Of a stretch of DNA of 64,000 nt, positions 1 through 64,000 are shown piece after piece. The notes under the pieces were generated by a model. The model had not been told where the DNA came from and did no database searches. It was given only the letters and a program-made list of their open reading frames with translations. A program made the translations under genes and the position numbers. This DNA is from Antrihabitans auranticaus (GTDB lineage Bacteria; Actinomycetota; Actinomycetes; Mycobacteriales; Mycobacteriaceae). Numbering within the stretch: position 1 is the first letter of the stretch; each line of letters begins with the position of its first letter. The stretch spans positions 1,541,531-1,605,530 of the forward strand of contig NZ_JAEMNW010000001.1 of NCBI RefSeq assembly GCF_016481275.1, given 5' to 3'.

Positions 1-144
1 AACGCAGTATGCGTTGGGCCTCATCGGGAGCGTCAACGACGGCTCCTTGTGGTCGCCGGCACCCGGAACAGCAACGCGCGACGCCGCTGCCTTCCGCCGC
101 ACAAGCTCGTCTACTGCCGGTTCGAGCTTCTCAGAACAGTACAT
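1..144 (-). CDS. Possible partial ORF running off the left edge
   Basis: An ATG at 144 opens a reading frame on the minus strand that stays open to the window edge (48 codons). Most third positions are G or C, as expected for a coding actinobacterial sequence. I recognise no domain in this short piece, and there is no clear Shine-Dalgarno sequence upstream. It could be the 5' end of a real gene or chance. Confidence 0.25.
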   Translation of the reverse strand, partial: MYCSEKLEPAVDELVRRKAAASRVAVPGAGDHKEPSLTLPMRPNAYCV

Positions 145-1046
145 GTATGCGGTACCCCATGTCACGTACTTTTTTCAGAAAAACTAGACAAGCCCGCTGA
201 CCGCCTTAGTCATTTCAGCGAACAACGGCGGCCGATTCGCCCCGGGCAAACTACCCTGAAGCTGAATTCTGTTGTGCTCCCATATCATTGAAACCTATCG
301 AAGTACATGCACCAAACACTTGCGTGCGAAGCCGACGTTCACCCGGGGTTGGGAACCGAAGGTACCGCAATGCAGCCGAAGTGCGAGAGATCTAGCCGAC
401 AACTGTCGCCGACGTACACGACCCGGGCGACAGTTCTGCCCGTTCGAGGGCATCCGAGACTACCGTTTCTGTGGATCGCGACAGCTGATTCTTCGCCCGT
501 GCGGCAACCGAATTGGGTGCCGACGCGGCGTACCGCTGGCCGCGAGTTAGGCCCGGTTCGACCCCAGAACGCTGGTAGACCAGCGGTATCGAACATTGCA
601 AACCCACTCGGACTTTGCTGGTCCACCGCTCCGGCAGGCCAAAGTGAATTCGAGCCGTCGCAGTTGTCTACCAATCGCGGAGGCAGCTTTGCCTTACGGC
701 ATGAGACTGACGATGTAACCGTTCAACCTAGATTCAAGCGCATTCGAGATCATCTAAAGGACACGAGTACGGCCCCCCACTGGACTGGAGGCCGATCGTC
801 ACCTGGCGGTTCCTCGCCGTTTGTTGGACTAACGGGCAAAACGAGACGAACAAGCCGCTACCTCAGCACGAGCATGCAGGCGGTCCGCTTGGCTCCAGCC
901 GAAGAGGTCGAGCGATTCGCGGCCAGTTCAACCAAGGAGAGCCGGCCAGCGATGCAAACGAAGCGCTCACTCCGACTGATACAGATCCAACTCCGCAGTC
1001 GACTACCGTTCTCCATCTGCACTATTCCGCACAGGCAACGGCAGTA
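145..1046. other. No recognisable gene
   Basis: Open frames occur on both strands, including a 252-codon frame on the plus strand from 307, but none shows a domain, a ribosome binding site or a convincing codon pattern. This looks like decayed or non-coding DNA to the left of the ISAs1 element. Confidence 0.5.
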
Positions 1047-1056
1047 TCGAAGTCCA

Positions 1057-2406
1057 CAGGGGTGAGGCAAAGTCGATAGTCAGGTGGGTTGAGCTGCGGG
1101 TTTGATATGCGACACGCCGAAGAATTCAGGTTTGGGCGCAGGCGCGGCGGGACCGTTGATCATGAAGGTTCCTATGCCGTCTGATCCTCGGAGAGCCCGC
1201 CGTGCCTGCTGTCTCATCTTCACCTATCGATGCCCTTGCCCGCCAGTTCGAGCCGGTCGCGGAGATCCCCGCCGCGGTTCGGCGAAGCTTGCTCGACGCC
1301 CTCGAATCGGTTCCGGATCCACGTAAGAAGCGTGGTGTGCGCCACCGGTTCGGTGCAATAGTGTTCGTCTCGATCTGCGCGGTGGTTTCGGGCGCGAAGT
1401 CGTTCGCCGCGATCGCCGAATGGGCAGCCGACGCGGCCGGGGACACCCTGCGGGGTATGGAAGTAGGAGCGCCGGACGCATCCACGATCCGTCGGGCGTT
1501 GACCCGCGCGGGTGGAGACGGTTTCGACGCGGTGATCAGCTCGTGGATCGCCACGCGGCTGTGCGCTGCGCGGGCGGCGGGGACCGCAGGTCGGCGTCGG
1601 GCGGTGGCCGTGGACGGTAAAACCCTGCGCGGCTCACGGACCGGCGATGAGCGGGCCCGGCATTTGATGGCGTGCTTGGATCACGGCGCAGGTGTGGTGC
1701 TCGGGCAGGTCGACGTCGACATCAAAACCAACGAAATCCCCATGTTTGCAACACTTCTCGATTCCATCTCGGATCTGACCGAGGTCGTCGTGACCGCGGA
1801 CGCGATGTATGCCCAGCGCGGGCATGCCGAGTACCTGCACGGCCGGGGAGCGCATTACGTGCTCACGGTGAAGGGAAACCAGCCGAAGCTGCGCCGCCAG
1901 TTGGCGTCGCTGCCCTGGGGCGATGTCCCCGACGGGCACCGTGAGACCGACACCAGCCACGGCCGCAAGGTGACCCGCACCTACAAGGTGGTCACGATCG
2001 CCGCAGGAATCGCGTTCCCGCACGCCGCGCAGGCCGTGCGGATCACCCGTACCCGCAAACGGATCGGCAGCAGTGCGCGGGCGTCGCAGGAGACGGTGTA
2101 CGCAGTTACTTCGCTGACCGCGCCACAAGCTCAACCGGGCGAGTTGGCCCGCTACATCCGTGGGCATTGGCGGGTGGAGAACAAGCTTCATTGGGTCCGC
2201 GATGTCACGATGGGCGAGGACCTCTCGACCGTGCGTACCGGCGGCGGGCCGCAGATGATGGCCAGTCTGCGCAACCTCGCGATCAGCCTGCTGCGACTGG
2301 CAGGTCACGACAACATCGCAAAAGCACTGCGGCACAACGGACGAGACCCCAAACGGGCACTAAAACTGGTGACTGCCAGCTGAAACACGACTTTGCCTCA
2401 GCCCTG
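1057..2406 (+). mobile_element. Intact ISAs1-family insertion sequence
   Basis: The ends are inverted repeats at 1057-1075 and 2388-2406, matching at 18 of 19 positions. They are flanked by a perfect 10-bp direct repeat, TCGAAGTCCA, at 1047-1056 and 2407-2416. A target duplication of 8-10 bp is typical of the ISAs1 family. One transposase gene fills the element. The perfect flanks and intact gene point to a recent insertion. Confidence 0.93.
1202..2383 (+). CDS. ISAs1 family transposase
   Basis: This 393-residue DDE transposase lies between the two inverted repeats of the element. Residues about 20-110 match the N-terminal domain typical of ISAs1 transposases (a VPDPRKKRGVRH-like block followed by a hydrophobic helix). 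The catalytic domain includes the AVDGKTLRGS block near residue 138, the VTADAMYAQR block near 198 and a C-terminal WRVENKLHWVRDV block containing the expected acidic residue. Length and motif order are those of a complete family member, with no frameshift. It should catalyse movement of this element only. Confidence 0.93.
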   Translation: MPAVSSSPIDALARQFEPVAEIPAAVRRSLLDALESVPDPRKKRGVRHRFGAIVFVSICAVVSGAKSFAAIAEWAADAAGDTLRGMEVGAPDASTIRRALTRAGGDGFDAVISSWIATRLCAARAAGTAGRRRAVAVDGKTLRGSRTGDERARHLMACLDHGAGVVLGQVDVDIKTNEIPMFATLLDSISDLTEVVVTADAMYAQRGHAEYLHGRGAHYVLTVKGNQPKLRRQLASLPWGDVPDGHRETDTSHGRKVTRTYKVVTIAAGIAFPHAAQAVRITRTRKRIGSSARASQETVYAVTSLTAPQAQPGELARYIRGHWRVENKLHWVRDVTMGEDLSTVRTGGGPQMMASLRNLAISLLRLAGHDNIAKALRHNGRDPKRALKLVTAS

Positions 2407-2567
2407 TCGAAGTCCATGGCGAGTTACAACGGACGGCCAGAACGAGACTGATGTGACGAGTGAAGGCTCTGCAAGGGAATCGGTGCGTTACCTCATCGAG
2501 CAACAGGTCCCCGTAGACTCGACGTTGTGGGCACTTGCAGACTAGAAAACGAATTGACGGTATCGTT

Positions 2568-3302
2568 ATGCGGCCGCTGAAGTCGGCGGATGGTGACTAT
2601 GTGGACCCGCGAACCGCGCGGTCACGGGCCCGACTCATCGAAGCGGCAACGTCGTTGCTTTCTTCGGGGGGAGTCGGGGCTGTGACCATAGAAGCGGTGA
2701 CAGCGCTGTCGCGGGTTGCGCGTACGACGCTTTACCGGCAGTTTGGGAGCAGCACCCACCTCCTCGCCGCCGCCTTCGAGCATCTCCTACCGCCGGTGGT
2801 ATCGCCCCCCGTGGGAGGCGATCTTCGAGCTCGACTCGTCGAAATAGTGTGTCGGTCGGCTGAGTTGATCGATGCTGCGCCAGTACAGCTCTCTGTTCTC
2901 TGTTGGGTGGGACTCGGCCCCGCTCAGCTAGACAGCGGTCACCCGGTCGGAGTCAAAGGAGACAACCTGGTCGGCGTCGACAGCGACGCCGTGGAGTCGC
3001 TGCGGGCCCAAGTAGTCCATCGATATCGACAGCCCTTCGATGATTTGCTCGATAGCCCCCAAGCGAGGCGGCAACTTGGTGACTTCGACACGACCTTGGC
3101 CATAACGCAACTCGTGGGTCCCCTGGTTTTTGCACGACTCGCCGGTCTGCATTCGTTGGGGCCGAGCCAACTCACTCAGATTGTCGACGATTTTCTTGCG
3201 GCCAGAAAGGCTGGTGCCGAGATCAGCGACAGCGGTCGCCCTTTGGTCCGAGGTCGCGTAGCTCTGGCCAAGGTCGAAGATCGTTCGGAAGGCCAGGCCT
3301 GA
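2568..3302 (+). CDS. TetR family transcriptional regulator
   Basis: The 244-residue protein has an N-terminal TetR helix-turn-helix: RSRARLIEAATSLL, then a recognition region ending in VARTTLYRQFGSSTHLLAAAF. The C-terminal ligand domain is of the TetR_C type. The ATG at 2568 is preferred over a TTG at 2535 because the N-terminus then aligns in length with a close paralogue at 46872-47505, which shares the VDPR / RSRARL start and the FDTT...QLVGP.VFARL.G.H block. No target gene is adjacent. ISAs1 lies upstream and cassette A starts about 400 bp downstream. Its inducer and operator are unknown. Confidence 0.85.
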   Translation: MRPLKSADGDYVDPRTARSRARLIEAATSLLSSGGVGAVTIEAVTALSRVARTTLYRQFGSSTHLLAAAFEHLLPPVVSPPVGGDLRARLVEIVCRSAELIDAAPVQLSVLCWVGLGPAQLDSGHPVGVKGDNLVGVDSDAVESLRAQVVHRYRQPFDDLLDSPQARRQLGDFDTTLAITQLVGPLVFARLAGLHSLGPSQLTQIVDDFLAARKAGAEISDSGRPLVRGRVALAKVEDRSEGQA

Positions 3303-3680
3303 CCACTCAATCAGCGCTAGCGGAACCGATGATGAGACCCGTCGCCGCACGAAGCGATCACCGCTGGCGTTGCCTGGCAGCACGCGAGTTGCACTTGCAC
3401 GGATCGTTTTGCTTCCCAGATTACCCAATTCTGGATGCGCTGGTGCCCTACGCAATCGCGAGTACGGCCGTATTGGACCGACGATCGGAACCTTGATCAG
3501 GTCCACACCTAATCGAGCACGTCATCCTTCATCAGTCTGATCTTGACTGCTGCGGATGTTCTCTTGACGATGTGCAGTCGCTGACTGCGTTTCGCTACTG
3601 CCCATAGCGCTAGTCCGGTCGGGCAATCTCCGCCATCGCAGACGGCGTCTCACCTGCGGTTGCACTGACACCCGGGTCGG
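3303..3680. other. No recognisable gene
   Basis: This intergenic stretch lies between a TetR gene and the convergent DUF4873 gene. Only antisense shadows of the TetR frame extend into it. I see no strong hairpin or domain. Confidence 0.5.
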
Positions 3681-3989
3681 TCATTCCACCGACGCGCGCC
3701 GATGAAAAGGCGGTCGACCGGTTCCTTCCAGCCTGTAGCGACCCCAAAAGTCGAGGTCCCCAACTGTTGCAACCGACTCTCCTTCAGGCGTTTTCAACCT
3801 GGCCTTGGCGCGTCTCCCCCGCAGAACCTCGCAGAGCTGAGGGGCTGGCCGGGTGCGGCCGTACCAGCGATAGAGACCATCGATCGGCTGGAAAACGCCG
3901 CGCAGCTCGATCTCGACGTCGAAATCGCAACCGTCGATCGTCAGTCTGCCGGGTCCTATGTAGTCCGAGCGTTCGTGTGAATCAGCCAT
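3681..3989 (-). CDS. Stand-alone DUF4873 domain protein
   Basis: The 102-residue protein matches the DUF4873 pattern: a YIGPGRLTIDG opening, an E-L-RG-F-PIDG-YRWYGR centre, a KARLKTPEGESVATVGD strand and a GRYRLEGTGRPPF end. This domain is known mostly as a C-terminal appendage of actinobacterial flavin-containing monooxygenases. Here it is a separate gene, divergent from a cassette that contains such a monooxygenase, so an accessory role for that enzyme is a reasonable inference. The ATG at 3989 is chosen because AAGGA lies 10-14 bases upstream on the minus strand. The frame stays open further upstream to 4490, but that part has no domain and overlaps the divergent promoter region. Confidence 0.8.
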   Translation of the reverse strand: MADSHERSDYIGPGRLTIDGCDFDVEIELRGVFQPIDGLYRWYGRTRPAPQLCEVLRGRRAKARLKTPEGESVATVGDLDFWGRYRLEGTGRPPFHRRASVE

Positions 3990-4267
3990 ATGTGCTGTCT
4001 TCCTTAGGGTTTCGGATTGCTTCTTGCGGTCAGCCGACACCTTCGCATCCACTCCCGCCCTCATGAGAGTGTGGTCCTCTCGGAAGCAACATCGGGACTT
4101 GACAACCGACGCGCTTACGCACAAAGGTATAGCATACTCCGAGTAACGGCTACTGCCTCGTTGGTCAAACTCGCTGGAAGGCAAACGCGTCTGCGAGACG
4201 ACCAACGCCCGCCACACAGGCGGATGCGGATACCGGAAGCACTCGAACTCTGCAAAGGATGGCGAAG
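3990..4267. promoter_or_regulatory. Divergent promoter region of cassette A
   Basis: This spacer separates the DUF4873 gene (minus) from the AurF-like gene (plus). It is more AT-rich than its surroundings. A TTGACA hexamer lies at 4099-4104 and a short inverted repeat GTAT-AGC-ATAC at 4127-4137, which could be an operator half-site pair. The Shine-Dalgarno AAAGGA at 4254-4259 serves the ATG at 4268. Promoter assignment is by inspection only, because the hexamer spacing is not ideal. Confidence 0.4.
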
Positions 4268-5239
4268 ATGACAAGTCAAAAAGTTGCAATGAACAACGAC
4301 AGCACCTCCGGCGATCGCTCGGTGCGGGTAGTCGGGAGGAGGCCGGTAGACATCCAGAAGTCCGCTGGCCGGCTACTGAGATCGTCTGCGGAGAAGTCTT
4401 ACGATGCTGAAGTCGACATCGACTGGGACAGTCCGTGGGTGCCAGACAAGAAATGGCTACCCGAACACAGGACCTCGCTCTACGGTACAAAGATCTGGCA
4501 GCGACTCACTCCGGCACAGCGAGTGGAGCTAGGCAAACATGAAATCGTGAGCATACTGAGCTTCGGCATATACGCCGAGAATTTCTTGAGCTCTGCATTG
4601 CTACGCACGGCCGCCAGAGGCGACCTCACGGACGACAAATCGCTTTACGCCCTGACTGAGGTCGGCGACGAGTCGCGCCACTCGACGATGTTTGCTCGAT
4701 TGATCAATAAAACTGGTATCGCGCCATACAAACTACCGATCGGGACTCTAACCTTCGCGAAGATCCTTCACTTTATTCCTCTCGGGCCGTCCGTATCCGG
4801 CGCGACGTTGCTTATCGAGGAAATACTGGACCGAGGCCAGCGTGAAGCAATGAACGACGAAGAATTACAACCGCAACTCAGGCAACTCATGAAGATTCAC
4901 GTACTTGAAGAAGCGCGACATATTACGTTTGCGCGGATGGAACTCGTTGACGGCATGCAAAGCCGTCGCAGAGTGACACGAGCATGGCACCGCGGAGTAC
5001 TCGCCGTCATCGCAAATCTCGCATACCCGATTCTAGTCAATCCACGTGTGTACCGATCAGTCGGCATACATCCAGTGAGGGGATTCATCGCATGCCAATT
5101 CGGCCCCCACTACAGAGAGAATCTTCAGTTCATGTCGGAGCCGATGATTCGTTTCTTCTATGAAGCGGGAATGCTCGACGGAAAGATCACCGGCTGGCTT
5201 TGGAGATTGAGCAGAAGCCTTCCGGACGACTTGAAGTGA
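4268..5239 (+). CDS. AurF-like non-heme diiron oxygenase
   Basis: The 323-residue protein belongs to the AurF (p-aminobenzoate N-oxygenase) ferritin-like family. The likely diiron ligands are visible: Glu104 in IYAEN, the ExxH pair Glu135/His138 in DESRHSTMF, Glu184 or Glu185 in LLIEEIL, and His211 with Glu215/His218 in IHVLEEARH. The order E, ExxH, E, H, ExxH is that of AurF. Family members N-oxygenate aryl amines or hydroxylate carbon. The substrate here is not evident, and the neighbours (BVMO, SDR, reductase) suggest oxidation of a hydrocarbon or ketone. It is first in a probable operon, with the BVMO starting 107 bp downstream. ATG 4268 is chosen over 4259 because AAAGGA then sits 8 bases upstream. 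Third positions are noticeably more AT-rich than in the CYP153 operon, hinting at separate ancestry. Confidence 0.85.
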   Translation: MTSQKVAMNNDSTSGDRSVRVVGRRPVDIQKSAGRLLRSSAEKSYDAEVDIDWDSPWVPDKKWLPEHRTSLYGTKIWQRLTPAQRVELGKHEIVSILSFGIYAENFLSSALLRTAARGDLTDDKSLYALTEVGDESRHSTMFARLINKTGIAPYKLPIGTLTFAKILHFIPLGPSVSGATLLIEEILDRGQREAMNDEELQPQLRQLMKIHVLEEARHITFARMELVDGMQSRRRVTRAWHRGVLAVIANLAYPILVNPRVYRSVGIHPVRGFIACQFGPHYRENLQFMSEPMIRFFYEAGMLDGKITGWLWRLSRSLPDDLK

Positions 5240-5346
5240 CTGCTTCGCATCATATTTTCCGATGATCCCGCCGCGCGGCACCGCTCGTCGCGCGACTTCC
5301 AAGACAAATGACTCCAACGACTGCAAACTCACCCTAGAGGATACAA

Positions 5347-6924
5347 ATGACGACACGCACAACCAGGAAGTCGAAGCCCAGTTCGGCCGGTGCCAAGATT
5401 CACCGCACAGACGTACTGATAGTCGGCAGCGGATTCTCCGGACTAGGCATGGCGATGCAGCTTCGCAAGGCTGGACTCGATGATTTCCTTATCATCGAAA
5501 AGGCATCCGACATAGGCGGAACGTGGCGCGACAATGTATACCCTGGTTGCGCCTGCGATGTGCCGTCCTACATGTACTCGTATTCGTTCGAACCCAGATC
5601 CGACTGGAGCAAAGTATGGGCGGGGCAACAAGAGATCCAGGACTATCTCACCGGTCTGGCCACGAAGTACGACTTGTACTCCCGCACGCACTTCGGCTGT
5701 GCTCTCTCCAGCGCCTATTGGGATGAGGCTGAATCGAGATGGCGTGTCACGACATCTGACGGAAGCGAGTATGTCGCACGCTTCCTAATCTCCGGAATTG
5801 GCGCTCTCCACATACCGAACATTCCCGACATCAAAGGTCAGGACACATTCAATGGGCAATCGTTTCATTCAGCACAATGGGATCACGAATGCTCGCTGGA
5901 GGGTAAGCGGGTAGCCGTGATCGGCACCGGCGCAAGTGCCATTCAATTTGTGCCCAAGATAGCGCCGCTAGTCGCCGAATTGCAGCTATATCAGCGGACA
6001 CCAGCATGGGTGCTTCCGCGCAGGAACTTCTCCGTCCCGGGTTCCCTCCAAAAGATGTTCGCCCGCACACCCCTGCTGCCGAGAATCCTGCGCTCCGCGA
6101 TCTACTGGTCCGCGGAATCTCTGGCGATCGGGCTCAACGGGCACTCCAACCTGATGCGGCCAATCGAATATATAGCGAGGCGGAACATCGCCCGTTCCAT
6201 CGATGATCCTGCGCTACGAGAGCGTCTGACTCCCGACTATCGAATTGGCTGCAAACGAATCCTCGGATCGAACGACTACTATCCGGCTCTGAACTTGCCG
6301 TCGACAACCGTGATCACCGATGGAATCGCAGAAATCAACGAAGATCGTATCGTTTCTACGGACGGCCAGGAGCGCAAGGTCGACGTAATCATCTATGCAA
6401 CCGGATTCCACGTCACCGACGGATTCGACAGCCTTAAGTTGAAAGGTTCTACCGGTCTCGAGTTGGCAGCACATTGGAATAACAGCGGAATTAACACCCA
6501 TCTGGGAATTACGGCAGCCGGATTTCCGAACCTCTTCTTCCTACTCGGGCCGAATACGGGGCTGGGTCACAACTCAGTAGTTTTCATGATTGAATGCCAA
6601 ATCAAATATGTGCTCCAAGCGATTCGGTTGACTTCCGAACGCCAAGCAGACGCACTCACCGTGCGAGAGTCTGTTCAAAATGCCTTCAACAGCACAATCC
6701 AGCGCAAACTGGCCAACGGAGTCTGGACCAACGGCGGCTGTACAAGTTGGTACCTCGATTCGAACGGTGTCAACCGGACAGTGTGGCCCGGCTTCACCTG
6801 GCAGTACTGGTTACAGACTCGCAAGGTGTCCGAGTCCGACTTCGAATTTACCGGACGTCCAGAATCGAATACGACAAAGCGGGATACAGCAGGCGCCGAC
6901 ATGGCAGAAAAGGCGAAGTCATGA
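5347..6924 (+). CDS. Baeyer-Villiger flavin monooxygenase (cassette A)
   Basis: This 525-residue class B flavoprotein monooxygenase has an FAD-binding GSGFSG at residues 27-32 and a BVMO fingerprint of the FxGxxxHxxxW type (FNGQSFHSAQW, near 167-177). A second, NADPH-binding Rossmann motif GTGASA lies near 195. The C-terminal half keeps the GPNTGLGHNS and CTSWYLD blocks seen in EthA/MymA-like and 4-hydroxyacetophenone monooxygenase-like enzymes. The family inserts one oxygen next to a ketone, using NADPH and O2. The start has AGAGGA just upstream. The stop overlaps the SDR start (ATGA), so the two are translationally coupled: the dehydrogenase would make the ketone this enzyme uses. It is paralogous to the BVMO at 25723-27276. 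Confidence 0.92.
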   Translation: MTTRTTRKSKPSSAGAKIHRTDVLIVGSGFSGLGMAMQLRKAGLDDFLIIEKASDIGGTWRDNVYPGCACDVPSYMYSYSFEPRSDWSKVWAGQQEIQDYLTGLATKYDLYSRTHFGCALSSAYWDEAESRWRVTTSDGSEYVARFLISGIGALHIPNIPDIKGQDTFNGQSFHSAQWDHECSLEGKRVAVIGTGASAIQFVPKIAPLVAELQLYQRTPAWVLPRRNFSVPGSLQKMFARTPLLPRILRSAIYWSAESLAIGLNGHSNLMRPIEYIARRNIARSIDDPALRERLTPDYRIGCKRILGSNDYYPALNLPSTTVITDGIAEINEDRIVSTDGQERKVDVIIYATGFHVTDGFDSLKLKGSTGLELAAHWNNSGINTHLGITAAGFPNLFFLLGPNTGLGHNSVVFMIECQIKYVLQAIRLTSERQADALTVRESVQNAFNSTIQRKLANGVWTNGGCTSWYLDSNGVNRTVWPGFTWQYWLQTRKVSESDFEFTGRPESNTTKRDTAGADMAEKAKS

Positions 6925-7781
6925 GGACATTTTCGAATAAAGTCGTTGCGATCACGGGAGCGGGATCAGGAATTGGGCGCGCACTCGCGCTGCAGCTTGC
7001 CGCAGAGGGCTCCCGATTGGCGTTGTCCGACGTCAACATCGACGGGGTTTCCGAAACGGCCGCGCAGTGCCAATCACTGGGCTCTCTTGCTCGAGCCTAT
7101 AAGCTCGACGTCGCCGACAGAGAAGCGTTCAAGGACCATTGCTCGGCGGTAATCGAGGACTTCGGCTCCGTCAACATGTTGGTCAACAACGCCGGCGTGG
7201 CTCTGGGCGCCGACGTCCTCGACATGAATTGGGAAGACTTCGACTGGTTGATGGGAGTCAACTTCTGGGGTGTCGCGAACGGGACGAAACTGTTCCTCCC
7301 CAAACTCATCGAGTCGGGCGACGGGCACGTTGTGAATGTTTCCAGTGTATTCGGGCTGATGGCGATTCCTAGTCAAAGTGCCTATAACGCCGCCAAGTTT
7401 GCGGTCCGAGGGTTCACCGAAGCCCTTCGACAAGAAATGAAAATTGAACGCCACCCGGTTGGCGTGACATGTGTGCATCCAGGTGGCATAAAAACAAACA
7501 TAGCGCGTAATGCTCGCGGCGTTGAGGCCATTGGCGACCTTGGGAAGATGGTCGAGCACTTCGACCGAATAGCCTTGACAACACCGGAGCGAGCAGCGAG
7601 CGCGATCCTGAAGGGAGTGCGTCACAATAAGCCTCGCGTGCTGATTGGACCAGACGCTCGGGGATTCGATGTGATCACTCGGGTGGTTGGGCCACGCTAT
7701 CAGGATATAAATGCGCCTTTGGCCCGCCTGGGCTACGCGATCGGGCGGAAGTCGGGTTTGCTGCGTAGCGAGACGCCGTAG
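6921..7781 (+). CDS. SDR family oxidoreductase (cassette A)
   Basis: This 286-residue classical short-chain dehydrogenase/reductase has the cofactor motif TGAGSGIG at residues 13-20, NNAG at 89-92, catalytic Ser141 or Ser142, and Tyr155-x3-Lys159. It most likely interconverts a secondary alcohol and a ketone with NAD(P). The ATG overlaps the TGA of the upstream BVMO, and the frame extending further upstream lies inside the BVMO gene, so the start is well fixed. It is similar in type to SadH of the mycobacterial mymA operon. The second cassette contains another SDR at 23944-24780. Confidence 0.92.
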   Translation: MRTFSNKVVAITGAGSGIGRALALQLAAEGSRLALSDVNIDGVSETAAQCQSLGSLARAYKLDVADREAFKDHCSAVIEDFGSVNMLVNNAGVALGADVLDMNWEDFDWLMGVNFWGVANGTKLFLPKLIESGDGHVVNVSSVFGLMAIPSQSAYNAAKFAVRGFTEALRQEMKIERHPVGVTCVHPGGIKTNIARNARGVEAIGDLGKMVEHFDRIALTTPERAASAILKGVRHNKPRVLIGPDARGFDVITRVVGPRYQDINAPLARLGYAIGRKSGLLRSETP

Positions 7782-7842
7782 CTTTTTCGCTCGCAGCCTG
7801 AGTTATTGAACTATTTGTCATAAATCACGAAGGATCTGTACC

Positions 7843-8883
7843 TTGACTTCATTGAGCCCTGGGCTGGAACTCCGCGTTGCTGAAGTTTTCCAGGAGAGCC
7901 CACAGGCGATATCCATCGTCTTCGACGTCCCGGATTCGGGCGTCGAGCATTTCCAGTATCTACCTGGCCAGTTTCTAACGCTCCGTGTTCCGAGCGAGAG
8001 GGATGGATCTGTTGCACGTTGCTATTCGTTGTCGAGTTCTCCGCACACCGAAGATACCCTTGCGGTCACGGTTAAACGGACCGAAGGAGGATACGCCTCC
8101 AACTGGTTGTGCGACAACATCGAATCGGGAATGATTTTAGCAGTACTTCCCCCTGCCGGCCACTTCACTCCAAGGGACCTCGATCGAGACATGGTGTTGT
8201 TCGCTGCCGGCAGCGGTATCACTCCTATCATGTCCATTATCAAATCCGCACTGGCCGAGGGCTCGGGCCATATCACGCTGTTCTATGCGAATCAGGACTC
8301 CGAGAATGTGATCTTCGGTCCAGACCTAGCCCACTACGCAAAGCAATATTCGGAACGCCTCGACATTCAGAGCTGGCTTGAGAGCGAGCAAGGTTTGCCG
8401 ACCGCAGATGTCGTGAAATACCTGTGTTCGGCGCACCGAAATTCTGAATTCTTCGTCTGTGGCCCTCCGCCATTCATGGATCTAGTCGTTAGATCTGCGG
8501 AAAGCGTGAACGTCACCCACGACAGAATACACCGCGAGGTTTTTCAATCGCTGCATGGTAATCCCTTCGAGGTGAAGGAACGCGCCAAATCCGCCTCGGC
8601 CGAAGACAGCGCACAAGCGATCGTCTATCTGAACGGCGAGAAGATCGAGATCGCGTGGCCGAGAGATCTCGGGCTGCTGGACGCGCTATTGAACGAGGAC
8701 TACTCACCACCGTACTCATGCAAAGAGGGGAGTTGCGGCGCGTGCGTGTGCAGACTGCTGCAGGGGGATGTGGCCATGTTGGCGAACGATATCCTCGTCG
8801 CTGCCGACATCGCGGAAGGCGAGCGCCTAGCATGTCAGGCACTCCCTTTGACCGATGAGGTTACCGTCACCTTCGACATCTGA
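7843..8883 (+). CDS. FAD / 2Fe-2S oxidoreductase, KshB-like electron transfer protein
   Basis: The 346-residue protein has three domains in order: an FAD domain with the RCYSLSSSP motif near residue 60, an NAD(P)H domain with GSGITP near 122 and FCGPPPF near 205, and a C-terminal plant-type 2Fe-2S ferredoxin domain. The ferredoxin cysteines are CKEGSCGAC near 292-300 plus a last Cys near 332. This layout matches reductases of the 3-ketosteroid 9-alpha-hydroxylase (KshB) and phenylacetyl-CoA epoxidase type, which pass electrons from NAD(P)H to an oxygenase. Inside this cassette the likely partner is the AurF-like diiron enzyme. The start is TTG, supported by AAGGA 8 bases upstream. It lies 61 bp after the SDR. 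Confidence 0.9.
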   Translation: MTSLSPGLELRVAEVFQESPQAISIVFDVPDSGVEHFQYLPGQFLTLRVPSERDGSVARCYSLSSSPHTEDTLAVTVKRTEGGYASNWLCDNIESGMILAVLPPAGHFTPRDLDRDMVLFAAGSGITPIMSIIKSALAEGSGHITLFYANQDSENVIFGPDLAHYAKQYSERLDIQSWLESEQGLPTADVVKYLCSAHRNSEFFVCGPPPFMDLVVRSAESVNVTHDRIHREVFQSLHGNPFEVKERAKSASAEDSAQAIVYLNGEKIEIAWPRDLGLLDALLNEDYSPPYSCKEGSCGACVCRLLQGDVAMLANDILVAADIAEGERLACQALPLTDEVTVTFDI

Positions 8884-9033
8884 CCACAACCTCGAAATCG
8901 CTTCGCTCGTGGTCGCTGTCCCTTTTCGACAACTAGCGGGGGGAGACATCCGTGCGCGCCTCCGCGAGAAATCGGAGTGTCATGTAGTCTCGGCACGTTA
9001 GACGCGGGCGTAGCATCAACAGTCGGAGACGGT

Positions 9034-9768
9034 GTGGTCAAAAGGGTTGACGCACGTTCATCTCGTTGGTTCGATCACCGCGCGGCGGTACGTGCGGACA
9101 TAGTCGAGGCGGCTTTTCGCGCTTTCGACAAGAATGGCCCAGACGCACACATGGATGACATCGCCAAAGAAGCTGGTGCTACAAAAACCAAGTTATACAG
9201 ACACTTCAACGATAAGCGCGATCTGCATGATGCTGTCGCTCGCCGTGTCAAGGCCTTGCTCTGGGAGGGCGTTCTTGGAAGCATCAATTTCGAGTCGGAC
9301 TCTATCGACGACATTATTCACACGGCGGTTAGTCAGTACGCGCATTTGGTAGATCTCCATCCGAACGTATTTCGCTACCTGATGCGTAGCCATTTCTCCG
9401 ACCGTTCTGGAGGTCCCGACCCTGCTCTGGATGACACCCAGCAACTTGCGACGCTCATCTCCGATCACTTCGCATCGGCACTGCAAAGTTCGGGAGTGAG
9501 CACCAAAGGGATCGACATGACTGTTCGTTCGATTGTCGGCGCCGGTCTCTCGGCCACCGACTGGTGGATCGAGTCTCAGTTCAGTCGCAGCCGAGCCTTG
9601 TCTTTAGACGATTTCATCGGTCAGCTCAGCGTAATTATTTGGGGTATCATCGACGCCACCAGCCGTTCGCGAAACGTCGAGTTCAGGCGCCATTTGCCCC
9701 TAGATTCGTCTAATGTTCGCGTCATAGACGAAACTCGATCCAGTGCGGAACAGCCGGTGATCAAATGA
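9034..9768 (+). CDS. TetR family transcriptional regulator (cassette A)
   Basis: A regulator of about 244 residues has a TetR N-terminal domain: RADIVEAAFRAFDKNG, then HMDDIAKEAGATKTKLYRHFNDKRDLHDAV. Its all-helical C-terminal domain is likely the ligand pocket. GTG at 9034 is preferred because GGAGA lies 4 bases upstream. An in-frame GTG at 8977 would add 19 residues without a clear ribosome binding site. It follows the reductase gene on the same strand and is a natural candidate to control cassette A; this is inferred from position only. Confidence 0.83.
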   Translation: MVKRVDARSSRWFDHRAAVRADIVEAAFRAFDKNGPDAHMDDIAKEAGATKTKLYRHFNDKRDLHDAVARRVKALLWEGVLGSINFESDSIDDIIHTAVSQYAHLVDLHPNVFRYLMRSHFSDRSGGPDPALDDTQQLATLISDHFASALQSSGVSTKGIDMTVRSIVGAGLSATDWWIESQFSRSRALSLDDFIGQLSVIIWGIIDATSRSRNVEFRRHLPLDSSNVRVIDETRSSAEQPVIK

Positions 9769-10239
9769 TTGCATCAAATGCTTTCCCTCGGGCACCGGCA
9801 AGGTCATTAGGTTCGTTCTATGTCGAGACGGCGCCCTTAGTCGGTGCGGCGTCGTAACTATTGCCTCCGGCGTTTTCACCAGTTGCATGGTGCACCAGTT
9901 GCCTGCGGCGTTGCACCCGTGCGGTTCGTCGCGGTCCGGCACCGACGAGCACGTCTCCGCTTCCGGACCGGGCGCAGAATTGTTCTTCACAAGAGGTTTT
10001 CGGGTACGAACCGGTTACCAACGTGGCAGGTCGCAGTAGAGGTGTTGTTCGGCTTCGACCCTTTCGAAGGCTCCCCGAGGGTGGTCAACTCGCGTCACTA
10101 GCCAGGTATCGGAAGTTCGGCACGCGGTTCAGTTTCTATCTGAGTCTGCGGCGCGTTGCGCAGCCTCTCCCCCGTCCACGCCTATGTCGATCCACGCCAA
10201 AACAGACCGGCCGCAAACTGGCTCTTCAGATTTAGCAGG
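9769..10239. other. No recognisable gene
   Basis: This stretch between the TetR gene and the ISL3 relic contains only short frames on both strands with no recognisable domains. Confidence 0.5.
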
Positions 10240-10484
10240 GGCGTAAGTGCCTGGCCCTGGATGGCGCTCGCCGTGATAGGCGGGTGCAGGCCCACCGTAC
10301 CCGGCGACGTTGATTGTCCGGTGTTCTGAACCCGAACGCGATTCGACCGACGTGTTTGACGATGCGGTTGTAGCCCTCGCTGCGTGCGTTGGACAGTCCA
10401 GTCTCGATCGCGAGGATCATCGGTTCCTGCCACGTTTCGATGGTTTCGGCGAGTTTGTGAATCTCGGGCACCGAGCAGGCGGGA
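10232..10484 (-). pseudogene. C-terminal fragment of an ISL3 family transposase
   Basis: The minus-strand translation contains the conserved C-terminal ISL3 block: HKLAETIETW, then SNARSEGYNRIVKHVGR and GFRTPDNQRRRVRWACTR. The N-terminal two thirds are missing because the IS256-type element begins at about 10485. It is therefore a truncated relic, older than that element. Confidence 0.82.
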
Positions 10485-11954
10485 GCAATGATCAATACCT
10501 GTGGATGAGGGTTTTGGGAGTGGCGCACCTTCCCGGAGGATGATCTTCACGGAATCAGGTATTCGATCAAGACCAGCGTTGGCGCGCTGGTTGGGAAGGT
10601 ACGCCCTTGCTCAAGGTAGTTCACGACACCGATTCGTCCAATGGGGACGGCGATGTGCCCGTGCGGTCGTTGCTCGACGAGATCGTTCGCGACGGCACCC
10701 GGCAGATGCTCGCGGCGGCGTTGCAGGCCGAGGTCGCCGCTTACATCGACCAGTTCGCTGATCAGGTCGACGAGAACGGCCACCGTCTGGTGGTTCGAAA
10801 CGGCTCCCACCACCAACGCGACGTACTGACCGCGGCCGGTGCCGTGACGGTGCAGGCGCCGCGAGTCAACGACAAGCGTGTCGATCCGGATTCCGGTGCG
10901 CGGCAACGCTTTGCGTCGGCGATCCTGCCGGCGTGGACACGGAAGTCACCGCAGATGAACGAGGTGCTCCCATTGCTGTACTTGCATGGGCTGTCCACCA
11001 GCGATTTCGGGCCCGCGTTGGAGCAGTTCCTCGGCTCGGGTGCCGGGCTGTCGGCAGCCTCGATTACCCGGCTGACCGCCCAGTGGCAGGACGAAGCGAA
11101 GGCATTCGGGGAGCGCGACCTGTCCGGCACCGACTTCGTGTACCTGTGGGTCGACGGCGTCCACCTCAAGGTTCGGCTCGAGCAAGAAAAGCTCTGCCTG
11201 CTGGTGATGATCGGCGTCCGGGCGGACGGTCGCAAAGAGTTGGTCGCGTTGACCGACGGGTACCGGGAGTCGACCGAGTCGTGGGCGGATCTGCTGCGCA
11301 GCTGCCGGCGCCGCGGCATGGCTGCGCCGGTGTTGGCGGCCGGTGACGGTGCTCTCGGGTTCTGGAAGGCTGTGCGGGAGGTGTTCTCGACGACCCGGGA
11401 GCAGCGGTGCTGGTTCCACAAACAAGCCAATGTACTTGCAGCGCTGCCGAAGTCGGCGCATCCCGGTGCGTTGGCGGCGATGAAGGAGATCTACAACGCC
11501 GAGGACATCAACAAGGCCCCAGCTTGCGGTCAAGGCGTTCGCCCTCGACTACGGCGCGAAGTATCCGAAGGCGGTCGCGAAAATCGTCGACGACGCCGAT
11601 GTGCTGGAGTTCTATCGGTATCCGGCCGAGCATTGGGTGCATTTGCGCACGACGAACCCGATCGAATCGACTTTTGCGACCGTACGATTGCGGACCAAGG
11701 TCACCAAGAGTCCCGGGTCTCGTGCGGCGGGAATTGCCATGTCTTACAAGCTGATCGATGCCGCGCAACTTCGCTGGCGGGCGGTCAACGCACCCCACCT
11801 GGTTGCGCTGGTCCGTACCGGCGCGGTGTTCCACAAGGGCAAGCTGCTCGAACGCCCTTCCGATATCACGCCCGAAGCGTCAACAACCGAGCCGGTAGCG
11901 GCCGGATCGGAGGTTGCTTGAAAGTTCCCGATCCACAGGTATTGACAATATCTC
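10485..11954 (+). mobile_element. IS256-family (Mutator-type) insertion sequence
   Basis: The right end is a 25-bp terminal motif at 11930-11954, found again at three places near 39.6-39.96 kb. The left end is placed at about 10485, where a diverged inverted copy of the motif (CAATACCTGTGGAT core) starts exactly where the ISL3 relic stops. The element therefore seems to have inserted into an ISL3 copy, and on its right it abuts a truncated IS3 fragment. The transposase gene inside is frameshifted. Confidence 0.72.
10607..11921 (+). pseudogene. IS256 family transposase, frameshifted
   Basis: The protein is a Mutator-type transposase. The first frame covers the N-terminus, the catalytic region with VYLWVDGVHLKVR and ALTDGYRESTESW, and QRCWFHKQANVLAALP. 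Near 11517-11520, in a CCCC run, the frame breaks. The rest (FYRYPAEHWVHLRTTNPIESTFATVRLRT and onward) continues in another frame to 11921. Removing one C restores the reading AQLAVKAFALDYGAKYPKA, so a +1 insertion is the simplest cause. As written, the first frame runs on into unrelated sequence. The gene is either inactive or affected by a homopolymer read error. Confidence 0.88.
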
Positions 11955-12158
11955 GCGGGGCTTGGGCGTATTCGTCGATGATCTTGTTTCGGTACTCGTT
12001 GGTGAACGTCCGGCGGGTCGGTTTCGCGGCGGGATCAACCGCCTGGACAGACGAGGTCGTTGTGGTCGGGCTGCTCATGGGATGTCGCTCCAGTCATGCC
12101 CTCAAAGACAGGTTCTCGGGAAGGTCCGAGTGTCTCACCTAAGCCTGCCAGAGAGGGC
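11955..12158 (-). mobile_element. 5' end fragment of an IS3-family element (type 1)
   Basis: This segment is nearly identical to 34322-34526, the 5' end of the complete type-1 IS3 copy. It encodes the first 40 or so residues of OrfA on the minus strand, then stops where the IS256-type element ends. The right boundary, GAGAGGGC at 12151-12158, coincides with the end of the other copy. Confidence 0.85.
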
Positions 12159-12614
12159 ACCGAGATGGGCCGAGTGCTTCCCTGGGCTGTGCCACGTCGT
12201 TATTAGGTCCTATCGGTACTGTTACTGCATCCGTTCTGGATCCGGTTCGTATCGCGGTCAGCACGCGATCAGTTAAGTCGAATAGTGTTGTTCTACACTT
12301 TATTTCGCATGAATTTGGTCAGAATAAAGAGGCGAGAAGGGCGGCTCGTGGGGTTGTGCACGCTCAGGTTTACCGAGATGTGATCGCGCAAATTGCGATA
12401 CATGTAGTAGCGTATACTGGCAGGCTATACCTGCATGAATCGCAGAGGGTGACCTGCCCTCTGCTGCGCAAAGTACAAGCACGGAGCATGGGTGCTCGAA
12501 GGGCGGATTCCAGCGATCGTTGCAACACCTGCCCCATTTGGGTCGGATGTTCGATCTCCGCAAGGTCCGTACTCAGAGGGTCCAGCGCATTAACACCACC
12601 CAAAGGAGGACGGC
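12159..12614. promoter_or_regulatory. Upstream region of the metal-dependent hydrolase gene
   Basis: No gene is recognisable. A TATACT hexamer at 12413-12418 lies in a relatively AT-rich patch and could be a -10 element, but I see no well-spaced -35. The Shine-Dalgarno AAAGGAGG lies just before the ATG at 12615. Confidence 0.35.
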
Positions 12615-13481
12615 ATGACCGCAAATCAGGAACAGGTACGGACCGCGCCGATCGACCGTGTCAAGCCGCGACGGATCAAGTTCGAATTCGGTGAACCGAC
12701 GCCGATGGTGCGGCACTTCGCGAACAACGACCTGGTGTTCAGTCATCTCATCGCCACGCTGTCGATGTCGTTTCCTGTCGGTGAAGAGTTGTTCATCCGG
12801 TCGGTTCGCCGGTACAGCGACCAGATCGCTGATCCCGTGCTGCGGCAGCAGATTCGAGGCTTCATCGGTCAGGAAATGTCGCACGGGCAAGAACACCGTC
12901 GACTCAACGACAAGCTCGTGGAAATCGGGTACAGCACCAGGACGGTGGACACAATCCTCAAGGGCGTAGAGCGCTTAGAAGGATGGTTGCCAAAGCGTGG
13001 ACCGTTGGCGATGACCGCGGCGGCGGAGCACTTCACGGCAGTCCTCGCGGAGCGAATCCTGTCCAGTCAGGAGGTGCAGGACATGGCCCACGATCCGGAG
13101 GTCAAGAACCTGCTGATGTGGCATGCGCTCGAGGAGGTCGAGCACAAGGCTGTGGCGTTCGACGTGTACAAAGCCGTCGGCGGCCGCGAATGGTCGCGAA
13201 TCATGACGATGGTGACGATGTTCGGCGTCGCGTTCCCGCTCATCGCTGCAGCAACGCTGGTTTCGGTGGTTCAGGATCCGAAGGGGCGCAATCCGGTGCG
13301 AATTGCTCGTGGAACTGTGGCGACGCTGCGGGGGCCGCTCTTCAAGGGGATGACGCCACTCCTGTTGCGCTATATGAAGCCGGGCTTCCACCCCTCCGAC
13401 ATCGACAACGAGGCGCTTCTCGAGTACTGGCGCGCTGAATTGTTCGGTACCGAGGGCACCCTCGTCGACCATCTCACATAG
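12615..13481 (+). CDS. Predicted metal-dependent hydrolase (PF10118 family, ferritin-like diiron)
   Basis: The 288-residue protein matches the actinobacterial 'metal-dependent hydrolase' family. It has carboxylate and histidine clusters typical of a helical diiron fold: Glu57/Glu58 in PVGEELF, Glu87-x2-His90 and His94 in GQEMSHGQEH, and an ALEEVEHK motif near residues 171-178. A hydrophobic segment near 200-220 may associate with membranes. The biochemical role of the family is not settled; members often lie beside BVMO, P450 and SDR genes in lipid or hydrocarbon clusters. A strong AAAGGAGG ribosome binding site precedes the ATG. It is the only intact non-IS gene in a 10-kb IS-rich stretch, so it may be a stranded part of cassette A or B. 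Confidence 0.82.
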   Translation: MTANQEQVRTAPIDRVKPRRIKFEFGEPTPMVRHFANNDLVFSHLIATLSMSFPVGEELFIRSVRRYSDQIADPVLRQQIRGFIGQEMSHGQEHRRLNDKLVEIGYSTRTVDTILKGVERLEGWLPKRGPLAMTAAAEHFTAVLAERILSSQEVQDMAHDPEVKNLLMWHALEEVEHKAVAFDVYKAVGGREWSRIMTMVTMFGVAFPLIAAATLVSVVQDPKGRNPVRIARGTVATLRGPLFKGMTPLLLRYMKPGFHPSDIDNEALLEYWRAELFGTEGTLVDHLT

Positions 13482-13511
13482 AGGGGATGGGCTTTGGATT
13501 CGATTAGCCGC

Positions 13512-13580
13512 CTGCGGAATGGAATCGGCCTAAAGTCGAAATGATCGGTTCGGCCGCATGGCAGACGCGCGTCAACGCCC
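13512..13580 (+). pseudogene. Fragment of an alpha/beta hydrolase gene
   Basis: One plus-strand frame reads EWNRPKVEMIGSAAWQTRVNA. This matches residues about 43-63 of the esterase at 20004-21143 (KWNRPHVEMIGPAAWQTRVNA), after which similarity ends abruptly. It is a roughly 70-bp remnant of a related esterase gene, joined directly to the broken end of an oppositely oriented stress protein gene. Confidence 0.75.
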
Positions 13581-13777
13581 TCTCCGCGAACTTGGTACAC
13601 TTCGTCTTTCAAAACGTTCTCCGCCGCTGCAGCGACCGTGGCATCGTTCGGGAAATAGGCGCACGCCACAACCAGCTCGGCGTCGGCATCACCTGCAATC
13701 GCACCAGCCTTGTCCACGGCCTTCAGCGATGATTCAGATCCGTCGGTCCCGACGATAATCGTGCGATAGGCAGTCAT
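13580..13777 (-). pseudogene. Universal stress protein (UspA domain), 3' truncated
   Basis: The ATG at 13777 starts a typical UspA domain: YRTIIVGTDGSESSLKAVDKA, then AELVVACAY and ENVLKDEVYQVRGEG. Similarity stops after about 67 residues, where the frame runs antisense into the esterase fragment. The ATP-binding G-2x-G-9x-G(S/T) region of a full Usp is missing, so the product is not expected to work. It appears to be a rearrangement scar. Confidence 0.8.
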
Positions 13778-13855
13778 GCTTCCTTCATAGGGTGTTGGTC
13801 GCAGGTTCGGTACACCCAACGGGTCGGGTGGGGCGAGCCGCCGTAGTCCGAGGCC

Positions 13856-15072
13856 GGAATTAGTCAAGTCAAGTGAGACAGTGAAGGTCAGTTCATCTGT
13901 GGTTGGGTAACGGGTTCGTTGATGAAGAAGACGGCTGGCATTTTCGGTGGTGTCGGTCGGCGAGAGAACCGTGCCGGGTTCGCCTGGTAGGCGGCGGTCA
14001 AAGTGATCTGACGGGCCTCGTCGACCGCGTCCGAGGTGCCGAAGTGGACCGAAGCTGGTGTGTGCCAGCCAATGCCGGAATGACGGTGAATGTGGTTGTA
14101 TTCGTTGAAGAATCCTTCCAAGAATTGGCGCGCATCAGCCAGTGAGGCAAAGGCTTTCGGGAAATCGTGCAGATACTTGAGAGTCTTGAATTGCGACTCC
14201 GAGAAGGGATTATCATTCGAAACTCGTGGTCGCGAGTGCGACCTCGTGATCCCGAGGTTGTTCAGCAACGCCGACACCGGACCCGAGGTCATGGACGTGC
14301 CGCGATCGGCGTGCACCGTATGCGGGACAGCACCATTGCAGGTGATCGCTTCGTCGATGAAATCCTTTGCCAGATCAGCGCTTTCGTGAGCTGCCACGAT
14401 CCACGCCGGGTTGTAACGGGAGTAGATGTCGATCAACGCGTACAGGTGAAACCAGACGCCTTTGCTGGGGCCGCGGAGTTTGGTGATGTCCCACGTCCAA
14501 ACCTGCGAGGGCCCGTCGGCGAGAAGTTCGGGTTTGACCTTCGCCGGATGAGTTGCCAACCGGCGCCGTTCCCGGCTCTGACCTGCGGCGGACGCGATGC
14601 GGTACATGCTCGACATCGAGCACCAGTAGTTCCCTTCATCGAGTTCGCGGGCCCAGATCTGGCAGATCGCCAGGTCCGCGTACGCAGCGGTGTTGATGAC
14701 GGTGAGCACGTGCGCTCGTTCGGCGGCGGTGAGTGCCTGACCGTTGTCCGGGACGGTCCTGGGCCTCTTCGGGCCGAGAACGGGTGGCTGCTGGTGGCGG
14801 TAGTGGGTGGCTCGTGATCGCCCGATCAGCTGACACGACCGGCGGATCGGGATCGATGCCTCCTGCAACTCGGCGAACGTGCTGCTCAGGGCTTCTTCGG
14901 TGACGTCGATGTGCCCGTGCTCTCGGAGACCGATTCCAAGAGCACGTGCAGTTTTCCCATGATCTCGAGCACCAGACGAACCGCCTTCTCACGAACCTCG
15001 GCTGAATAAATCTTCGACATGAGCAGTCACCTTTCCAATTGGGAAGGTGTGCATCAAAGCCGGGATGGTTCA
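13856..15072 (-). mobile_element. Chimeric IS3 element (type 1 joined to type 2 end)
   Basis: From 13856 to about 14970 the sequence is nearly identical to the 3' and central parts of the type-1 IS3 element at 31643-34526. From about 14964 to 15072 it is instead identical to the 5' end of the type-2 IS3 element (32411-33767). The switch falls on CTCGAGC, a 7-base string present in both parents (34111-34117 and 33659-33665). The result keeps an intact type-1 OrfB but has lost most of OrfA. Confidence 0.87.
13888..14868 (-). CDS. IS3 family transposase OrfB (type 1)
   Basis: This 326-residue IS3 OrfB has an N-terminal HTH_21-like region and an rve integrase core. The DDE residues lie in WTWDITKLRG, HADRGTSMTS and NPFSESQFKTLK. 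It is uninterrupted here, unlike the copy at 31675-34015. OrfA, which is normally required through programmed frameshifting to make the full transposase, is mostly missing upstream, so activity is doubtful. Confidence 0.9.
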   Translation of the reverse strand: MQEASIPIRRSCQLIGRSRATHYRHQQPPVLGPKRPRTVPDNGQALTAAERAHVLTVINTAAYADLAICQIWARELDEGNYWCSMSSMYRIASAAGQSRERRRLATHPAKVKPELLADGPSQVWTWDITKLRGPSKGVWFHLYALIDIYSRYNPAWIVAAHESADLAKDFIDEAITCNGAVPHTVHADRGTSMTSGPVSALLNNLGITRSHSRPRVSNDNPFSESQFKTLKYLHDFPKAFASLADARQFLEGFFNEYNHIHRHSGIGWHTPASVHFGTSDAVDEARQITLTAAYQANPARFSRRPTPPKMPAVFFINEPVTQPQMN

Positions 15073-15282
15073 CTCCATCACATCCGTCGTCGATACCCGT
15101 GCCGGCTCCTTGCCGACGACCGAGAAGAACACCTTCAGGTCGTACGCCGTCGCCAGCACCGTGTTCGGTCGCGAGCGTGCCGCGACAAACCGCAGGTAGT
15201 CGTCGAGCAGCGGGTCACCCAGGCTGGCCCGGACCTGACCGTCCGGACCAGACGAACGCACCAAGCACGGTGTCCACAACAT
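15073..15282 (-). pseudogene. N-terminal fragment of a tyrosine recombinase
   Basis: The ATG at 15282 begins a SAM-like core-binding domain of the phage-integrase type: DPLLDDYLRFVAARSRPNTVLATAYDLKVFFSVV. The frame is cut at 15073 by the end of a type-2 IS3 sequence. The catalytic R-H-R-Y domain is absent. It is a different protein from the recombinase split at 31341 and 37581. Confidence 0.75.
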
Positions 15283-15349
15283 CGGCGCTTCCCGTCGCGG
15301 GTTGCGCCTATTCTCACGCCGTCTCGGCTCAAACCGTGGTATCGACACC

Positions 15350-15993
15350 CACATAACCACCGAAGAATTCCCATGCCGCCTCGCAGCCGGCGATCACCGC
15401 CGCCAACGTCTGCGAATAGGACAGCCAGACGAACATGTGCCGGCTGTAGACGGCGGTGAAGATCAACGCGTGCACCTTCCGAGCCCGCCCATCCTCCGGG
15501 TCGGTGAGCATCCCAAGTACCCGAAGTCGATCTGGCATTCGATGCCCGGGTCACCGTCGGCGACCCGCACGGTGAGGTTCCTGCTGCCGAAACCGCAACG
15601 CTCCGTGGCGAATCGGTGCAACGTCCGATACGGCACGACACATCCCTGCCGGGTGAGGAGCACCTCGATCTTGGTGATCGTCAACGGTGGGTGCTCCCCG
15701 TTACCGGCGACCCAGTCGGTGATCTGCTGCTCATGAGCCAGCAGTTGATCCCACGCCGCACCGTGCCCGTGCGGACGATCCGGCCGGACCGCTTCGACCA
15801 CCGCCCCGACCAGGTCGTCGTCGATCGCCGAGGCATCTGCCGTTCGTTCCAATCCGGCAGTTTGGGCTGCCTCGACATACCGCCGGGCTGTGTTGCGGTC
15901 CACCCCGGCATGCTCGGCGATCGTGCGCAGACCGGGCGCCGGCAAACCGGCCGTGCCGAGCCACAACCGCAGTACTTCTCTGATCTCGTTCAC
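15350..15993 (-). pseudogene. istA: IS21-type IstA relic, frameshifted and truncated
   Basis: From a GTG at 15993 (GGGAGGTCA just upstream) the frame reads an IstA N-terminus with a helix-turn-helix (NEIREVLRLWL, GVDRNTARRYVEAA), followed by the start of the catalytic core at CQIDFGYLG. Near 15530 the frame shifts, and the core continues as LTDPEDGRARKVHALIFTAVYSRHMF to about 15350, where unrelated sequence begins. Most of the catalytic domain and all of IstB are lost. Confidence 0.8.
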
Positions 15994-16145
15994 ACTGACC
16001 TCCCGAAAAGCCATGCCCGCCGCCCTCCATGATCACTGACCTGTCACGAACGATCGAACGAGCAAACGGGCTCTTGCTGACGACGGTCCAAAAGTAGACC
16101 AATAACGACGGTCGAAAAGCAGACCACCCAACCACGATCGGATGG

Positions 16146-17387
16146 GTGATCTCTTTGGAAGACTGGGCGTTGATCCGGCACTTGCATCACGGCGAGAAGT
16201 TGTCGCAGCGGGCTATCGCAACGAAGCTCGGGGTCGCGCGTGTCACGGTGGCTGCCGCGTTGGCGAGTGAGTCGCCGCCGAAGTATCACCGGCCGCCGGT
16301 CGATTCGGCGATCAATGCAGCGGAGCCGAAGATCCGTGCCTTGCTTGCGGCGTATCCGACGATGCCTGCGACGGTGATCGCGGAGCGTATCGGTTGGGTC
16401 GGGTCGATCACGTGGCTGCGGGAACGGGTCCGCGCTTTGCGACCGGAGTATGCGCCGGCCGATCCCGCCGACCGGCTCGATCATCAGCCGGGTCGGGCGG
16501 TGCAGTGCGATCTGTGGTTCCCGCCCGCCAAGATTCCGCTTGGACTCGGGCAGGTCGGTTGCCCTCCGGTACTGGTGATGGTGGCCGCGTTCTCGAGGTT
16601 CATCACCGCGACGATGCTGCCCTCACGCGTCACGATGGACCTCGTCGCCGGGATGTGGCAGCTGCTGTCGAACCAGCTCGGTGCTGTTCCTCACGAGTTG
16701 TGGTGGGACAACGAGACCGGCATCGGTCGCCGTGGCCGGTTGACCGATCCGGTCACCGCGTTCACGGGCACGCTGGCGACGAAGATCGTGCAACTCAAAC
16801 CGTATGACCCGGAATCGAAGGGTGTGGTCGAGCGGGCGAATCAATATCTCGAGACGTCGTTCATGCCCGGCCGGGCCTTCACCTCACCGACCGACTTCAA
16901 CACCCAACTCGCGGAGTGGTTGCCGATCGCGAACAACCGCACCGTACGCCGGATCGGCGGACGCCCAACCGATTTGGTTAGCACCGACACGAGAGCGATG
17001 TTGGCGTTGCCGCCCATGCCACCTCAAACCACGACCGTGACCCAGCAACGGCTGCCACGCGACTACTACGTGCGCGCGGCCGGCAACGACTACTCGGTCG
17101 ACCCGTCGGCGATCGGGCAGATGGTCGACGTTCATGTCGGCCTGGCCGACATCACCGTGACTCGCGCCGGACACCGGGTTGCCCGCCATGACCGGTTGTG
17201 GGCGACCGGGCTGACCCTGACCGACCCGGCGCATGTCGACACCGCAGCCCGATTGCGACGCCAATTCCAGCAAACCCGAACAGACACCGACACCGCCCAT
17301 CCGGTCCGCGACCTCGGTGACTACGACCGCGCCTTCGGCGTCGATTTCGATAGTGCCGGTACTGGTTTCGAGGGTGAGGTTGCCTGA
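16146..17387 (+). CDS. istA: IS21 family transposase IstA
   Basis: The 413-residue transposase has an N-terminal helix-turn-helix (LSQRAIATKLGVARVTVAAAL) and an rve catalytic core with QCDLWF, LWWDNETGIG and the acidic residue in PYDPESKGVVERAN. A C-terminal beta-barrel region near DYYVRAAGNDYSVDP follows. The start is GTG at 16146. Its stop overlaps the istB start, the usual arrangement for coupled translation. Confidence 0.93.
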   Translation: MISLEDWALIRHLHHGEKLSQRAIATKLGVARVTVAAALASESPPKYHRPPVDSAINAAEPKIRALLAAYPTMPATVIAERIGWVGSITWLRERVRALRPEYAPADPADRLDHQPGRAVQCDLWFPPAKIPLGLGQVGCPPVLVMVAAFSRFITATMLPSRVTMDLVAGMWQLLSNQLGAVPHELWWDNETGIGRRGRLTDPVTAFTGTLATKIVQLKPYDPESKGVVERANQYLETSFMPGRAFTSPTDFNTQLAEWLPIANNRTVRRIGGRPTDLVSTDTRAMLALPPMPPQTTTVTQQRLPRDYYVRAAGNDYSVDPSAIGQMVDVHVGLADITVTRAGHRVARHDRLWATGLTLTDPAHVDTAARLRRQFQQTRTDTDTAHPVRDLGDYDRAFGVDFDSAGTGFEGEVA

Positions 17388-18172
17388 TGAGCACCGAAGA
17401 GCCGACCAAGCTGATCGAACACTACGCACATGCGTTGAAAGCGCCGCGGATTCGAGAGTCCGCTGCTCGGCTGGCAGACCAAGCCCGCGAAGGCAATTGG
17501 ACCCACGAGGAATACCTCGCTGCGGTCCTCTCACGCGAGGTCGCCGCCCGCGAATCCTCCGGTGCCCAGATACGGATCCGCTCGGCTGGATTCCCGAACC
17601 GGAAATCGTTGGAGGAATTCAACTTCGACCATCAACCCACACTCGGTCGGGACGTGATCGCGCACCTCGGAACCGGGGCGTTTCTGACCACGGCCCGTAA
17701 CGTCGTCTTGCTCGGCCCGCCCGGAACCGGCAAAACACACCTCGCGATCGGCCTCGCGATCAAAGCGGCTCAAACCGGACATCGCGTCGCATTCGCCACC
17801 GCAGTCGACTGGGTCGCAAGACTCAAAGCGGCCCACACCGCCGGGAAACTACCGGCCGAACTGGTCAAACTCCGTCGCATCGGGCTGATCGTTGTCGATG
17901 AAGTTGGATACATCCCTTTCGAACAAGACGCCGCGAACCTGTTCTTCCAACTGGTGTCCAGCCGCTACGAACATGCCTCGCTCATCCTGACCTCCAACCT
18001 TCCCTTTGCCCGCTGGGGCGACGTATTCGGCGACCAGGTCGTCGCCGCCGCAATGATCGACCGCATCGTCCACCACGCCGAAGTACTCACCCTCAAAGGT
18101 TCGAGCTATCGCCTCAAAGACACCGGAATCGACACATTGCCCTCAGCCCGCGCCGACAACGCGGCACAATAA
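17387..18172 (+). CDS. istB: IS21 helper ATPase IstB
   Basis: The 261-residue AAA+ ATPase has Walker A GPPGTGKTH near residue 108, Walker B LIVVDEVGYIP near 166 and sensor-1 LTSNLPF near 204. It assists IstA in target selection. It overlaps istA by one base at TGATG and ends just before the right inverted repeat. Confidence 0.94.
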   Translation: MSTEEPTKLIEHYAHALKAPRIRESAARLADQAREGNWTHEEYLAAVLSREVAARESSGAQIRIRSAGFPNRKSLEEFNFDHQPTLGRDVIAHLGTGAFLTTARNVVLLGPPGTGKTHLAIGLAIKAAQTGHRVAFATAVDWVARLKAAHTAGKLPAELVKLRRIGLIVVDEVGYIPFEQDAANLFFQLVSSRYEHASLILTSNLPFARWGDVFGDQVVAAAMIDRIVHHAEVLTLKGSSYRLKDTGIDTLPSARADNAAQ

Positions 18173-18315
18173 CTACACCACCGTGGTCTGCTTTTCGACC
18201 ATCGAAACTGGTCTACTTTTGGACCGTCGTTGGCAGCTCTTCTCCATGAACCTGGGATTGGTGGGGAAACTTCCTGGGCGACTTGCCGGGTGAAATGACC
18301 TGATCGGGGGCCTGG

Positions 18316-19676
18316 GGCTCGCACGATCCGTGATTACGACCAAGTGATCACGATCGTGAAGGAGCCCCAGGTGGAACGTGATTTTAGCGGTTCTGTTGCT
18401 GTGCTGTTCGGGTTGGACGGGTTTCGTCTACTCGCTGCCGTAGAGATCGGCGGCGAGGTCGAAATACTCACGGACACTACCGCCGATGTCACGGGCTGCC
18501 CCGAATGCGGGGCCGTGGCACGGGCCAAGGACCGGCGCCCGGTATGGGTGCGCGACCTGCCGATCGCCGGTCGCCCGGTCGTGTTGTGCTGGCACAACGG
18601 ATCTGGTGCTGTCCACATGCGTTGTGCCCCAGAAAGACTTGGACCGAACAGCATCCGGCGATCGCACCGCGTGCGTGTCTGACCGAACGCGCCCGGGCGT
18701 GGGCATTCGAGCAGGTCGGCATCCGTGATGCCGCGATATCGCACGTTGCAGACTTGTTGGGCGTGGGGTGGACGACGGTCATGCGGCTCGTCACCACCCG
18801 CGGAAACCCGATTATCGACGACCCGACACGACTGGACACGGTGACGGCCGTCGGGGTGGATGAAACCGCGTTCATGCGCGCGTGCGCGTCCCATTCCACG
18901 ATGTACGCCACCGGGATCGCCGACCTGACTGCCGGCCGTCCTGCGCGGCTGCTCGACGTTGTCGCCGGCCGATCCGGCACCGTCCTGACTTCGTGGCTCG
19001 ACCAGCGGGAGGACGCCTGGAAAGCGCGGGTCACGACCGCGTCGTTGGATCCGTTCCGCGGCTACGCCACCGCTCTGTCGCGCGAATTATCCACGGCGGT
19101 AAGCGTTTTGGACCCGTTCCATGTCGTCAAACTCGGGTTGACCGCCGTCGACGACGTGCGCCGCCGGGTGCAGACCGACACCTGCGGGCATCGTGGTCGG
19201 GTCGGTGACCCGCTCTACCGGATCCGCCGCGTCCTGCGCCGCCGGTGCGACCGGCTCACCGAAAAGGCCTGGCAACGTCTGCAGGATGGGCTCGATGCAG
19301 GACCCGGACGGCGAACTCTCCGCCGCTTGGTCGATCGCGCAAGATCTGATGTCCTGCTACAGGATTCGCGACAAAGACGCGGCCGAAGCGCTCATCGGCG
19401 CCGCCCGCGACTGCCCCGTTCCGGAAGTCGCCCGACTCGGCCGCACTCTCACGGCGTGGCGAACCGAATTCCTCGCCCATTTCGATCATCCGACCGTCTC
19501 CAACGGGCCGACCGAGGCATTGAATCTGCAGGTGAAGAACACCAAGCGAGTCGCTCGCGGATACCGCAACTTTCAGAATTACCGACTACGCCTCTTGCTC
19601 AACCACGGACGAATCAGAAATGATCACTTGACATCACGGATCCGAACCCGTCATCCCAGCTTGGTGGCGTAGAGCC
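18316..19676 (+). mobile_element. ISL3-family insertion sequence, decayed
   Basis: The ends are estimated from the short inverted repeat GGCTC at 18316-18320 and its complement at 19672-19676. Weaker internal matches (GATCCGTGAT and CAAGTGATC) occur near both ends. No target duplication could be recognised. The single transposase gene is broken in two places. Confidence 0.65.
18344..19672 (+). pseudogene. ISL3 family transposase with two frameshifts
   Basis: Three frames together give a full ISL3 transposase. The first covers the N-terminal zinc-finger region (CPECGAVARAKDRRP) to about 18600. The second runs from IWCCPHALCPRKTW through VGVDETAFMRA and VLDPFHVVKLGL to about 19300. The third covers AAWSIAQDLMS to the C-terminal PTEALNLQVKNTKRVARGYRNFQNYRLR block. 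The two shifts, near 18600 and 19300, each need only a small indel. It is inactive as written. Confidence 0.9.
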
Positions 19677-20003
19677 AGCAAACGACGGGACCACCGGCGC
19701 GACGCGCCGGTGGTCCCATAACTGGCAAAACAGGTGGTCCCATCCCAGTGGCTAAATCAGCTCAACCTGGTCCCATGCTCATGGCGGGCGACATCCTCCA
19801 ATTGACACCTGCTCAAACCTGGCGGATGTGGGCAGGACGCGGCGCGTACACGCCGATCCCGCCAGTCGAACTCGACGCGGCCTACGACAGTCGCAACAAA
19901 GCCCAGCAGCGTGCCGGCTCTCCACCACTGAGTCTCCGGACTCACCTGGTGATTCACGTTTCAAGTTGATTGTCCAGCATATCCGTGAAGTATCCCCCAG
20001 CAG
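19677..20003. other. Spacer with a hairpin and a small unknown ORF
   Basis: Besides the strong palindrome at 19687-19717, there is a 73-codon plus-strand frame from 19748 to 19969 whose product I do not recognise. The block may be a fragment of another mobile element, since GGTGGTCCCAT and a close variant recur between 19710 and 19780. Confidence 0.4.
19687..19717. repeat. Perfect GC-rich palindrome (hairpin)
   Basis: Two 15-base arms (19687-19701 and 19703-19717) are perfectly complementary around a single central base. There is no T-run on either side, so it is not a typical intrinsic terminator. It could be an IS end, a recombination site or a transcription-blocking structure. Confidence 0.7.
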
Positions 20004-21143
20004 TCATCCGGCCTCGGCTTGCGTCGAACCAGCCGTGGCCGTAGCAACGACAGATCTGACGAACTCACCGATGTCTGTAATAGCTCGGCGCGCGTCCGGG
20101 TTGAAATCTGCGCCAACCTGGAATACGTGCGGTGCCCGATCCCACACTTGAAGCCAATTGGACACGCCGTCTTCATTAAGTCGGCGTGCAAGCTCGGCCG
20201 CATCATGACGCAGAGCCTCGCGCGACCCCACCTGTTGCAGGAAGGGGCCGAGACCGGACAAATCGCAATGCACCGGGCACTGCAACACTGCTTCGGTTCC
20301 GTTCTTGGTGACAAATACGTCGTTAATGAACTTCAACGTTGCCGACGGAAACATGGCGTCCGGAAATGGCCGCATCGGGGGGAGTTTGGTGCGCATGTCG
20401 CAATCCGTAAGTCCGGAAAGCAAAACCTGAGCGGCGGGGAGGGGCAAACCCGCCTCCTTTATGCTGAGGGCGGTCATCGTAGCGAGAAAACCCCCGGCTG
20501 AATCTCCAGCGATAACAATGGAATTCGCGCTCGTTCCCGACGCGAGAAGCATTCGATATGCATCGAGTCCGTCAGCGATCGCATCGGCGATAGGACTGAT
20601 CGGAAGCATCCTGTAGTCGACGCTCAACACCCGCGCGCACGCAGCACGCGAAATGTGACTGATCATTCGTCGGTGGCTTCCGAGCCCGCAGGTGATGAAT
20701 GCGCCACCGTGTAAGTAGAGGATCGTAGGTGCGTCGGGTCCGACTGCTTCGGGTGCACTCACCCACTCCGCCTTGCAATGCGGGAGCTGAACGTTCTCGA
20801 GAAGTGTGTTCTTGATCGGCCGAGTCAAGACAGACGGTTTGTCGGCCAAAGCAAACGACATGCGCTGCAGAGTTTCGGGATTCCGGCTATTGCATGCGCG
20901 GCCCAGCAAAGTGAGTGCGAACAGCAGCGGCTTCAGCGTTCGGGCCATAACCGCCGCGTTGACACGCGTCTGCCACGCAGCGGGGCCGATCATTTCAACG
21001 TGAGGTCGATTCCATTTCTCTGAGTCTGGCTCGTAAATGCGATTCACGCCGAGTGGCACGGTCGTTCTCCTCATCAGTGCGGCACCATTACCGGCAACAA
21101 ATGCCAGATTCGCTACTGGGAGTAGCGAAGTTGAACCTATCAT
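20004..21143 (-). CDS. Alpha/beta hydrolase, HSL (hormone-sensitive lipase) family esterase
   Basis: This 379-residue hydrolase shows the HSL-family signatures: oxyanion-hole HGG at residues 145-147, nucleophile motif GDSAG at 213-217 (Ser215), a candidate acid in PVHCDLSGLG near 300, and a candidate His in APHVFQV near 340. Such enzymes cleave medium-chain esters. It resembles LipR of the mycobacterial mymA operon in type and context. In the proposed route it would hydrolyse the ester or lactone made by a BVMO. ATG 21143 gives the longest protein; ATG 21074 is also possible. Neither has a strong ribosome binding site. A small fragment of a related gene lies at 13512-13580. Confidence 0.88.
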   Translation of the reverse strand: MIGSTSLLPVANLAFVAGNGAALMRRTTVPLGVNRIYEPDSEKWNRPHVEMIGPAAWQTRVNAAVMARTLKPLLFALTLLGRACNSRNPETLQRMSFALADKPSVLTRPIKNTLLENVQLPHCKAEWVSAPEAVGPDAPTILYLHGGAFITCGLGSHRRMISHISRAACARVLSVDYRMLPISPIADAIADGLDAYRMLLASGTSANSIVIAGDSAGGFLATMTALSIKEAGLPLPAAQVLLSGLTDCDMRTKLPPMRPFPDAMFPSATLKFINDVFVTKNGTEAVLQCPVHCDLSGLGPFLQQVGSREALRHDAAELARRLNEDGVSNWLQVWDRAPHVFQVGADFNPDARRAITDIGEFVRSVVATATAGSTQAEAG

Positions 21144-21409
21144 GACAGTTTCGAATCGACCAGGTCAATAGTTCGCGTCGTCGATACATCAATGTTCGCG
21201 TGTTGCGCTCTTCATCGCATCGTTGCGCATTTGAGGTGACTGCCCGGTCGTTGATGCAATGCTGGCTCGCTTGGTTGTCGGTTGGTGAGTAGTCCGGCCG
21301 AGTGATCGACCGCGTGCGGAGTCTCACCGGCCATCACAAGGCGTCTCCCACAAGCACACCGATAAGCCGGACTGGCCAGGTCTCGTTAACCGAGTATGAG
21401 GGGTTGCAT

Positions 21410-22000
21410 TAGAAGCAGCCACCTCCGATTCGCCGACAACGGTAGTTGGAGGTGTACGCGTCGAGCGTCCGGCTGTATTGGGCACCAACCGACTTGGGGT
21501 CGGCTTGATCGAACACCGAATGCGGCAGGCTCCGCACCGACTGCCATGACGTTTTCGGGGTAATCGACATCATAATCACCGCGCAGGAGGTGTGGCAGTG
21601 TTGCCAGCTCCCGCCGGGCACAATCGCCCCGACAGCGGCGATCAAGGCCGTCGTGGGCTTCGGAGGTGACCAGCGCGACGCCGGAGAGACCGCGTGCGAC
21701 GCGGCCGCGGAAGAACGCCAATCCGGGCCGTCCTCGCTGCTGGTGACCTCGATTCCGAGAATCTCGCGGAACCCATTGGTCTTGACGCCGGTCGCGACCA
21801 GGGTTGTGCACGTTGACCACGCGCCCGTTCGCGGACCTTCAACACCATCCGTAGCGTTCTCGGAAACGCTCGTGCTGGAAGGGATTGCAGCATCCAGCAG
21901 GGCGTCGAGGGCGTCGAGGGCAATACTCTTGCGGAGACGACGATCGGGCTATTCAAACCGAGGCGGTCTCAAAGCGGAGTCCGTTCCTGAAGCGGCGGAT
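21410..22000 (-). pseudogene. Relic of a second IS256-type transposase
   Basis: Three minus-strand frames together give the central part of a Mutator-type transposase: GVKTNGFREILGIEVTSSEDG, then AFFRGRVARGLSGVALVTSEAHDGL, then IVPGGSWQHCHTSC with MSITPKTSW and SVFDQADPKSVGAQY. Both ends are lost, and at least two frameshifts are present. It belongs to a different IS256 subgroup from the copy at 10607. Confidence 0.8.
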
Positions 22001-22239
22001 AAAGACGATCGACGACTTCGAGTTCGCCACGATTGGAATGGGTCGGCTGGGTCAACCGGCGCCAGCGTCATATCACGCTCGACTACATCAGTCCCGATTT
22101 CGAGCCGGCGGATCACGCTCAAGGACCGACTCCCCGACCAGTGATGTTGCCGGCCAGAACGCGCGCTTGAGATCCCTGCGCACCGGCAGCCGCCTCGGTG
22201 AACGCATCATTCCCGTCATATCTGCCGCCCACGCGGGTT

Positions 22240-22890
22240 CTCGTCCCATTTCGCACGCTTACTCAACGAAGTCCAAGAACGGAATCTCGGCGGCCAACCT
22301 CCCGAAGCGTCCCTCGGATTCGGCTCCTATGAGACCCCCTGGGCATGGCTGCGTAAACTGCGGCGCGCGATCGTGCGTCCGGATCGCGACCAACTTGGCG
22401 GCATCGTGGAGGTCAACGATAGCTTCGTCGGCGGCAGAACCTGCGGAACTGCTGGCGGCGGTACCGACAAGCCGACCCTCGTCATCGCCGTCGAGAAGAT
22501 CACCGCCATCAACTACGCCGCGTCCGGTTGCAATCAATCCCGCATTCCGACGACGAATTCCTGCTACCGGTCTTGAGGAACTTCATCGAACCCGGAACTC
22601 TAGTCCGCGCCGACGGTCGGGTCTGCTGCCAGTGCCTATTCGACGAGTACATCCACCAACTGGTCAACCTGAGCGCGTCACCAGACCTGCCCGGACGTCG
22701 AACTCCCTGGCGCACGTCAGCTCTCTGCTTAACGATGGGTCGCCGGCACCCGCACCACGGACTAAATTCGTAGCACCACGGCTATTGCCTCGACCAATTC
22801 ACGATCCGATCCAACCGCCGAAACTGCATCCATCGCGACTTGTTGTTCTTTCGGCTACTCCAGCAAGCGCTCGCGAAAACCCGCACCCAC
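22240..22890 (+). pseudogene. Relic of an IS1595-family (ISXO2-like) transposase
   Basis: The plus strand shows an ISXO2-like DDE domain in pieces: WAWLRKLRRAIVRPDRDQL and GIVEVNDSFVGG, then LLPVLRNFIEPGTLVRADG, and finally FTIRSNRRNCIHRDLLFFRLL. The last piece is the family's usual C-terminal block. Frameshifts separate the pieces and the N-terminus is poorly preserved. It is an old remnant. Confidence 0.75.
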
Positions 22891-22906
22891 CGCCTGCACG
22901 GATCCG

Positions 22907-23539
22907 CTAAGAATCTTGCCGGAGATACCGTTCCGACAGCGTCGCTGCCAGTCGACTCGTATGGTCGACGATATGCTGGGCATCCACGTCGAGCAGGCCA
23001 GATTGCCATGCGCTGATCAGCTCGACGAATCCACCGACGGCGACAAGGGTGTCCATGCGAAGACCGGTTTCATCGGCCCCCGGTCGCAAATGTGGTTGCG
23101 CGGCGAGAAGTACAAGTTCAGTCGCCTGTTGGAGCGCGGCCGCCCGGTGATCCTGAAGTGCGCTACCGACATGATGCATCAGGAGGATTTGAGCACGGCC
23201 GGTGTCACTCGCCGTGCGTTCTACGACGGCAGAAATCGCAGCGCGAAGGGTAACCAGCATCGGCTGATGCAGATTGCTAACGAATACGCCAGAAACTTCG
23301 CCGAACACTTCATCACGAGCGTTCTCCCACGCCGCGACGAGCAAAGCGTCGCGGTCTTTGAAGTCCTCGTAAAAATACCGATCGTTCAACGAGGTCCGGG
23401 AACAGACACCGCGCATCGTGACTGCGGCCCAGCCGCTTTCACCCCAAATCTCGGTCGCTGCGTCGATTAGCCGCTTCCTACGCTCGGCACGACGTTCCTC
23501 CGTGGTACGCCCACCCCACGTTCCAGCTGCTACACGCAC
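22907..23539 (-). CDS. TetR family transcriptional regulator (cassette B)
   Basis: A regulator of about 210 residues has an N-terminal TetR domain: ERRAERRKRLIDAATEIWGESGWAAVTMRGV, then SRTSLNDRYFYEDFKDRDALLVAAW. Its C-terminal domain is helical. GTG at 23539 is a plausible start; the frame is open further upstream to 23614. It is divergent from the SDR / diiron / BVMO operon that starts at 23944, with a 404-bp spacer, and is the obvious candidate repressor of that operon. Confidence 0.83.
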   Translation of the reverse strand: MRVAAGTWGGRTTEERRAERRKRLIDAATEIWGESGWAAVTMRGVCSRTSLNDRYFYEDFKDRDALLVAAWENARDEVFGEVSGVFVSNLHQPMLVTLRAAISAVVERTASDTGRAQILLMHHVGSALQDHRAAALQQATELVLLAAQPHLRPGADETGLRMDTLVAVGGFVELISAWQSGLLDVDAQHIVDHTSRLAATLSERYLRQDS

Positions 23540-23943
23540 ACCCCCATCTTGACAAGGCGGACGGCGAACCGCAAACTGGTGGCATGTGCAGGCAATGGTG
23601 TCACGCGACACCAAAATGGTTCCGCGCGTCGCCGCCGCTGAAGTCCAGCCGCGGCAGCGAGAGTCGTCTTTGCGCGTGTGGCGTCCAGCGAACTGCTTTG
23701 GCTAGACGAACGCCGATGCTGGCCGAACTGTCGATGATCGACGCGGCCAGGGCAGCACCGAGCATCCCTTGTACCGGCGCGATCTGATCATTCTTTCGGA
23801 CTCGCGCAAAAACCACGCGCGCCATCGGCGCACCGGCCGCACCTTTTCCAGGTGCTCTCAGGTTCCTTGCCGGAATCGGCTTGGCGCTAGGACTAACTGC
23901 CGTACCAGTCGGGCCGCCCAGGCTCACCATAAAGAGGAGACTC
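23540..23943. promoter_or_regulatory. Divergent control region of cassette B
   Basis: This spacer lies between the TetR gene and the SDR gene. I recognise no gene here, though frames are open on both strands. The Shine-Dalgarno AAGAGGAGA at 23931-23939 serves the GTG at 23944. I could not identify a convincing operator by eye. Confidence 0.4.
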
Positions 23944-24780
23944 GTGAAAATTCTGTCGTTCGGTGGGTCCGACCGCCGTACTCAACAGGCCGATGCGGTG
24001 GTCACAGGCGCGGGCAGCGGAATCGGCCGCGCGTTTGCTTCTGAGCTTTCTCGCCGGGGCGGCCGGGTGGTGTGTGCGGACATTGATCCGATCCGGGCGA
24101 AAGAGACTGTCACGCTGATTACGGAAGCTGGTGGACGGGCCGTCGACTTCTGTTGCGACGTCTCTAACGAGCAACAGGTTCTCGAACTTGCCGACGCCTC
24201 GGAGCGTTGGTTGGGAAACGCGGTCGGCCTAGTGATTAACAACGCTGGAATCGGCGTCGGCGGAAATCTGATTGGCGAAACGGCGATGCGCGATTGGCGT
24301 CGGACTCTTGACGTCAATCTATGGGGCGTAATTCATGGATGCGAGGTATTCGTGCCGCGCTTGCGCGCGCGAGGTAACGGCGGAGTCATCAACGTGGCCT
24401 CGGCAGCCAGTTTCGGTGCGGCACCTCGGATGGGTGCCTACAACGTGAGCAAAGCCGGTGTCCTGGCGCTGTCGGAAACACTGGCGGCAGAACTCAGCGG
24501 GACCGGCGTCGCGGTCACGGTGCTGTGCCCGACTTTCGTCAAGACCAACATCATAGACAGTAAGGAGATCGAGCAGTCTGCCGCCAAGCTGGCGGCCACG
24601 CTTATGAAGTGGACCGGTGTGTCCGCGGAGTCGGTTGCGCGAAGCACCCTCGACGCACACGACCGCGGGCAACTTCATGTTCTTCCGCAATTCGACGCAA
24701 AGATTGCGTGGCAAATTAAACGGGCGGCGCCTGCCACGTACACGCGGGCACTCGGCCTGATCGAGAGAATCGCGCGATAA
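23944..24780 (+). CDS. SDR family oxidoreductase (cassette B)
   Basis: This 278-residue classical SDR has the cofactor motif TGAGSGIG at 21-28, NNAG at 99-102, catalytic Ser near 153, and Tyr166-x3-Lys170. The GTG start is chosen because of the strong AAGAGGAGA just upstream. An upstream extension in frame adds an unsupported segment. It most likely oxidises a secondary alcohol to the ketone used by the downstream BVMO. It is first in a three-gene operon and only 22 bp before the diiron gene. Confidence 0.92.
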   Translation: MKILSFGGSDRRTQQADAVVTGAGSGIGRAFASELSRRGGRVVCADIDPIRAKETVTLITEAGGRAVDFCCDVSNEQQVLELADASERWLGNAVGLVINNAGIGVGGNLIGETAMRDWRRTLDVNLWGVIHGCEVFVPRLRARGNGGVINVASAASFGAAPRMGAYNVSKAGVLALSETLAAELSGTGVAVTVLCPTFVKTNIIDSKEIEQSAAKLAATLMKWTGVSAESVARSTLDAHDRGQLHVLPQFDAKIAWQIKRAAPATYTRALGLIERIAR

Positions 24781-24802
24781 CCAACAAGGAAGTAGGAGAA
24801 CA

Positions 24803-25726
24803 ATGACGTTCGAATACAGCGAAATGCTGAAAACGATCAAGGATCGACAGTGGGCTCTGGCCGATATCGACTGGGACGCACCAGGTGCGGAGCTGATTAC
24901 CGACGAGCAGCGTCCCACCCTCAAACAATTCATGTCCGATGTGGTGTGGATCGAACATGTTGGCGCCCGAGCCTTCGCAGCAATGGCACCCAAGGCGCCC
25001 TTCGAGGATCTCAAGAATATCTACACCTACTTCCACGCCGAGGAACAGCGTCATGCCAACGCCGAGTTGGCGTTGATGCACCGCTGGGGAATGCTCGAAG
25101 AAGGCGAAACGCCCGTGCCGAACAAAAACATTCGCCTCGTGATCGAGTGGTTGGACCGCTACGCTGACGATCTCCCTCTCACGGTGATCGGATCAGCGAT
25201 CCCAGCACTGGAATGCGCCCTCGACGGCGCGCTGCTGAAGTTTTTGCTCGATGAAGTTCACGACCCTGTATGTGGTGAAGTCTTCAAGAATATCAACAAC
25301 GACGAGTCACGGCATTTGGCAGTCGGCTTCCAGGTACTCGACCAACTCGGTGCGAGCCCCATCCGCCGACACGTGATCGAAATGGCGGGAACATTGCTAC
25401 GGCCGGACTTTGCTCTCGGCTTCGTGCTGTACGCCCCTCTGCTGGCCAGGATGATGGCAAACATTGCCGCGATGGGACTGTCCGAGGAGAAGTTGTACAA
25501 CGCGGTCAACCGGTACTCGAATGTGGGAGACCGAAGCGAAAACACTCGGCGGTTGCCGACTTATCACCTCATGAAGTACCACATGGCGATTGCCATCAAA
25601 CAGACACAGCCCTTCCAGTATGTCGCCGAGAAAATGGGTATTGCGATCGACCACTTCCCAACTCGGGTGCTCGGCAAAGTCCCCTCGTGGACGAAGGAAC
25701 TCACATACGAACCGGTGTCGAGATGA
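24803..25726 (+). CDS. Ferritin-like diiron protein (cassette B)
   Basis: The 307-residue helical protein has two carboxylate-histidine pairs typical of a diiron site: Glu81-x2-His84 in FHAEEQRHAN and an ExxH in NNDESRHLAVGF near residue 168. Additional acidic ligands are likely at Glu51 and in ALECALDG near 138. It differs in sequence from the AurF-like protein of cassette A but occupies the equivalent position between an SDR and a BVMO. Function is unproven; a hydroxylase or desaturase-like oxygenase is the most likely guess. A strong AAGTAGGAGA precedes the ATG. The stop overlaps the BVMO start (ATGA). Confidence 0.8.
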   Translation: MTFEYSEMLKTIKDRQWALADIDWDAPGAELITDEQRPTLKQFMSDVVWIEHVGARAFAAMAPKAPFEDLKNIYTYFHAEEQRHANAELALMHRWGMLEEGETPVPNKNIRLVIEWLDRYADDLPLTVIGSAIPALECALDGALLKFLLDEVHDPVCGEVFKNINNDESRHLAVGFQVLDQLGASPIRRHVIEMAGTLLRPDFALGFVLYAPLLARMMANIAAMGLSEEKLYNAVNRYSNVGDRSENTRRLPTYHLMKYHMAIAIKQTQPFQYVAEKMGIAIDHFPTRVLGKVPSWTKELTYEPVSR

Positions 25727-27276
25727 CAGAGACATCGACGGTTCTGATCATCGGAGCTGGGTTCGCCGGCCTTGGCACCGCTATCCGGCTGTTGCAAAAG
25801 GGGATCGACGACTTTGTCATCCTCGAACGTGGCCACGAGGTAGGCGGCACCTGGCGTGATAACACATACCCCGGCGCCGCATGCGATATTCCGTCGCTGC
25901 TCTACTCGTACTCTTTCGAGCCGAACCCGGAGTGGTCGCGCACGTACTCCAGTAGCGACGAGATCCTCGGTTACATAAAGCACATCGTGGGCAAGTATCA
26001 GCTCGAGCAGCATATCCGTTTCGGAGCGAATGTCACAGGAATCGGCTTCGATGACGAAACCGGGACGTGGACGGCGGAAACGGAGGGTGGTACTGCCTAT
26101 CGCGGACGGACGGCAGTTGTAGCGTCGGGACCGCTAGCAAATGCGAGCCTGCCCGATATACGTGGGCTCGATTCTTTTGCGGGCCACAAAATCCACAGCG
26201 CTCGCTGGGATCATAGTTATGACATTTCCGACAAGCGGATAGCGGTGATCGGTACGGGCGCCAGTGCCGTGCAGATTATTCCGGAAGTGGTCAAAGCTGC
26301 GCATAGCGTCAAAGTGTTTCAGCGCACTGCGGGTTGGGTCCTGCCCCGCGTGGACTTGCCTCATCCCGAATGGACGAAGTCGATGTTCCGTCGACTGCCG
26401 ATTACGGAGAGTTCTGCGCGACAGGCGTGGTTCTGGCTTCACGAGATGATGGCGCTCGGCATGGTGTGGGACACGCCCGTCACCACCGCGATCCAATGGG
26501 TCGCGCGGGCGAATCTGCGCCGACAAGTGAACGATTCATGGACCAGATACCAGCTCATGCCCGATTTCCGCCCTGGGTGCAAGCGAATGCTGATGAGCAA
26601 CGACTACTACCCGGCTCTTCAGCAGGACAATTGCAAGCTGATCACATGGCCAATTGCGACGTTAGCGCCAAACGGGATTCGCACCGCGGACGGGATCGAA
26701 CACGAGGTGGATTGCATTGTTTTCGCGACAGGATTCGACGTATGCAAAACCGGCACCCCCTTTCGTGTGACCGGCCTGGGCGGGCGGCAACTCGCTGAGG
26801 AATGGTCTCGTGGCTCCTATGCATACAAGAGCGTCAGCGTGTCTGGATACCCAAACCTGTTCTTCACCTTCGGTCCAAACTCCGGTCCGGGGCATAACTC
26901 AGCTCTGGTCTACATGGAGTCCGCGATCGATTACATCGTCAAGGCCGTTAAATTCATCGTCGAAGATGATTTGCTCAGCTTCGACGTGCGCGCGGATCGC
27001 CAGCAAGAGTTTCACCACCAGGTGCAGCGTCGACTTGCGCGGACCACCTGGAACTCGGGCTGCAAGAGTTGGTACCTCACTGCAGACGGTTACAACGGCA
27101 CGATGTTTCCCGGCTTCGCGACGCAGTTCGCGCGGCAGTTAGCTTCCATCGAACCGCGAGACCATGTGACGTCCAATCTGGTGACACGCGAAGAAAAGGA
27201 CGGACAGGGGCCGTCGCCGGCCAACTTGAGTCCGCGGGGGGATTGGCCTGCCTTGCTGGCACCGTCGTCGGATTAG
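25723..27276 (+). CDS. Baeyer-Villiger flavin monooxygenase (cassette B)
   Basis: This 517-residue class B flavoprotein monooxygenase has FAD motif GAGFAGLG near 9-16, BVMO fingerprint FAGHKIHSARW near 152-162, NADPH motif GTGASA near 178, and conserved FTFGPNSGPGHNSA and CKSWYLT blocks near the C-terminus. It is paralogous to 5347-6924. The ATG overlaps the TGA of the diiron gene, so the two are translated together. It probably converts the ketone from the SDR to an ester or lactone. The last 30 residues are variable and proline-rich. Confidence 0.92.
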   Translation: MTETSTVLIIGAGFAGLGTAIRLLQKGIDDFVILERGHEVGGTWRDNTYPGAACDIPSLLYSYSFEPNPEWSRTYSSSDEILGYIKHIVGKYQLEQHIRFGANVTGIGFDDETGTWTAETEGGTAYRGRTAVVASGPLANASLPDIRGLDSFAGHKIHSARWDHSYDISDKRIAVIGTGASAVQIIPEVVKAAHSVKVFQRTAGWVLPRVDLPHPEWTKSMFRRLPITESSARQAWFWLHEMMALGMVWDTPVTTAIQWVARANLRRQVNDSWTRYQLMPDFRPGCKRMLMSNDYYPALQQDNCKLITWPIATLAPNGIRTADGIEHEVDCIVFATGFDVCKTGTPFRVTGLGGRQLAEEWSRGSYAYKSVSVSGYPNLFFTFGPNSGPGHNSALVYMESAIDYIVKAVKFIVEDDLLSFDVRADRQQEFHHQVQRRLARTTWNSGCKSWYLTADGYNGTMFPGFATQFARQLASIEPRDHVTSNLVTREEKDGQGPSPANLSPRGDWPALLAPSSD

Positions 27277-27766
27277 GAATGATTTCCCGATACCGGATCC
27301 CAGTCCGGCTGCGCTTGTGCAGTGCCGAACCGAAAGTCGAGTGGAGGACACCGCTGAAGTGAATAACCGGATTTTCCGAGAGGCTCCCGCGGGTGTCACC
27401 GGCAATTCCTTGGCAAATTGCCATCCCACGCCAATGCCAGTACTTCGACAGTCACCACGACTTCCATCTCGACCTACTAAGACGAATCGAACGTCCTGGC
27501 GCCGTACTGGATTCGGTTTGACGGGCTACACGTTCGAAGCAATAGCGCCGCTAGGTGGCTATCGCCGCGTTGAACTCTCTGAAACCGCCTAGTAACTTTG
27601 GCTGGAGCGGTTTTAGGGAATCAAGTGGGTGTTAAGCGTCGCGATCGACGGTGCGGAATGTGCGGAGCGCACGGATAACCCCGAAGACTTTTGATGACGC
27701 CGCTCAATACAGCAACAAAATTCCCCGATCTTAATCGATACCAACTTTGCAGACGAGGAGCACAGG
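27277..27766. other. Spacer between the BVMO and acyl-CoA ligase genes
   Basis: No gene is recognisable. A short inverted repeat GTGCG-GAG-CGCAC lies at 27660-27672, about 100 bp before the ligase start. GAGGAG just upstream of 27767 is the ligase ribosome binding site. Confidence 0.45.
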
Positions 27767-29320
27767 ATGGACAACGGAATCGGCGGTTGGGTTACCAAGC
27801 GCGCCTTTCTGAACGGGGACAAGACAGCCTTCGTGGCCGGCGAACGCACATTGAGTTATAGGGACGTCGAGCGTCGCACAAACAAACTCGGGTCCGCGCT
27901 ATTTGACCTGGGTGTGCGCAAGGGTGACCGGGTCGCTGCGTTGCTGTTCAATTCGGTGGAGTTCATGGAGGTGCTGATCGCCACCGCCAAGATCGGAGCC
28001 ATCCTAGTGCCAATCAATGTGCGGCTGGGTGCAGGCGAGATCGGCTATATTCTTGCCGATTCCGGTGCGGACACGTTCGTGGTCCACCAACCCCTCGCCG
28101 CGACTGGACGGGCGGCTGTGGCGGAGCCCGAAGTGCGGGTCCGCAATATGATTACGGTGGGTGGTGAGCCGAGCAACGCCGAGTTCCGCTACACCGAGCT
28201 GCTGGACGGCGGTTCTCCTGAGCCGCTCCGCGCCTATGTCGAGGGTCGTGACGTCGCGTTCATCATGTACACGTCGGGCACCACGGGGCGTCCGAAGGGC
28301 GCAATGCTGACCCACGACAATCTACTATGGAACGCGATCAACGTGCTGGCCACCGAGCAAGGCCTGAGACAGAGCGACATCACAGTCACTGTGGCGCCCA
28401 TGTTCCATATCGGCGGGCTTGGCGTGCATACTCTACCGCTGCTCTACGTCGGCGGGACCAACGTGATACTGCCGTCTTTCGACCCGGCCGCGACATTGAA
28501 GGTGATGGCGCTGTGTCGAGCGACCGTGCAGTTCATGGTGCCCGCTATGTGGGCGGCGATCACCCAGGTGCCGGACTTCGACAAGTACGATCTGTCGGCC
28601 CTGAGATTGGCCATGGTCGGTGGTGCCCCGTGCCCGTTGCCGGTGATCGAGTTCATGCAGCAGCGCGGCGTCCCCTTTACCGAGGGTTTCGGGATGACCG
28701 AGACGGCACCTCTGGTGTCTATCCTCGATGCTGCGCACGTTGTCGAGAAGGCAGGTTCGATCGGTCGCGTGGCTATGCATGTCGAGAGCCTCATCGTCGA
28801 CGGTGACGATCGCGGCGTCGCGGCCGGTGCCGTAGGAGAGCTAATTGTGCGCGGCCCCAACGTGTTCAGCGGATACTGGATGCGTCCCGAGGCCACCGCT
28901 GACGCGTTTCGTGGTGGCTGGTTTCACACCGGGGACCTCGGCCGGATCGACGAGCAAGGTTTCATAACTCTGGTCGACCGCAAGAAGGACATGATTATCT
29001 CCGGTGGCGAAAACGTCTATCCCATCGAAGTCGAGCAGACCCTTTACCACCATCCTGGTGTGCGCGACGCCGCAGTTGTTGGCGGTCCCGACGAAAGGTG
29101 GGGTGAACGCGTGGTCGCGGTGGTCGTCGCGGCCCCCGAAGCACAGCAGCCAAACGCTGAAGAGTTGATCGCATGGTGCCGGGAGCGATTGGCCCATTTC
29201 AAGTGCCCGCGCGAGGTGCACTTCGTGACCGAACTCCCCCGCAACGCCACCGGCAAACTACTAAAGACTGATTTGCGCTCGCGGTTCACGGGCGTCGCAG
29301 GAGGCGTGGTTCAACGCTGA
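27767..29320 (+). CDS. fadD: Acyl-CoA synthetase / AMP-dependent ligase (FadD type)
   Basis: The 517-residue protein is an ANL-superfamily ligase. The AMP-binding P-loop MYTSGTTGRPKGAM lies near residues 167-180. GFGMTET near 306, GWFHTGDLG near 384, DRKKDMIISGGENVYP near 404-420 and the C-terminal catalytic lysine region TGKLLK near 498 are all present. It activates a carboxylic acid to acyl-AMP and then acyl-CoA. The overall architecture is like FadD13 of the mymA operon. Its place behind the BVMO operon fits activation of an acid released by the esterase. The 490-bp spacer suggests its own promoter. Confidence 0.93.
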   Translation: MDNGIGGWVTKRAFLNGDKTAFVAGERTLSYRDVERRTNKLGSALFDLGVRKGDRVAALLFNSVEFMEVLIATAKIGAILVPINVRLGAGEIGYILADSGADTFVVHQPLAATGRAAVAEPEVRVRNMITVGGEPSNAEFRYTELLDGGSPEPLRAYVEGRDVAFIMYTSGTTGRPKGAMLTHDNLLWNAINVLATEQGLRQSDITVTVAPMFHIGGLGVHTLPLLYVGGTNVILPSFDPAATLKVMALCRATVQFMVPAMWAAITQVPDFDKYDLSALRLAMVGGAPCPLPVIEFMQQRGVPFTEGFGMTETAPLVSILDAAHVVEKAGSIGRVAMHVESLIVDGDDRGVAAGAVGELIVRGPNVFSGYWMRPEATADAFRGGWFHTGDLGRIDEQGFITLVDRKKDMIISGGENVYPIEVEQTLYHHPGVRDAAVVGGPDERWGERVVAVVVAAPEAQQPNAEELIAWCRERLAHFKCPREVHFVTELPRNATGKLLKTDLRSRFTGVAGGVVQR

Positions 29321-29327
29321 CGGAAAT

Positions 29328-31226
29328 TGTGTGATCGCGCCGTTGACGGCGCTCGTTGAAACTGCCCAGTTCTGCTCACCGAAAGTGCTCACCCGTGTGG
29401 CTCCGCCGATGAGGGCGGGCCTCCTTCGATGCTGGTGGTCTCTGACCACACACCAGCCATTCGAGGGAGACCCGCTTTCTCATGCTCACATGGGAGGACG
29501 ACTTGGAAATACACGCCCTACACAAACGAGGATGGTCGATCTCGGCCATCGCCCGACACACCGGTAGAAACCGCAGAACAGTCCGCAATTACCTCAACGG
29601 CGTCACCACCCCCGGCGCCCGCAAACCCGCCACACCCGATTCGTTCGAACTGTTCATCGACTACGTCACCCACCGACTACGCGAAGATCCGCACCTGTGG
29701 GCCCGCACGCTGTGCGACGAACTCGAAGACCTCGGCTACCCCCTGTCCTATCCGACACTGACGCGGCAGATCCGCCAGCGCAAACTCCGCCCGATCTGCG
29801 CAGACTGTGCCAGTGTCCTGGACCGTCCGAGTGCGGTGATCGAACACCCGCCCGGTGGCGAAACCCAATGGGACTGGGTCGATCTGCCGAACCCGCCCGC
29901 CTCATGGGAATGGGGATCGACAGCGCATCTGCTGGTCGGATCACTCGCGCACTCCGGGCGATGGCGCGGCGTCCTGGCACCGGCCACGACGCAACCGCAC
30001 TTGGTCGACGGACTCGACCGGGTCTCCCGCAAGCTGGGCGGGCTCACCCGTAGTTGGCGTTTCGACCGGATGGCCACAGTCTGTCACCCTGAATCAGGCA
30101 GGGTGACAGCCAGTTTCGCTGGTGTCGCGAAGCACTACGCGGTCGCGGTATCGATCTGCCCGCCCCGCTCCGGCAATCGCAAAGGTGTGGTCGAGAAGGC
30201 CAATCACACTGCCGCCCAACGATGGTGGCGCACCATGGCCGACGATGTCACCGTCGAACAAGCCCAACGAAGTCTCGACAAGTTCTGCTCCCTGCGTGGC
30301 GACACCCGGCTGCGACCCACCGCCGACGGTAAATCCTCGGTGGCGACGGTCGCTGCGGCCGAACCGGTGGCGGCACTACCTGTTGCGGCTTATCCCGCGA
30401 TTCTGACGGAAACACGCACGGTGTCCCGCCAGGCGTTGGTGTCTTACCGCGGCAATCGGTACTCGGTGCCTCCGGAACTTGCCTCGGCACAGGTCACTGT
30501 CACACGAGTGTTGGGGTCGGACGTGATCGACATCGTCACCACCTCCCAGATCACCATCGCCCGCCACCAACTCGCTGCCGACGGTGCCGGGGTGATGGTC
30601 CGCGACCATGGCCACGTCTACGCCCTCGACCACGCCGCAATGGCCGGTGCCACCGGCGGTGGTCGACCGCATCGCCGCAAGGAACGGATCCCACCCGGAC
30701 CTGACTCGTTGGCGGCGGCGGAAACATTGCGCCGCAACAATTCCCAACCCGATACCGTCTCGACGCCCGTACCGACGGTGATCGATCTATCCGCCTACGA
30801 GCGTGCTGCGCACGGAAGGAACACCCTGTCATGACCGCCACCGGACCCGTCACCGCGACCTCAGACGCGGTGCCCGCGCCGAACACCGCCGCAGCAGCGA
30901 GTCTCTACCAACGCTTGCGTGGACATCTGGCGGTACTGAAATTGCACGACGCGGCCGAAGCATTGCCGTCGGTCCTGGACCGAGCGGCCAAGGACGGCAC
31001 GACGATGACCGCCACCCTCGAAGAACTGCTGTCCATCGAAGTGGCGGCGACCGAGGCTCGGCGCCTGACCGGTCGGCTGCGGTTCGCGTGCCTACCGACA
31101 CCGGCATCCCTCGACGATTTCGACTACGATGCCGCCCCGGGATTGGACCGCAAGCTGATCGCCGAGCTCGGGACCTGTCGATACCTCGAGACTGCGACGA
31201 ACATCTTGCTGATCGGGCCACCGGTT
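29328..31226 (+). mobile_element. IS21-family element, right end lost
   Basis: The left end is placed at about 29328 (a TGTG start followed by repeat-like blocks before istA). istA is intact, but istB stops within its Walker A motif at about 31226, where the upstream region of a tyrosine recombinase gene begins. No right inverted repeat is left. Confidence 0.75.
29482..30834 (+). CDS. istA: IS21 family transposase IstA
   Basis: The 450-residue IstA has an N-terminal helix-turn-helix (GWSISAIARHTGRNRRTVRNYL), a zinc-like CADCASVL segment near 110, the catalytic core starting at QWDWVDLP, and a C-terminal SYRGNRYSVPPE block. The region around SFAGVAKHYAVAVSICPPRSGNRKGVVEKANH carries the last catalytic acid. 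It is a different IS21 subgroup from the copies at 16146 and 34619. Its stop overlaps the istB start. Confidence 0.92.
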   Translation: MLTWEDDLEIHALHKRGWSISAIARHTGRNRRTVRNYLNGVTTPGARKPATPDSFELFIDYVTHRLREDPHLWARTLCDELEDLGYPLSYPTLTRQIRQRKLRPICADCASVLDRPSAVIEHPPGGETQWDWVDLPNPPASWEWGSTAHLLVGSLAHSGRWRGVLAPATTQPHLVDGLDRVSRKLGGLTRSWRFDRMATVCHPESGRVTASFAGVAKHYAVAVSICPPRSGNRKGVVEKANHTAAQRWWRTMADDVTVEQAQRSLDKFCSLRGDTRLRPTADGKSSVATVAAAEPVAALPVAAYPAILTETRTVSRQALVSYRGNRYSVPPELASAQVTVTRVLGSDVIDIVTTSQITIARHQLAADGAGVMVRDHGHVYALDHAAMAGATGGGRPHRRKERIPPGPDSLAAAETLRRNNSQPDTVSTPVPTVIDLSAYERAAHGRNTLS

Positions 31227-31262
31227 ACAGGGGTGAAAACACGCTCTCATCAACGTCTATGA
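30831..31262 (+). pseudogene. istB: IstB, truncated inside the Walker A motif
   Basis: The first 130 or so residues are a normal IstB N-terminus (LYQRLRGHLAVLKLHDAAEALP, FDYDAAPGLDRKLIAELGT, NILLIGPP). After GPP the expected G-x-GKT is replaced by unrelated residues and a stop at 31260-31262. All ATPase function is lost. Confidence 0.88.
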
Positions 31263-31340
31263 CGAAAGGTGTCAGAGTCTCCTGCCATCGTTGATTCACC
31301 GTTATCAGCAGGTGTTCTTCGACGAGAAGGAACGGCAACG

Positions 31341-31525
31341 ATGGCGTATCCCGTTGCGGTGGCTCCGACAGGTGAGGCACGGACCTGGACGGTGCTCGAC
31401 GAGGGCTACCGAAGTGTCGGACCGGTCGAGGAATGGCTCGAAGCGCATCGGCATCTGTGGTCGCCGAACACGGTCCGCGGATATGCGACCTCACTGGCCC
31501 AGTGGTGGAGCTTCCTCGAGCAACG
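31341..31525 (+). pseudogene. Tyrosine recombinase, N-terminal half (split by an IS21 element)
   Basis: The ATG at 31341 (GAGAAGGAAC upstream) starts a SAM-like integrase domain: VEEWLEAHRHLWSPNTVRGYATSL, then WWSFLEQ. The frame is interrupted at CAACG (31521-31525), the target of the IS21 element. The same CAACG restarts at 37581, where the frame continues in register. Joining 31525 to 37586 restores one open frame. Confidence 0.88.
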
Positions 31526-31674
31526 TGCCAGCGGACACGTCAGACTCCGGATGGGCGGACAGTTAGCTCCGGGCTGACGGACACGAGTTCTCCGGATCGG
31601 TGGACACGAGATTTCCGGCTCAGCGGACGGCGGGGTCGCGACGGAATTAGTCAAGTCAAGTGAGACAGTGAAGG

Positions 31675-32410
31675 TCAGTTCATCTGTGGTTGGGTAACGG
31701 GTTCGTTGATGAAGAAGACGGCTGGCATTTTCGGTGGTGCCGGTCGGCGAGAGAACCGTGCCGGGTTCGCCTGGTAGGCGGCGGTCAAAGTGATCTGACG
31801 GGCCTCGTCGACCGCGTCCGAGGTGCCGAAGTGGACCGAAGCTGGTGTGTGCCAGCCAATGCCGGAATGACGGTGAATGTGGTTGTATTCGTTGAAGAAT
31901 CCTTCCAAGAATTGGCGCGCATCAGCCAGTGAGGCAAAGGCTTTCGGGAAATCGTGCAGATACTTGAGAGTCTTGAATTGCGACTCCGAGAAGGGATTAT
32001 CATTCGAAACTCGTGGTCGCGAGTGCGACCTCGTGATCCCGAGGTTGTTCAGCAACGCCGACACCGGACCCGAGGTCATGGACGTGCCGCGATCGGCGTG
32101 CACCGTATGCGGGACAGCACCATTGCAGGTGATCGCTTCGTCGATGAAATCCTTTGCCAGATCAGCGCTTTCGTGAGCTGCCACGATCCACGCCGGGTTG
32201 CAACGGGAGTAGATGTCGATCAACGCGTACAGGTGAAACCAGACGCCTTTGCTGGGGCCGCGGAGTTTGGTGATGTCCCACGTCCAAACCTGCGAGGGCC
32301 CGTCGGCGAGAAGTTCGGGTTTGACCTTCGCCGGATGAGTTGCCAACCGGCGCCGTTCCCGGCTCTGACCTGCGGCGGACGCGATGCGGTACATGCTCGA
32401 CATCGAGCAC
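31675..32410 (-). pseudogene. IS3 type-1 OrfB, C-terminal part
   Basis: This part is nearly identical to the intact OrfB at 13888-14868 from SSMYRIASAAGQSRERR onward and carries all three catalytic acids. It is separated from its N-terminal part (33771-34015) by the type-2 IS3 element. Only a few base differences separate the two copies, for example at 31748 compared with 13961. Confidence 0.9.
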
Positions 32411-32440
32411 TGAACCGTCCCGCGTTTGATGCACACATTT

Positions 32441-33421
32441 TTATTTGTGTGTTATCGGTTGATTGCCGTGGTGTGCAGCGTAGTACGCCGTTTCGTACTC
32501 GATCGGCGGTATCCGGCCCAGGCGGTGCATGAGCTTTTGCGCGTTGTACCACGCCACCCATGCGGAGGTGGCTTCCTCGACGTCGCCGACGGTCCGCAAC
32601 GGCCCGGTGCGAAACGGTGAGTCCGCCGCGATGCATTCGGCCTTGTAGAGCCCTATGGTGGTCTCGGCCAGGGCATTATCGAAGGCATCGCCCACCGATC
32701 CGATCGACGGCAGCAAACCCTGGAGGAACAAGGTCTCCCCGAACCGGACCGCGGTATACTGAGAACCGGCATCCGAGTGGTGAATAGTGTTGCTCTGCAA
32801 CGGGTTGCCTTGCATGGACCGCAACGCGACCGCCTGGTTGACGGCCCGTTGCACGAACGCGGTTTCCTTCGACGTCGAGCATTCCCAGCCGAGGATCGTG
32901 CCCGCGAACGCGTCGATAACGAACGCCGTGTATGCGAAGCAGGGCACCATCCTGACATATGTGAAATCGGCGACGTAGAGCTTGTCGGGGCGCTGCACCC
33001 GGAAGTTGCGGTCGACCAGATCCAGTGGCCGCGGCGCCGACGGATCGGGCACCGTGGTGCGCACCGTGCGGGCTCTGGTCGCACCCTGCCAGCCGTTGGC
33101 GCGCATCAGCCGCTCCACGGTGCAGCGGGCCACCTCGACGCCCTGACGCTGCAGGTGAGCCCACATCTTCAACGACCCGTACAGCGACTCGGGCTTTCGC
33201 CGTCCGCGCTCGTCATGCTCGACGTAGTACGACGCCAGCACCGAGGTGATGGTGGCGTCCCAGAGTGCTCGTTTCGACAACGGGCGCTTGGACCAGGCGT
33301 AGAACGTTCTCGGGGCGATGTTGGCGCCGTGCTCGGTGAGCACCCGGCAAATCGGTACGACCCCGAACCGAGCGCGATGCTCGGCGATGAACCGGCAGAT
33401 CACTTGTGTGGCGGGCCGCAC
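32441..33421 (-). CDS. IS3 family transposase OrfB (type 2)
   Basis: This 326-residue IS3 OrfB has an HTH_21-type N-terminus (VICRFIAEHRARFGVVPICRVLTEHG) and an rve core with catalytic residues in ADFTYVRM, HHSDAGSQYTAV and DNALAETTIGLYKAE. It is intact. It would be made as part of an OrfAB fusion by frameshifting from OrfA. Confidence 0.93.
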   Translation of the reverse strand: MRPATQVICRFIAEHRARFGVVPICRVLTEHGANIAPRTFYAWSKRPLSKRALWDATITSVLASYYVEHDERGRRKPESLYGSLKMWAHLQRQGVEVARCTVERLMRANGWQGATRARTVRTTVPDPSAPRPLDLVDRNFRVQRPDKLYVADFTYVRMVPCFAYTAFVIDAFAGTILGWECSTSKETAFVQRAVNQAVALRSMQGNPLQSNTIHHSDAGSQYTAVRFGETLFLQGLLPSIGSVGDAFDNALAETTIGLYKAECIAADSPFRTGPLRTVGDVEEATSAWVAWYNAQKLMHRLGRIPPIEYETAYYAAHHGNQPITHK

Positions 33422-33715
33422 TCCCGCACGAAGAAAGACGTTGCGGCCTTGAGGATTTCGATGGTTTGCTCCAGCTCCCGCGTTTTGCGGCGCAACGCCT
33501 TCAGCTCGGCCTCAGCCTCGGCGGGCAACGTGGCCGGCGCAGGGTCCTCGGTTCGATTCGGCTTTGCGGACCCACACTCGTACCGTCTCGGCCTTCAACG
33601 ACATCCGCTCGGCGATGGTGCGGATCGCCTCGGACTCCGACGGGTAGTCACCGCGATGCTCGAGCACCAGACGAACCGCCTTCTCACGAACCTCGGCTGA
33701 ATAAATCTTCGACAT
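33410..33715 (-). pseudogene. IS3 type-2 OrfA, frameshifted
   Basis: The frame opens with MSKIYSAEVREKAVRLVLEH and a helix-turn-helix (AIRTIAERMSLKAETVRVWVRKAE), then shifts near 33555. The expected leucine-zipper part (AEAEAELKALRRKTRELEQTIEIL) continues in another frame to about 33410. A single extra C near 33555 explains the break. A short copy of the 5' end also lies at 14964-15072. Confidence 0.8.
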
Positions 33716-33770
33716 GAGCAGTCACCTTTCCAATTGGGAAGGTGTGCATCAAAGCCGGGATGGTTCACAC

Positions 33771-34015
33771 CAGTAGTTCCCTTCATCGAGTTCGCGGGCC
33801 CAGATCTGGCAGATCGCCAGGTCCGCGTACGCAGCGGTGTTGATGACGGTGAGCACGTGCGCTCGTTCGGCGGCGGTGAGTGCCTGACCGTTGTCCGGGA
33901 CGGTCCTGGGCCTCTTCGGGCCGAGAACGGGTGGCTGCTGGTGGCGGTAGTGGGTGGCTCGTGATCGCCCGATCAGCTGACACGACCGGCGGATCGGGAT
34001 CGATGCCTCCTGCAA
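33771..34015 (-). pseudogene. IS3 type-1 OrfB, N-terminal part
   Basis: This part runs from the TTG at 34015 (QEASIPIRRSCQLIGRSRATHY) to ELDEGNYWC, where the type-2 IS3 element interrupts it. It matches residues 1-80 of the intact copy at 13888-14868. Confidence 0.88.
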
Positions 34016-34032
34016 CTCGGCGAACGTGCTGC

Positions 34033-34446
34033 TCAGGGCTTCTTCGGTGACGTCGATGTGCCCGTGCTCTCGGAGACCGATTCCAAGAGCACGTGCAGTT
34101 TTCCCATGATCTCGAGCGCGGCCTCCGTCTGTGTCAGCTGCTTGGCCAGGCGTGCGTTCTCGCGGGTGAGGCGTTCGTTCTCCCTGCGTGCCGCGTCACC
34201 GCCGGACTCGCGCGAGCGGGACGACCTACCGCCGGGATCCTTCCCCTTGCGGGCCTGGACCCATTCGCGCAGCTGGGACTGATACAGCCCCTCACGCCGC
34301 AGGACCGCAGACTTCTCCCCGTGCGGGGCTTGGGCGTATTCGTCGATGATCTTGTTTCGGTACTCGTTGGTGAACGTCCGGCGGGTCGGTTTCGCGGCGG
34401 GATCAACCGCCTGGACAGACGAGGTCGTTGTGGTCGGGCTGCTCAT
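34033..34446 (-). CDS. IS3 family transposase OrfA (type 1)
   Basis: The 137-residue OrfA has a helix-turn-helix region (FTNEYRNKIIDEYAQAPHGEKSAVLRREGLYQSQLREW) and a C-terminal coiled coil (RRENERLTRENARLAKQLTQTEAALEIM). It is the only complete type-1 OrfA in the window. A 5' fragment of the same gene lies at 11955-12158. Confidence 0.9.
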   Translation of the reverse strand: MSSPTTTTSSVQAVDPAAKPTRRTFTNEYRNKIIDEYAQAPHGEKSAVLRREGLYQSQLREWVQARKGKDPGGRSSRSRESGGDAARRENERLTRENARLAKQLTQTEAALEIMGKLHVLLESVSESTGTSTSPKKP

Positions 34447-34618
34447 GGGATGTCGCTCCAGTCATGCCCTCAAAGACAGGTTCTCGGGAAGGTCCGAGTG
34501 TCTCACCTAAGCCTGCCAGAGAGGGCGACACGCCCGATTTAAAATGACGGAAAGGGTCCCTTCCGACCAGTTGGCTTGCTTTTGGCCCAGCAAGTCAACT
34601 GAAGATCGGACGAGACCC

Positions 34619-36136
34619 GTGACCAAGTCTGGCATGGATGTAATGGAAATTCTTGAGGCATACGACCTTACGAGGTGCGCACACTCGGCTGCGGTGTTGG
34701 TCGGCTGTGACGAGAAGACCGTGGCACGGTATGTCGCGCTGCGCGATTCCGGCCGCGACGTCGGCGAGCGGGAGCGGCGGGCACGTGCGATCGATCCGTT
34801 CCTGGCGAAGATCGAGGAGCTGGTGGACAAGTCCAACGGCAAGATCCGCGCCGATGTCGTGCACGAACGCGTGCAGGCGATGGGGTTTGCCGGCACCGAG
34901 CGGACCACCCGCCGCGCGGTGGCCGAGGCGAAGCAGGCCTACCGTGACGGGCACCGGCGGCGCTATCGTCCGTGGATTCCGGATCCGGGCTATTGGCTGC
35001 AGTTCGACTGGGGCGAGGGACCACGCGTCGCCGGTCGTCGCACGCAGTTGTTCTGCGCCTGGTTGTCGTGGTCGCGGTATCGGGTGGTGTTGCCGGCGTG
35101 GGATCAGCAGCTGCCCACGTTGATTGCCTGCGTGGATACCATGTTGCGCCGGATCGGTGGTGCCCCAACGTATCTGCTGACCGACAACCCGCGCACGGTG
35201 ACGATCGACCGGATCGCCGGACTGCCGGTCCGGCACCCCGACATCGTCTCCGCGGCTAGGCATTACGGCTGCGCGGTGCGCACGTGTGAGCCGTTCGACC
35301 CGGAATCGAAGGGTGGTGCTGAGCACACCGTGAAGATCGCCAAGGCGGATCTGGTGCCGACCGAGGCGAACCTGCTGCCCGACTTCGCGTCGTTCGCCGA
35401 GCTGGAGGCCGCGTGCGCGCGCTGGTGCGAGCAGGTCAACGCCCGTCCGCACCGCGCCACGGGCGTGCCGCGGGTCGATCGCCTCGTCGAGGAGCTGCCG
35501 AATTTGCATGTGCTGCCGGACAACCCACACATCCTCGCGCTCGGCGACGAACGGCTCGTCAATTCCGATCAGACGATCAGCTGGCACAACGTGCGCTACT
35601 CCACCCCGGACGGCCATCAAGGGAAACGGGTGTGGTGCCGGGTCTCCGGCGAGGAACTCGCTGTCGTCGCCCGCATCGGCACCGGCTTGTCGGAGATCGC
35701 GCGGCACCGGTTGTCGACACCGGGCAACCCGCTCATCCTCGACGAGCACTACCCGCATCATCCGGACGGTTCGGTGCTGCGGACACCGAAACCCAAGCCG
35801 CGCACCGAGGCCGAGATCGACTTCCTCATGCTCGGTGACGGCGCCATGCAATGGTTGACCGAGGCCGCGGCCACCGGCGTCGTCCGGATCCGCCGCAAGA
35901 TGGGCCAGGCCGTCGAGCTCGCTCGCGTCCTGGGCCTGGGCCTGGGCCTGGGCCTGGAGCGGGTCGACCACGCGCTGGCGGTCGCCGCGACCGCCGGCCG
36001 GTTCGACGACGGCGATCTGGTGTCGATCCTCGACCACCTCGGTCACGAGGACTCCGCGCCGTCGAATGTGGTGGCAATCGACGAAGCACACTCGGCGCAG
36101 CCGGGCACCGGTCCGTGGCGGAGGTTGGGCGCATGA
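34619..36136 (+). CDS. istA: IS21 family transposase IstA
   Basis: An IstA of about 505 residues has an N-terminal helix-turn-helix (CAHSAAVLVGCDEKTVARYVALR), a catalytic core from WLQFDWGEGPRVAGRR through YLLTDNPRTVT to the acidic residue in PFDPESKGGAEHTVK, and a C-terminal SWHNVRYSTPDGHQGKRVW barrel region. The GTG at 34619 is the likely start because upstream residues lie within the junction with the inserted IS3. A six-base tandem repeat encodes a run of Leu-Gly near residue 440. It overlaps istB by ATGA. Confidence 0.9.
   Translation: MTKSGMDVMEILEAYDLTRCAHSAAVLVGCDEKTVARYVALRDSGRDVGERERRARAIDPFLAKIEELVDKSNGKIRADVVHERVQAMGFAGTERTTRRAVAEAKQAYRDGHRRRYRPWIPDPGYWLQFDWGEGPRVAGRRTQLFCAWLSWSRYRVVLPAWDQQLPTLIACVDTMLRRIGGAPTYLLTDNPRTVTIDRIAGLPVRHPDIVSAARHYGCAVRTCEPFDPESKGGAEHTVKIAKADLVPTEANLLPDFASFAELEAACARWCEQVNARPHRATGVPRVDRLVEELPNLHVLPDNPHILALGDERLVNSDQTISWHNVRYSTPDGHQGKRVWCRVSGEELAVVARIGTGLSEIARHRLSTPGNPLILDEHYPHHPDGSVLRTPKPKPRTEAEIDFLMLGDGAMQWLTEAAATGVVRIRRKMGQAVELARVLGLGLGLGLERVDHALAVAATAGRFDDGDLVSILDHLGHEDSAPSNVVAIDEAHSAQPGTGPWRRLGA
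35929..35957 (+). repeat. CCTGGG hexanucleotide tandem repeat inside istA
   Basis: Four perfect CCTGGG units (35929-35952) and a partial fifth encode alternating Leu-Gly. The repeat keeps the frame, so changes in copy number would add or remove two residues without disrupting the gene. Confidence 0.85.
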
Positions 36137-36907
36137 GCCGCAACGACGCCCCGCCGCTGCCGGACGAGCTGGCCAAGATCTGCACCCGGATGCGGCTGCC
36201 GTATCTGCGTAAGGCAGCGCCCGACGTCCTCGCCACGGCGCGGGCGCAACGCTGGGATCCGGCCGAGGTCGTGCGTGTCTTGTTGCAGGAGGAGGTCGTC
36301 GGCCGCGATGCGGCGACTCGGCGGATGCGCCGTAAGTCGGCGAATTTCCCGACCGGCAAGACGTTTTCGTCGTGGCGGACCGAGGACTCGTCGATCCCGG
36401 TCGCGACGCAGAACGCGTTGATGACCCTGGAATGGGTCCACCGCCGCAAGAACTTGGCGGTGAGTGGAGCGAGCGGGACCGGCAAGACGCACTTCGTGGA
36501 GGCGTTGGCGCACGCCGCGATCGAGGTCGATCTGCGGGTGTCGTGGTTCACCCTCGAAACCCTCACCGCCACAATCGGAAAGGCGAAGGCAGACGGATCG
36601 GTGGCGCGCGCTGTCGCGAAGATTTGCAGCTGCGATCTCGTGGTCGTCGATGACATAGGTATGCTCCCGGCAGGGCAGGATGCCGCCGAGGCGTTCTATC
36701 GCGTGGTGGATGCCGCATACGAAAGACGCAGCGTGGCAGTGACGTCCAATTTGCATCCGTCTGGTTTCGATTCGATCATGCCCAAGACATTGGCCACCGC
36801 CACAGTGGATCGTTTATTGCATCACGCACATCTGGTTGCTACCCAAGGGGATTCGCACCGCCTCGCTGAAGCCCCTTGCAGGAAAAGGAGTCCAACCCCT
36901 CCTCTGA
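36133..36907 (+). pseudogene. istB: IS21 helper ATPase IstB, frameshifted near the C-terminus
   Basis: IstB is complete up to HLVATQGDSHRLAEAP: Walker A SGASGTGKTH near residue 115, Walker B LVVVDDIGMLP near 172, sensor VTSNLHPSGFD near 200. At about 36870 a single extra T (GCCCCTTGC) shifts the frame. Removing it gives the family-typical end APAGKGVQPLL and a TGA at 36905-36907. As written the frame continues into antisense of the hydrolase relic. Only the last dozen residues are affected, so partial function is possible. Confidence 0.85.
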
Positions 36908-36968
36908 TCAACGGCAGCAGTTGCTCCATCACGTCGCGGGCATCGAGATGCGGGCGATCGAGGTCCGC

Positions 36969-37480
36969 GCTCACACTCGGTCGACGCTCTGGACGAACTC
37001 GAGGATATGGTTGTTCACCTCGTCGGGACGCTCGGCAGCGACGGCGTGCGTGGCGGTCGGCCACAGTTCGACCTGACCGGCCGGCACCAGTTGACGCGCC
37101 CGAGCCTCGGCGGCGACCGCGTCGTGGTAGACGCTACGCCCGCAAGAACAGGACAAGCGTCGGGATATGCAAGGCAGCCAGCACCGCGTCGTTCGGGTAG
37201 CCCGGCGCGGGACTGGTGCCGAGCGTGCGGAAGTCATGCGGCGCCGGCGACGATGAGATCGACGATCGGATACATCGGATCGCCCCCCGGCTGGGTTGCC
37301 GAACGCCCAAGCCATCATCGCGCGGCGAGTCAGCTTCCATCGTGCGCCGGGCAGCAGCGCCAGCACGGTGAGCTTGAACTTGACGTTAGATCGCGCGAAG
37401 ACGTTCGCCGGCTCGATGAGCGTGATCGCCGCCAGCACAACTCCGCACAGCCCGACCCAATCCCCCCGTGCTGTCACGTC
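36969..37480 (-). pseudogene. Decayed alpha/beta hydrolase carried inside the IS21 element
   Basis: In several minus-strand frames the pieces GVVLAAITLIEPANVF, NVKFKLTVLALLPGARW, GYPNDAVLAALHIPTLVLF and AAEARARQLVPAGQVELWPTATHAV are readable, ending in ILEFVQSV. These are the core and C-terminal parts of an alpha/beta hydrolase, including the His-containing ATHAVAAERPDEVN segment. At least two frameshifts are present, and the N-terminus with the nucleophile elbow is missing. It lies convergent to istB, inside the IS boundaries. Confidence 0.75.
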
Positions 37481-37580
37481 CGTCGACCGGAGTATCCATG
37501 GCCGCGTATCCGGAGAACTCGTGTCCGTCAGTCCGGAGCTCTGGTGTCCGCCTACCCGGATTTTCGAATGACCCTTGACA

Positions 37581-37768
37581 CAACGCGGCCAGGCCGACAG
37601 CTGGCGTGATGTCGGTGTCCCGGCCGTCACCGCCTTCCTGTCGTGGCTGCGAAACGGCCGCACGGTCGAGCACAGCATCACCGCATCCGGTGTGCCGCCG
37701 ACCGCCGCCACGATGGAAGCTCGATTGGCCGCACTGATTTCGTTCTACCGCTGGCATGAGGCGGTGCC
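37581..37768 (+). pseudogene. Tyrosine recombinase, second part
   Basis: This is the continuation of the recombinase from 31341-31525 after the duplicated CAACG: QRGQADSWRDVGVPAVTAFLSWLRNG, then ATMEARLAALISFYRWHEAV. It completes the SAM-like domain but stops at about 37768, where unrelated sequence starts. The catalytic domain is missing, so the gene was already truncated or was later deleted. Confidence 0.85.
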
Positions 37769-37882
37769 ACTTCAGCCTGGTTGGGGGCGGCTTTGGCTTC
37801 GAGAGTGGGGCATTGATGTGACGCAGTGCAGCTTGCGTCGGTGGTGCACGCCGTTCGCCGGTCCGTGCACAGGGTGCGGCAG

Positions 37883-38128
37883 ATGGGCAGGCTGAATCTT
37901 GCGCGGGTGCCCGCCCGGGATTTGCCGAACTATGCAGGCCGTCGGCTTCTGGTCACCGACGGCAACGACAACATTCTCGCCTGCGCGTGGCGGGACTATC
38001 GCCTCGATGAAGCCGCATCGCGGGTGACCGTGCACATCATCGACTGGCAGCGATGGTTTCCAGTGTCGGACTATCACTTCGCTGCCGATGAATTGGTGGA
38101 CGTGCTGCTCGACGGACCGGCCCGGTGA
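37883..38128 (+). CDS. Small hypothetical protein
   Basis: An 81-residue frame from ATG 37883 encodes a product with beta-strand-like alternation (RRLLVTDGNDNILACAWRDY, VTVHIIDWQRWFP). G/C-ending codons dominate, so it looks coding. I do not recognise the family. It is convergent with the STAS gene. An in-frame start 57 bp upstream is also possible. It may be a truncated gene, since the left side adjoins the recombinase breakpoint. Confidence 0.4.
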   Translation: MGRLNLARVPARDLPNYAGRRLLVTDGNDNILACAWRDYRLDEAASRVTVHIIDWQRWFPVSDYHFAADELVDVLLDGPAR

Positions 38129-38142
38129 CCTGACCCCGCGGT

Positions 38143-38471
38143 CTACCGGGAAACGGCAGCGAGGGCCTCATCGAGGCTGGACACTACGGCGAGCGTGCCG
38201 GTCAGCTCCATCAGTGTGAGGGGCCGGGCGGTCACCGGCCCGGCAGCAGCAACCGCGAATCCGACACCGCGCGACCGCACGCGAACACCAACGCGGACAT
38301 GCCAGCCGAGGCCAAGAACGTCACCGGCGTGAGGTCGACGACCAACGCCCGGTCTGCGTTCTCGGCAGCCTCGCGCAGTGCCTCGATCAGGCGGGGCGCG
38401 GCGCCCATGTCGATATCACCGGTCGCGGTGATGACAGTGACGGCCTCGACGACATGACTGTTCACACTCAA
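38143..38471 (-). pseudogene. STAS-domain anti-sigma-factor antagonist, frameshifted
   Basis: The first frame reads a SpoIIAA-like STAS domain: VTVITATGDIDMGAAPRLIEALREAA, then DRALVVDLTPVTFLASAGMSALV. The conserved phosphorylatable Ser lies in LASAGMS. Near 38270 the frame breaks. The natural C-terminus (GVGFAVAAAGPVTARPL, TLAVVSSLDEALAAV) is in another frame ending at 38143. One missing C explains the shift. Such proteins release sigma factors by binding a kinase-type anti-sigma factor like the one encoded just upstream. Confidence 0.8.
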
Positions 38472-38686
38472 GTGCGGTGGCGTCGGAATGTCGATTGTGT
38501 TGTCCTTCGGTCTATTGGCGAGTCGAGAAGAAAGAAGGTCGCGAGCCAGCCCGGACCTGCTGCGGCCGCCCGGCAGCTGCTTGTGTGTGAATCTAACCGA
38601 TCCGGCGCACCGGAGAGACCGCATCCGGTGTGGATCACACTGAGCACGCTGGCCAGGGGCATCTGCAAGTGCGCCGCCGGATCGGG

Positions 38687-39199
38687 CTACCGACCTACCG
38701 AGTAGATGCGAAGGCAGTGCCACTGTCGCCGCACCTGGGTGCCGGTGCTACCGGATTCGATGTGGGTGTCGGCGAGTGCGTGCATGAGCGGTATGCCGCG
38801 GTCGCGGCGCTGCCGCGGATCCTCGACAGGTGCATCCCACTGCCCGTGGTCACAGACGCTGACTTGGAGGACATCGGTGGTGGCGTCGTAGTCGACATGC
38901 AGGTCCATCGTGGCGGTCGACACTTCGGATGTGTCCGGATAGGCGTGCTCGGCTGCGTTGGCCAACGCTTCGTATACCGCCTGGAGCATGTCATGCCTAC
39001 GTTGGAGATCGAGCGTGAAGTGGCGAGACAACCACTGCTGAAATGAATTCGTGCAAGTGCCGCACTGGCTGCATCGGCGCGCAGACGGCGGCAACACAGC
39101 TTGGTCCGGTCGCCGATGTGGCCGCAAGAGCTCGAAGGCGCGTCGAAGCCCGACATGGTTGCTGGCTACCCAGCAGAGTCGCATCCACGCCGTCCTCAA
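38687..39199 (-). CDS. RsbW-like anti-sigma factor / histidine kinase-like ATPase
   Basis: From about position 39050 the product matches HATPase_c_2 anti-sigma factors: FQQWLSRHFTLDLQRRHDMLQAVYEALANAAEHAY (N-box with the EALANAAEHAY core), then LQVSVCDHGQWDAP (G1-like) and RGIPLMHALAD (G2-like). The first 50 residues of the longest frame show no similarity, so the true start is probably near 39050, or the gene is 5' truncated. With the STAS gene 215 bp downstream it forms a partner-switching pair, but no sigma factor gene is near. Confidence 0.75.
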   Translation of the reverse strand: MRTAWMRLCWVASNHVGLRRAFELLRPHRRPDQAVLPPSARRCSQCGTCTNSFQQWLSRHFTLDLQRRHDMLQAVYEALANAAEHAYPDTSEVSTATMDLHVDYDATTDVLQVSVCDHGQWDAPVEDPRQRRDRGIPLMHALADTHIESGSTGTQVRRQWHCLRIYSVGR

Positions 39200-39604
39200 C
39201 GAAGTGGCCGAACAAGAGCCTATTCGAGACGTCCGAGGTGGGTCGGTGCCAAGACTTGCCCCTGAAGCTCACAACCATCTGCATCCTCAATGAGTTCGAC
39301 GAAGCCGTTGAGAGAACTTGGCTGAGGGAGCTGATTGGTGATCTAGTCGGGCAAACTGTCTAGATGACGCAGCTGATGACTGGAGTGTTGGTAGTGATCG
39401 CATCGCCAGGCTATACTGCCGAAGAACGCGCAGCGGTGTGCGACCAAAGCAATGACTGGAACATCAACAACGGCCAGCGCGCGCGAATTGCGCTTCTGCC
39501 CTGACTGTAAGAGCGCAGCGCTGTAACACCCTCGTGGGCGCCCGCAGTCCATTATCAATGCGCAAGCCGTTGATCGATCGGACATAGTCGTCGCGTTTTT
39601 CGAA
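39200..39604. other. No recognisable gene
   Basis: Only short frames without domains occur. The region lies between the anti-sigma gene and the first of the IS256 end fragments. Confidence 0.5.
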
Positions 39605-39903
39605 GAGATATTGTCAATACCTGTGGATCGGGGATTTCATGCGACCTCCGATCCGGCTGTTTCCGGCTCGGTTGTTGACGCTTCGGGCGTGATATCGATG
39701 GGGCGTTCGAGCAGCTTGCCCTTGTGGAACACCGCGCCGGCACGGACCAGCGCAACCAGGTGGGGTGCGTTGACCGCCCGCCAACGAAGTTGCGCGGCAT
39801 CGATCAGCTTGTAAGACATGGCAATTCCCGCCGCACGAGACCCGGGACCCTTGGTGACCTTCGTCCGCAATCGTACGGTCGCAAAAGTCGATTCGATCGG
39901 GTT
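39605..39903 (-). mobile_element. 3' end fragment of the IS256-type element
   Basis: The fragment contains the 25-bp terminal motif (39605-39629) and, on the minus strand, the last 90 or so residues of the transposase (VRLRTKVTKGPGSRAAGIAM to AGSEVA). It matches the copy ending at 11954 with a few substitutions. It is cut at about 39903 within the codons for NPIES. Confidence 0.88.
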
Positions 39904-39956
39904 GAGATATTGTCAATACCTGTGGATCGGGGATCCACAGGTATTGACAATATCTC
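39904..39956. repeat. Perfect 25-bp inverted repeat made of two IS256-type ends
   Basis: Two copies of the 25-bp terminal motif, 39904-39928 and 39932-39956, face each other with only GGG between them. The arms are perfectly complementary. It looks like the junction of two IS ends that have lost their interiors. Confidence 0.92.
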
Positions 39957-40079
39957 TCACCACGCACGGTCGGACACCCTCCGAAGAGCAACGACCGGAA
40001 CCCGCCAACCACTACAGTGAACACAGCTCACAGGTGGGCTCTTTCGCCGAGCAAGTCTGAGCATTTTCGCTGAGCGTCA

Positions 40080-40280
40080 TCAGCAGTCGCACCCGGTCGA
40101 ACCTGCCGCCCTATCCTGGGCCAGGGACCTCACCCGCTCCGTCAGCCAGGCTCCAAACTCGTCGTAGATCTCGGCAAGCAGGTTCACCCGCTCCACTGAG
40201 AGGTAGACATGCCCGGCGTTGAACAGACCGCCTTGGACGGTTCCGACCAGTTGGCCGCTGGCAAGGTTGCGCACATCCAA
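40080..40280 (-). CDS. Small hypothetical protein after the P450 operon
   Basis: A 66-residue frame starts at TTG 40280, 24 bp after the stop of the transglutaminase-like gene and in the same frame. Its readable part (VRNLASGQLVGTVQGGLFNAG, LLAEIYDEFGAWLTERVRSL) has coding-like composition, but I do not recognise a family. It might be a short tail gene of the operon or a broken end of a longer gene. Confidence 0.35.
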   Translation of the reverse strand: MDVRNLASGQLVGTVQGGLFNAGHVYLSVERVNLLAEIYDEFGAWLTERVRSLAQDRAAGSTGCDC

Positions 40281-40304
40281 GGCGTTCCGCTGCGGGCGCC
40301 GTGC

Positions 40305-41030
40305 TCATCGCTCCTCCCCGGGTGAGTGGGAACCGGCGGAGATCCCGTCGGGCCGGTTGTGTCCACTGGGTGTGTCGGTGAAAGCGTCAGCGATCACGGG
40401 AGCGGACTTGAACATCAGCGGTCCGTACGTATGCCGAAGCGCGGTCAGGATCGCGTTCAGAGGCAGGTCGTCGAAGATGCCGCGCTCGCGGACGTACTCC
40501 ATATGCTGGGCTCCGTCTGCCGTGAATGCGTGCAGGAGGGCGTCGTTATCGCCATCGAAATCCACCGGTGGCACACCGAAGCGCGCGCACAATTCGCTGT
40601 TGAACGCGGGCGTGGCCTTCATCCACCGGCCGTCGATGTAGAGATGGCTGTAGCCGTGATAGACGAACAGGTCCGTGCCGCCCATGAGCGCTCGTAGTGT
40701 TTCGGTCTGCAAATGATTACGGACGTCAGCGAAGCCCAGCATCGCCGGAATCCCTGCCGCGCGGCAAACCGCGGTCAAGAGCACCGCCTTCGGGACGCAG
40801 TAGGCGCGCCCGGTCTCGAGGACGAAGCTCGCTCGATAGTGGGCCGGATCGTCCGACACCGTGTAGGGATCATACCAGATCTGGTCGCGGACCGCGGCGA
40901 AGAGGCGCGTTGCCTTGTCCCGGTCGGTGCGCGCATTCCCAATGGCGTTTGCGGTGAACGCCCGGACTGACTCGTGCTCGATGTCGAGGAAGTCGGTCGC
41001 CCGCAACTGCGCCGCCGGTGCCGGATTCAT
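40305..41030 (-). CDS. Transglutaminase-like protein
   Basis: The 241-residue protein has a transglutaminase-like core: Cys78 in RAYCVPKAVLL, His125 and His129 in YHGYSHLYIDGRW, then KATPAFN in the region of the third catalytic residue. The domain is typical of bacterial proteins whose substrate is unknown. ATG 41030 overlaps the stop of the upstream P450 (ATGA), so it belongs to the CYP153 operon. Why a P450 operon carries such a gene is not clear. A hydrolase or acyl-transfer step is possible. Confidence 0.82.
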   Translation of the reverse strand: MNPAPAAQLRATDFLDIEHESVRAFTANAIGNARTDRDKATRLFAAVRDQIWYDPYTVSDDPAHYRASFVLETGRAYCVPKAVLLTAVCRAAGIPAMLGFADVRNHLQTETLRALMGGTDLFVYHGYSHLYIDGRWMKATPAFNSELCARFGVPPVDFDGDNDALLHAFTADGAQHMEYVRERGIFDDLPLNAILTALRHTYGPLMFKSAPVIADAFTDTPSGHNRPDGISAGSHSPGEER

Positions 41031-42487
41031 CTAGGCTCCATGGTGATCGGCAACCCGTCGACAGGGACGGGGAGCGAGGTGTTGTCCCATCTAGCTTCGT
41101 ACTGATCGGGGACCGTCCAGCTGTAGGTGCGCAGCATGTGGTGCAGGATCGCCTTGACCTCGAGAGTGCCGAAGTGCAGACCGATGCACTTGTGCACCCC
41201 TCCTCCGAAGGGAATCCACCCGAGGCGGTGATTCTGGTCCTCACGCCGCGGCTCGCTGAAGCGGTCAGGGTCAAAGGTGTCGGGGTCGGTCCAGCACGAC
41301 TCGTCGAAGTGGTTCACCGCCGGAGCTACAGCCGCCAGGGTGTCCGCGGGGATGTGGCGTCCGGCAATCGCGACATTCTCGACCGTCTTGCGCATCACGA
41401 TCGGCACGGGCGCCACCAGACGCAGCGTTTCCTTGATCACCAGGTCGAGAGTCCTCAGCGAGTCCAGGTCGTCGATGTCCGGGCGGCGTTCACCGAGGTG
41501 GTCGGACTCCGCCCGACCCCGTTCCTGCCAGACGGGGTGCTTGGCGAGGAAGTAGACGGCAGCGGTGGTGGTGATGGTCGACGTGTCGTGGGCAGCCATC
41601 ATCAAGAAGATCATGTGGTTGACGACGTCCTCATCGGTGAACGCCTCACCGTCGGCCGTGCTCGCATGGCACAGCCCCGAAAGCAGGTCGCTTCCCTGGC
41701 CGCTTCGCGCCGCCGGCACGTGCCGGCTGAAGTAGTCCTCCAGGAGCGCGCGCCCACGGACTCCGGCTCGCCACCGAGTCCCAGGCAGCGGGAAACGGAT
41801 GATCGAGCTGGCCGCACGAACGGTGGCCACGAAGGCGTCGTTGATTGCGTCGGTGTCCTCGCTCCCTCCCCGACCCGCCATGAAGACGTTCGTTGCGACG
41901 TCGAGAGTCAAGGCCTTCAGCAATGGGTAGATTCGCGTGGACTGTCCCGGTGTCCACCTGGGGATGCTCGTCTCCAGCGTCGGGCCGAGCTGGTCGACGT
42001 AGGCGGCGAGCCGGTCGCGGGTAAAAGCCTCCTGCATGATCCGACGATGCATCTTGTGCTCGTCGAAGCTCATCAGCATCAGGCCCCGGTGAAAGAAGGC
42101 ATCGATGAGATAGGTCCACCCGTCCTGGGAGAACGACTTCGCCTTGGTTGTTAGTGCCTCCTGCGTGGCATCCGGGCCGGCCACGATCACTATTTTCGTG
42201 CCGAAGGCGCCCATCCACGAGACCGGTCCTAACCGCTGGTATCTGAGCCGGGTGAAGTCAGAGCCGAACCGGATGTAGTCCAGCGTGTGACCGAGCAGAG
42301 GCAGTCCGGCGGTCCCTCGGACCGGCTCCAGGCCCGACCCCGCCGGGGGCGGGGCGAGGTCACGGACAGGCCACCGGTCACTGGCCCCCAGCAGGGCCGC
42401 GTCGACCCGACTCGGCAGTGGCACCATGAGGACCGACGAGAGCCGCTCACGACCCTTCGCCAGCGGGAGATGGATGACGTTCGTCAT
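41027..42487 (-). CDS. Cytochrome P450 (second of the operon)
   Basis: The 486-residue P450 has I-helix motif AAHDTST near 297-303, K-helix ETLRLVAP near 350, and heme-binding FGGGVHKCIGLHFG near 427-440 with the cysteine ligand. Its sequence is of the CYP51/CYP120-like 'class E' type rather than the CYP153 type. The N-terminal 40 residues precede a proline-rich GLPLLGHTLDYIRFG entry. ATG 42487 is supported by GGAAGGAC just upstream. The frame extending to 42928 overlaps the reductase gene antisense to nothing conserved. It probably shares the ferredoxin and ferredoxin reductase of the operon. Confidence 0.92.
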   Translation of the reverse strand: MTNVIHLPLAKGRERLSSVLMVPLPSRVDAALLGASDRWPVRDLAPPPAGSGLEPVRGTAGLPLLGHTLDYIRFGSDFTRLRYQRLGPVSWMGAFGTKIVIVAGPDATQEALTTKAKSFSQDGWTYLIDAFFHRGLMLMSFDEHKMHRRIMQEAFTRDRLAAYVDQLGPTLETSIPRWTPGQSTRIYPLLKALTLDVATNVFMAGRGGSEDTDAINDAFVATVRAASSIIRFPLPGTRWRAGVRGRALLEDYFSRHVPAARSGQGSDLLSGLCHASTADGEAFTDEDVVNHMIFLMMAAHDTSTITTTAAVYFLAKHPVWQERGRAESDHLGERRPDIDDLDSLRTLDLVIKETLRLVAPVPIVMRKTVENVAIAGRHIPADTLAAVAPAVNHFDESCWTDPDTFDPDRFSEPRREDQNHRLGWIPFGGGVHKCIGLHFGTLEVKAILHHMLRTYSWTVPDQYEARWDNTSLPVPVDGLPITMEPR

Positions 42488-42552
42488 TGAAGTCCTTCCG
42501 AATCGGTCCCGCGTTCGCTGCTTATGCCTGTCGCCCCAACGGACCCAACGCT

Positions 42553-43755
42553 TCAGGCCGAGTCGGCAAGCACGAGTTCGGCCCGGCCGACAGGGAGTTG
42601 CTGCGTGATGACCCGCTTGCTGAACATGAAGTCGCGGGGGCGTTTGATGCAGTCGGCGGCGATGAGCTCGCCCGCGTGGAGATAGAAGCAGCTGAAGTCG
42701 CGGTCCCGGGTCGGATCGCCGCTGAGGACAACTTCGTCGTAGCCGGTGTTGAGACCAGCGATCTGGAGCTTGAGATCGTATTGATCCGACCAGAACCATG
42801 GAAGCGCCGCTATCTTCTTGGACTTCCCGCAGATGGTCGCAGCGGCGACCTTGGCCTGCTCGCCCGCGCTCGGCACGGACTCCAGGCGAATGCGACGGCC
42901 GTAACGGGCCATGACGTGGCTGGCGCAATCCCCGGCGGCCACGATGTCGGGGGCGCTGGTCCGCGCGTGGTCGTTTATCTCGATACCGTTGTCGACGACC
43001 AGACCCGCGGCGGCGGCGAGCTCGGTGTTCGGTTCCACGCCGATGCCGACAATGACGAGGTCGGTGGGAATCGATTCGCCACTAGCGAGGACTACCTCGC
43101 GGACCCTACCGTCACCGGACAGGGCCTCGACCAGTGCGCCCGTCCGGATGTTGACACCCTCCTCCCGGTGGATCCGGTCGAAGAACGCTGATACTTCGGG
43201 GGCGGTGACCCGCTCGAGGACGCGCCCGGTCGCCTCGAGCACGGTGACTTCCAGACCGAGCGCACGCAACGAGGCGGCCGTCTCCAGACCGATATAGCCG
43301 CCGCCGACGATAACGGCCCGAAGCCCGGGCCTGGCGGCCTCGCGGATACTCTCGACGTCCGCGGCAGTACGTAGGTAGTACACCCCGGCCAGGTCCGCGC
43401 CAGGTGTGGAGAGCCGCCGAGGACGAGCGCCGGTGCACAGCGCGAGCTTGTCGTAGGGCAGTGCGTCGCCGGTGTTCAGTACGACGTGACCAGCCGAGCG
43501 GTCGATCGCCGTGACCGTCGCGTCCAGGAGTCGGATTCCCTGTTTGCGGTAGAACTCGGCGCTGCGGATCGCGAGCTCGTCGAGTGTGCTCGTCCCGGCT
43601 AGATAGGACTTCGACAGCGGAGGGCGTTGGTATGGCAACGCAGACTCTTCGCCGATGAGGACGATCTCCCCGACCCACCCTTCCTGGCGCAGGCTGGCCG
43701 CGAGTTGGGCCCCGGCATGGCTGGCCCCGACGATGAGGGCCCGCTGCAATGTCAT
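42553..43755 (-). CDS. Ferredoxin reductase, rhodocoxin/putidaredoxin reductase type
   Basis: The 400-residue FAD enzyme has an N-terminal FAD motif (VGASHAGAQLA near 9-19), PYQRPPLSK near 45, an NAD motif VGGGYIGLE near 150, and DIVAAGDCA near 275. The C-terminal domain starts around WFWSDQYDLKLQIAG. It transfers electrons from NADH to the 2Fe-2S ferredoxin encoded at 45166-45486. ATG 43755 overlaps the TGA of the CYP153 gene, so the two are translationally coupled. Confidence 0.93.
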   Translation of the reverse strand: MTLQRALIVGASHAGAQLAASLRQEGWVGEIVLIGEESALPYQRPPLSKSYLAGTSTLDELAIRSAEFYRKQGIRLLDATVTAIDRSAGHVVLNTGDALPYDKLALCTGARPRRLSTPGADLAGVYYLRTAADVESIREAARPGLRAVIVGGGYIGLETAASLRALGLEVTVLEATGRVLERVTAPEVSAFFDRIHREEGVNIRTGALVEALSGDGRVREVVLASGESIPTDLVIVGIGVEPNTELAAAAGLVVDNGIEINDHARTSAPDIVAAGDCASHVMARYGRRIRLESVPSAGEQAKVAAATICGKSKKIAALPWFWSDQYDLKLQIAGLNTGYDEVVLSGDPTRDRDFSCFYLHAGELIAADCIKRPRDFMFSKRVITQQLPVGRAELVLADSA

Positions 43756-45143
43756 GCGTCGGACTTCGGGGTGAGGCGGACCATCATCTTGCTGATACCG
43801 CGCACGAAGTTGGACTGCACGTATTCGGGCTCGCCGACGACTTCGATGTTTTCGAAGCGAGGAAGCAACTCCTCCCAGAGAATCCGCAGCTGCAGCTCGG
43901 CCAGCCGGTTTCCCATGCAGCGGTGGACACCAAAGCCGAAGGAGATGTGGTTGCGGGCGTTGGCCCGGTCGATGATGAAGTCGTCGGGGCGTTCGAACAC
44001 ACGCTCGTCGCGGTTGCCCGAGGCATACCACATCACGACTTTGTCGCCTTTGCGGATGAACTGCCCGTTGAGCAGGGTGTCGGCCTTGGCGATCCTGCGC
44101 ATATAGGCAAGCGGTGTCTGCCAGCGGATGATCTCCGAGCTCATGTTGGGAATCAGGTCCGGGTTCGCCTTCAACTTCTCGAACTGGTCAGGAAACCGGT
44201 TGAGCGCAAGAACACCTCCGCTCATCGAGTTCCGGGTCGTGTCGTTGCCTCCGACGATCAGCAACACCAGGTTGCCTAGGAACTCCATCGGGCGTTTGAT
44301 CAGATCCTTGGTGTCCTCGTTGCTCTGCAGCATGGTGATCAGATCGAAGCCGGGTTGCTCGCCGGCAGCTGTCCGAGCCGCCTTATCGTGCCAGAGCGCA
44401 CTGAGCCCTCGCGCCATGTCGCGCATGCCGCGGAACACCTCGTCGTTGTCAGAGGGACCTCCGTTTGCTTGCTCCATCGACGATGCGAGATCTGACCAAT
44501 AGACGAGCTTGCGGCGCTGTTCGTAGGGAAAGTCCAGGAGGGTGGCAAGCATCCGAGCCGTCAACTCAACAGAGACACTCTGAACCCAGTCGAATGGCTG
44601 ATCAACTGGCAGTTTGTCCAGCACTTCCCGGACTCGCGATCGAATCAGACCCTCCATCTCGCGCAAGTTCTTCGGCGCGACCACACCTTGTACAGCGGCC
44701 CGCTGCACGTCGTGACGTGGCGGATCCATCGCGATGAACATCTCGATATCAAGAAAGCGAGGTGGGACCCCGATTACGATGACCGGCTCGGCCGAGAACG
44801 ATTCGTGGTTCTTGTCGACGGCCATTATGTCGGCATGCCGCGTAATGGACCAGAACGGGCCGAACGGACTGTTGGGCTGATAGTGGACCGGAGCTTCGTT
44901 GCGCACGCGCTCGAAGTAGGACTTCCAGCGGCCCTGGCGGTAGAGGAATGGGTTGCTGAGGTCGATGTCGGCCAGTTCGACGTCCTCCACCGGCGGGATG
45001 GGGCGCTCGACGAAGAGCTTCTCCCCGTTCGTCCCGGTCATCCATCGCCGGGTGTAGTCGTACATCTGAGCGCCCTGGATCTGCAAGTCCATCGGGATGG
45101 TCGACTGAATCTTGGCGGTGATCCCCTCTGGAATCTTCATCAC
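43752..45143 (-). CDS. cyp153: Cytochrome P450 CYP153 family, alkane/fatty acid hydroxylase
   Basis: The 463-residue P450 closely fits CYP153: I-helix LLIVGGNDTTRNSMSGG near 270-286, ExxR-region SSEIIRWQTPLAYMRR near 320, and heme motif FGFGVHRCMGNRLAELQLRILWEEL near 401-425. CYP153 enzymes hydroxylate the terminal carbon of medium-chain alkanes or fatty acids, using a ferredoxin and an FAD reductase. Both partners are encoded on either side. The sequence is full length and uninterrupted. Confidence 0.95.
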   Translation of the reverse strand: MMKIPEGITAKIQSTIPMDLQIQGAQMYDYTRRWMTGTNGEKLFVERPIPPVEDVELADIDLSNPFLYRQGRWKSYFERVRNEAPVHYQPNSPFGPFWSITRHADIMAVDKNHESFSAEPVIVIGVPPRFLDIEMFIAMDPPRHDVQRAAVQGVVAPKNLREMEGLIRSRVREVLDKLPVDQPFDWVQSVSVELTARMLATLLDFPYEQRRKLVYWSDLASSMEQANGGPSDNDEVFRGMRDMARGLSALWHDKAARTAAGEQPGFDLITMLQSNEDTKDLIKRPMEFLGNLVLLIVGGNDTTRNSMSGGVLALNRFPDQFEKLKANPDLIPNMSSEIIRWQTPLAYMRRIAKADTLLNGQFIRKGDKVVMWYASGNRDERVFERPDDFIIDRANARNHISFGFGVHRCMGNRLAELQLRILWEELLPRFENIEVVGEPEYVQSNFVRGISKMMVRLTPKSDA

Positions 45144-45165
45144 GTCTTGCCCCTCTCTGTCGTCG

Positions 45166-45486
45166 TCACATCTGGAACTCAGGCAGTTGGACGATCAAGC
45201 CGTCCCATACCGCGCAGGCCACCATCTGGCAGGACAGCCGGGAGGTCGGCTGACGCTCGGGATTCATTGCGAGCATCTCCTCCTCAACGGTGCCCGACAG
45301 TCCGACCTGCTCGGACCATTGCGGATCGACGATCACATGGCACGTACCGCACGCGGCTTCGCCTCCGCAGTCTCCGTCGATGCCGGGCACCGCGTTGTTG
45401 ATTGCGACCTGCATCAGCGAGTGCCCCTCCTCGAGGGGCGCCTCGTGTTTGTCGCCGTCGTGGGAGACAAATGTGATAACTGACAT
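45166..45486 (-). CDS. 2Fe-2S ferredoxin (putidaredoxin type)
   Basis: The 106-residue ferredoxin has the adrenodoxin/putidaredoxin cysteine pattern Cys40-x5-Cys46-x2-Cys49-x36-Cys86 (DCGGEAACGTC and RLSCQMV). It carries electrons from the reductase to CYP153. ATG 45486 is chosen because AGGAG lies 6 bases upstream; a TTG two codons earlier is less likely. It is first in the operon, 22 bp before CYP153. Confidence 0.95.
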   Translation of the reverse strand: MSVITFVSHDGDKHEAPLEEGHSLMQVAINNAVPGIDGDCGGEAACGTCHVIVDPQWSEQVGLSGTVEEEMLAMNPERQPTSRLSCQMVACAVWDGLIVQLPEFQM

Positions 45487-45581
45487 AGCCAACTCCTAAT
45501 GCGGCGTCCTCGACACGGGAACTAAGTGAAAGTGTTGTCGACGAGGACCGCCGAGGCTATGTTCGGCGGAGTCATATATTT

Positions 45582-46628
45582 GTGAGTTCGGTTCAGAGGA
45601 TGCGCAACAAATTGAGCCTCTACGAAGTCGGTGTCCCCCCCTTCGCGTTCGTGCAACTGCTCGAGAGTCAAGCACTCGACCCAGACGCCGTCGCGCGGTT
45701 TCGAAACGTCATGACTCGCGAGGGAACGAATGAAGGCCTTCTAATCCAGCGTGAGGTTCAGGCCCCTCTACGGTGGTTTCGGGAGGTCTATCCCGAGCTG
45801 GATGTCGACCAGGCAATACTGCTCGGCTTCGCGTTCGCCGAACAGGCCCAGTTGACATCGTTCGGCCCCTTGAGTTTTCCGCTGGTCAGCGCAGGCTCCG
45901 TAGCCGAGATCGTGGAACTGCTCACCTATCTGCCATTGATCTCGACAGCCCTGAGTCCACAGTTTTATCCAAGTGAACACGGCCTTACCATCGCACTCAC
46001 CGGACACACAAGCGATCCCGCACTGGACTGCTTGGTCGTCACCTACGGCGGGCTGGCAGTGCTGCGACTACTCGACATGCTCGCCGGAGACGTTGCAACC
46101 GTCAGACTCCACCTGACTTGGCCGGTGCCGACCTTCATGACCAACCATGAAGAAATTATTGGCGGGCGACTGCTCTTCAACGCCCCAATGTCTTTCCTCC
46201 ATGTCCCCGCTGAAACGCTCAGCGAGGTCTGCCGGTTCTCCGATCCCCTCGCGTATCGACTCGCCATAGTCGACCTGAAGCAAACTCTCGAACAGCGGAG
46301 CGGGACCACATCGTTTTCGGAGAAGGTGAGACGGTTCCTGGAGAAGGATCGTCCCGGGCAAAGCAGCCGACAATCGGTAGCTGACGAGCTGTCAATCTCC
46401 ACCAGCACACTCAAGCGGCGCCTCTCCGAAGAGGGGACCACCTTTCGCGAGCTGCGCGAGTCATGCCTGCGCGAGCGTGCGATGCTACGACTCCTCGACC
46501 GATCAATCTCGGTGAGTGAGATAGCGACGGATCTCGGATACAGCGACCTATCCAACTTCTCACACGCCTTCAAGCGATGGACCGGCCGATCTCCTAGAGA
46601 GTTCTCTCACGACCAGCATGAAAGGTGA
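45582..46628 (+). CDS. AraC family transcriptional regulator
   Basis: The 348-residue regulator has an N-terminal arabinose-binding-like (AraC_E_bind / DUF) domain up to about residue 215. The C-terminal AraC DNA-binding domain runs from SVADELSISTSTLKRRLSEEGTTF to the second helix-turn-helix SVSEIATDLGYSDLSNFSHAFKRWTGRSPREF. It is divergent from the CYP153 operon with about 95 bp between start codons, the usual position of the activator of such operons. It is similar in type to VirS, the AraC regulator of mymA. The start is GTG 45582; ATG 45600 is possible. Confidence 0.9.
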   Translation: MSSVQRMRNKLSLYEVGVPPFAFVQLLESQALDPDAVARFRNVMTREGTNEGLLIQREVQAPLRWFREVYPELDVDQAILLGFAFAEQAQLTSFGPLSFPLVSAGSVAEIVELLTYLPLISTALSPQFYPSEHGLTIALTGHTSDPALDCLVVTYGGLAVLRLLDMLAGDVATVRLHLTWPVPTFMTNHEEIIGGRLLFNAPMSFLHVPAETLSEVCRFSDPLAYRLAIVDLKQTLEQRSGTTSFSEKVRRFLEKDRPGQSSRQSVADELSISTSTLKRRLSEEGTTFRELRESCLRERAMLRLLDRSISVSEIATDLGYSDLSNFSHAFKRWTGRSPREFSHDQHER

Positions 46629-46871
46629 ATCTGTAGCCCGAACCGCCCGATAGCGCACCCAGCTGACCGCACAACCTAGCGTTCGAAGCAGTTCCCCTTC
46701 GAAACGTGAGCTATTCCAGCGATCTTCGCATTGTCGTCGATTGGAGTCGGCGTGCCGATATTTCCATCGGACATCGGCGAGGCTGCGTTCTTTCAGCCTG
46801 CCAGGCTCTTGTGTTGCTCAATGCAACCAGAAGTCGCCTCTTTTGAGCGGCTGCTGGGTCCCCGGATGCTT

Positions 46872-47505
46872 CTACAGGAGAAACATCCTGCGCGCAGCGA
46901 GGAAGTCATCGACCAGGCGAACACAGTCGGACTGACCGAAGGCGTGAATACCGGTCAGGCGTGCGAACACTATCGGCCCGACCAGTTGCGACAAGGCAAC
47001 TGTGGTGTCGAATTCGCCGAGTTCGGCGGCTGTCGAGTATCTGATCGAACGGCCCACGGTACTGATCGGCGACCCGGGCGCGCAGCGCACCCATCGATCG
47101 TGACCCATCTTCGTGCGGGCCGCCAGACTTGCTGCCGGAAGCGGTGGACCCGAGCGCGAGCCAGGCCAGCGTCGTGAGTTGTATCGGCGTTTCCTCGATC
47201 AGAACCGCTTGCCGACTCAGTAACTCGATCAAACGCTGGCGTAATGTCCCGCTCTCTGGCGGCGGCGTGACCTGAGGCAACAGTCGCTCGAAGGTTGCAG
47301 CGAGCAGATGCGTCGAGCTGCTGAAATGCCGGTACAAAGTAGTGCGGGCAACCTTGGGCGCCTTTGTCACTGCGTCGATGGTGACCGCCTCGATACCGCC
47401 GGTGCTGAGCAACCCAGTCGCCGCGTCCAGCAACCGCGCACGGGAGCGCATCCGCCGCGGATCGATGTCGTCATCATCGGCGCACGATCCAGAATCAGCG
47501 TTCAT
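46872..47505 (-). pseudogene. TetR family regulator, frameshifted
   Basis: ATG 47505 (GAGGTG upstream) opens a TetR domain closely related to 2568-3302: RSRARLLDAATGLL, ARTTLYRHFSSSTHLLAATFERLLP. Near 47025-47033 the frame breaks after DQILDS. The C-terminus (LGEFDTTVALSQLVGPIVFARLTGIHAFG, VDDFLAARR) is in another frame and ends at 46872. Compared with the paralogue a few codons are also missing. It is divergent from the exporter gene, with an operator-like repeat between, so it was probably its repressor. Confidence 0.88.
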
Positions 47506-47584
47506 CCCTGTATGCACCTCTCGTTCGCTAACCGAACCGAAACACCGATGGCACTGTCGTCCCGATAACATTTATGATACCGAT

Positions 47585-47601
47585 AGTAGCGGACAGCTAC
47601 T
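47585..47601. promoter_or_regulatory. Operator-like inverted repeat AGTAGC-N5-GCTACT
   Basis: Perfect 6-base arms AGTAGC (47585-47590) and GCTACT (47596-47601) lie between the TetR start (47505) and the exporter start (47628), about 27 bp before the latter. Position and size fit a TetR operator. Confidence 0.65.
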
Positions 47602-47627
47602 GGCGATATCTGCACAGAGGAGGCGCG

Positions 47628-49211
47628 ATGCAATCGACCAAATCTTCGACTTTACGCTTGTCGCGGGCCCAGCAATGGACGCTGGTGGTGTCGTGCCTGT
47701 CCGTCGCGTTGGTCATCGGGTCGATGGCAGCGCTCTACGCCGCCCTCACCGACATCGCGACCGCGACTGGTGCGACCCAGGTCCAACTCACCTGGATAGT
47801 CGACGGTTACACCCTCGCATTGGCGTGTCTGGTGCTCCCTGCTGGCGCGCTGGGTGACCGCTACGGTCGACGGGCCGTACTGATCGCTGGACTGACGGTA
47901 TTCTCGGCCGCATCGGCAATACCGCTGCTGTGGCAGGACCCGGTTTCACTGATCGCCGCACGCGCAATCGCTGGTGCCGGCGCCGCACTCGTGATGCCGT
48001 CGACTCTGTCGATTATGACCACAGGTCTCCCGGAGCACCAGCGCGGACGGGCGGTCGGGATCTGGGCAGGTGTGGCCGGATCCGGTGCAGTGCTGGGCAT
48101 TCTCGGATCCGGCGTTCTGCTTGAGGTGTGGTCGTGGCAGTCGATCTTCGCTGGATTGACCGCCATTGGGTTGGTGCTGCTGATCTTGGCTTTCACAATT
48201 CCCGAATCCGTCGACCGACTACGTCCAGCAATGGATCCAGTGGGTTCGGTGAGCATCGCGGTCACGATCGGGGCCATCGTCGTCGCCTTGACAGAGGCGC
48301 CGCTACGCGGCTGGGACGACCCGGTCGTGCTCGGTCTCCTTGGGACCGGACTGGTCGCCGCGACGATCTTTGTTGCCGTCGAACTACGAGTCGAGCATCC
48401 GCTATTGCCGTTGCACTTGTTCATCCATCGCGGGTTCGGTAGCGCGACCGTCTCGATCACGCTCCAGTTCGTCGTGATGTTCGGGGTGTTCCTGGTTCTC
48501 GTGCAATTCTTACAGCTGATTCTCGGCTACCGCCCCCTGCACTCCGCGTTGGCGATCGCTCCGATGATCATTCCGCTGGTATTGATTTCTGTGATCGCGC
48601 CGTGGTTCGCCGAGCGGGTCGGCCTACGCATGGTGACCGTTACTGGGCTGTTGCTCATCTCGATGGGGTTGTTCCTGATCAGCCGGCTGAGCGTCGATGC
48701 CGTCTATGTCGACATGTTGTGGCCACTGCTCATCTTGAGTGCTGGGTTGGGTTTGTGCACCGCACCCGCCACTGCTGCCATCGTGGCGGATACACCCCCC
48801 GAGAAGCAGGGGGTCGCCGCGGCCGTCAACGACGCCGCCAGAGAAATCGGCGCAGCAATCGGGATCGCCATCGCCGGAAGCGTGCTCGCCGCGGGGTACA
48901 GCAACCGCATCCAACCCGCACTGCCCCGACTGCCCGAACAAGCACGCGAGCCCGTATCCGACTCACTCGCAGCAGCCCTGCAGGTCACCGACCGGACAGG
49001 TCCTGCCGCGCAGGAGTTGGCCGACTTCGCCAAGGCCGCATTCGTGCACGGCGCCGAACAAGCGTCGCTGGTCCTGGCCATCATCGTCGGCGTTGGGGCA
49101 GTCGTACTCGCCCCCTGGACGCCCGGCCGACGACACGTCCCTGACCACGATCGCGAGCGCCATAGCGACCGCGACCAAGAGCCCGCGCTTCGCGCGTTGC
49201 GAACCCAGTAA
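47628..49211 (+). CDS. MFS transporter, DHA2 family (EmrB/QacA type drug exporter)
   Basis: The 527-residue membrane protein is predicted to have 14 transmembrane helices. Motif A-like GDRYGRR lies near residue 85. Motif C-like GAVLGILGSGVLLEVWSWQSIF near 155 is typical of antiporters, and LTWIVDGYTLALA near 57 is a DHA2 hallmark. It likely exports lipophilic compounds by proton antiport. The start is fixed by AGAGGAGG just before ATG 47628. The C-terminal tail is charged (HVPDHDRERHSDRDQE). Regulation was probably by the adjacent TetR, whose gene is now broken. Confidence 0.92.
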   Translation: MQSTKSSTLRLSRAQQWTLVVSCLSVALVIGSMAALYAALTDIATATGATQVQLTWIVDGYTLALACLVLPAGALGDRYGRRAVLIAGLTVFSAASAIPLLWQDPVSLIAARAIAGAGAALVMPSTLSIMTTGLPEHQRGRAVGIWAGVAGSGAVLGILGSGVLLEVWSWQSIFAGLTAIGLVLLILAFTIPESVDRLRPAMDPVGSVSIAVTIGAIVVALTEAPLRGWDDPVVLGLLGTGLVAATIFVAVELRVEHPLLPLHLFIHRGFGSATVSITLQFVVMFGVFLVLVQFLQLILGYRPLHSALAIAPMIIPLVLISVIAPWFAERVGLRMVTVTGLLLISMGLFLISRLSVDAVYVDMLWPLLILSAGLGLCTAPATAAIVADTPPEKQGVAAAVNDAAREIGAAIGIAIAGSVLAAGYSNRIQPALPRLPEQAREPVSDSLAAALQVTDRTGPAAQELADFAKAAFVHGAEQASLVLAIIVGVGAVVLAPWTPGRRHVPDHDRERHSDRDQEPALRALRTQ

Positions 49212-49441
49212 CCGAGATAAGCTCGCTACGACTCTCACCACGTAGCCGGAGAACGTGGTGCCGCTGCAGCCGCGCGCAAGAACTCCCTGCGGCGTCAATT
49301 CCCCCGCCGACGCAGCCTCACGCTCGAACTTATCTCGAAGAGCCTCGCGAGCCTTTGCGTCCGCGCGGCACGATCCGTCGTTCGAGCCCACGATTGATGC
49401 GCCGCGATCCGTGCCTGGAGGACCCGTCGTTCTCGGTCGCC

Positions 49442-49715
49442 ATGTCCCACCATTCTCTCGGCGGGGGTTCCACTTTGACCGTCACCATTTACACCAAGCC
49501 TGCATGCGTGCAGTGCAACGCGACGTACCGTTGCTCTCGACAAGGCCGGAATCGACTACACGTTGGTCGACATCTCGCAAAACGACGCCGCGCGGGTTTA
49601 CGTGTTGAGCCTGGGCCACCTACAGGCACCGGTGATTGTCATGGACGGCGGAACTCATTTCGGCGGTTTCGTCCCAACCGCATTTCCGCGCTCGCTGCCG
49701 CAGCGGCTTGACTGA
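49442..49715 (+). pseudogene. nrdH: NrdH-like glutaredoxin, frameshifted
   Basis: The first frame gives VTIYTKPACVQCNATYR with the NrdH-type CVQC redox centre. The second frame gives ALDKAGIDYTLVDISQNDAARVYVLSLGHLQAPVIV and the family end GGFVPTAFPRSLPQRLD with stop at 49713-49715. One extra T near 49531 separates them. NrdH normally reduces the class Ib ribonucleotide reductase and is common on actinobacterial plasmids and phages. Confidence 0.85.
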
Positions 49716-49862
49716 GAAGGACCCTCGCGAGCTCGCGCAACCGTCGCCACTCGATAGCCACCTGAATGCAACCGCCGCACATCCGGCATCCCACACCGAG
49801 CTCGGAGCTGGCGCGGCGGATGACCTCACACTCGATACCGCGACACGGAAGAATCGGAACCG

Positions 49863-50396
49863 ATGAGCGCTACCCCCATGCCCGACATGGCCGGCGAGTT
49901 CCATGCCGCTCTCGACTCCGACGACCTGAATTACACCTAGCTCGACGTCGAAGCACAAACGTTGCGCGCACTACTGTGGCGAGCCCTGAGGCTGCCCGCA
50001 CCGTCATCAACCTACTCAAACCGGCTGACTTCTACCGTCCGGTCTGCGCCGCGCTGCTGTTCACTGTGATCACACGCCTGGTGACCGAGTCCCGGCCGCA
50101 CCGTTCGGCGCTGGTGTTGGCCGAGCTGCCGCGCGCCGGCAAAGTCAGCGGCCTGCTCAGTCGCGCACTCACCGACGTCGCCTTGGCTGATGCCCGCGAA
50201 CACGAGATATCGCACTACGCACGTGCTGTACTCGCGCAGTCCTACCGCCGCGGATACGCCACCGCAGCCGTCACGTTGGCGCAGCTCGCTGCCGAGGCGA
50301 GCGAAGACGAACTCTTCGAGCAGATGTGTGTCCTCGGCCGGGCACGTCGCGATGCGAAGGCTCGGCTCGACGCCGGAGCCGACAGCCACTCACGCA
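49863..50396 (+). pseudogene. DnaB-like helicase N-terminal domain protein, broken
   Basis: The frame opens at ATG 49863 (MPDMAGEFHAALDSDD) but meets TAG at 49938-49940. After the stop LDVEAQTLRALLW follows, then a one-base deletion near 49979. Past that, the domain continues as SPEAARTVINLLKPADFYRPVCAALLFTVI to ALADAREHEISHYARAVLAQSYRRG. This is the helical N-terminal domain of replicative helicases, found alone on actinobacterial plasmids, where it may take part in replication. It is inactive as written. Confidence 0.75.
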
Positions 50397-50585
50397 ATGA
50401 GTACCCTCGCAGAGGAGGATTTCGAGGTCGGTGCACATGCGCAGCGGCTACACGAATCCGGCACGCCGTGGAGCGCAATCCGGACCGAGCTGGTGTGCAC
50501 CAGCGACACCGCTCGACGACTGGCTAACGCCTACGTAACCCTCGCCGACGAACGAGCCCGCAAAGATCAACTGTCCCTGTTCTAA
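50397..50585 (+). CDS. Small hypothetical protein downstream of the DnaB-N relic
   Basis: A 62-residue frame from ATG 50397 contains EEDFEVGAHAQRLHESGTPWSAIRTELVCTSDTARRLANAYVTLADERA. It has a helix-turn-helix-like look (SAIRTELVCTSDTARRL). It may be a separate gene or the true C-terminus of the DnaB-N protein, reached by another frameshift. I do not recognise the family. Confidence 0.45.
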   Translation: MSTLAEEDFEVGAHAQRLHESGTPWSAIRTELVCTSDTARRLANAYVTLADERARKDQLSLF

Positions 50586-50612
50586 TGCGCCAGCGCCCGG
50601 CGCGACGACGTT

Positions 50613-51113
50613 CTACAGAAGTGGGCTGAGCGGATCGCTGGTCAGGAAGTAGTCGATGCTACGAAGCTGCAGCGTCGCGTACACGCAGAATTGTGGTGCG
50701 GCGTAACCCCGCAACCGCAGAGGGCTGGCCTCGCCGTCGAACTGGAATGTCACAGTCCATCGCGTCGGTTCCGGATGGAACGCGGTGACGCGCTCCCAAT
50801 CGAAGCGAAGAACATCTCCGTCGCGCAGCGTGACGATCAGACCGTCGGTCGTGACCAGCACGTCGACACTCTGCTGCACATTCCAGGCGGGCGGATACCC
50901 GTCTTCGATTGCTGTATACCGCGCATACCTTGTCGGCAGGTGCAGGTACACATGTTCGTCACGACGGAGCACGATCGGACCTGGGTCGAGCGTCTCCATA
51001 GCGGGACCGTCGCAGCGCAAGGTGCGGTACAGAGCGCGAGCAACTTGCCAGTAGTGCTCGGCGATGGGATCACTTGCCGCCACCGCTTGTCGAGTCTCCT
51101 TGTTCACCTCCAT
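50613..51113 (-). CDS. Hypothetical protein
   Basis: A 166-residue frame from ATG 51113 (EVNKETRQAVAASDPIAEHY) runs to 50613. Its central part (PIVLRRDEHVYLHLPTRYARY, DVLVTTDGLIVTLRDGDVLRFDWERV) suggests a beta-rich fold, possibly a PH-like or SHOCT-free membrane-associated domain, but I do not recognise it. The frame is open upstream to 51296 without coding character. It is divergent from the relaxase gene. Confidence 0.6.
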   Translation of the reverse strand: MEVNKETRQAVAASDPIAEHYWQVARALYRTLRCDGPAMETLDPGPIVLRRDEHVYLHLPTRYARYTAIEDGYPPAWNVQQSVDVLVTTDGLIVTLRDGDVLRFDWERVTAFHPEPTRWTVTFQFDGEASPLRLRGYAAPQFCVYATLQLRSIDYFLTSDPLSPLL

Positions 51114-51697
51114 GAATTTGGACGATAGCTGCTCGTACTGACACAGGCGACGGCGATCGTAGAAGGGCCGCTGCCGGCTGGGAGGCGGAGCGAGTGCACC
51201 AGAGCCGACGTGTCGGCAACGCGAGGCGACCGAGCTCGGATCGCTAGTCACACTTGCCCAACTGCTCGGCTGGGTCCGCCGACTTGTATTCGGCAAAGTC
51301 TGATCGTCGGGCGAGCTTGTCGTACCTGACTAGCGTGAGTTGCGGCACCAGCGGTGAGGCGCGAATGCTCCCACAGAGTCACCAGCCCGATTCCATCGAA
51401 TATCAACGTCCTTCCGGTTCACAATTGCGATTTTGGACCATTCGGACCTATTGTTCCAATTGGAATAATAAGAATTTGACGACAGCGGAAAGCGTGCGAA
51501 CGACACGTGCCAAAAGCTCCAATCAAGCAACCCGTTAGACATACAAGTCCATGTCGATAAACATTCGCCATAACCTCGCTCCGTACCGACCGAACCAGTC
51601 GCAATCTGACTCACCGATAAGCATCCACACCAAAATTTCACCTTCACACCTCTTGCATTAAGGATAACAAGAAGATAACGTCCGCTATTCTGAGAAT
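51114..51697. promoter_or_regulatory. Region upstream of the relaxase gene, candidate oriT
   Basis: This AT-rich 584-bp spacer precedes traA. It contains a perfect 12-bp palindrome TTCCAATTGGAA at 51454-51465 with two GGACC words just upstream (51436 and 51445). Relaxase genes of the MobF type are commonly preceded by their oriT, so a nick site here is likely, but I cannot place it. Confidence 0.4.
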
Positions 51698-54600
51698 GTG
51701 ACAGCGACGCTTCACAAACTCACTGCTGGCGATGGCTACACGTATTACGTGAAGTCGGTTGCCGCGATGGACAGCACCGAGAAGGGCCGAACGTCGCTGT
51801 CCGACTACTACTCCGCGAAGGGAGAGTCGCCAGGGCGGTGGCTCGGCAAGGGACTCGCTGCGTTCGACTCGATCGACAGCGGCGATCCAGTCACAGAAGC
51901 ACAGATGAAGGCGCTCTATGGCGAGGGCCTACATCCGGACGCAGACAAGATCGGGCGTCAGACTCTTGCCGACCAAATCGCCAAGGGCGCCGACCGCAAG
52001 GCCGCCACACGCGCAGCGCACACATCCACTCGGATTGGCGCCCGGTATCGGATCTACAACGGCGCCAGCAAATTTCGACAAACCGTTGCTGAGCGCTTTG
52101 TTGACTTCAACGTCTCCAACGGGGAGAAAGGCGTCGCGCCGATACCAGACGAGGAACGCGCACGAATCCGTACCGAGGTAGCGACAGAGATGTTCATCGC
52201 CGAATACGACCGCGCCCCTTCGGACGAGCGCGAGCTGTCTGGATGGACTGCTCGAAACTCACGGAACCGGACGACCGCTGTCGCAGGATTCGACGGTTGC
52301 TGCTCGCCAGTCAAGTCCGTATCCGCACTGTGGGCAATTGCGCCACGATCGATTGCCAAAGAAATCGAGACGTGTCACAGCGCCGCCGTGGCCGACTATT
52401 TGACCTTTCTCGAGAAAGTCGCCGGATACACACGGCTTGGCACCGACGGAGTGCAACAGGTCGAGACGGACGGACTGGTAGCGACAGCATTCACGCACCG
52501 CGATTCACGAGCGGGCGACCCCGATTTACACACCCATGTGGTAATCACCAACAAAGTCCGCGCCCGAACCGCAGATGGCAGCTGGCGGTGGCTGGCGCTG
52601 GATGCACGAATGCTCTACAGATGGGCCGTCTGCGCATCGGAGCACTACAACACTCGACTCGAAGCACACCTCCGAAACAGACTCGGCTTGCACTTTGCCG
52701 AACGGTCGTCGGTCGAAAACGAAAAGCGCCCAATTCGAGAAATTGTCGGGGTTGACTATCGCCTCATCGAGCGCTGGTCGGCTCGAAGCGCCGCCATAAC
52801 CGAGCGGACCGGCGCGCTCGCCAACAGCTTCCAGGCCGACCACGGACGTGAGCCGACACCGCACGAAATGTTTGCTCTCGCCGAACGCGCCACCTTGGAG
52901 ACCCGCCAAACGAAGCATCAGCCACGGGCCGAAGCAGAGCAGCGCGCCACCTGGCGCCACGAAGCCATCGCAGTCGTCGGTGGCGCACAGGCTCTATCCG
53001 AAATGGTGCATCGAGCGCGCCACCCCAATCCCGGCGTTCGCGCCGATCTCGACGGTCGATGGATATCCACCTCGGCACAGGCGCTCGTCTCGCGAGTGGC
53101 GACCAGCCGCGCCACATGGCAGGAAGCGCACGTCAGAGCTGAAGCGGAGCGGATCGTCCGGGCAGCAAACGCAGACCCCGAACAGGGCACACGATTAGTG
53201 AACCAACTGGTGCTCGAAGCGCTGAGCGGTCGTCGCTCGATCCCCCGTCGTCTGCCGGATCAGTTCGACGAGCCAGCAGCATTGCGCCGCCTGGACGGCA
53301 CCAGCGTCTACACCACCGCGCGGAGTCAGCTCTACACATCCGCCGCTGTGGTCGCCGCCGAACGTCGACTCATCGCAGCGGCTCATCAGACCGGCGGGCA
53401 TCAGATCCCCGCCTCCACTGTCGCGGTGGCGTTGCTCGAATACGCCGCCAACAACGACGGCCGTACTCTCAACGCCGGCCAGGCCGAGCTGGTCCGGCGC
53501 ATGGCGACCTCCGGTGCTCGCCTGCAAGTGGCGATCGCCCCGGCAGGCACCGGCAAGACCACGGCGATGAAGGTTCTATCCCGCGCGTGGCAGAGCGAAG
53601 GCGGCACCATCATCGGCCTCGCGCCGACCGGCGCCGCCGCTGGCGTCCTGCGCGAAGAGATCGACACCACCACCGACACCATCGACAAAATGACCCACGT
53701 CCTGGCCACGATGGAAAAGGCCGGACGCACCGGACAGCCCGTACACATTCCGCGGTGGATACGCGAGATCGACGACAAGACGCTCGTCATCATCGACGAA
53801 GCCGCGATGGCCGGCACCGAAAACCTCGACGCTGCCATGCGTTTCGTGTTGTCGCGTGGCGGCAGTGTCCGCATGATCGGCGACGACAAACAGAAGTCTT
53901 CGATCGCCGCCGGCGGTGTCATCCGCGACATCGCCGAATCGGCGGGCACCATCACCCTCACCCAGGTCATGCGGTTCACCGACCCCGCCGAAGGCAACGC
54001 CAGCCTCGCCCTGCGCGACGGCGATCCCGCCGCGATCGCCTTCTACATCGACAACCAACGCGTCCACGTCGGGGACACCGAAACGGTCAAACACACGCTC
54101 TACAGCGCCTGGTCGCGTGACCGCGCCACCGGTCTGGACTCGGTGATGATGGCCCCCACCCGCGAACTCGTCGCCGACCTGAACATGCGTGCCCGCGCCG
54201 ATCGCATCGCAGGCCTGGCCGAAGGACGCATCGGAGCGGTGGTCGCGCTGTCCGACGGCCTCCCTGCCTCCGTCGGCGACGTCGTGTTGACCCGCAACAA
54301 CGATCGACGACTGTCCATGTCGCGCACCGACTACGTCCGCAACGGCTACCGCTGGACGATCAACCACATCCATGACGACGGCTCCCTCGACGTCACCCAT
54401 CTGCGTAGCCGACGCCGTGTTCGCTTGCCCGCGAGCTATGTGCGTGCGCACCTCGAACTCGGCTACGCCTGCACCGCCAACTCAGCCCAAGGCATCACCG
54501 CCGAAACCTCCCACACCTTGGAGGACGGCCGCAGCAGCCGCGAAGATCTCTATGTCCCGCTCACTCGCGGACGCCGCCGCAACGACGTCTACGTTGCGAC

Positions 54601-57600
54601 CGCCACCGACGGCGACGTCCACAAAGCGCTGCATCCGGACGTGCTCAACCCCCTTACCGCCGTCGACTACCTGACCGACACACTCGCCCGATCCAGTGCG
54701 CAAGTGTCGGCGACCACAGCCCAGCGCGAACTCGACGATCCGCGTGGGCGACTCGCCCACGCCGCCTCGGCCTACACCGACGCCGTCGGTTCTGCTGCCG
54801 AAACAGCGATCGGAGCCGACGCGCTCGCCACCATCGATACCGGCGCCGAAGCCACCTGGCCCGGGCTGACCGACTCCGCCGCGTGGCCGACGCTGCGTAA
54901 GCACCTGGCCACGCTCGCTGTCGACGGGCGCGACGCCGTCGCCGACCTGCACGCGGCGGCGCATTCACCGAAACTGAACCGCATCTACGGTGCGCTCGAC
55001 ACCGCGGCCGACGTTTCCGCCGTCTTGGATTGGCGACTCGACGAGACCGGCGCACACTCCAGCGGGGCCGGCCCATTGCCGTGGCAACGCGGGATCCCGA
55101 CAGCACTGCAACAGTCGCCGACGTGGAGCACGTATTTGTCGGCGCGCAGCGAACTCGTCTCCACTCTCGCCAAGCAGGTCCGCACCGCCGCTAGTGCATG
55201 GTCGGTGTCGGATGCACCGCTGTGGGCACGTCCGATCGTGGGCGAGCACCCCGCACTGTTGACCGATCTCGCGGTGTGGCGAGCGGCGATGCGGGTCGAC
55301 GACACTGACCGCCGCCCCACCGGGCCCGACCGCTACGCCGTCGTCGAATCGCGCTACCAACGTCGACTCGACGGCCGCGCCACGAGGGCGATCGGCGACC
55401 CCAACAGTGCCGCCGCGCTGTGGGCACCACTGGTCGACAAGCTCGATCCGCGGATCCGGCTCGATCCGTTCTGGCCGGTGCTCGCCGACAAACTCAGCCT
55501 CGCCAAACACGCCGGAATCGACGTGCACGCCCTCGTCGGAACTTGCGTCGACGATCGGCCCCTGCCGGACGAACTCGCCGCTGCCGCCCTGTGGTGGCGT
55601 ATGTCGCGCACCCTGCAACCCGAGGTCGTCTCCGACATCGAATCCGGTGATCTGGCCTCCCGTCACCCCGACTGGCTTCCGGCACTGCACATGGTGGTGC
55701 CGGAGTACTCCGACCGCGTGATCGCCGATCCTGCGTTCGCTCGGCTCGTCGCTGTCATCGACTCCGCCGACCCTGCCGAGTGGACTCCCACCCAGCTGCT
55801 GACCGTCGCGCACGAGGCGATCCTCGCCGCCCAGGACGATGACCCGATCCGCGCCGATCAGGTCGCCACCGCCATGACCTGGCGCATCGAGACACTGCTC
55901 ACCGCGCCCAGACTCGGCCACGAGCCGCTGCCTGCCGAGCCGGTCGACGTCGAGTCCGCTCCCCCGGATCCCGCCGATGCGGAGTTCGACGTCGAGTTGC
56001 TCGACAACGGTGCCACTGCCGAGAATGGTGCTGTCGGCGACGACGACTACCTGGACTCGCTGCTGCGCCTTGCGCCGCCGGTCGAGGACCTCGATCCGGT
56101 CGACGACCTCGTCGAGCTGGACAGCGAACGGGCACTACCGAACCTGTTCGACGACCTCGGTGTCGACGTCGCGGAATGGGCACCGTTCCCCGATGTCGAA
56201 CTTCTCTACCCGGACCTGGCTATCTGTGATCGGATCGAGCAACTCGGTGCCGATCTCGCCGCCGCCGAACACCATGTAGCCAGATTGTGGTCGGCGTTCC
56301 ATGCCGGAACCAGTGAGCATGTCGCCGCGACCGAGCCGATGATTCTCGATCTTGCCTACCGTGCCGACGCGCAACGGCCGTACCGGATCGAGGCTCTCGA
56401 CGCGCACGAACGGTGGGTCGACGCCGACCTCGCAGCCTCGGCAGCCGAGGATGCCGTCGCGACCATGCGACGCGACGCCACGATCGCACGCGCTGCCGGC
56501 GATGACACCACGGCAGCGTCGCTGGAACTCGACGCGAGCCTGCAAGAAATGGAAGCCCAGTACTACCGCTCGACCGCTGACGCCGCCCGTACCGACGCCG
56601 ATGCCGCCCAGTCGGCTCTCGAAGCGTTCGCCGGCGCACGCGGTGTCGTCACTCGCGACGATGTCGAACAAGCCCGTGTCCTCGCGCAAGAACTCGACCT
56701 CGACATCGTGCACCAGGCCCGTATCGTCGCCGAACGTATTGCGACACAGTTGGACCGCGCCGAAATGGCCGGAGCTCGCGAGCTCGCCGCCGCCGGCACC
56801 CTCCGCGCATCCGATGCCACGTTCCGCGCCCTAGCCGTGCGCCACGAACGCCGTGACTACGCTGCCGCGTTCGCCGATGCTGTCGCGTCGGATCCGTTCC
56901 GGATACTCACCGACACCGAACTCGCCACCCGCGTCGACGGGATCCGGCGACGTCTGTCCCGCGACGATTACGACCTGATCGGGTGGAAACGGACAGAGAC
57001 CGTCGTCGACGAGGACGAGAGGACCGCCGACACCCTCGACCGTCAGGTCGTGGCAATCGCAGCCGCTCGCACCGCTGCCAGCGTGGAAGATTCCGCCGAA
57101 ACCGCACTACGCGATGCGTATGCACGAGCTGCCGAACTACGCAATCAAGTAGAACGACTTCTCTCTTTTCGAGTTAGCGCGCGCTCCAAACTCACCGCCG
57201 AACTCGCGGCTGCAGACCGAGTCCGCGAACAACGCCAACGCGAACACCACCAGGCTCAGACCGAGACCATCGCAGCATCCAACCGCGCGGCCGACGCCGG
57301 CGCACACCCGTCGGACTGGACCCGGATCGAGGCCCAAGTCCAGAACTCAGACGTCCAAGCCGCCGAGCGAGATGCGAGTCCAGCAGCAGAAGACGAGCGT
57401 GAACAGATGCGCGAGAAAATCAGCGCCGAACGCCGCACAGCAGCAACCAGACTCGACGCGCTTCTGGCCGAACAAGCTCGCCGCGAAGCACAAACGGCGA
57501 CCGAATGTCTAATCGAAGACCGTCTACGTGAACGCGAAGGACGGGATCAAGTTCACCGCTCGACGGACGTAACGCCACCGGAGCTCGACCCCGCCCACGA

Positions 57601-57625
57601 ACACGAGCTCGACCGGGACAACTAG
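51698..57625 (+). CDS. traA: MobF-type conjugative relaxase/helicase TraA
   Basis: This 1975-residue protein begins with a TrwC-type relaxase domain. The N-terminal catalytic tyrosines are in YTYYVKS (14-17) and SDYYSAKG (37-44), and the metal-binding histidines are in THRDSRAGDPDLHTHVVI near 267-284. The second domain is a RecD/TraI-like helicase: Walker A APAGTGKTT near 614-622, VIIDEAAMAG near 697-706 and TANSAQGITAETS near 927. The last 900 residues are acidic and alanine-rich with long helical stretches (for example near 1500-1975), probably coiled coil. It nicks oriT and pilots single-stranded plasmid DNA. It starts at GTG and is intact. No type IV secretion genes lie within the window. 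Confidence 0.93.
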   Translation: MTATLHKLTAGDGYTYYVKSVAAMDSTEKGRTSLSDYYSAKGESPGRWLGKGLAAFDSIDSGDPVTEAQMKALYGEGLHPDADKIGRQTLADQIAKGADRKAATRAAHTSTRIGARYRIYNGASKFRQTVAERFVDFNVSNGEKGVAPIPDEERARIRTEVATEMFIAEYDRAPSDERELSGWTARNSRNRTTAVAGFDGCCSPVKSVSALWAIAPRSIAKEIETCHSAAVADYLTFLEKVAGYTRLGTDGVQQVETDGLVATAFTHRDSRAGDPDLHTHVVITNKVRARTADGSWRWLALDARMLYRWAVCASEHYNTRLEAHLRNRLGLHFAERSSVENEKRPIREIVGVDYRLIERWSARSAAITERTGALANSFQADHGREPTPHEMFALAERATLETRQTKHQPRAEAEQRATWRHEAIAVVGGAQALSEMVHRARHPNPGVRADLDGRWISTSAQALVSRVATSRATWQEAHVRAEAERIVRAANADPEQGTRLVNQLVLEALSGRRSIPRRLPDQFDEPAALRRLDGTSVYTTARSQLYTSAAVVAAERRLIAAAHQTGGHQIPASTVAVALLEYAANNDGRTLNAGQAELVRRMATSGARLQVAIAPAGTGKTTAMKVLSRAWQSEGGTIIGLAPTGAAAGVLREEIDTTTDTIDKMTHVLATMEKAGRTGQPVHIPRWIREIDDKTLVIIDEAAMAGTENLDAAMRFVLSRGGSVRMIGDDKQKSSIAAGGVIRDIAESAGTITLTQVMRFTDPAEGNASLALRDGDPAAIAFYIDNQRVHVGDTETVKHTLYSAWSRDRATGLDSVMMAPTRELVADLNMRARADRIAGLAEGRIGAVVALSDGLPASVGDVVLTRNNDRRLSMSRTDYVRNGYRWTINHIHDDGSLDVTHLRSRRRVRLPASYVRAHLELGYACTANSAQGITAETSHTLEDGRSSREDLYVPLTRGRRRNDVYVATATDGDVHKALHPDVLNPLTAVDYLTDTLARSSAQVSATTAQRELDDPRGRLAHAASAYTDAVGSAAETAIGADALATIDTGAEATWPGLTDSAAWPTLRKHLATLAVDGRDAVADLHAAAHSPKLNRIYGALDTAADVSAVLDWRLDETGAHSSGAGPLPWQRGIPTALQQSPTWSTYLSARSELVSTLAKQVRTAASAWSVSDAPLWARPIVGEHPALLTDLAVWRAAMRVDDTDRRPTGPDRYAVVESRYQRRLDGRATRAIGDPNSAAALWAPLVDKLDPRIRLDPFWPVLADKLSLAKHAGIDVHALVGTCVDDRPLPDELAAAALWWRMSRTLQPEVVSDIESGDLASRHPDWLPALHMVVPEYSDRVIADPAFARLVAVIDSADPAEWTPTQLLTVAHEAILAAQDDDPIRADQVATAMTWRIETLLTAPRLGHEPLPAEPVDVESAPPDPADAEFDVELLDNGATAENGAVGDDDYLDSLLRLAPPVEDLDPVDDLVELDSERALPNLFDDLGVDVAEWAPFPDVELLYPDLAICDRIEQLGADLAAAEHHVARLWSAFHAGTSEHVAATEPMILDLAYRADAQRPYRIEALDAHERWVDADLAASAAEDAVATMRRDATIARAAGDDTTAASLELDASLQEMEAQYYRSTADAARTDADAAQSALEAFAGARGVVTRDDVEQARVLAQELDLDIVHQARIVAERIATQLDRAEMAGARELAAAGTLRASDATFRALAVRHERRDYAAAFADAVASDPFRILTDTELATRVDGIRRRLSRDDYDLIGWKRTETVVDEDERTADTLDRQVVAIAAARTAASVEDSAETALRDAYARAAELRNQVERLLSFRVSARSKLTAELAAADRVREQRQREHHQAQTETIAASNRAADAGAHPSDWTRIEAQVQNSDVQAAERDASPAAEDEREQMREKISAERRTAATRLDALLAEQARREAQTATECLIEDRLREREGRDQVHRSTDVTPPELDPAHEHELDRDN

Positions 57626-57725
57626 TTCTTCGGCGGCTCCTACCTGAACTGCTTATCAGTAAGGACGGCAGCGCCGAATGACTATCTGTGCTGGTCGGGA
57701 GCGTTGTGTACATGTAACGCACCTG

Positions 57726-58440
57726 TCAGTGATGGAACAGGCGGAGTCCGGTGTTTACGAGGGTGATCGCGTGTTTGCGGCGGGCGGCGACGTTGTCACG
57801 GAAGGACAGGAACCCGTCGGACACGAGGGTCATACCGGTGAGGTTGATGCCCCAATCGCGGCGTTCCCGATCGCTGAGATGCTCGGTGATCGTCGACTCG
57901 GGGTCGTCGGCCGATTGGGCGTTCGCGGCTGCGCGGAACTGGCGGTTCAGCCGGTCCGGTCGCTGTTCGCCCTGCGGTGTCGGGAGTGCCCCGAAATGCG
58001 GGATGTTTTCGTAGCCACCAGATTCCGTGTCGCCGGCAAGGGCAGCGCAGTCGCGCGGATTGTTGACCGGCGCCGATCCCGACGGTCACGCCGTCGCGAA
58101 CGTATGCGACCGAGATGGATTGGGTGTACCGCACGGTGATCATCCCCAGCAGCCCGTCCCGGATCGTCGCCTCGCCGAGCTAGTCGCCCGATGCGCCTCT
58201 CAGGTGGTCTTTGCTGATCGGGAGAACGTCGCGGTCCTGCTCGAAGCACGACAACGAACACATCTCGCCGTTCGCGCGCCGGCGGCCGGTAGTCGGGGTC
58301 GACCTCGAAGACGACGAACCGTCCGGACTTCTTGCGGCCCAACACTTCCGCGCAGGCTTGCACATAGCCGGGTCGCGATGATGCCGTCGGGAACGACACC
58401 GGCGAGGACGGCCGCCTCGCAAATCGGTGTGCAGATATGG
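57726..58440 (-). pseudogene. purH: PurH C-terminal (AICAR transformylase) domain relic
   Basis: Minus-strand frames give the end of a PurH-type protein in pieces: SSRPGYVQACAEVLGRKKSGRFVVFEVDPDYRPP, then YTQSISVAYVRDGVTVGIGAGQQS with WWLRKHP, and finally LVSDGFLSFRDNVAA and HAITLVNTGLRLFHH with a stop at 57726-57728. These match the AICAR transformylase half of the bifunctional purine enzyme. Several frameshifts make it non-functional. The IMP cyclohydrolase half is absent. Confidence 0.78.
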
Positions 58441-58470
58441 AAGAGTTGACTAAGGTTGTATAGTAACAGC

Positions 58471-60522
58471 ATGGTTGATGAAGAATTTATGCGTGTGTCG
58501 GAGGCGGCGACCTACTTGGGGATATCCGCGCAGACCCTCCGCCGGTGGGACAGGGACGGCACCTTGAAGGCCGTGCGACGGCCCGGCAGCGACTATCGCT
58601 TCTATCGGCGCGCCGACCTGGAGCCGTTCCGACTGGTCTACCGACGCGCCGAGGAGGCTGCCGCTGCGGACGGGAACACCAGCGTGTTCGCGACCGCCAA
58701 CGCGGACATCGAAGCCAATGCTGCGCTGCGCGGCCCGCAACGCGCTGCACATCGCGCAGTGCGCGAGCACTTCGCTGCCGACGCTGGTCCGGCGATCGTG
58801 CAGATCCCCGTCGGTTGCGGGAAGACCGGCGTCATGGCCACGCTGCCCTTCGGAATCGCGAAGGGCAGGGTATTGGTGATCACTCCGAACCTCACGATTC
58901 GCAAAGGCGTCGCCGACGCCGTCGATATCACCAGCCCACAATGCTTCTGGACGAAATGCCGGGTGATCTCTGACTTCACCGCTGGCCCCTGGATGGCGGT
59001 GCTCGACGGAGTCAACGCGAACATCCACGACGCGATCGAGAGCGACTTCGTGGTCTGCAACATTCAGCAACTAGCCAGCCAAGCCGACCGTTGGCTGCCC
59101 CAGTTCCCGGAAGACTTCTTCGACATGATCCTTGTCGACGAGGGGCATCATGCCGCCGCCGAAAGCTGGCAAAAGGTGTTCCGCCGATTTCCCAACGCAA
59201 AGGTCGTCAGCCTGACAGCAACACCGTTTCGGTCCGACCAGCAGCAACTTCACGGCGAGATCGTCTACCGCTACCCCTTCACCCGAGCGATGATCAACGG
59301 CTACATCAAGCAGATCCACTCCCGCAACGTTGCTCCTTCGGAGCTCTACTTCACCTACCGCGACGATATCCGCCGCCATACTCTCGATGAAGTCCTCGAG
59401 CTTCGCGAACAGGCGTGGTTTCGCCGCGGTGTCGCCCTGAGCCCAGAGTGCAACCGCCACATCGTCGAAGCCAGCATCCAGCAGTGCGACCGCATGCGGG
59501 CAGAGACAGGCATCCAGCACCAGATCATCGCCGCGGCATGCTCGGTCGACCACGCGCGACAAGTCGCCAGCATCTACACCGAATGCGGTTACCGAGCCGC
59601 CGAAATCCACTCCGACATGGCAGACGACGACCAGGACGCCGTCATCGAGAGGCTGAGGCAGGGCCAGCTCGACTGCATAGTTCAGGTCCAGATGCTCGGC
59701 GAGGGCTTCGACCATCCCCGCCTGAGTGTCGCGGCAATCTTCAGGCCGTTCCGAAGTCTTGCGCCCTACGTCCAGTTCGTCGGCAGAGTCATGCGTGTCG
59801 TCCAGGAGTCCGCTCCGGATCACCCCGACAACCAGGGACACATCGTGTCTCACGTCGGACTCAACAACGACGCTCGCTGGACAGAATTCCGGGAACTCGA
59901 TCTCGACGACCAAGCCTTGATCCGCACCTGGGTCGACGGGAACACCGACGACGACCCCAAGGGCAGAGAAAGCGAGCCACGCCCCCGCCGATTCGACGAG
60001 GGCATGCTCGTCGACAACGAAATACTCACCAGTTTTGTCGAACACACATACCTCGACCCGACGGACGACCGGGTACTCGACGAGTTGCTCTCCCGCGAGA
60101 TCGCGCCTGGGATCACCGTTGGCGATCTCGTCGGACGCGAGCAGCTACGCGAGCGGCTACTCGCCAAGCAGGTAGCGGCACCAGTTCCGGCTTCGATACC
60201 GGTTTCCCCGCAGCGGCAACGCCAATCGACCAAGACACGGGTCAACGAGCGTGCGAAATCCGTCGCCAATCGTGTCCTGACGGAACTGAAGCTGCCGCAT
60301 CGCGGGCATCAGCTCATGGCCGTGACTCCCGGCCAGCGCCAATACAACTCGGCGATCGTGATACGCCGCATCAACACCGCGATCAACCACGTGGCCGGCG
60401 AAGCGAAGGCGAGCCGTGGACAGTGGACACTCGAACAAATGACCACCATCTTCGAGCGCCTCGACGAGATCGGCGACTCCGTCCGCGACGCGTTGAGAGA
60501 TCAACTCAGCAAGAAGAAGTGA
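58471..60522 (+). CDS. HTH (excisionase/MerR-like) - SF2 helicase fusion protein
   Basis: The 683-residue protein joins an N-terminal excisionase/MerR-type helix-turn-helix (MRVSEAATYLGISAQTLRRWDRDG, residues about 7-60) to a superfamily 2 helicase. Walker A is VGCGKTG near 115, motif II DEGHH near 223, motif III LTATPFRS near 249. The second RecA domain has LGEGFDHP near 412 and motif VI QFVGRVMR near 440. The C-terminal 200 residues have no recognised domain. Helicases of this ResIII-like type occur in restriction and phage-defence systems as well as in plasmid maintenance, and the HTH suggests sequence-specific DNA recognition. ATG 58471 is the likely start, although ATG 58489 is possible. 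A small gene follows 39 bp downstream. Confidence 0.85.
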   Translation: MVDEEFMRVSEAATYLGISAQTLRRWDRDGTLKAVRRPGSDYRFYRRADLEPFRLVYRRAEEAAAADGNTSVFATANADIEANAALRGPQRAAHRAVREHFAADAGPAIVQIPVGCGKTGVMATLPFGIAKGRVLVITPNLTIRKGVADAVDITSPQCFWTKCRVISDFTAGPWMAVLDGVNANIHDAIESDFVVCNIQQLASQADRWLPQFPEDFFDMILVDEGHHAAAESWQKVFRRFPNAKVVSLTATPFRSDQQQLHGEIVYRYPFTRAMINGYIKQIHSRNVAPSELYFTYRDDIRRHTLDEVLELREQAWFRRGVALSPECNRHIVEASIQQCDRMRAETGIQHQIIAAACSVDHARQVASIYTECGYRAAEIHSDMADDDQDAVIERLRQGQLDCIVQVQMLGEGFDHPRLSVAAIFRPFRSLAPYVQFVGRVMRVVQESAPDHPDNQGHIVSHVGLNNDARWTEFRELDLDDQALIRTWVDGNTDDDPKGRESEPRPRRFDEGMLVDNEILTSFVEHTYLDPTDDRVLDELLSREIAPGITVGDLVGREQLRERLLAKQVAAPVPASIPVSPQRQRQSTKTRVNERAKSVANRVLTELKLPHRGHQLMAVTPGQRQYNSAIVIRRINTAINHVAGEAKASRGQWTLEQMTTIFERLDEIGDSVRDALRDQLSKKK

Positions 60523-60561
60523 CGCGGATTATCCGAGTCCCCGGTTCGACAGGAGATCGAC

Positions 60562-60816
60562 ATGCCCACCAAAGCGGTTCTGCGCCACATCAGCATCGAA
60601 ACCCCGCGCACCAACCATCAACGAAAATGCTCAGCCCACCAGAGAGGGAAGAAGGCTCACCACATCCTCAAGGGCGACACCCACCTGGTCATCGTCGAAG
60701 GCGCCGACAAAATCAGATACTGCCGCGAGGCGGCGACAGAAATCCTCGACCAAGCCCAGCGCGACCTCGACGCCCTGCGGCTGCAGCTTGATCGGACGGC
60801 ACCCACTAGTGCGTGA
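60562..60816 (+). CDS. Small Cys/His-containing hypothetical protein
   Basis: An 84-residue frame starts at ATG 60562 after a GGAG-like sequence, 39 bp after the helicase. The centre KCSAHQRGKKAHHILKGDTHLVIVEG...RYC has spaced Cys and His residues that could bind zinc. The C-terminus is helical (AATEILDQAQRDLDALRLQL). I do not recognise the family. Close spacing suggests co-transcription with the helicase. Confidence 0.55.
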   Translation: MPTKAVLRHISIETPRTNHQRKCSAHQRGKKAHHILKGDTHLVIVEGADKIRYCREAATEILDQAQRDLDALRLQLDRTAPTSA

Positions 60817-60933
60817 CACAGTTACAGATATCACTGTCTCCCACAAGGGCTATCCAGTAATGACAGCACATGACTCCGAGTGATTCACACCGTGCTTCCC
60901 CTACAGATAAAAGCGTTCGGCGCGACGTGAACT

Positions 60934-61731
60934 TCAGTAAGTCCGCATTCGACGGTTGGTCGCAACCTCGACGAATGGCTGCGTGTGGCGACCTATGTCC
61001 GACGCCTCGTGGATCCAAACCGCATCACTACCGGTGCCGTCATCCGCCCGGCGCAGCCACATTGCCCAATTCTGGACCGTAGTACCCCATTTCGACGGGT
61101 ACACAACACCATGAGGGCGGGACCCGTCGCTGAGCACCACAGACTCGCGTAGCCACGTGGCGATTCCAGTTGTCAGCTGCTTCATGTCCTCCGACGAGCT
61201 CGTCAACTCGCTCAACGTCAACCGATCCACCCCGCATGTGGTCAACAACATCTGCAATTGCTCCTCGATGGCCGAGATGCTGCCGGCCCCGGTTACGTCG
61301 ACAAACCAGCCGTTCCCAGGCAACACCAGCTCGTACAGGTTTCTAACCGCCCGCCATCCCTTCGAGATCGAACGCGGTGCCATCGCGCCGCACAATGGCA
61401 GCTCACGCTGAATCTGCGAGTCGAAGGTCAAATCGTCGGAGTCTTCGACGTCGTCGAACAGATCACTCATCGCAACGGCAGGCGGATCCGGGGTGATGTA
61501 TTCGAGTACTTCGACAAATGCACCCTCCGCCGTCGAGCTGCCGTAGATGGTGCGTCCTGGAGTATCCCAACGCGACCACGTGACAGGATTCGCGGTCTTG
61601 ACGCGGGGCGGCGGTTGAAGTGGACCGAACTGAGTTCGTGCGACACGGAACATTCGACGCCCGCTACTGGGTACCAAATTCAGACCTGTGGTGGCGCACA
61701 CGGCATCGGCGCCGTAGGTCTGAGCAGTCAC
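60934..61731 (-). CDS. RES domain toxin (NAD-degrading family)
   Basis: The 265-residue protein shows a RES-type core: WSRWDTPGRTIYGSSTAEGAFVEVLEYI near residues 52-80 carries the Arg, Tyr, Glu and Ser positions that name the domain. A beta-rich C-terminal part contains HGVVYPSKWGTTVQNWAMW. RES toxins phosphorolyse or hydrolyse NAD and are neutralised by Xre/MbcA antitoxins, as encoded just upstream. GTG 61731 is supported by GGGGGAGG 6-13 bases upstream. It may stabilise the plasmid or act against phage. Confidence 0.78.
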   Translation of the reverse strand: MTAQTYGADAVCATTGLNLVPSSGRRMFRVARTQFGPLQPPPRVKTANPVTWSRWDTPGRTIYGSSTAEGAFVEVLEYITPDPPAVAMSDLFDDVEDSDDLTFDSQIQRELPLCGAMAPRSISKGWRAVRNLYELVLPGNGWFVDVTGAGSISAIEEQLQMLLTTCGVDRLTLSELTSSSEDMKQLTTGIATWLRESVVLSDGSRPHGVVYPSKWGTTVQNWAMWLRRADDGTGSDAVWIHEASDIGRHTQPFVEVATNRRMRTY

Positions 61732-61743
61732 CTCGGGCCTCCC

Positions 61744-61769
61744 CCTTATACCGAACGATCAGTATAAGG
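61744..61769. promoter_or_regulatory. Inverted repeat between antitoxin and toxin genes
   Basis: Perfect 8-base arms CCTTATAC (61744-61751) and GTATAAGG (61762-61769) are separated by 10 bases, just before the toxin's ribosome binding site. It could be an operator for the antitoxin, a second promoter element, or a hairpin that lowers toxin translation. Confidence 0.6.
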
Positions 61770-61803
61770 AGCAGGCCCGACAGCGCTGTGCACTCACACG
61801 TGC

Positions 61804-62190
61804 TCAGGCGTAATACTCACCCGAGACGAATGCGGCCGCAGCGCGATAGACAGCGGGGATTTTGGAATCGCGAATGAACTCTGCTGGCGTGTGTCCATCG
61901 AGCCGCGGATTCGCTGCGATCAGCCACGACCGGGCAACCTGGTCGTTCTCGGCGTCCTCGATCGATACGAAAACTGAATGCGCTGCCTTCAACCGAGTGA
62001 CCCGTTCGTCGGACGGTGTCGCATGTGTTGCCGAGCCCGGAGGCGCCGCCCACCGCGCAGGCATCGCTCGGCTTCGCGAGTTCGCGATGTAGGCCGTCAA
62101 GGTTCGCCCCAGTCGCTCCAGCAGGTACTCGGCAACTTTATGGGTCGGCATACGAGCCGTGTCATCACACGCTTTCGTCAAGACATCCAT
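61804..62190 (-). CDS. Xre/MbcA/ParS-type antitoxin of the RES toxin
   Basis: The C-terminal half of this 128-residue protein fits the Xre/MbcA toxin-binding domain: FVSIEDAENDQVARSWLIAANPRLDGHTPAEFIR, where the short helix pair ends near the toxin-binding site. The N-terminal half would be the DNA-binding part (THKVAEYLLERLGRTLTAYI). A GGGAGGTGA ribosome binding site precedes the ATG at 62190. It precedes the toxin gene, the canonical order for this system. Confidence 0.8.
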   Translation of the reverse strand: MDVLTKACDDTARMPTHKVAEYLLERLGRTLTAYIANSRSRAMPARWAAPPGSATHATPSDERVTRLKAAHSVFVSIEDAENDQVARSWLIAANPRLDGHTPAEFIRDSKIPAVYRAAAAFVSGEYYA

Positions 62191-62387
62191 GACGAGTCAC
62201 CTCCCTTCAAGGTCGACAAATAGGCAACACTGTTACCGCTGGGCATATGAGCGAGGTTACACAAATATCGTACTAATATCGCCAAATGTGACAAATACTG
62301 TACTCGAAAACGTCGAATACGGCATGCGCACACGAGGTGTCCAATGTTCGACGATCTACTGGTTGACGTTGTAGAACGTAGAAAATC
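62191..62387. promoter_or_regulatory. AT-rich upstream region of the toxin-antitoxin pair
   Basis: This short AT-rich stretch carries several ATA/TAT-rich words between 62250 and 62330 and no gene. It should contain the promoter of the antitoxin-toxin operon, which reads leftward from here. Confidence 0.4.
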
Positions 62388-63056
62388 TCAGTACACCTCG
62401 AGTCCGCCCGTACCTACGAAGAACCCGTGACCGGCGCTGTTGGTGCAACGCAGTCCGGATTTGCGCGATTCGCACACGATCGCCGCGGCGGGATCGTCGA
62501 AGCTGGTTCGAATGGTGATCCGCGAGTGCGCCGGGAGTGCGGCATCTTTGAACGTCCCGTCTGGACCGGGTCCGAGCGGCATGTTGAAGACCTTGTCGAG
62601 CGTCCGACACGTGGTCGGTGCTTCGGTTTGTAATTCAGATGCAGTGCGCCAGCCGACGGCCGTGTAGGGCATTGCAGTGTCACTACCAGCGCATACCGGC
62701 ATCGTGCCGGGGGCACGATGTGGGGTTGCGGTCAGGACGCAGCCTCCCATGGCCGGGTTGAAGTTGCACGCGACCCTGCCGGTCCCGTCGACGAAATGCG
62801 TTCCGAACGCCTGCCCGGTGTAGAAGTTCGCGTCTACATCGGTCAATGGCGTCTCCTGCCCTGCCGGTGGCAACGGGGCGGTGGATACCGTCGCGGTAGC
62901 TGTGGTTGTGGGAGCGAGAGTGGCCGACGGAACCTGTGTGTTCGACGCCGCGGTCTCGGTGTCGCTCGACGAGCCGCACCCGGCCAACGTGATTGCTATG
63001 CAGCCGGCGACAATGCCTGCAGCGTATGACGGTGTGCGAAGTGCGCTAATTTTCAC
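62388..63056 (-). CDS. Secreted lipoprotein of unknown function
   Basis: The 222-residue protein has a lipoprotein signal: a basic start (KISALRTPS), a hydrophobic core (AAGIVAGCIAITLAGC) and a lipobox LAGC with Cys27. A Thr/Ser/Ala/Pro-rich linker (about 30-65) follows, as in mycobacterial cell-wall lipoproteins. The remaining domain holds several cysteines (ACNFNPAMGGC, MPVCAG, TCRTLDK, IVCESRKSGLRC) that could form disulfides. GTG 63056 is chosen because GGGGAGGA lies 9 bases upstream and the signal then starts correctly. Function unknown. Confidence 0.75.
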   Translation of the reverse strand: MKISALRTPSYAAGIVAGCIAITLAGCGSSSDTETAASNTQVPSATLAPTTTATATVSTAPLPPAGQETPLTDVDANFYTGQAFGTHFVDGTGRVACNFNPAMGGCVLTATPHRAPGTMPVCAGSDTAMPYTAVGWRTASELQTEAPTTCRTLDKVFNMPLGPGPDGTFKDAALPAHSRITIRTSFDDPAAAIVCESRKSGLRCTNSAGHGFFVGTGGLEVY

Positions 63057-63135
63057 AGTTTTGTTCCTCCCCGAGTGGAAAACGTGTCGACCATGAGAAT
63101 GGCATGGGCATTTCCGAGGGTCCTGCACCGTGATG

Positions 63136-63999
63136 TCACATCTGCCCCGGGTGTGCGCCGTAGTCAGTGTTCTTGGTAGGTCCGACATCATCGGTCGGAG
63201 CTGTCAGCGGGTGCGCTGTCGTGCTGTGCCGTTGCCGTGTCGATGCAGGCGGAGCGGTCATGGCAATCAGCTGAGCCGCAGACTGGTTTCCCCGCCTGGT
63301 CGGCGATTCGGCGACCGCCTGCGGGTGCAGGTCGCTCTGGGCCTCCATTTCGCGGGTGGCCATCATCTCCCGTACAGCGTCGGCGTCTTCGAAGCCGAGG
63401 TCTTCGACCAGCGCCGGTGTCGGGTTGAGCATCAAACTCCATCCGTCTTCGCGCCCTTTCGCTTCGAGTCGTTGGGTACGAGCGAGGTTGCGGGCCAACG
63501 CTTCCGGACTGTTTTCTGCATCGCGCAGCTCACGCCGAAGCACATGCAGTTCGGTGCTGAGGTCCTGCAACTGCACGGCGTCCGGGAAGTCGCTCATGGT
63601 GGTGTTCTCCAGCAGTGCCAGCCGTCGTCGGTCCTCGGTGAGGTTGTATTCGAGTCGAGCGAGTTCCGCGCCGGCGTCGTCGACCATGTTCTCGACTCGC
63701 GTCATGATTCCCGATGCCCGCGCGGCCCGACCCTGCTCCGACGTCGCAGTGGTGATCGGGGTGTACAGCTCGTTCGGATCGAAGGCGCGGTTGGCGATCG
63801 GTAACGATTCGAAGCGGACGAACAGTTCGCTCGACGTCATCGACCGCACCACTTCGACGGTGTGTCCGGCGATCTCGGCGACCGGCAGTGATTCGTGTAA
63901 ACCTTTGCCTTTCAACGCTCCCCACGCCTCACGCAACGACATCTGCAACGCCGCCGACGCCTCGGACCGCTTGGTGAATCGGCGGCCGCCGATCGTCAT
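63136..63999 (-). CDS. Hypothetical protein, possibly the C-terminal part of a larger plasmid protein
   Basis: A 287-residue frame ends at 63136 and begins with ATG at 63999, one base from the window edge, so this may be an internal Met of a longer gene. Readable features are an RRFTKRSEASAALQMSLREAW segment, a helical coiled-coil part (ARLEYNLTEDRRRLALLENT, LQDLSTELHVLRRELRDAENS) and a low-complexity Thr/Pro-rich tail. The opening resembles the C-terminal regions of large plasmid helicase/methylase proteins, but this is a weak impression. Confidence 0.5.
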   Translation of the reverse strand: MTIGGRRFTKRSEASAALQMSLREAWGALKGKGLHESLPVAEIAGHTVEVVRSMTSSELFVRFESLPIANRAFDPNELYTPITTATSEQGRAARASGIMTRVENMVDDAGAELARLEYNLTEDRRRLALLENTTMSDFPDAVQLQDLSTELHVLRRELRDAENSPEALARNLARTQRLEAKGREDGWSLMLNPTPALVEDLGFEDADAVREMMATREMEAQSDLHPQAVAESPTRRGNQSAAQLIAMTAPPASTRQRHSTTAHPLTAPTDDVGPTKNTDYGAHPGQM

Positions 64000-64000
64000 G

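Follow-up and report, generated by a model that had tools for sequence, protein, structure and literature searches.

We identified two gene cassettes in the window, i.e. the whole 64-kb stretch of Antrihabitans auranticaus DNA analysed here, each combining a predicted diiron protein with a short-chain dehydrogenase (SDR) and a type I Baeyer-Villiger monooxygenase (BVMO). Diiron genes of these families recur beside BVMO genes in other genomes, and we slightly favour a model in which each cassette is a self-contained, mobile oxidation relay, both built to one design and acting in parallel as a subterminal complement to the CYP153 module of the same mobile element.

All genes of both cassettes are intact, uninterrupted open reading frames (ORFs) with recognisable family profiles or motifs, confirming the genes named in the original prediction as real (Table 1). 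The placement of a diiron protein with an SDR and a BVMO in each cassette holds as well, with ATGA overlaps at the BVMO_A/SDR_A and Ferr/BVMO_B junctions. Cassette A has the order AurF, BVMO, SDR and FAD/2Fe-2S reductase; cassette B comprises a TetR gene, operator, SDR, ferritin-like diiron protein (Ferr) and BVMO, followed by FadD. FadD, formerly counted within cassette B, runs in the same direction but starts 490 bp downstream, and the esterase, formerly placed in the same operon, sits 2.7 kb away from SDR_B on the opposite (minus) strand and thus outside of it. Here, cassette A contains no hydrolase, while its orthologues on three plasmids have one, and no reductase is found at cassette B. 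Type I BVMOs were recognised by FxGxxxHxxxW(P/D) and two GxGxxG motifs; BVMO_A and BVMO_B both show FxGxxxHxxxWD and two GxGxx[GA] motifs, the second as GTGASA, classing both as type I. The neighbouring BVMO_C contains FAGSLMHTALWD, its second GxGxxG being unmatched by the pattern used. Both SDRs carry the TGxxxGxG and YxxxK motifs. The genome encodes about 29 BVMOs. The PF10118 gene (12615-13481), the DUF4873 gene at 3681 and the CYP153 module (40.3-46.6 kb) had been overlooked before.

Table 1. Features of the 64-kb window, with positions counted from its first nucleotide.
Feature	Position	Strand	Evidence and remarks
DUF4873 protein	3681..3992	-	PF16170 E 1.1e-28; divergent from cassette A; start approximate, ORF to 4490
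AurF-family diiron oxygenase (predicted)	4259..5239	+	PF11583 E 3.7e-73; ESRH and HVLEEARH motifs
Type I BVMO_A	5347..6924	+	FNGQSFHSAQWD motif
Short-chain dehydrogenase SDR_A	6921..7781	+	PF00106 E 1.8e-52; start overlaps BVMO stop (ATGA)
FAD/NAD/2Fe-2S reductase, PaaE type	7843..8883	+	PF00970+PF00175+PF00111; CX4CX2C...C motif
TetR-family regulator behind cassette A	8977..9768	+	PF00440 E 1.7e-11
PF10118 protein ('metal-dependent hydrolase')	12615..13481	+	PF10118 E 1.2e-74
Alpha/beta-hydrolase esterase (HSL type)	20004..21143	-	PF07859 E 8.5e-40; GDSAG
TetR-family regulator TetR_B, divergent	22907..23614	-	PF00440 E 2.5e-7; true start probably nearer 23536, by eye
Putative operator dyad TGGTGTC-N4-GACACCA	23596..23613		Conserved intergenic pattern
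Short-chain dehydrogenase SDR_B	23881..24780	+	PF00106 E 1.3e-42; start uncertain
Ferritin-like diiron protein (Ferr)	24803..25726	+	Invariant ligand motif; structure matches
Type I BVMO_B	about 25723..27276	+	FAGHKIHSARWD motif; start overlaps Ferr stop (ATGA)
Acyl-CoA ligase FadD	27767..29320	+	PF00501 E 6.4e-93; downstream of cassette B
Transglutaminase-like protein of CYP module	40305..41030	-	PF01841 E 4.1e-16; 85% identical in D310-1
Second P450	41027..42928	-	PF00067 E 2.5e-65; P450 part from about residue 200 of ORF
Ferredoxin reductase of CYP153 module	42553..44031	-	PF07992 + PF14759; true gene about 42553-43755; 80% identical in D310-1
CYP153-type P450 alkane hydroxylase	43752..45143	-	Best PDB match 5fyf E 2.4e-212
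AraC-type regulator	45582..46628	+	PF12833 E 1.5e-19; divergent from CYP153 gene

The cassette-A AurF protein belongs to PF11583 (246.6 bits, curated cut-off 29.6) and is 75% and 72% identical to the proteins of Gordonia pGKT3 and Rhodococcus erythropolis D310-1, respectively. It shows the order E..ExxH..E..HxxxExxH, in which E107, E138, H141, E187/188, H214, E218 and H221 presumably are the iron ligands, following the ligand list of AurF. This set is kept in 11 of 13 aligned AurF proteins; the first copy in the two-AurF cassettes (L117, L128) lost H141 and E217/E218. The best PDB matches of BVMO_A are, by entry name, a putative flavin-binding monooxygenase and phenylacetone monooxygenase (E 2e-68 and weaker). 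The reductase stays below the TIGR02160 (PaaE) cut-off (227 versus 421 bits) but has the same domain order, for which reason we name it PaaE-type only. Of 36 relatives, 17 have a diiron gene no more than 5 kb away (expected 0.99). Relatives are also fused with AurF domains in single chains, both elsewhere in the A. auranticaus genome and in further genomes, so that the reductase is probably the electron donor of AurF. The DUF4873 gene has an equivalent position in loci L011, L012, L134 and L117 and lies near cassette A in L128; a TetR gene also stands behind the cassette in L011 and L012, there after the hydrolase.

For Ferr, the motif E..ExxH..E..ExxH (E51, E81/H84, E137, E168/H171) is invariant in 26 sequences, the window protein included. 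Its assignment to AurF (PF11583) was rejected: scoring 19.9 bits against a cut-off of 29.6 and having no HxxxExxH motif, the protein is treated as ferritin-like, and Foldseek matches on a moderate model are R2lox, RNR R2, ADO and CmlI. BVMO_B is nearest to phenylacetone monooxygenase (E 5e-77) and steroid monooxygenase (E 1.5e-70). The pattern TGGTGKC-N4-GMCACCA is perfect in 53 of 70 TetR_B/SDR_B intergenic regions and in 0 of 1400 shuffles, and allowing up to 2 mismatches it has a single match in the window; judged by this conservation, the predicted operator marks the cassette-B promoter. At 80 genome loci with a Ferr gene, we found an adjacent SDR in 74, an upstream TetR_B match in 75 and an adjacent BVMO match in 77, being full length in 54. 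This core is present across mycobacteria and also in Nocardia, there with a truncated BVMO beside Ferr (21/23 loci) and an intact BVMO match further on in all 22 loci whose stretch extends far enough. The stretches examined of the 80 loci gave no match to the cassette-A-type reductase; a reductase near cassette B was seen only in a divergent sub-clade (L015, L115 and three more loci). In mycobacterial loci a later BVMO of the cluster directly adjoins a P450.

The PF10118 protein encoded between the cassettes has seven candidate ligands (E57, E87/H90, E138, H170/E174/H177), which are invariant in 13 sequences and fall on four successive helices (40-68, 74-103, 129-150, 161-177) of a helical AF2 model (pLDDT 87.7). 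The best PDB match of this model by Foldseek is AurF (2jcd) with a probability of 0.99, but with E 0.036 and TM 0.39, and hhalign versus AurF yields P 0.008 and a probability of 5%. The product is probably an AurF-like diiron protein. The term 'hydrolase' in the family name is annotation only. In locus L125, PF10118 stands in the AurF position of an operon that also includes BVMO, SDR, hydrolase and reductase genes; this fully parallel arrangement was observed once, and the match of the L121 BVMO is interrupted by two stops.

To quantify co-localisation, we counted genes lying within 3 kb of a BVMO in 25 genomes, using stronger-scoring P450s, CYP153-type left out, as control. All 12 ferritin-like genes (expected 0.4), 16 of 79 AurF genes (expected 1.5) and 14 of 49 PF10118 genes (expected 1.2) are BVMO neighbours, while the P450s show no excess (3/95, expected 2.0). 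The diiron-BVMO pairing is not due to chance, and the original prediction survived this search for co-occurrence of the families in other genomes. Farther than 3 kb from any BVMO lie 63/79 AurF and 35/49 PF10118 genes, and outside the genus the BVMO-near counts are small (AurF 4/43, PF10118 3/19).

A single route formed jointly by both cassettes, as proposed earlier, is not supported, no plasmid record carrying both. Using tblastn, cassette-A AurF was found in plasmids only of Gordonia KTR9, R. erythropolis D310-1 and R. qingshengii A29-k1 (E up to 1e-60) and cassette-B Ferr only in those of Mycobacterium chubuense NBB4, M. aubagnense and Tsukamurella (E up to 1e-30). In plasmids the two cassettes were found only separately, which favours reading them as parallel relays over reading them as two halves of a single route. 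Within the stretch examined, 2 of the 80 Ferr loci have an AurF match, both weak (57 bits) and both in Nocardia. An α/β-hydrolase accompanies cassette A on the three plasmids and cassette B in 52/80 loci.

Further PDB matches of the CYP153-type gene are named P450 alkane hydroxylase or CYP153, and its product is 92% identical to that of D310-1 (423 aa), 83% to pGKT3 and 89% to M. aubagnense; the second P450 matches CYP120 best, then CYP51 (E 1.6e-46 and weaker). Plasmids carrying both the CYP153 module and cassette A are pGKT3 and that of D310-1, two of three records, the third being examined over 16.8 kb only; with cassette B the module shares a plasmid in M. aubagnense and NBB4. Conjugation genes adjoin the window, and immediately to its left is a PF10118-BVMO-YrbE-YrbE-Mce run. 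Counting this run, YrbE/Mce matches accompany cassette A in 3/5 loci searched, lying beside it on the D310-1 plasmid and ending the same-strand run in L128, with none in L011 and L117. After cassette B, NBB4 carries SCP2, ACAD and a second P450, with an AtuA-family (terpene utilisation) cluster next door.

In the proposed relay, a compact diiron protein of AurF/ferritin type would hydroxylate a hydrophobic aliphatic substrate at a methylene carbon; in cassette A, NAD(P)H electrons would reach this protein via the co-encoded PaaE-type reductase. The resulting secondary alcohol would be turned into a ketone by the SDR and, through oxygen insertion by the BVMO, into an ester or lactone; after cleavage by an α/β-hydrolase, an acyl-CoA ligase would direct the acid to β-oxidation. 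The divergent TetR may switch cassette B at the conserved operator, and both relays may act on different substrates or positions. Gene content, co-localisation, reductase pairing and AurF-reductase fusion fit the chemistry as originally predicted, with the exception of its joint A and B route. Plasmids shared with the CYP153 module and Mce lipid importers in some cassette-A loci point to an aliphatic hydrocarbon or a lipid as the probable substrate. Several observations weigh against the relay: the AurF-family enzymes characterised so far act as N-oxygenases, the cassette-B stretches examined gave no cassette-A-type reductase, most AurF and PF10118 genes lie away from BVMOs and the BVMO-near counts outside the genus are small, the Nocardia BVMOs beside Ferr are mostly truncated, a later BVMO adjoins a P450 in mycobacterial loci, and the fully parallel PF10118 operon is a single case. 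The relay is supported by BVMO-catalysed subterminal alkane oxidation in R. erythropolis XP, as described in the accessible part of PMC12724338.

The same chemistry might serve a bulky imported lipid (steroid, hopanoid, other terpenoid or wax-like) rather than an n-alkane, Mce importing it and the BVMO opening a ring or cutting a side chain. We consider this rather unlikely: the YrbE/Mce matches, the closeness of BVMO_B to phenylacetone and steroid monooxygenases and the NBB4 neighbourhood of cassette B agree with it, but the CYP153 module resides on the cassette-A plasmid in two of three records and inspection of the window by eye revealed no recognisable genes for steroid ring degradation. 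According to the accessible part of PMC8784404, CYP153 enzymes act mainly on alkanes, cyclohexene, limonene and fatty acids being listed as well.

Nearest solved folds including N-oxygenases (AurF, CmlI), desaturases, ADO and R2lox, together with a P450 match in 41/80 cassette-B loci within the stretch examined, would also suit a diiron protein acting as N-oxygenase, desaturase, aldehyde-deformylating oxygenase or in a later step, with SDR and BVMO using carbonyls from CYP153 or the second P450. This is clearly unlikely, as stronger-scoring P450s, unlike the diiron families, show no excess near BVMOs (CYP153-type being outside that control), reductase pairing and fusion fit a monooxygenase, and CYP153 forms terminal alcohols, which do not feed a BVMO. 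Highly improbable is a mymA-like operon serving cell-envelope lipids instead of the catabolic relay proposed here. BVMO, SDR, lipase and FadD are indeed the classes of mymA, but mymA is not known to contain a diiron gene and has an AraC-type (VirS) regulator beside its BVMO operon, whereas here diiron genes are present, a divergent TetR with conserved operator takes this place, the only AraC gene listed for the window neighbours CYP153, relatives occur on CYP153-bearing plasmids and conjugation genes stand beside the window. An envelope role would agree with the link to mycolic-acid metabolism indicated by mutants of ethA and mymA (PMC9044951, accessible part).

BVMO genes abound in these actinobacteria, yet the physiological substrates and roles of the enzymes are little explored, according to the accessible parts of PMC12724338 and PMC9044951. 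The recurrent partner, a diiron protein with reductase, suggests the step preceding the BVMO and makes substrates testable. It is conceivable, at somewhat less than even confidence, that the AurF-like, cassette-B ferritin-like and PF10118 groups represent a class of compact, soluble diiron C-H hydroxylases that has so far gone largely unrecognised, using a PaaE-type, sometimes fused, reductase, operon-wired to SDR-BVMO relays and offering actinobacteria a subterminal route for hydrocarbons and lipids without a P450, AlkB or SDIMO first step. If unactivated carbon is hydroxylated, these would be small soluble and partly self-sufficient catalysts, and PF10118, a Pfam family now called hydrolase, would need a new name. 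The cassettes may also extend the mobile alkane-degradation DNA known for CYP153 by a subterminal branch.

Comparison with known systems leads us to infer a variant of subterminal (BVMO) oxidation with a diiron protein of AurF/ferritin type as first enzyme; we found no description of the recurrent diiron-BVMO cassette pairing in the literature. R. erythropolis XP shares the sequence of secondary alcohol, ketone and ester, its BVMO_4041 being shown to act on medium-chain ketones, but the accessible part of PMC12724338 describes no diiron or SDR partner gene and leaves the subterminal hydroxylase unnamed. The CYP153 cluster of NBB4 resembles the window in its AraC gene divergent from fdx-cyp-fdr, and the diiron-BVMO cassette, which this plasmid carries at a distance of about 21 kb, is unmentioned in the accessible part of PMC8784404. 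No multi-subunit SDIMO was revealed among the 20 window proteins scanned against Pfam, which cover every cassette gene. The diiron N-oxygenases AurF, CmlI and VlmB share family or fold and the ExxH and HxxxExxH motifs but act in biosynthetic N-oxygenation, whereas the genes described here stand in operons with BVMO, SDR and reductase. The propane path of Gordonia sp. TY-5, reportedly comprising PrmABCD, an alcohol dehydrogenase, the BVMO AcmA and the esterase AcmB, follows the same logic of diiron monooxygenase, dehydrogenase, BVMO and esterase, with a multi-subunit SDIMO there and an AurF/ferritin-like protein here, in cassette A sharing its operon with a PaaE-type reductase.

The pairing of diiron-type genes with BVMO genes is real, although the majority of AurF and PF10118 genes lie elsewhere, as judged from the diiron genes having a BVMO gene within 3 kb in the Antrihabitans auranticaus genome and 24 relatives. 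In these 25 genomes, all 12 ferritin-like genes are found within this distance (0.36 expected), as are 16 of 79 AurF genes (1.50 expected, P 1e-12) and 14 of 49 PF10118 genes (1.15 expected, P 3e-12); the test covers 150 of 155 BVMO matches and all matches of the three diiron families, and includes paralogues and close orthologues, the P values overstating independence. The P450 genes taken as a control reach 3 of 95 (the best 95 of 153 matches, 2.02 expected, P 0.33), a set that omits rows weaker than about 1e-32 and from which CYP153-type P450s are absent because their Pfam P450 score is too low (8e-19 for the CYP153 of the window). Outside the genus the counts are 3/3 for ferritin-like, 4/43 for AurF, 3/19 for PF10118 and 0/49 for P450 genes (again from the best 95 of 153 matches). 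Chance neighbourhood of the cassette genes was rejected by the 25-genome 3-kb counts. The original idea would have been refuted if these families did not co-occur in other genomes, and it survived this check.

Cassette A consists of a DUF4873 gene on the reverse strand followed by AurF, BVMO, SDR, FAD/NAD/2Fe-2S reductase and TetR genes, BVMO and SDR being joined by an ATGA overlap. The order is kept in orthologues on pGKT3 of Gordonia KTR9, on a plasmid of R. erythropolis D310-1 and on pCP61 of R. qingshengii, all three adding an alpha/beta hydrolase gene behind the reductase; identities to the window in pGKT3 and D310-1 are 75% and 72% for AurF, 65% for the BVMO, 64-65% for the SDR and 54-55% for the reductase. 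The cassette is rare: of 298 genomes searched in the order with its AurF profile at E 1e-100 (at most seven candidates scored per genome), 2 gave a match. Two AurF genes occur in a more divergent copy on contig C12 of the own genome (locus L117) and in a similar one in genome G136 (L128). The first of these tandem genes lacks the second-helix His (H141) and fourth-helix Glu (E217/E218) ligands and the second retains all metal ligands, so that they possibly encode a non-catalytic and a catalytic subunit.

Cassette B has the order TetR (reverse strand), operator, SDR, ferritin-like protein, BVMO and then FadD, with a 22-bp gap between SDR and ferritin-like gene and an ATGA overlap between the latter and the BVMO gene. 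The esterase, originally counted as a member of this operon, lies on the opposite strand and was removed from it. Of the best-scoring 80 among 403 relatives, 74 have an adjacent SDR match, 75 a TetR gene upstream and 77 an adjacent BVMO match (full length in 54), adjacency being the position of phmmer matches, with truncated Nocardia copies counted and some loci cut by contig ends; anywhere in these 80 stretches we found PF10118 in 36, alpha/beta hydrolase in 52, FadD in 43 and AurF in 2. The relatives belong to Antrihabitans, Mycobacterium, Mycolicibacterium, Mycolicibacter, Mycolicibacillus, Mycobacteroides, Aldersonia and Nocardia, besides MAGs. M. chubuense NBB4 and M. aubagnense continue the cassette with two more genes annotated as BVMO-like, an alpha/beta hydrolase, a P450, FadD and ACAD. 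None of the 23 Nocardia loci (L073-L095) has a full-length BVMO gene directly beside the ferritin-like gene; in 22 a 165-262-aa ORF follows with an ATGA overlap, the remaining locus ending at a contig end. In the three examined this ORF covers only the middle part of the BVMO in the alignment and lacks the N-terminal FAD motif; an intact BVMO gene lies behind it. The short ORF seems to be still coding, since 21 copies of it differ by 0.26, 0.24 and 0.44 at the codon positions.

The TetR/SDR intergenic regions of cassette B contain the palindrome TGGTGKC-N4-GMCACCA: 53 of 70 hold a perfect copy, 59 one with up to one mismatch and all 70 one with up to two. The pattern was itself derived from these regions, which include the window twice and two near-identical Antrihabitans copies. 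Among 1400 shuffles, preserving single-base content only, none had a perfect site or one with up to one mismatch and three had one with up to two. Across loci L013-L095 (1.63 Mb), 89 of 102 sites with up to one mismatch have the SDR gene just downstream. At this threshold the pattern was not found in the cassette-A loci of pGKT3 (L011), a further plasmid (L012), L117 and L128.

Coordinates of the features (window positions unless a locus or contig is named)
Feature	Position	Remark
Window	G000:C1:1541531-1605530	own genome, 6.5 Mb, 24 contigs
TetR-family ORFs outside the cassettes	2535-3302; 46906-47571	alike by eye
PF10118 gene	12615-13481	
Transposase ORFs	13888-14868; 31675-32436	near-identical by eye
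Cassette B operator	23596-23613	perfect copy; sole window match with up to 2 mismatches (chance expectation about 1)
Transglutaminase-like gene	40305-41030	
CYP153-like P450	43752-45143	
TrwC relaxase	51698-57625	within window
RES-like ORF	60934-61731 (-)	
PF10118/BVMO/YrbE/Mce run	L123:7822-18522	just left of window
Tandem AurF genes	L117:7268-9221; L128:8197-10240	
NBB4 interval, cassette B to CYP153	L014:30-12782, L135	
AurF-reductase fusion loci	L129 (G000:C8:30038-32398), L131, L132	two genera

Among the 36 relatives of the cassette-A reductase in the 25 genomes, 17 have a gene of the three diiron families at a distance of up to 5 kb (0.99 expected) and 14 at up to 3 kb (0.66 expected), PF10118 alone accounting for only one of the latter (P 0.22). 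Two such relatives, in the own genome and in G298, share one open frame with an AurF match. The single-chain protein of the own genome (787 aa) combines AurF (314 bits) with FAD, NAD and 2Fe-2S domains, as does one of 770 aa in G301, and G299 has a 769-aa ORF similar by eye. This fusion may be a self-sufficient diiron monooxygenase; as a Rosetta stone it is the best indication that AurF proteins are served by a reductase of this type. A search of 397 genomes in the order for the fusion returned, at E 1e-220, the own genome alone (two candidates scored per genome), and tblastn against plasmids gave no match at E 1e-150. A cassette-A-type reductase was not seen with cassette B in the window or in the retrieved stretches of the best 80 of 403 relatives; a divergent cassette-B sub-clade does have one (L015, L115 and loci in G298, G301 and G307).

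A third diiron-type gene of the window encodes a PF10118 protein, in which E57, E87/H90, E138 and H170/E174/H177 are invariant among 13 sequences, in the order of the AurF ligands. AlphaFold2 predicts for it a helical fold (pLDDT 87.7) in which the candidate ligands sit on four successive helices; the PDB matches of the model score modestly (best E 0.036, TM 0.39) and are headed by AurF, followed by desaturase, R2lox and VlmB entries. Profile comparison with AurF weakly aligns the two metal motifs. Two loci of the own genome have PF10118 in the AurF slot: L125 encodes PF10118, PF10118, BVMO, SDR, hydrolase and reductase, and in L121 PF10118 is followed by a weak reductase match, BVMO and SDR, with two stops inside the BVMO match. 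The ferritin-like protein gave a moderate model only (pLDDT 62.4), its best matches including R2lox, RNR R2, ADO and CmlI (E 5e-3 and weaker). At the sequence level, neither the AurF profile nor the PF10118 and ferritin-like proteins had a useful match in the PDB. Just left of the window, PF10118, BVMO, two YrbE and several Mce genes run on one strand, as read from gene order a diiron-BVMO pair heading a lipid-import operon.

The neighbourhood offers different clues to the substrate. CYP153 genes point to an aliphatic hydrocarbon: the D310-1 plasmid has, about 16 kb from cassette A, a CYP153 92% identical to that of the window over 423 compared residues, accompanied by reductase and transglutaminase genes, pGKT3 one of 83% about 10 kb from cassette A, and M. 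aubagnense one of 89% about 10 kb from cassette B. NBB4 has an fdx-cyp-fdr cluster about 21 kb from cassette B, known as CYP153 (PMC8784404). A larger imported lipid is suggested by the Mce genes beside cassette A in D310-1, where YrbE/Mce genes separate it from the CYP153 module, and in G136, and by those to the left of the window. Next to the cassette-A copy on contig C12 there was neither a CYP153 nor an Mce match. Branched or terpenoid substrates are hinted at by the NBB4 interval between cassette B and CYP153, where an AtuA-family gene lies together with a carboxylase/FadD/ACAD/thiolase set. A transglutaminase-like gene recurs with the CYP153 module (window, L011, L133), the plasmids adding a BtrH-like gene.

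With a TrwC relaxase gene inside it and a TraG/VirD4-like coupling protein encoded on its right flank, the window probably represents integrated conjugative DNA or plasmid DNA. Several transposase ORFs were read by eye between the cassettes; a near-identical pair, with other IS-type ORFs, flanks the esterase and cassette B. Cassette B of the window is shared, at a DNA identity of 99% or more, with Antrihabitans stalagmiti and A. stalactiti. An ORF on the reverse strand resembles by eye a RES-domain protein, a kind known from toxin-antitoxin pairs. No Rfam family or tRNA was matched in the window.

The most likely reading is that each cassette works as a relay on its own, in which diiron hydroxylation would be followed by SDR, BVMO, hydrolase and CoA ligase. 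The two would act in parallel, since no plasmid record with both cassettes was found. The proposal that A and B form halves of one route had to be given up, as they are found apart in plasmids and AurF occurs in only 2 of 80 cassette-B loci (best 80 of 403). Identity with the mymA operon was rejected on the regulator. Subterminal oxidation with a BVMO is already known; for R. erythropolis XP, PMC12724338 names 2-hexadecanol, 2-hexadecanone and myristyl acetate as intermediates of the C16 path. In a literature search covering mostly titles and abstract starts, we found no published account of AurF-like, ferritin-like or PF10118 proteins recurrently paired with SDR and BVMO, nor of the AurF-reductase fusion.
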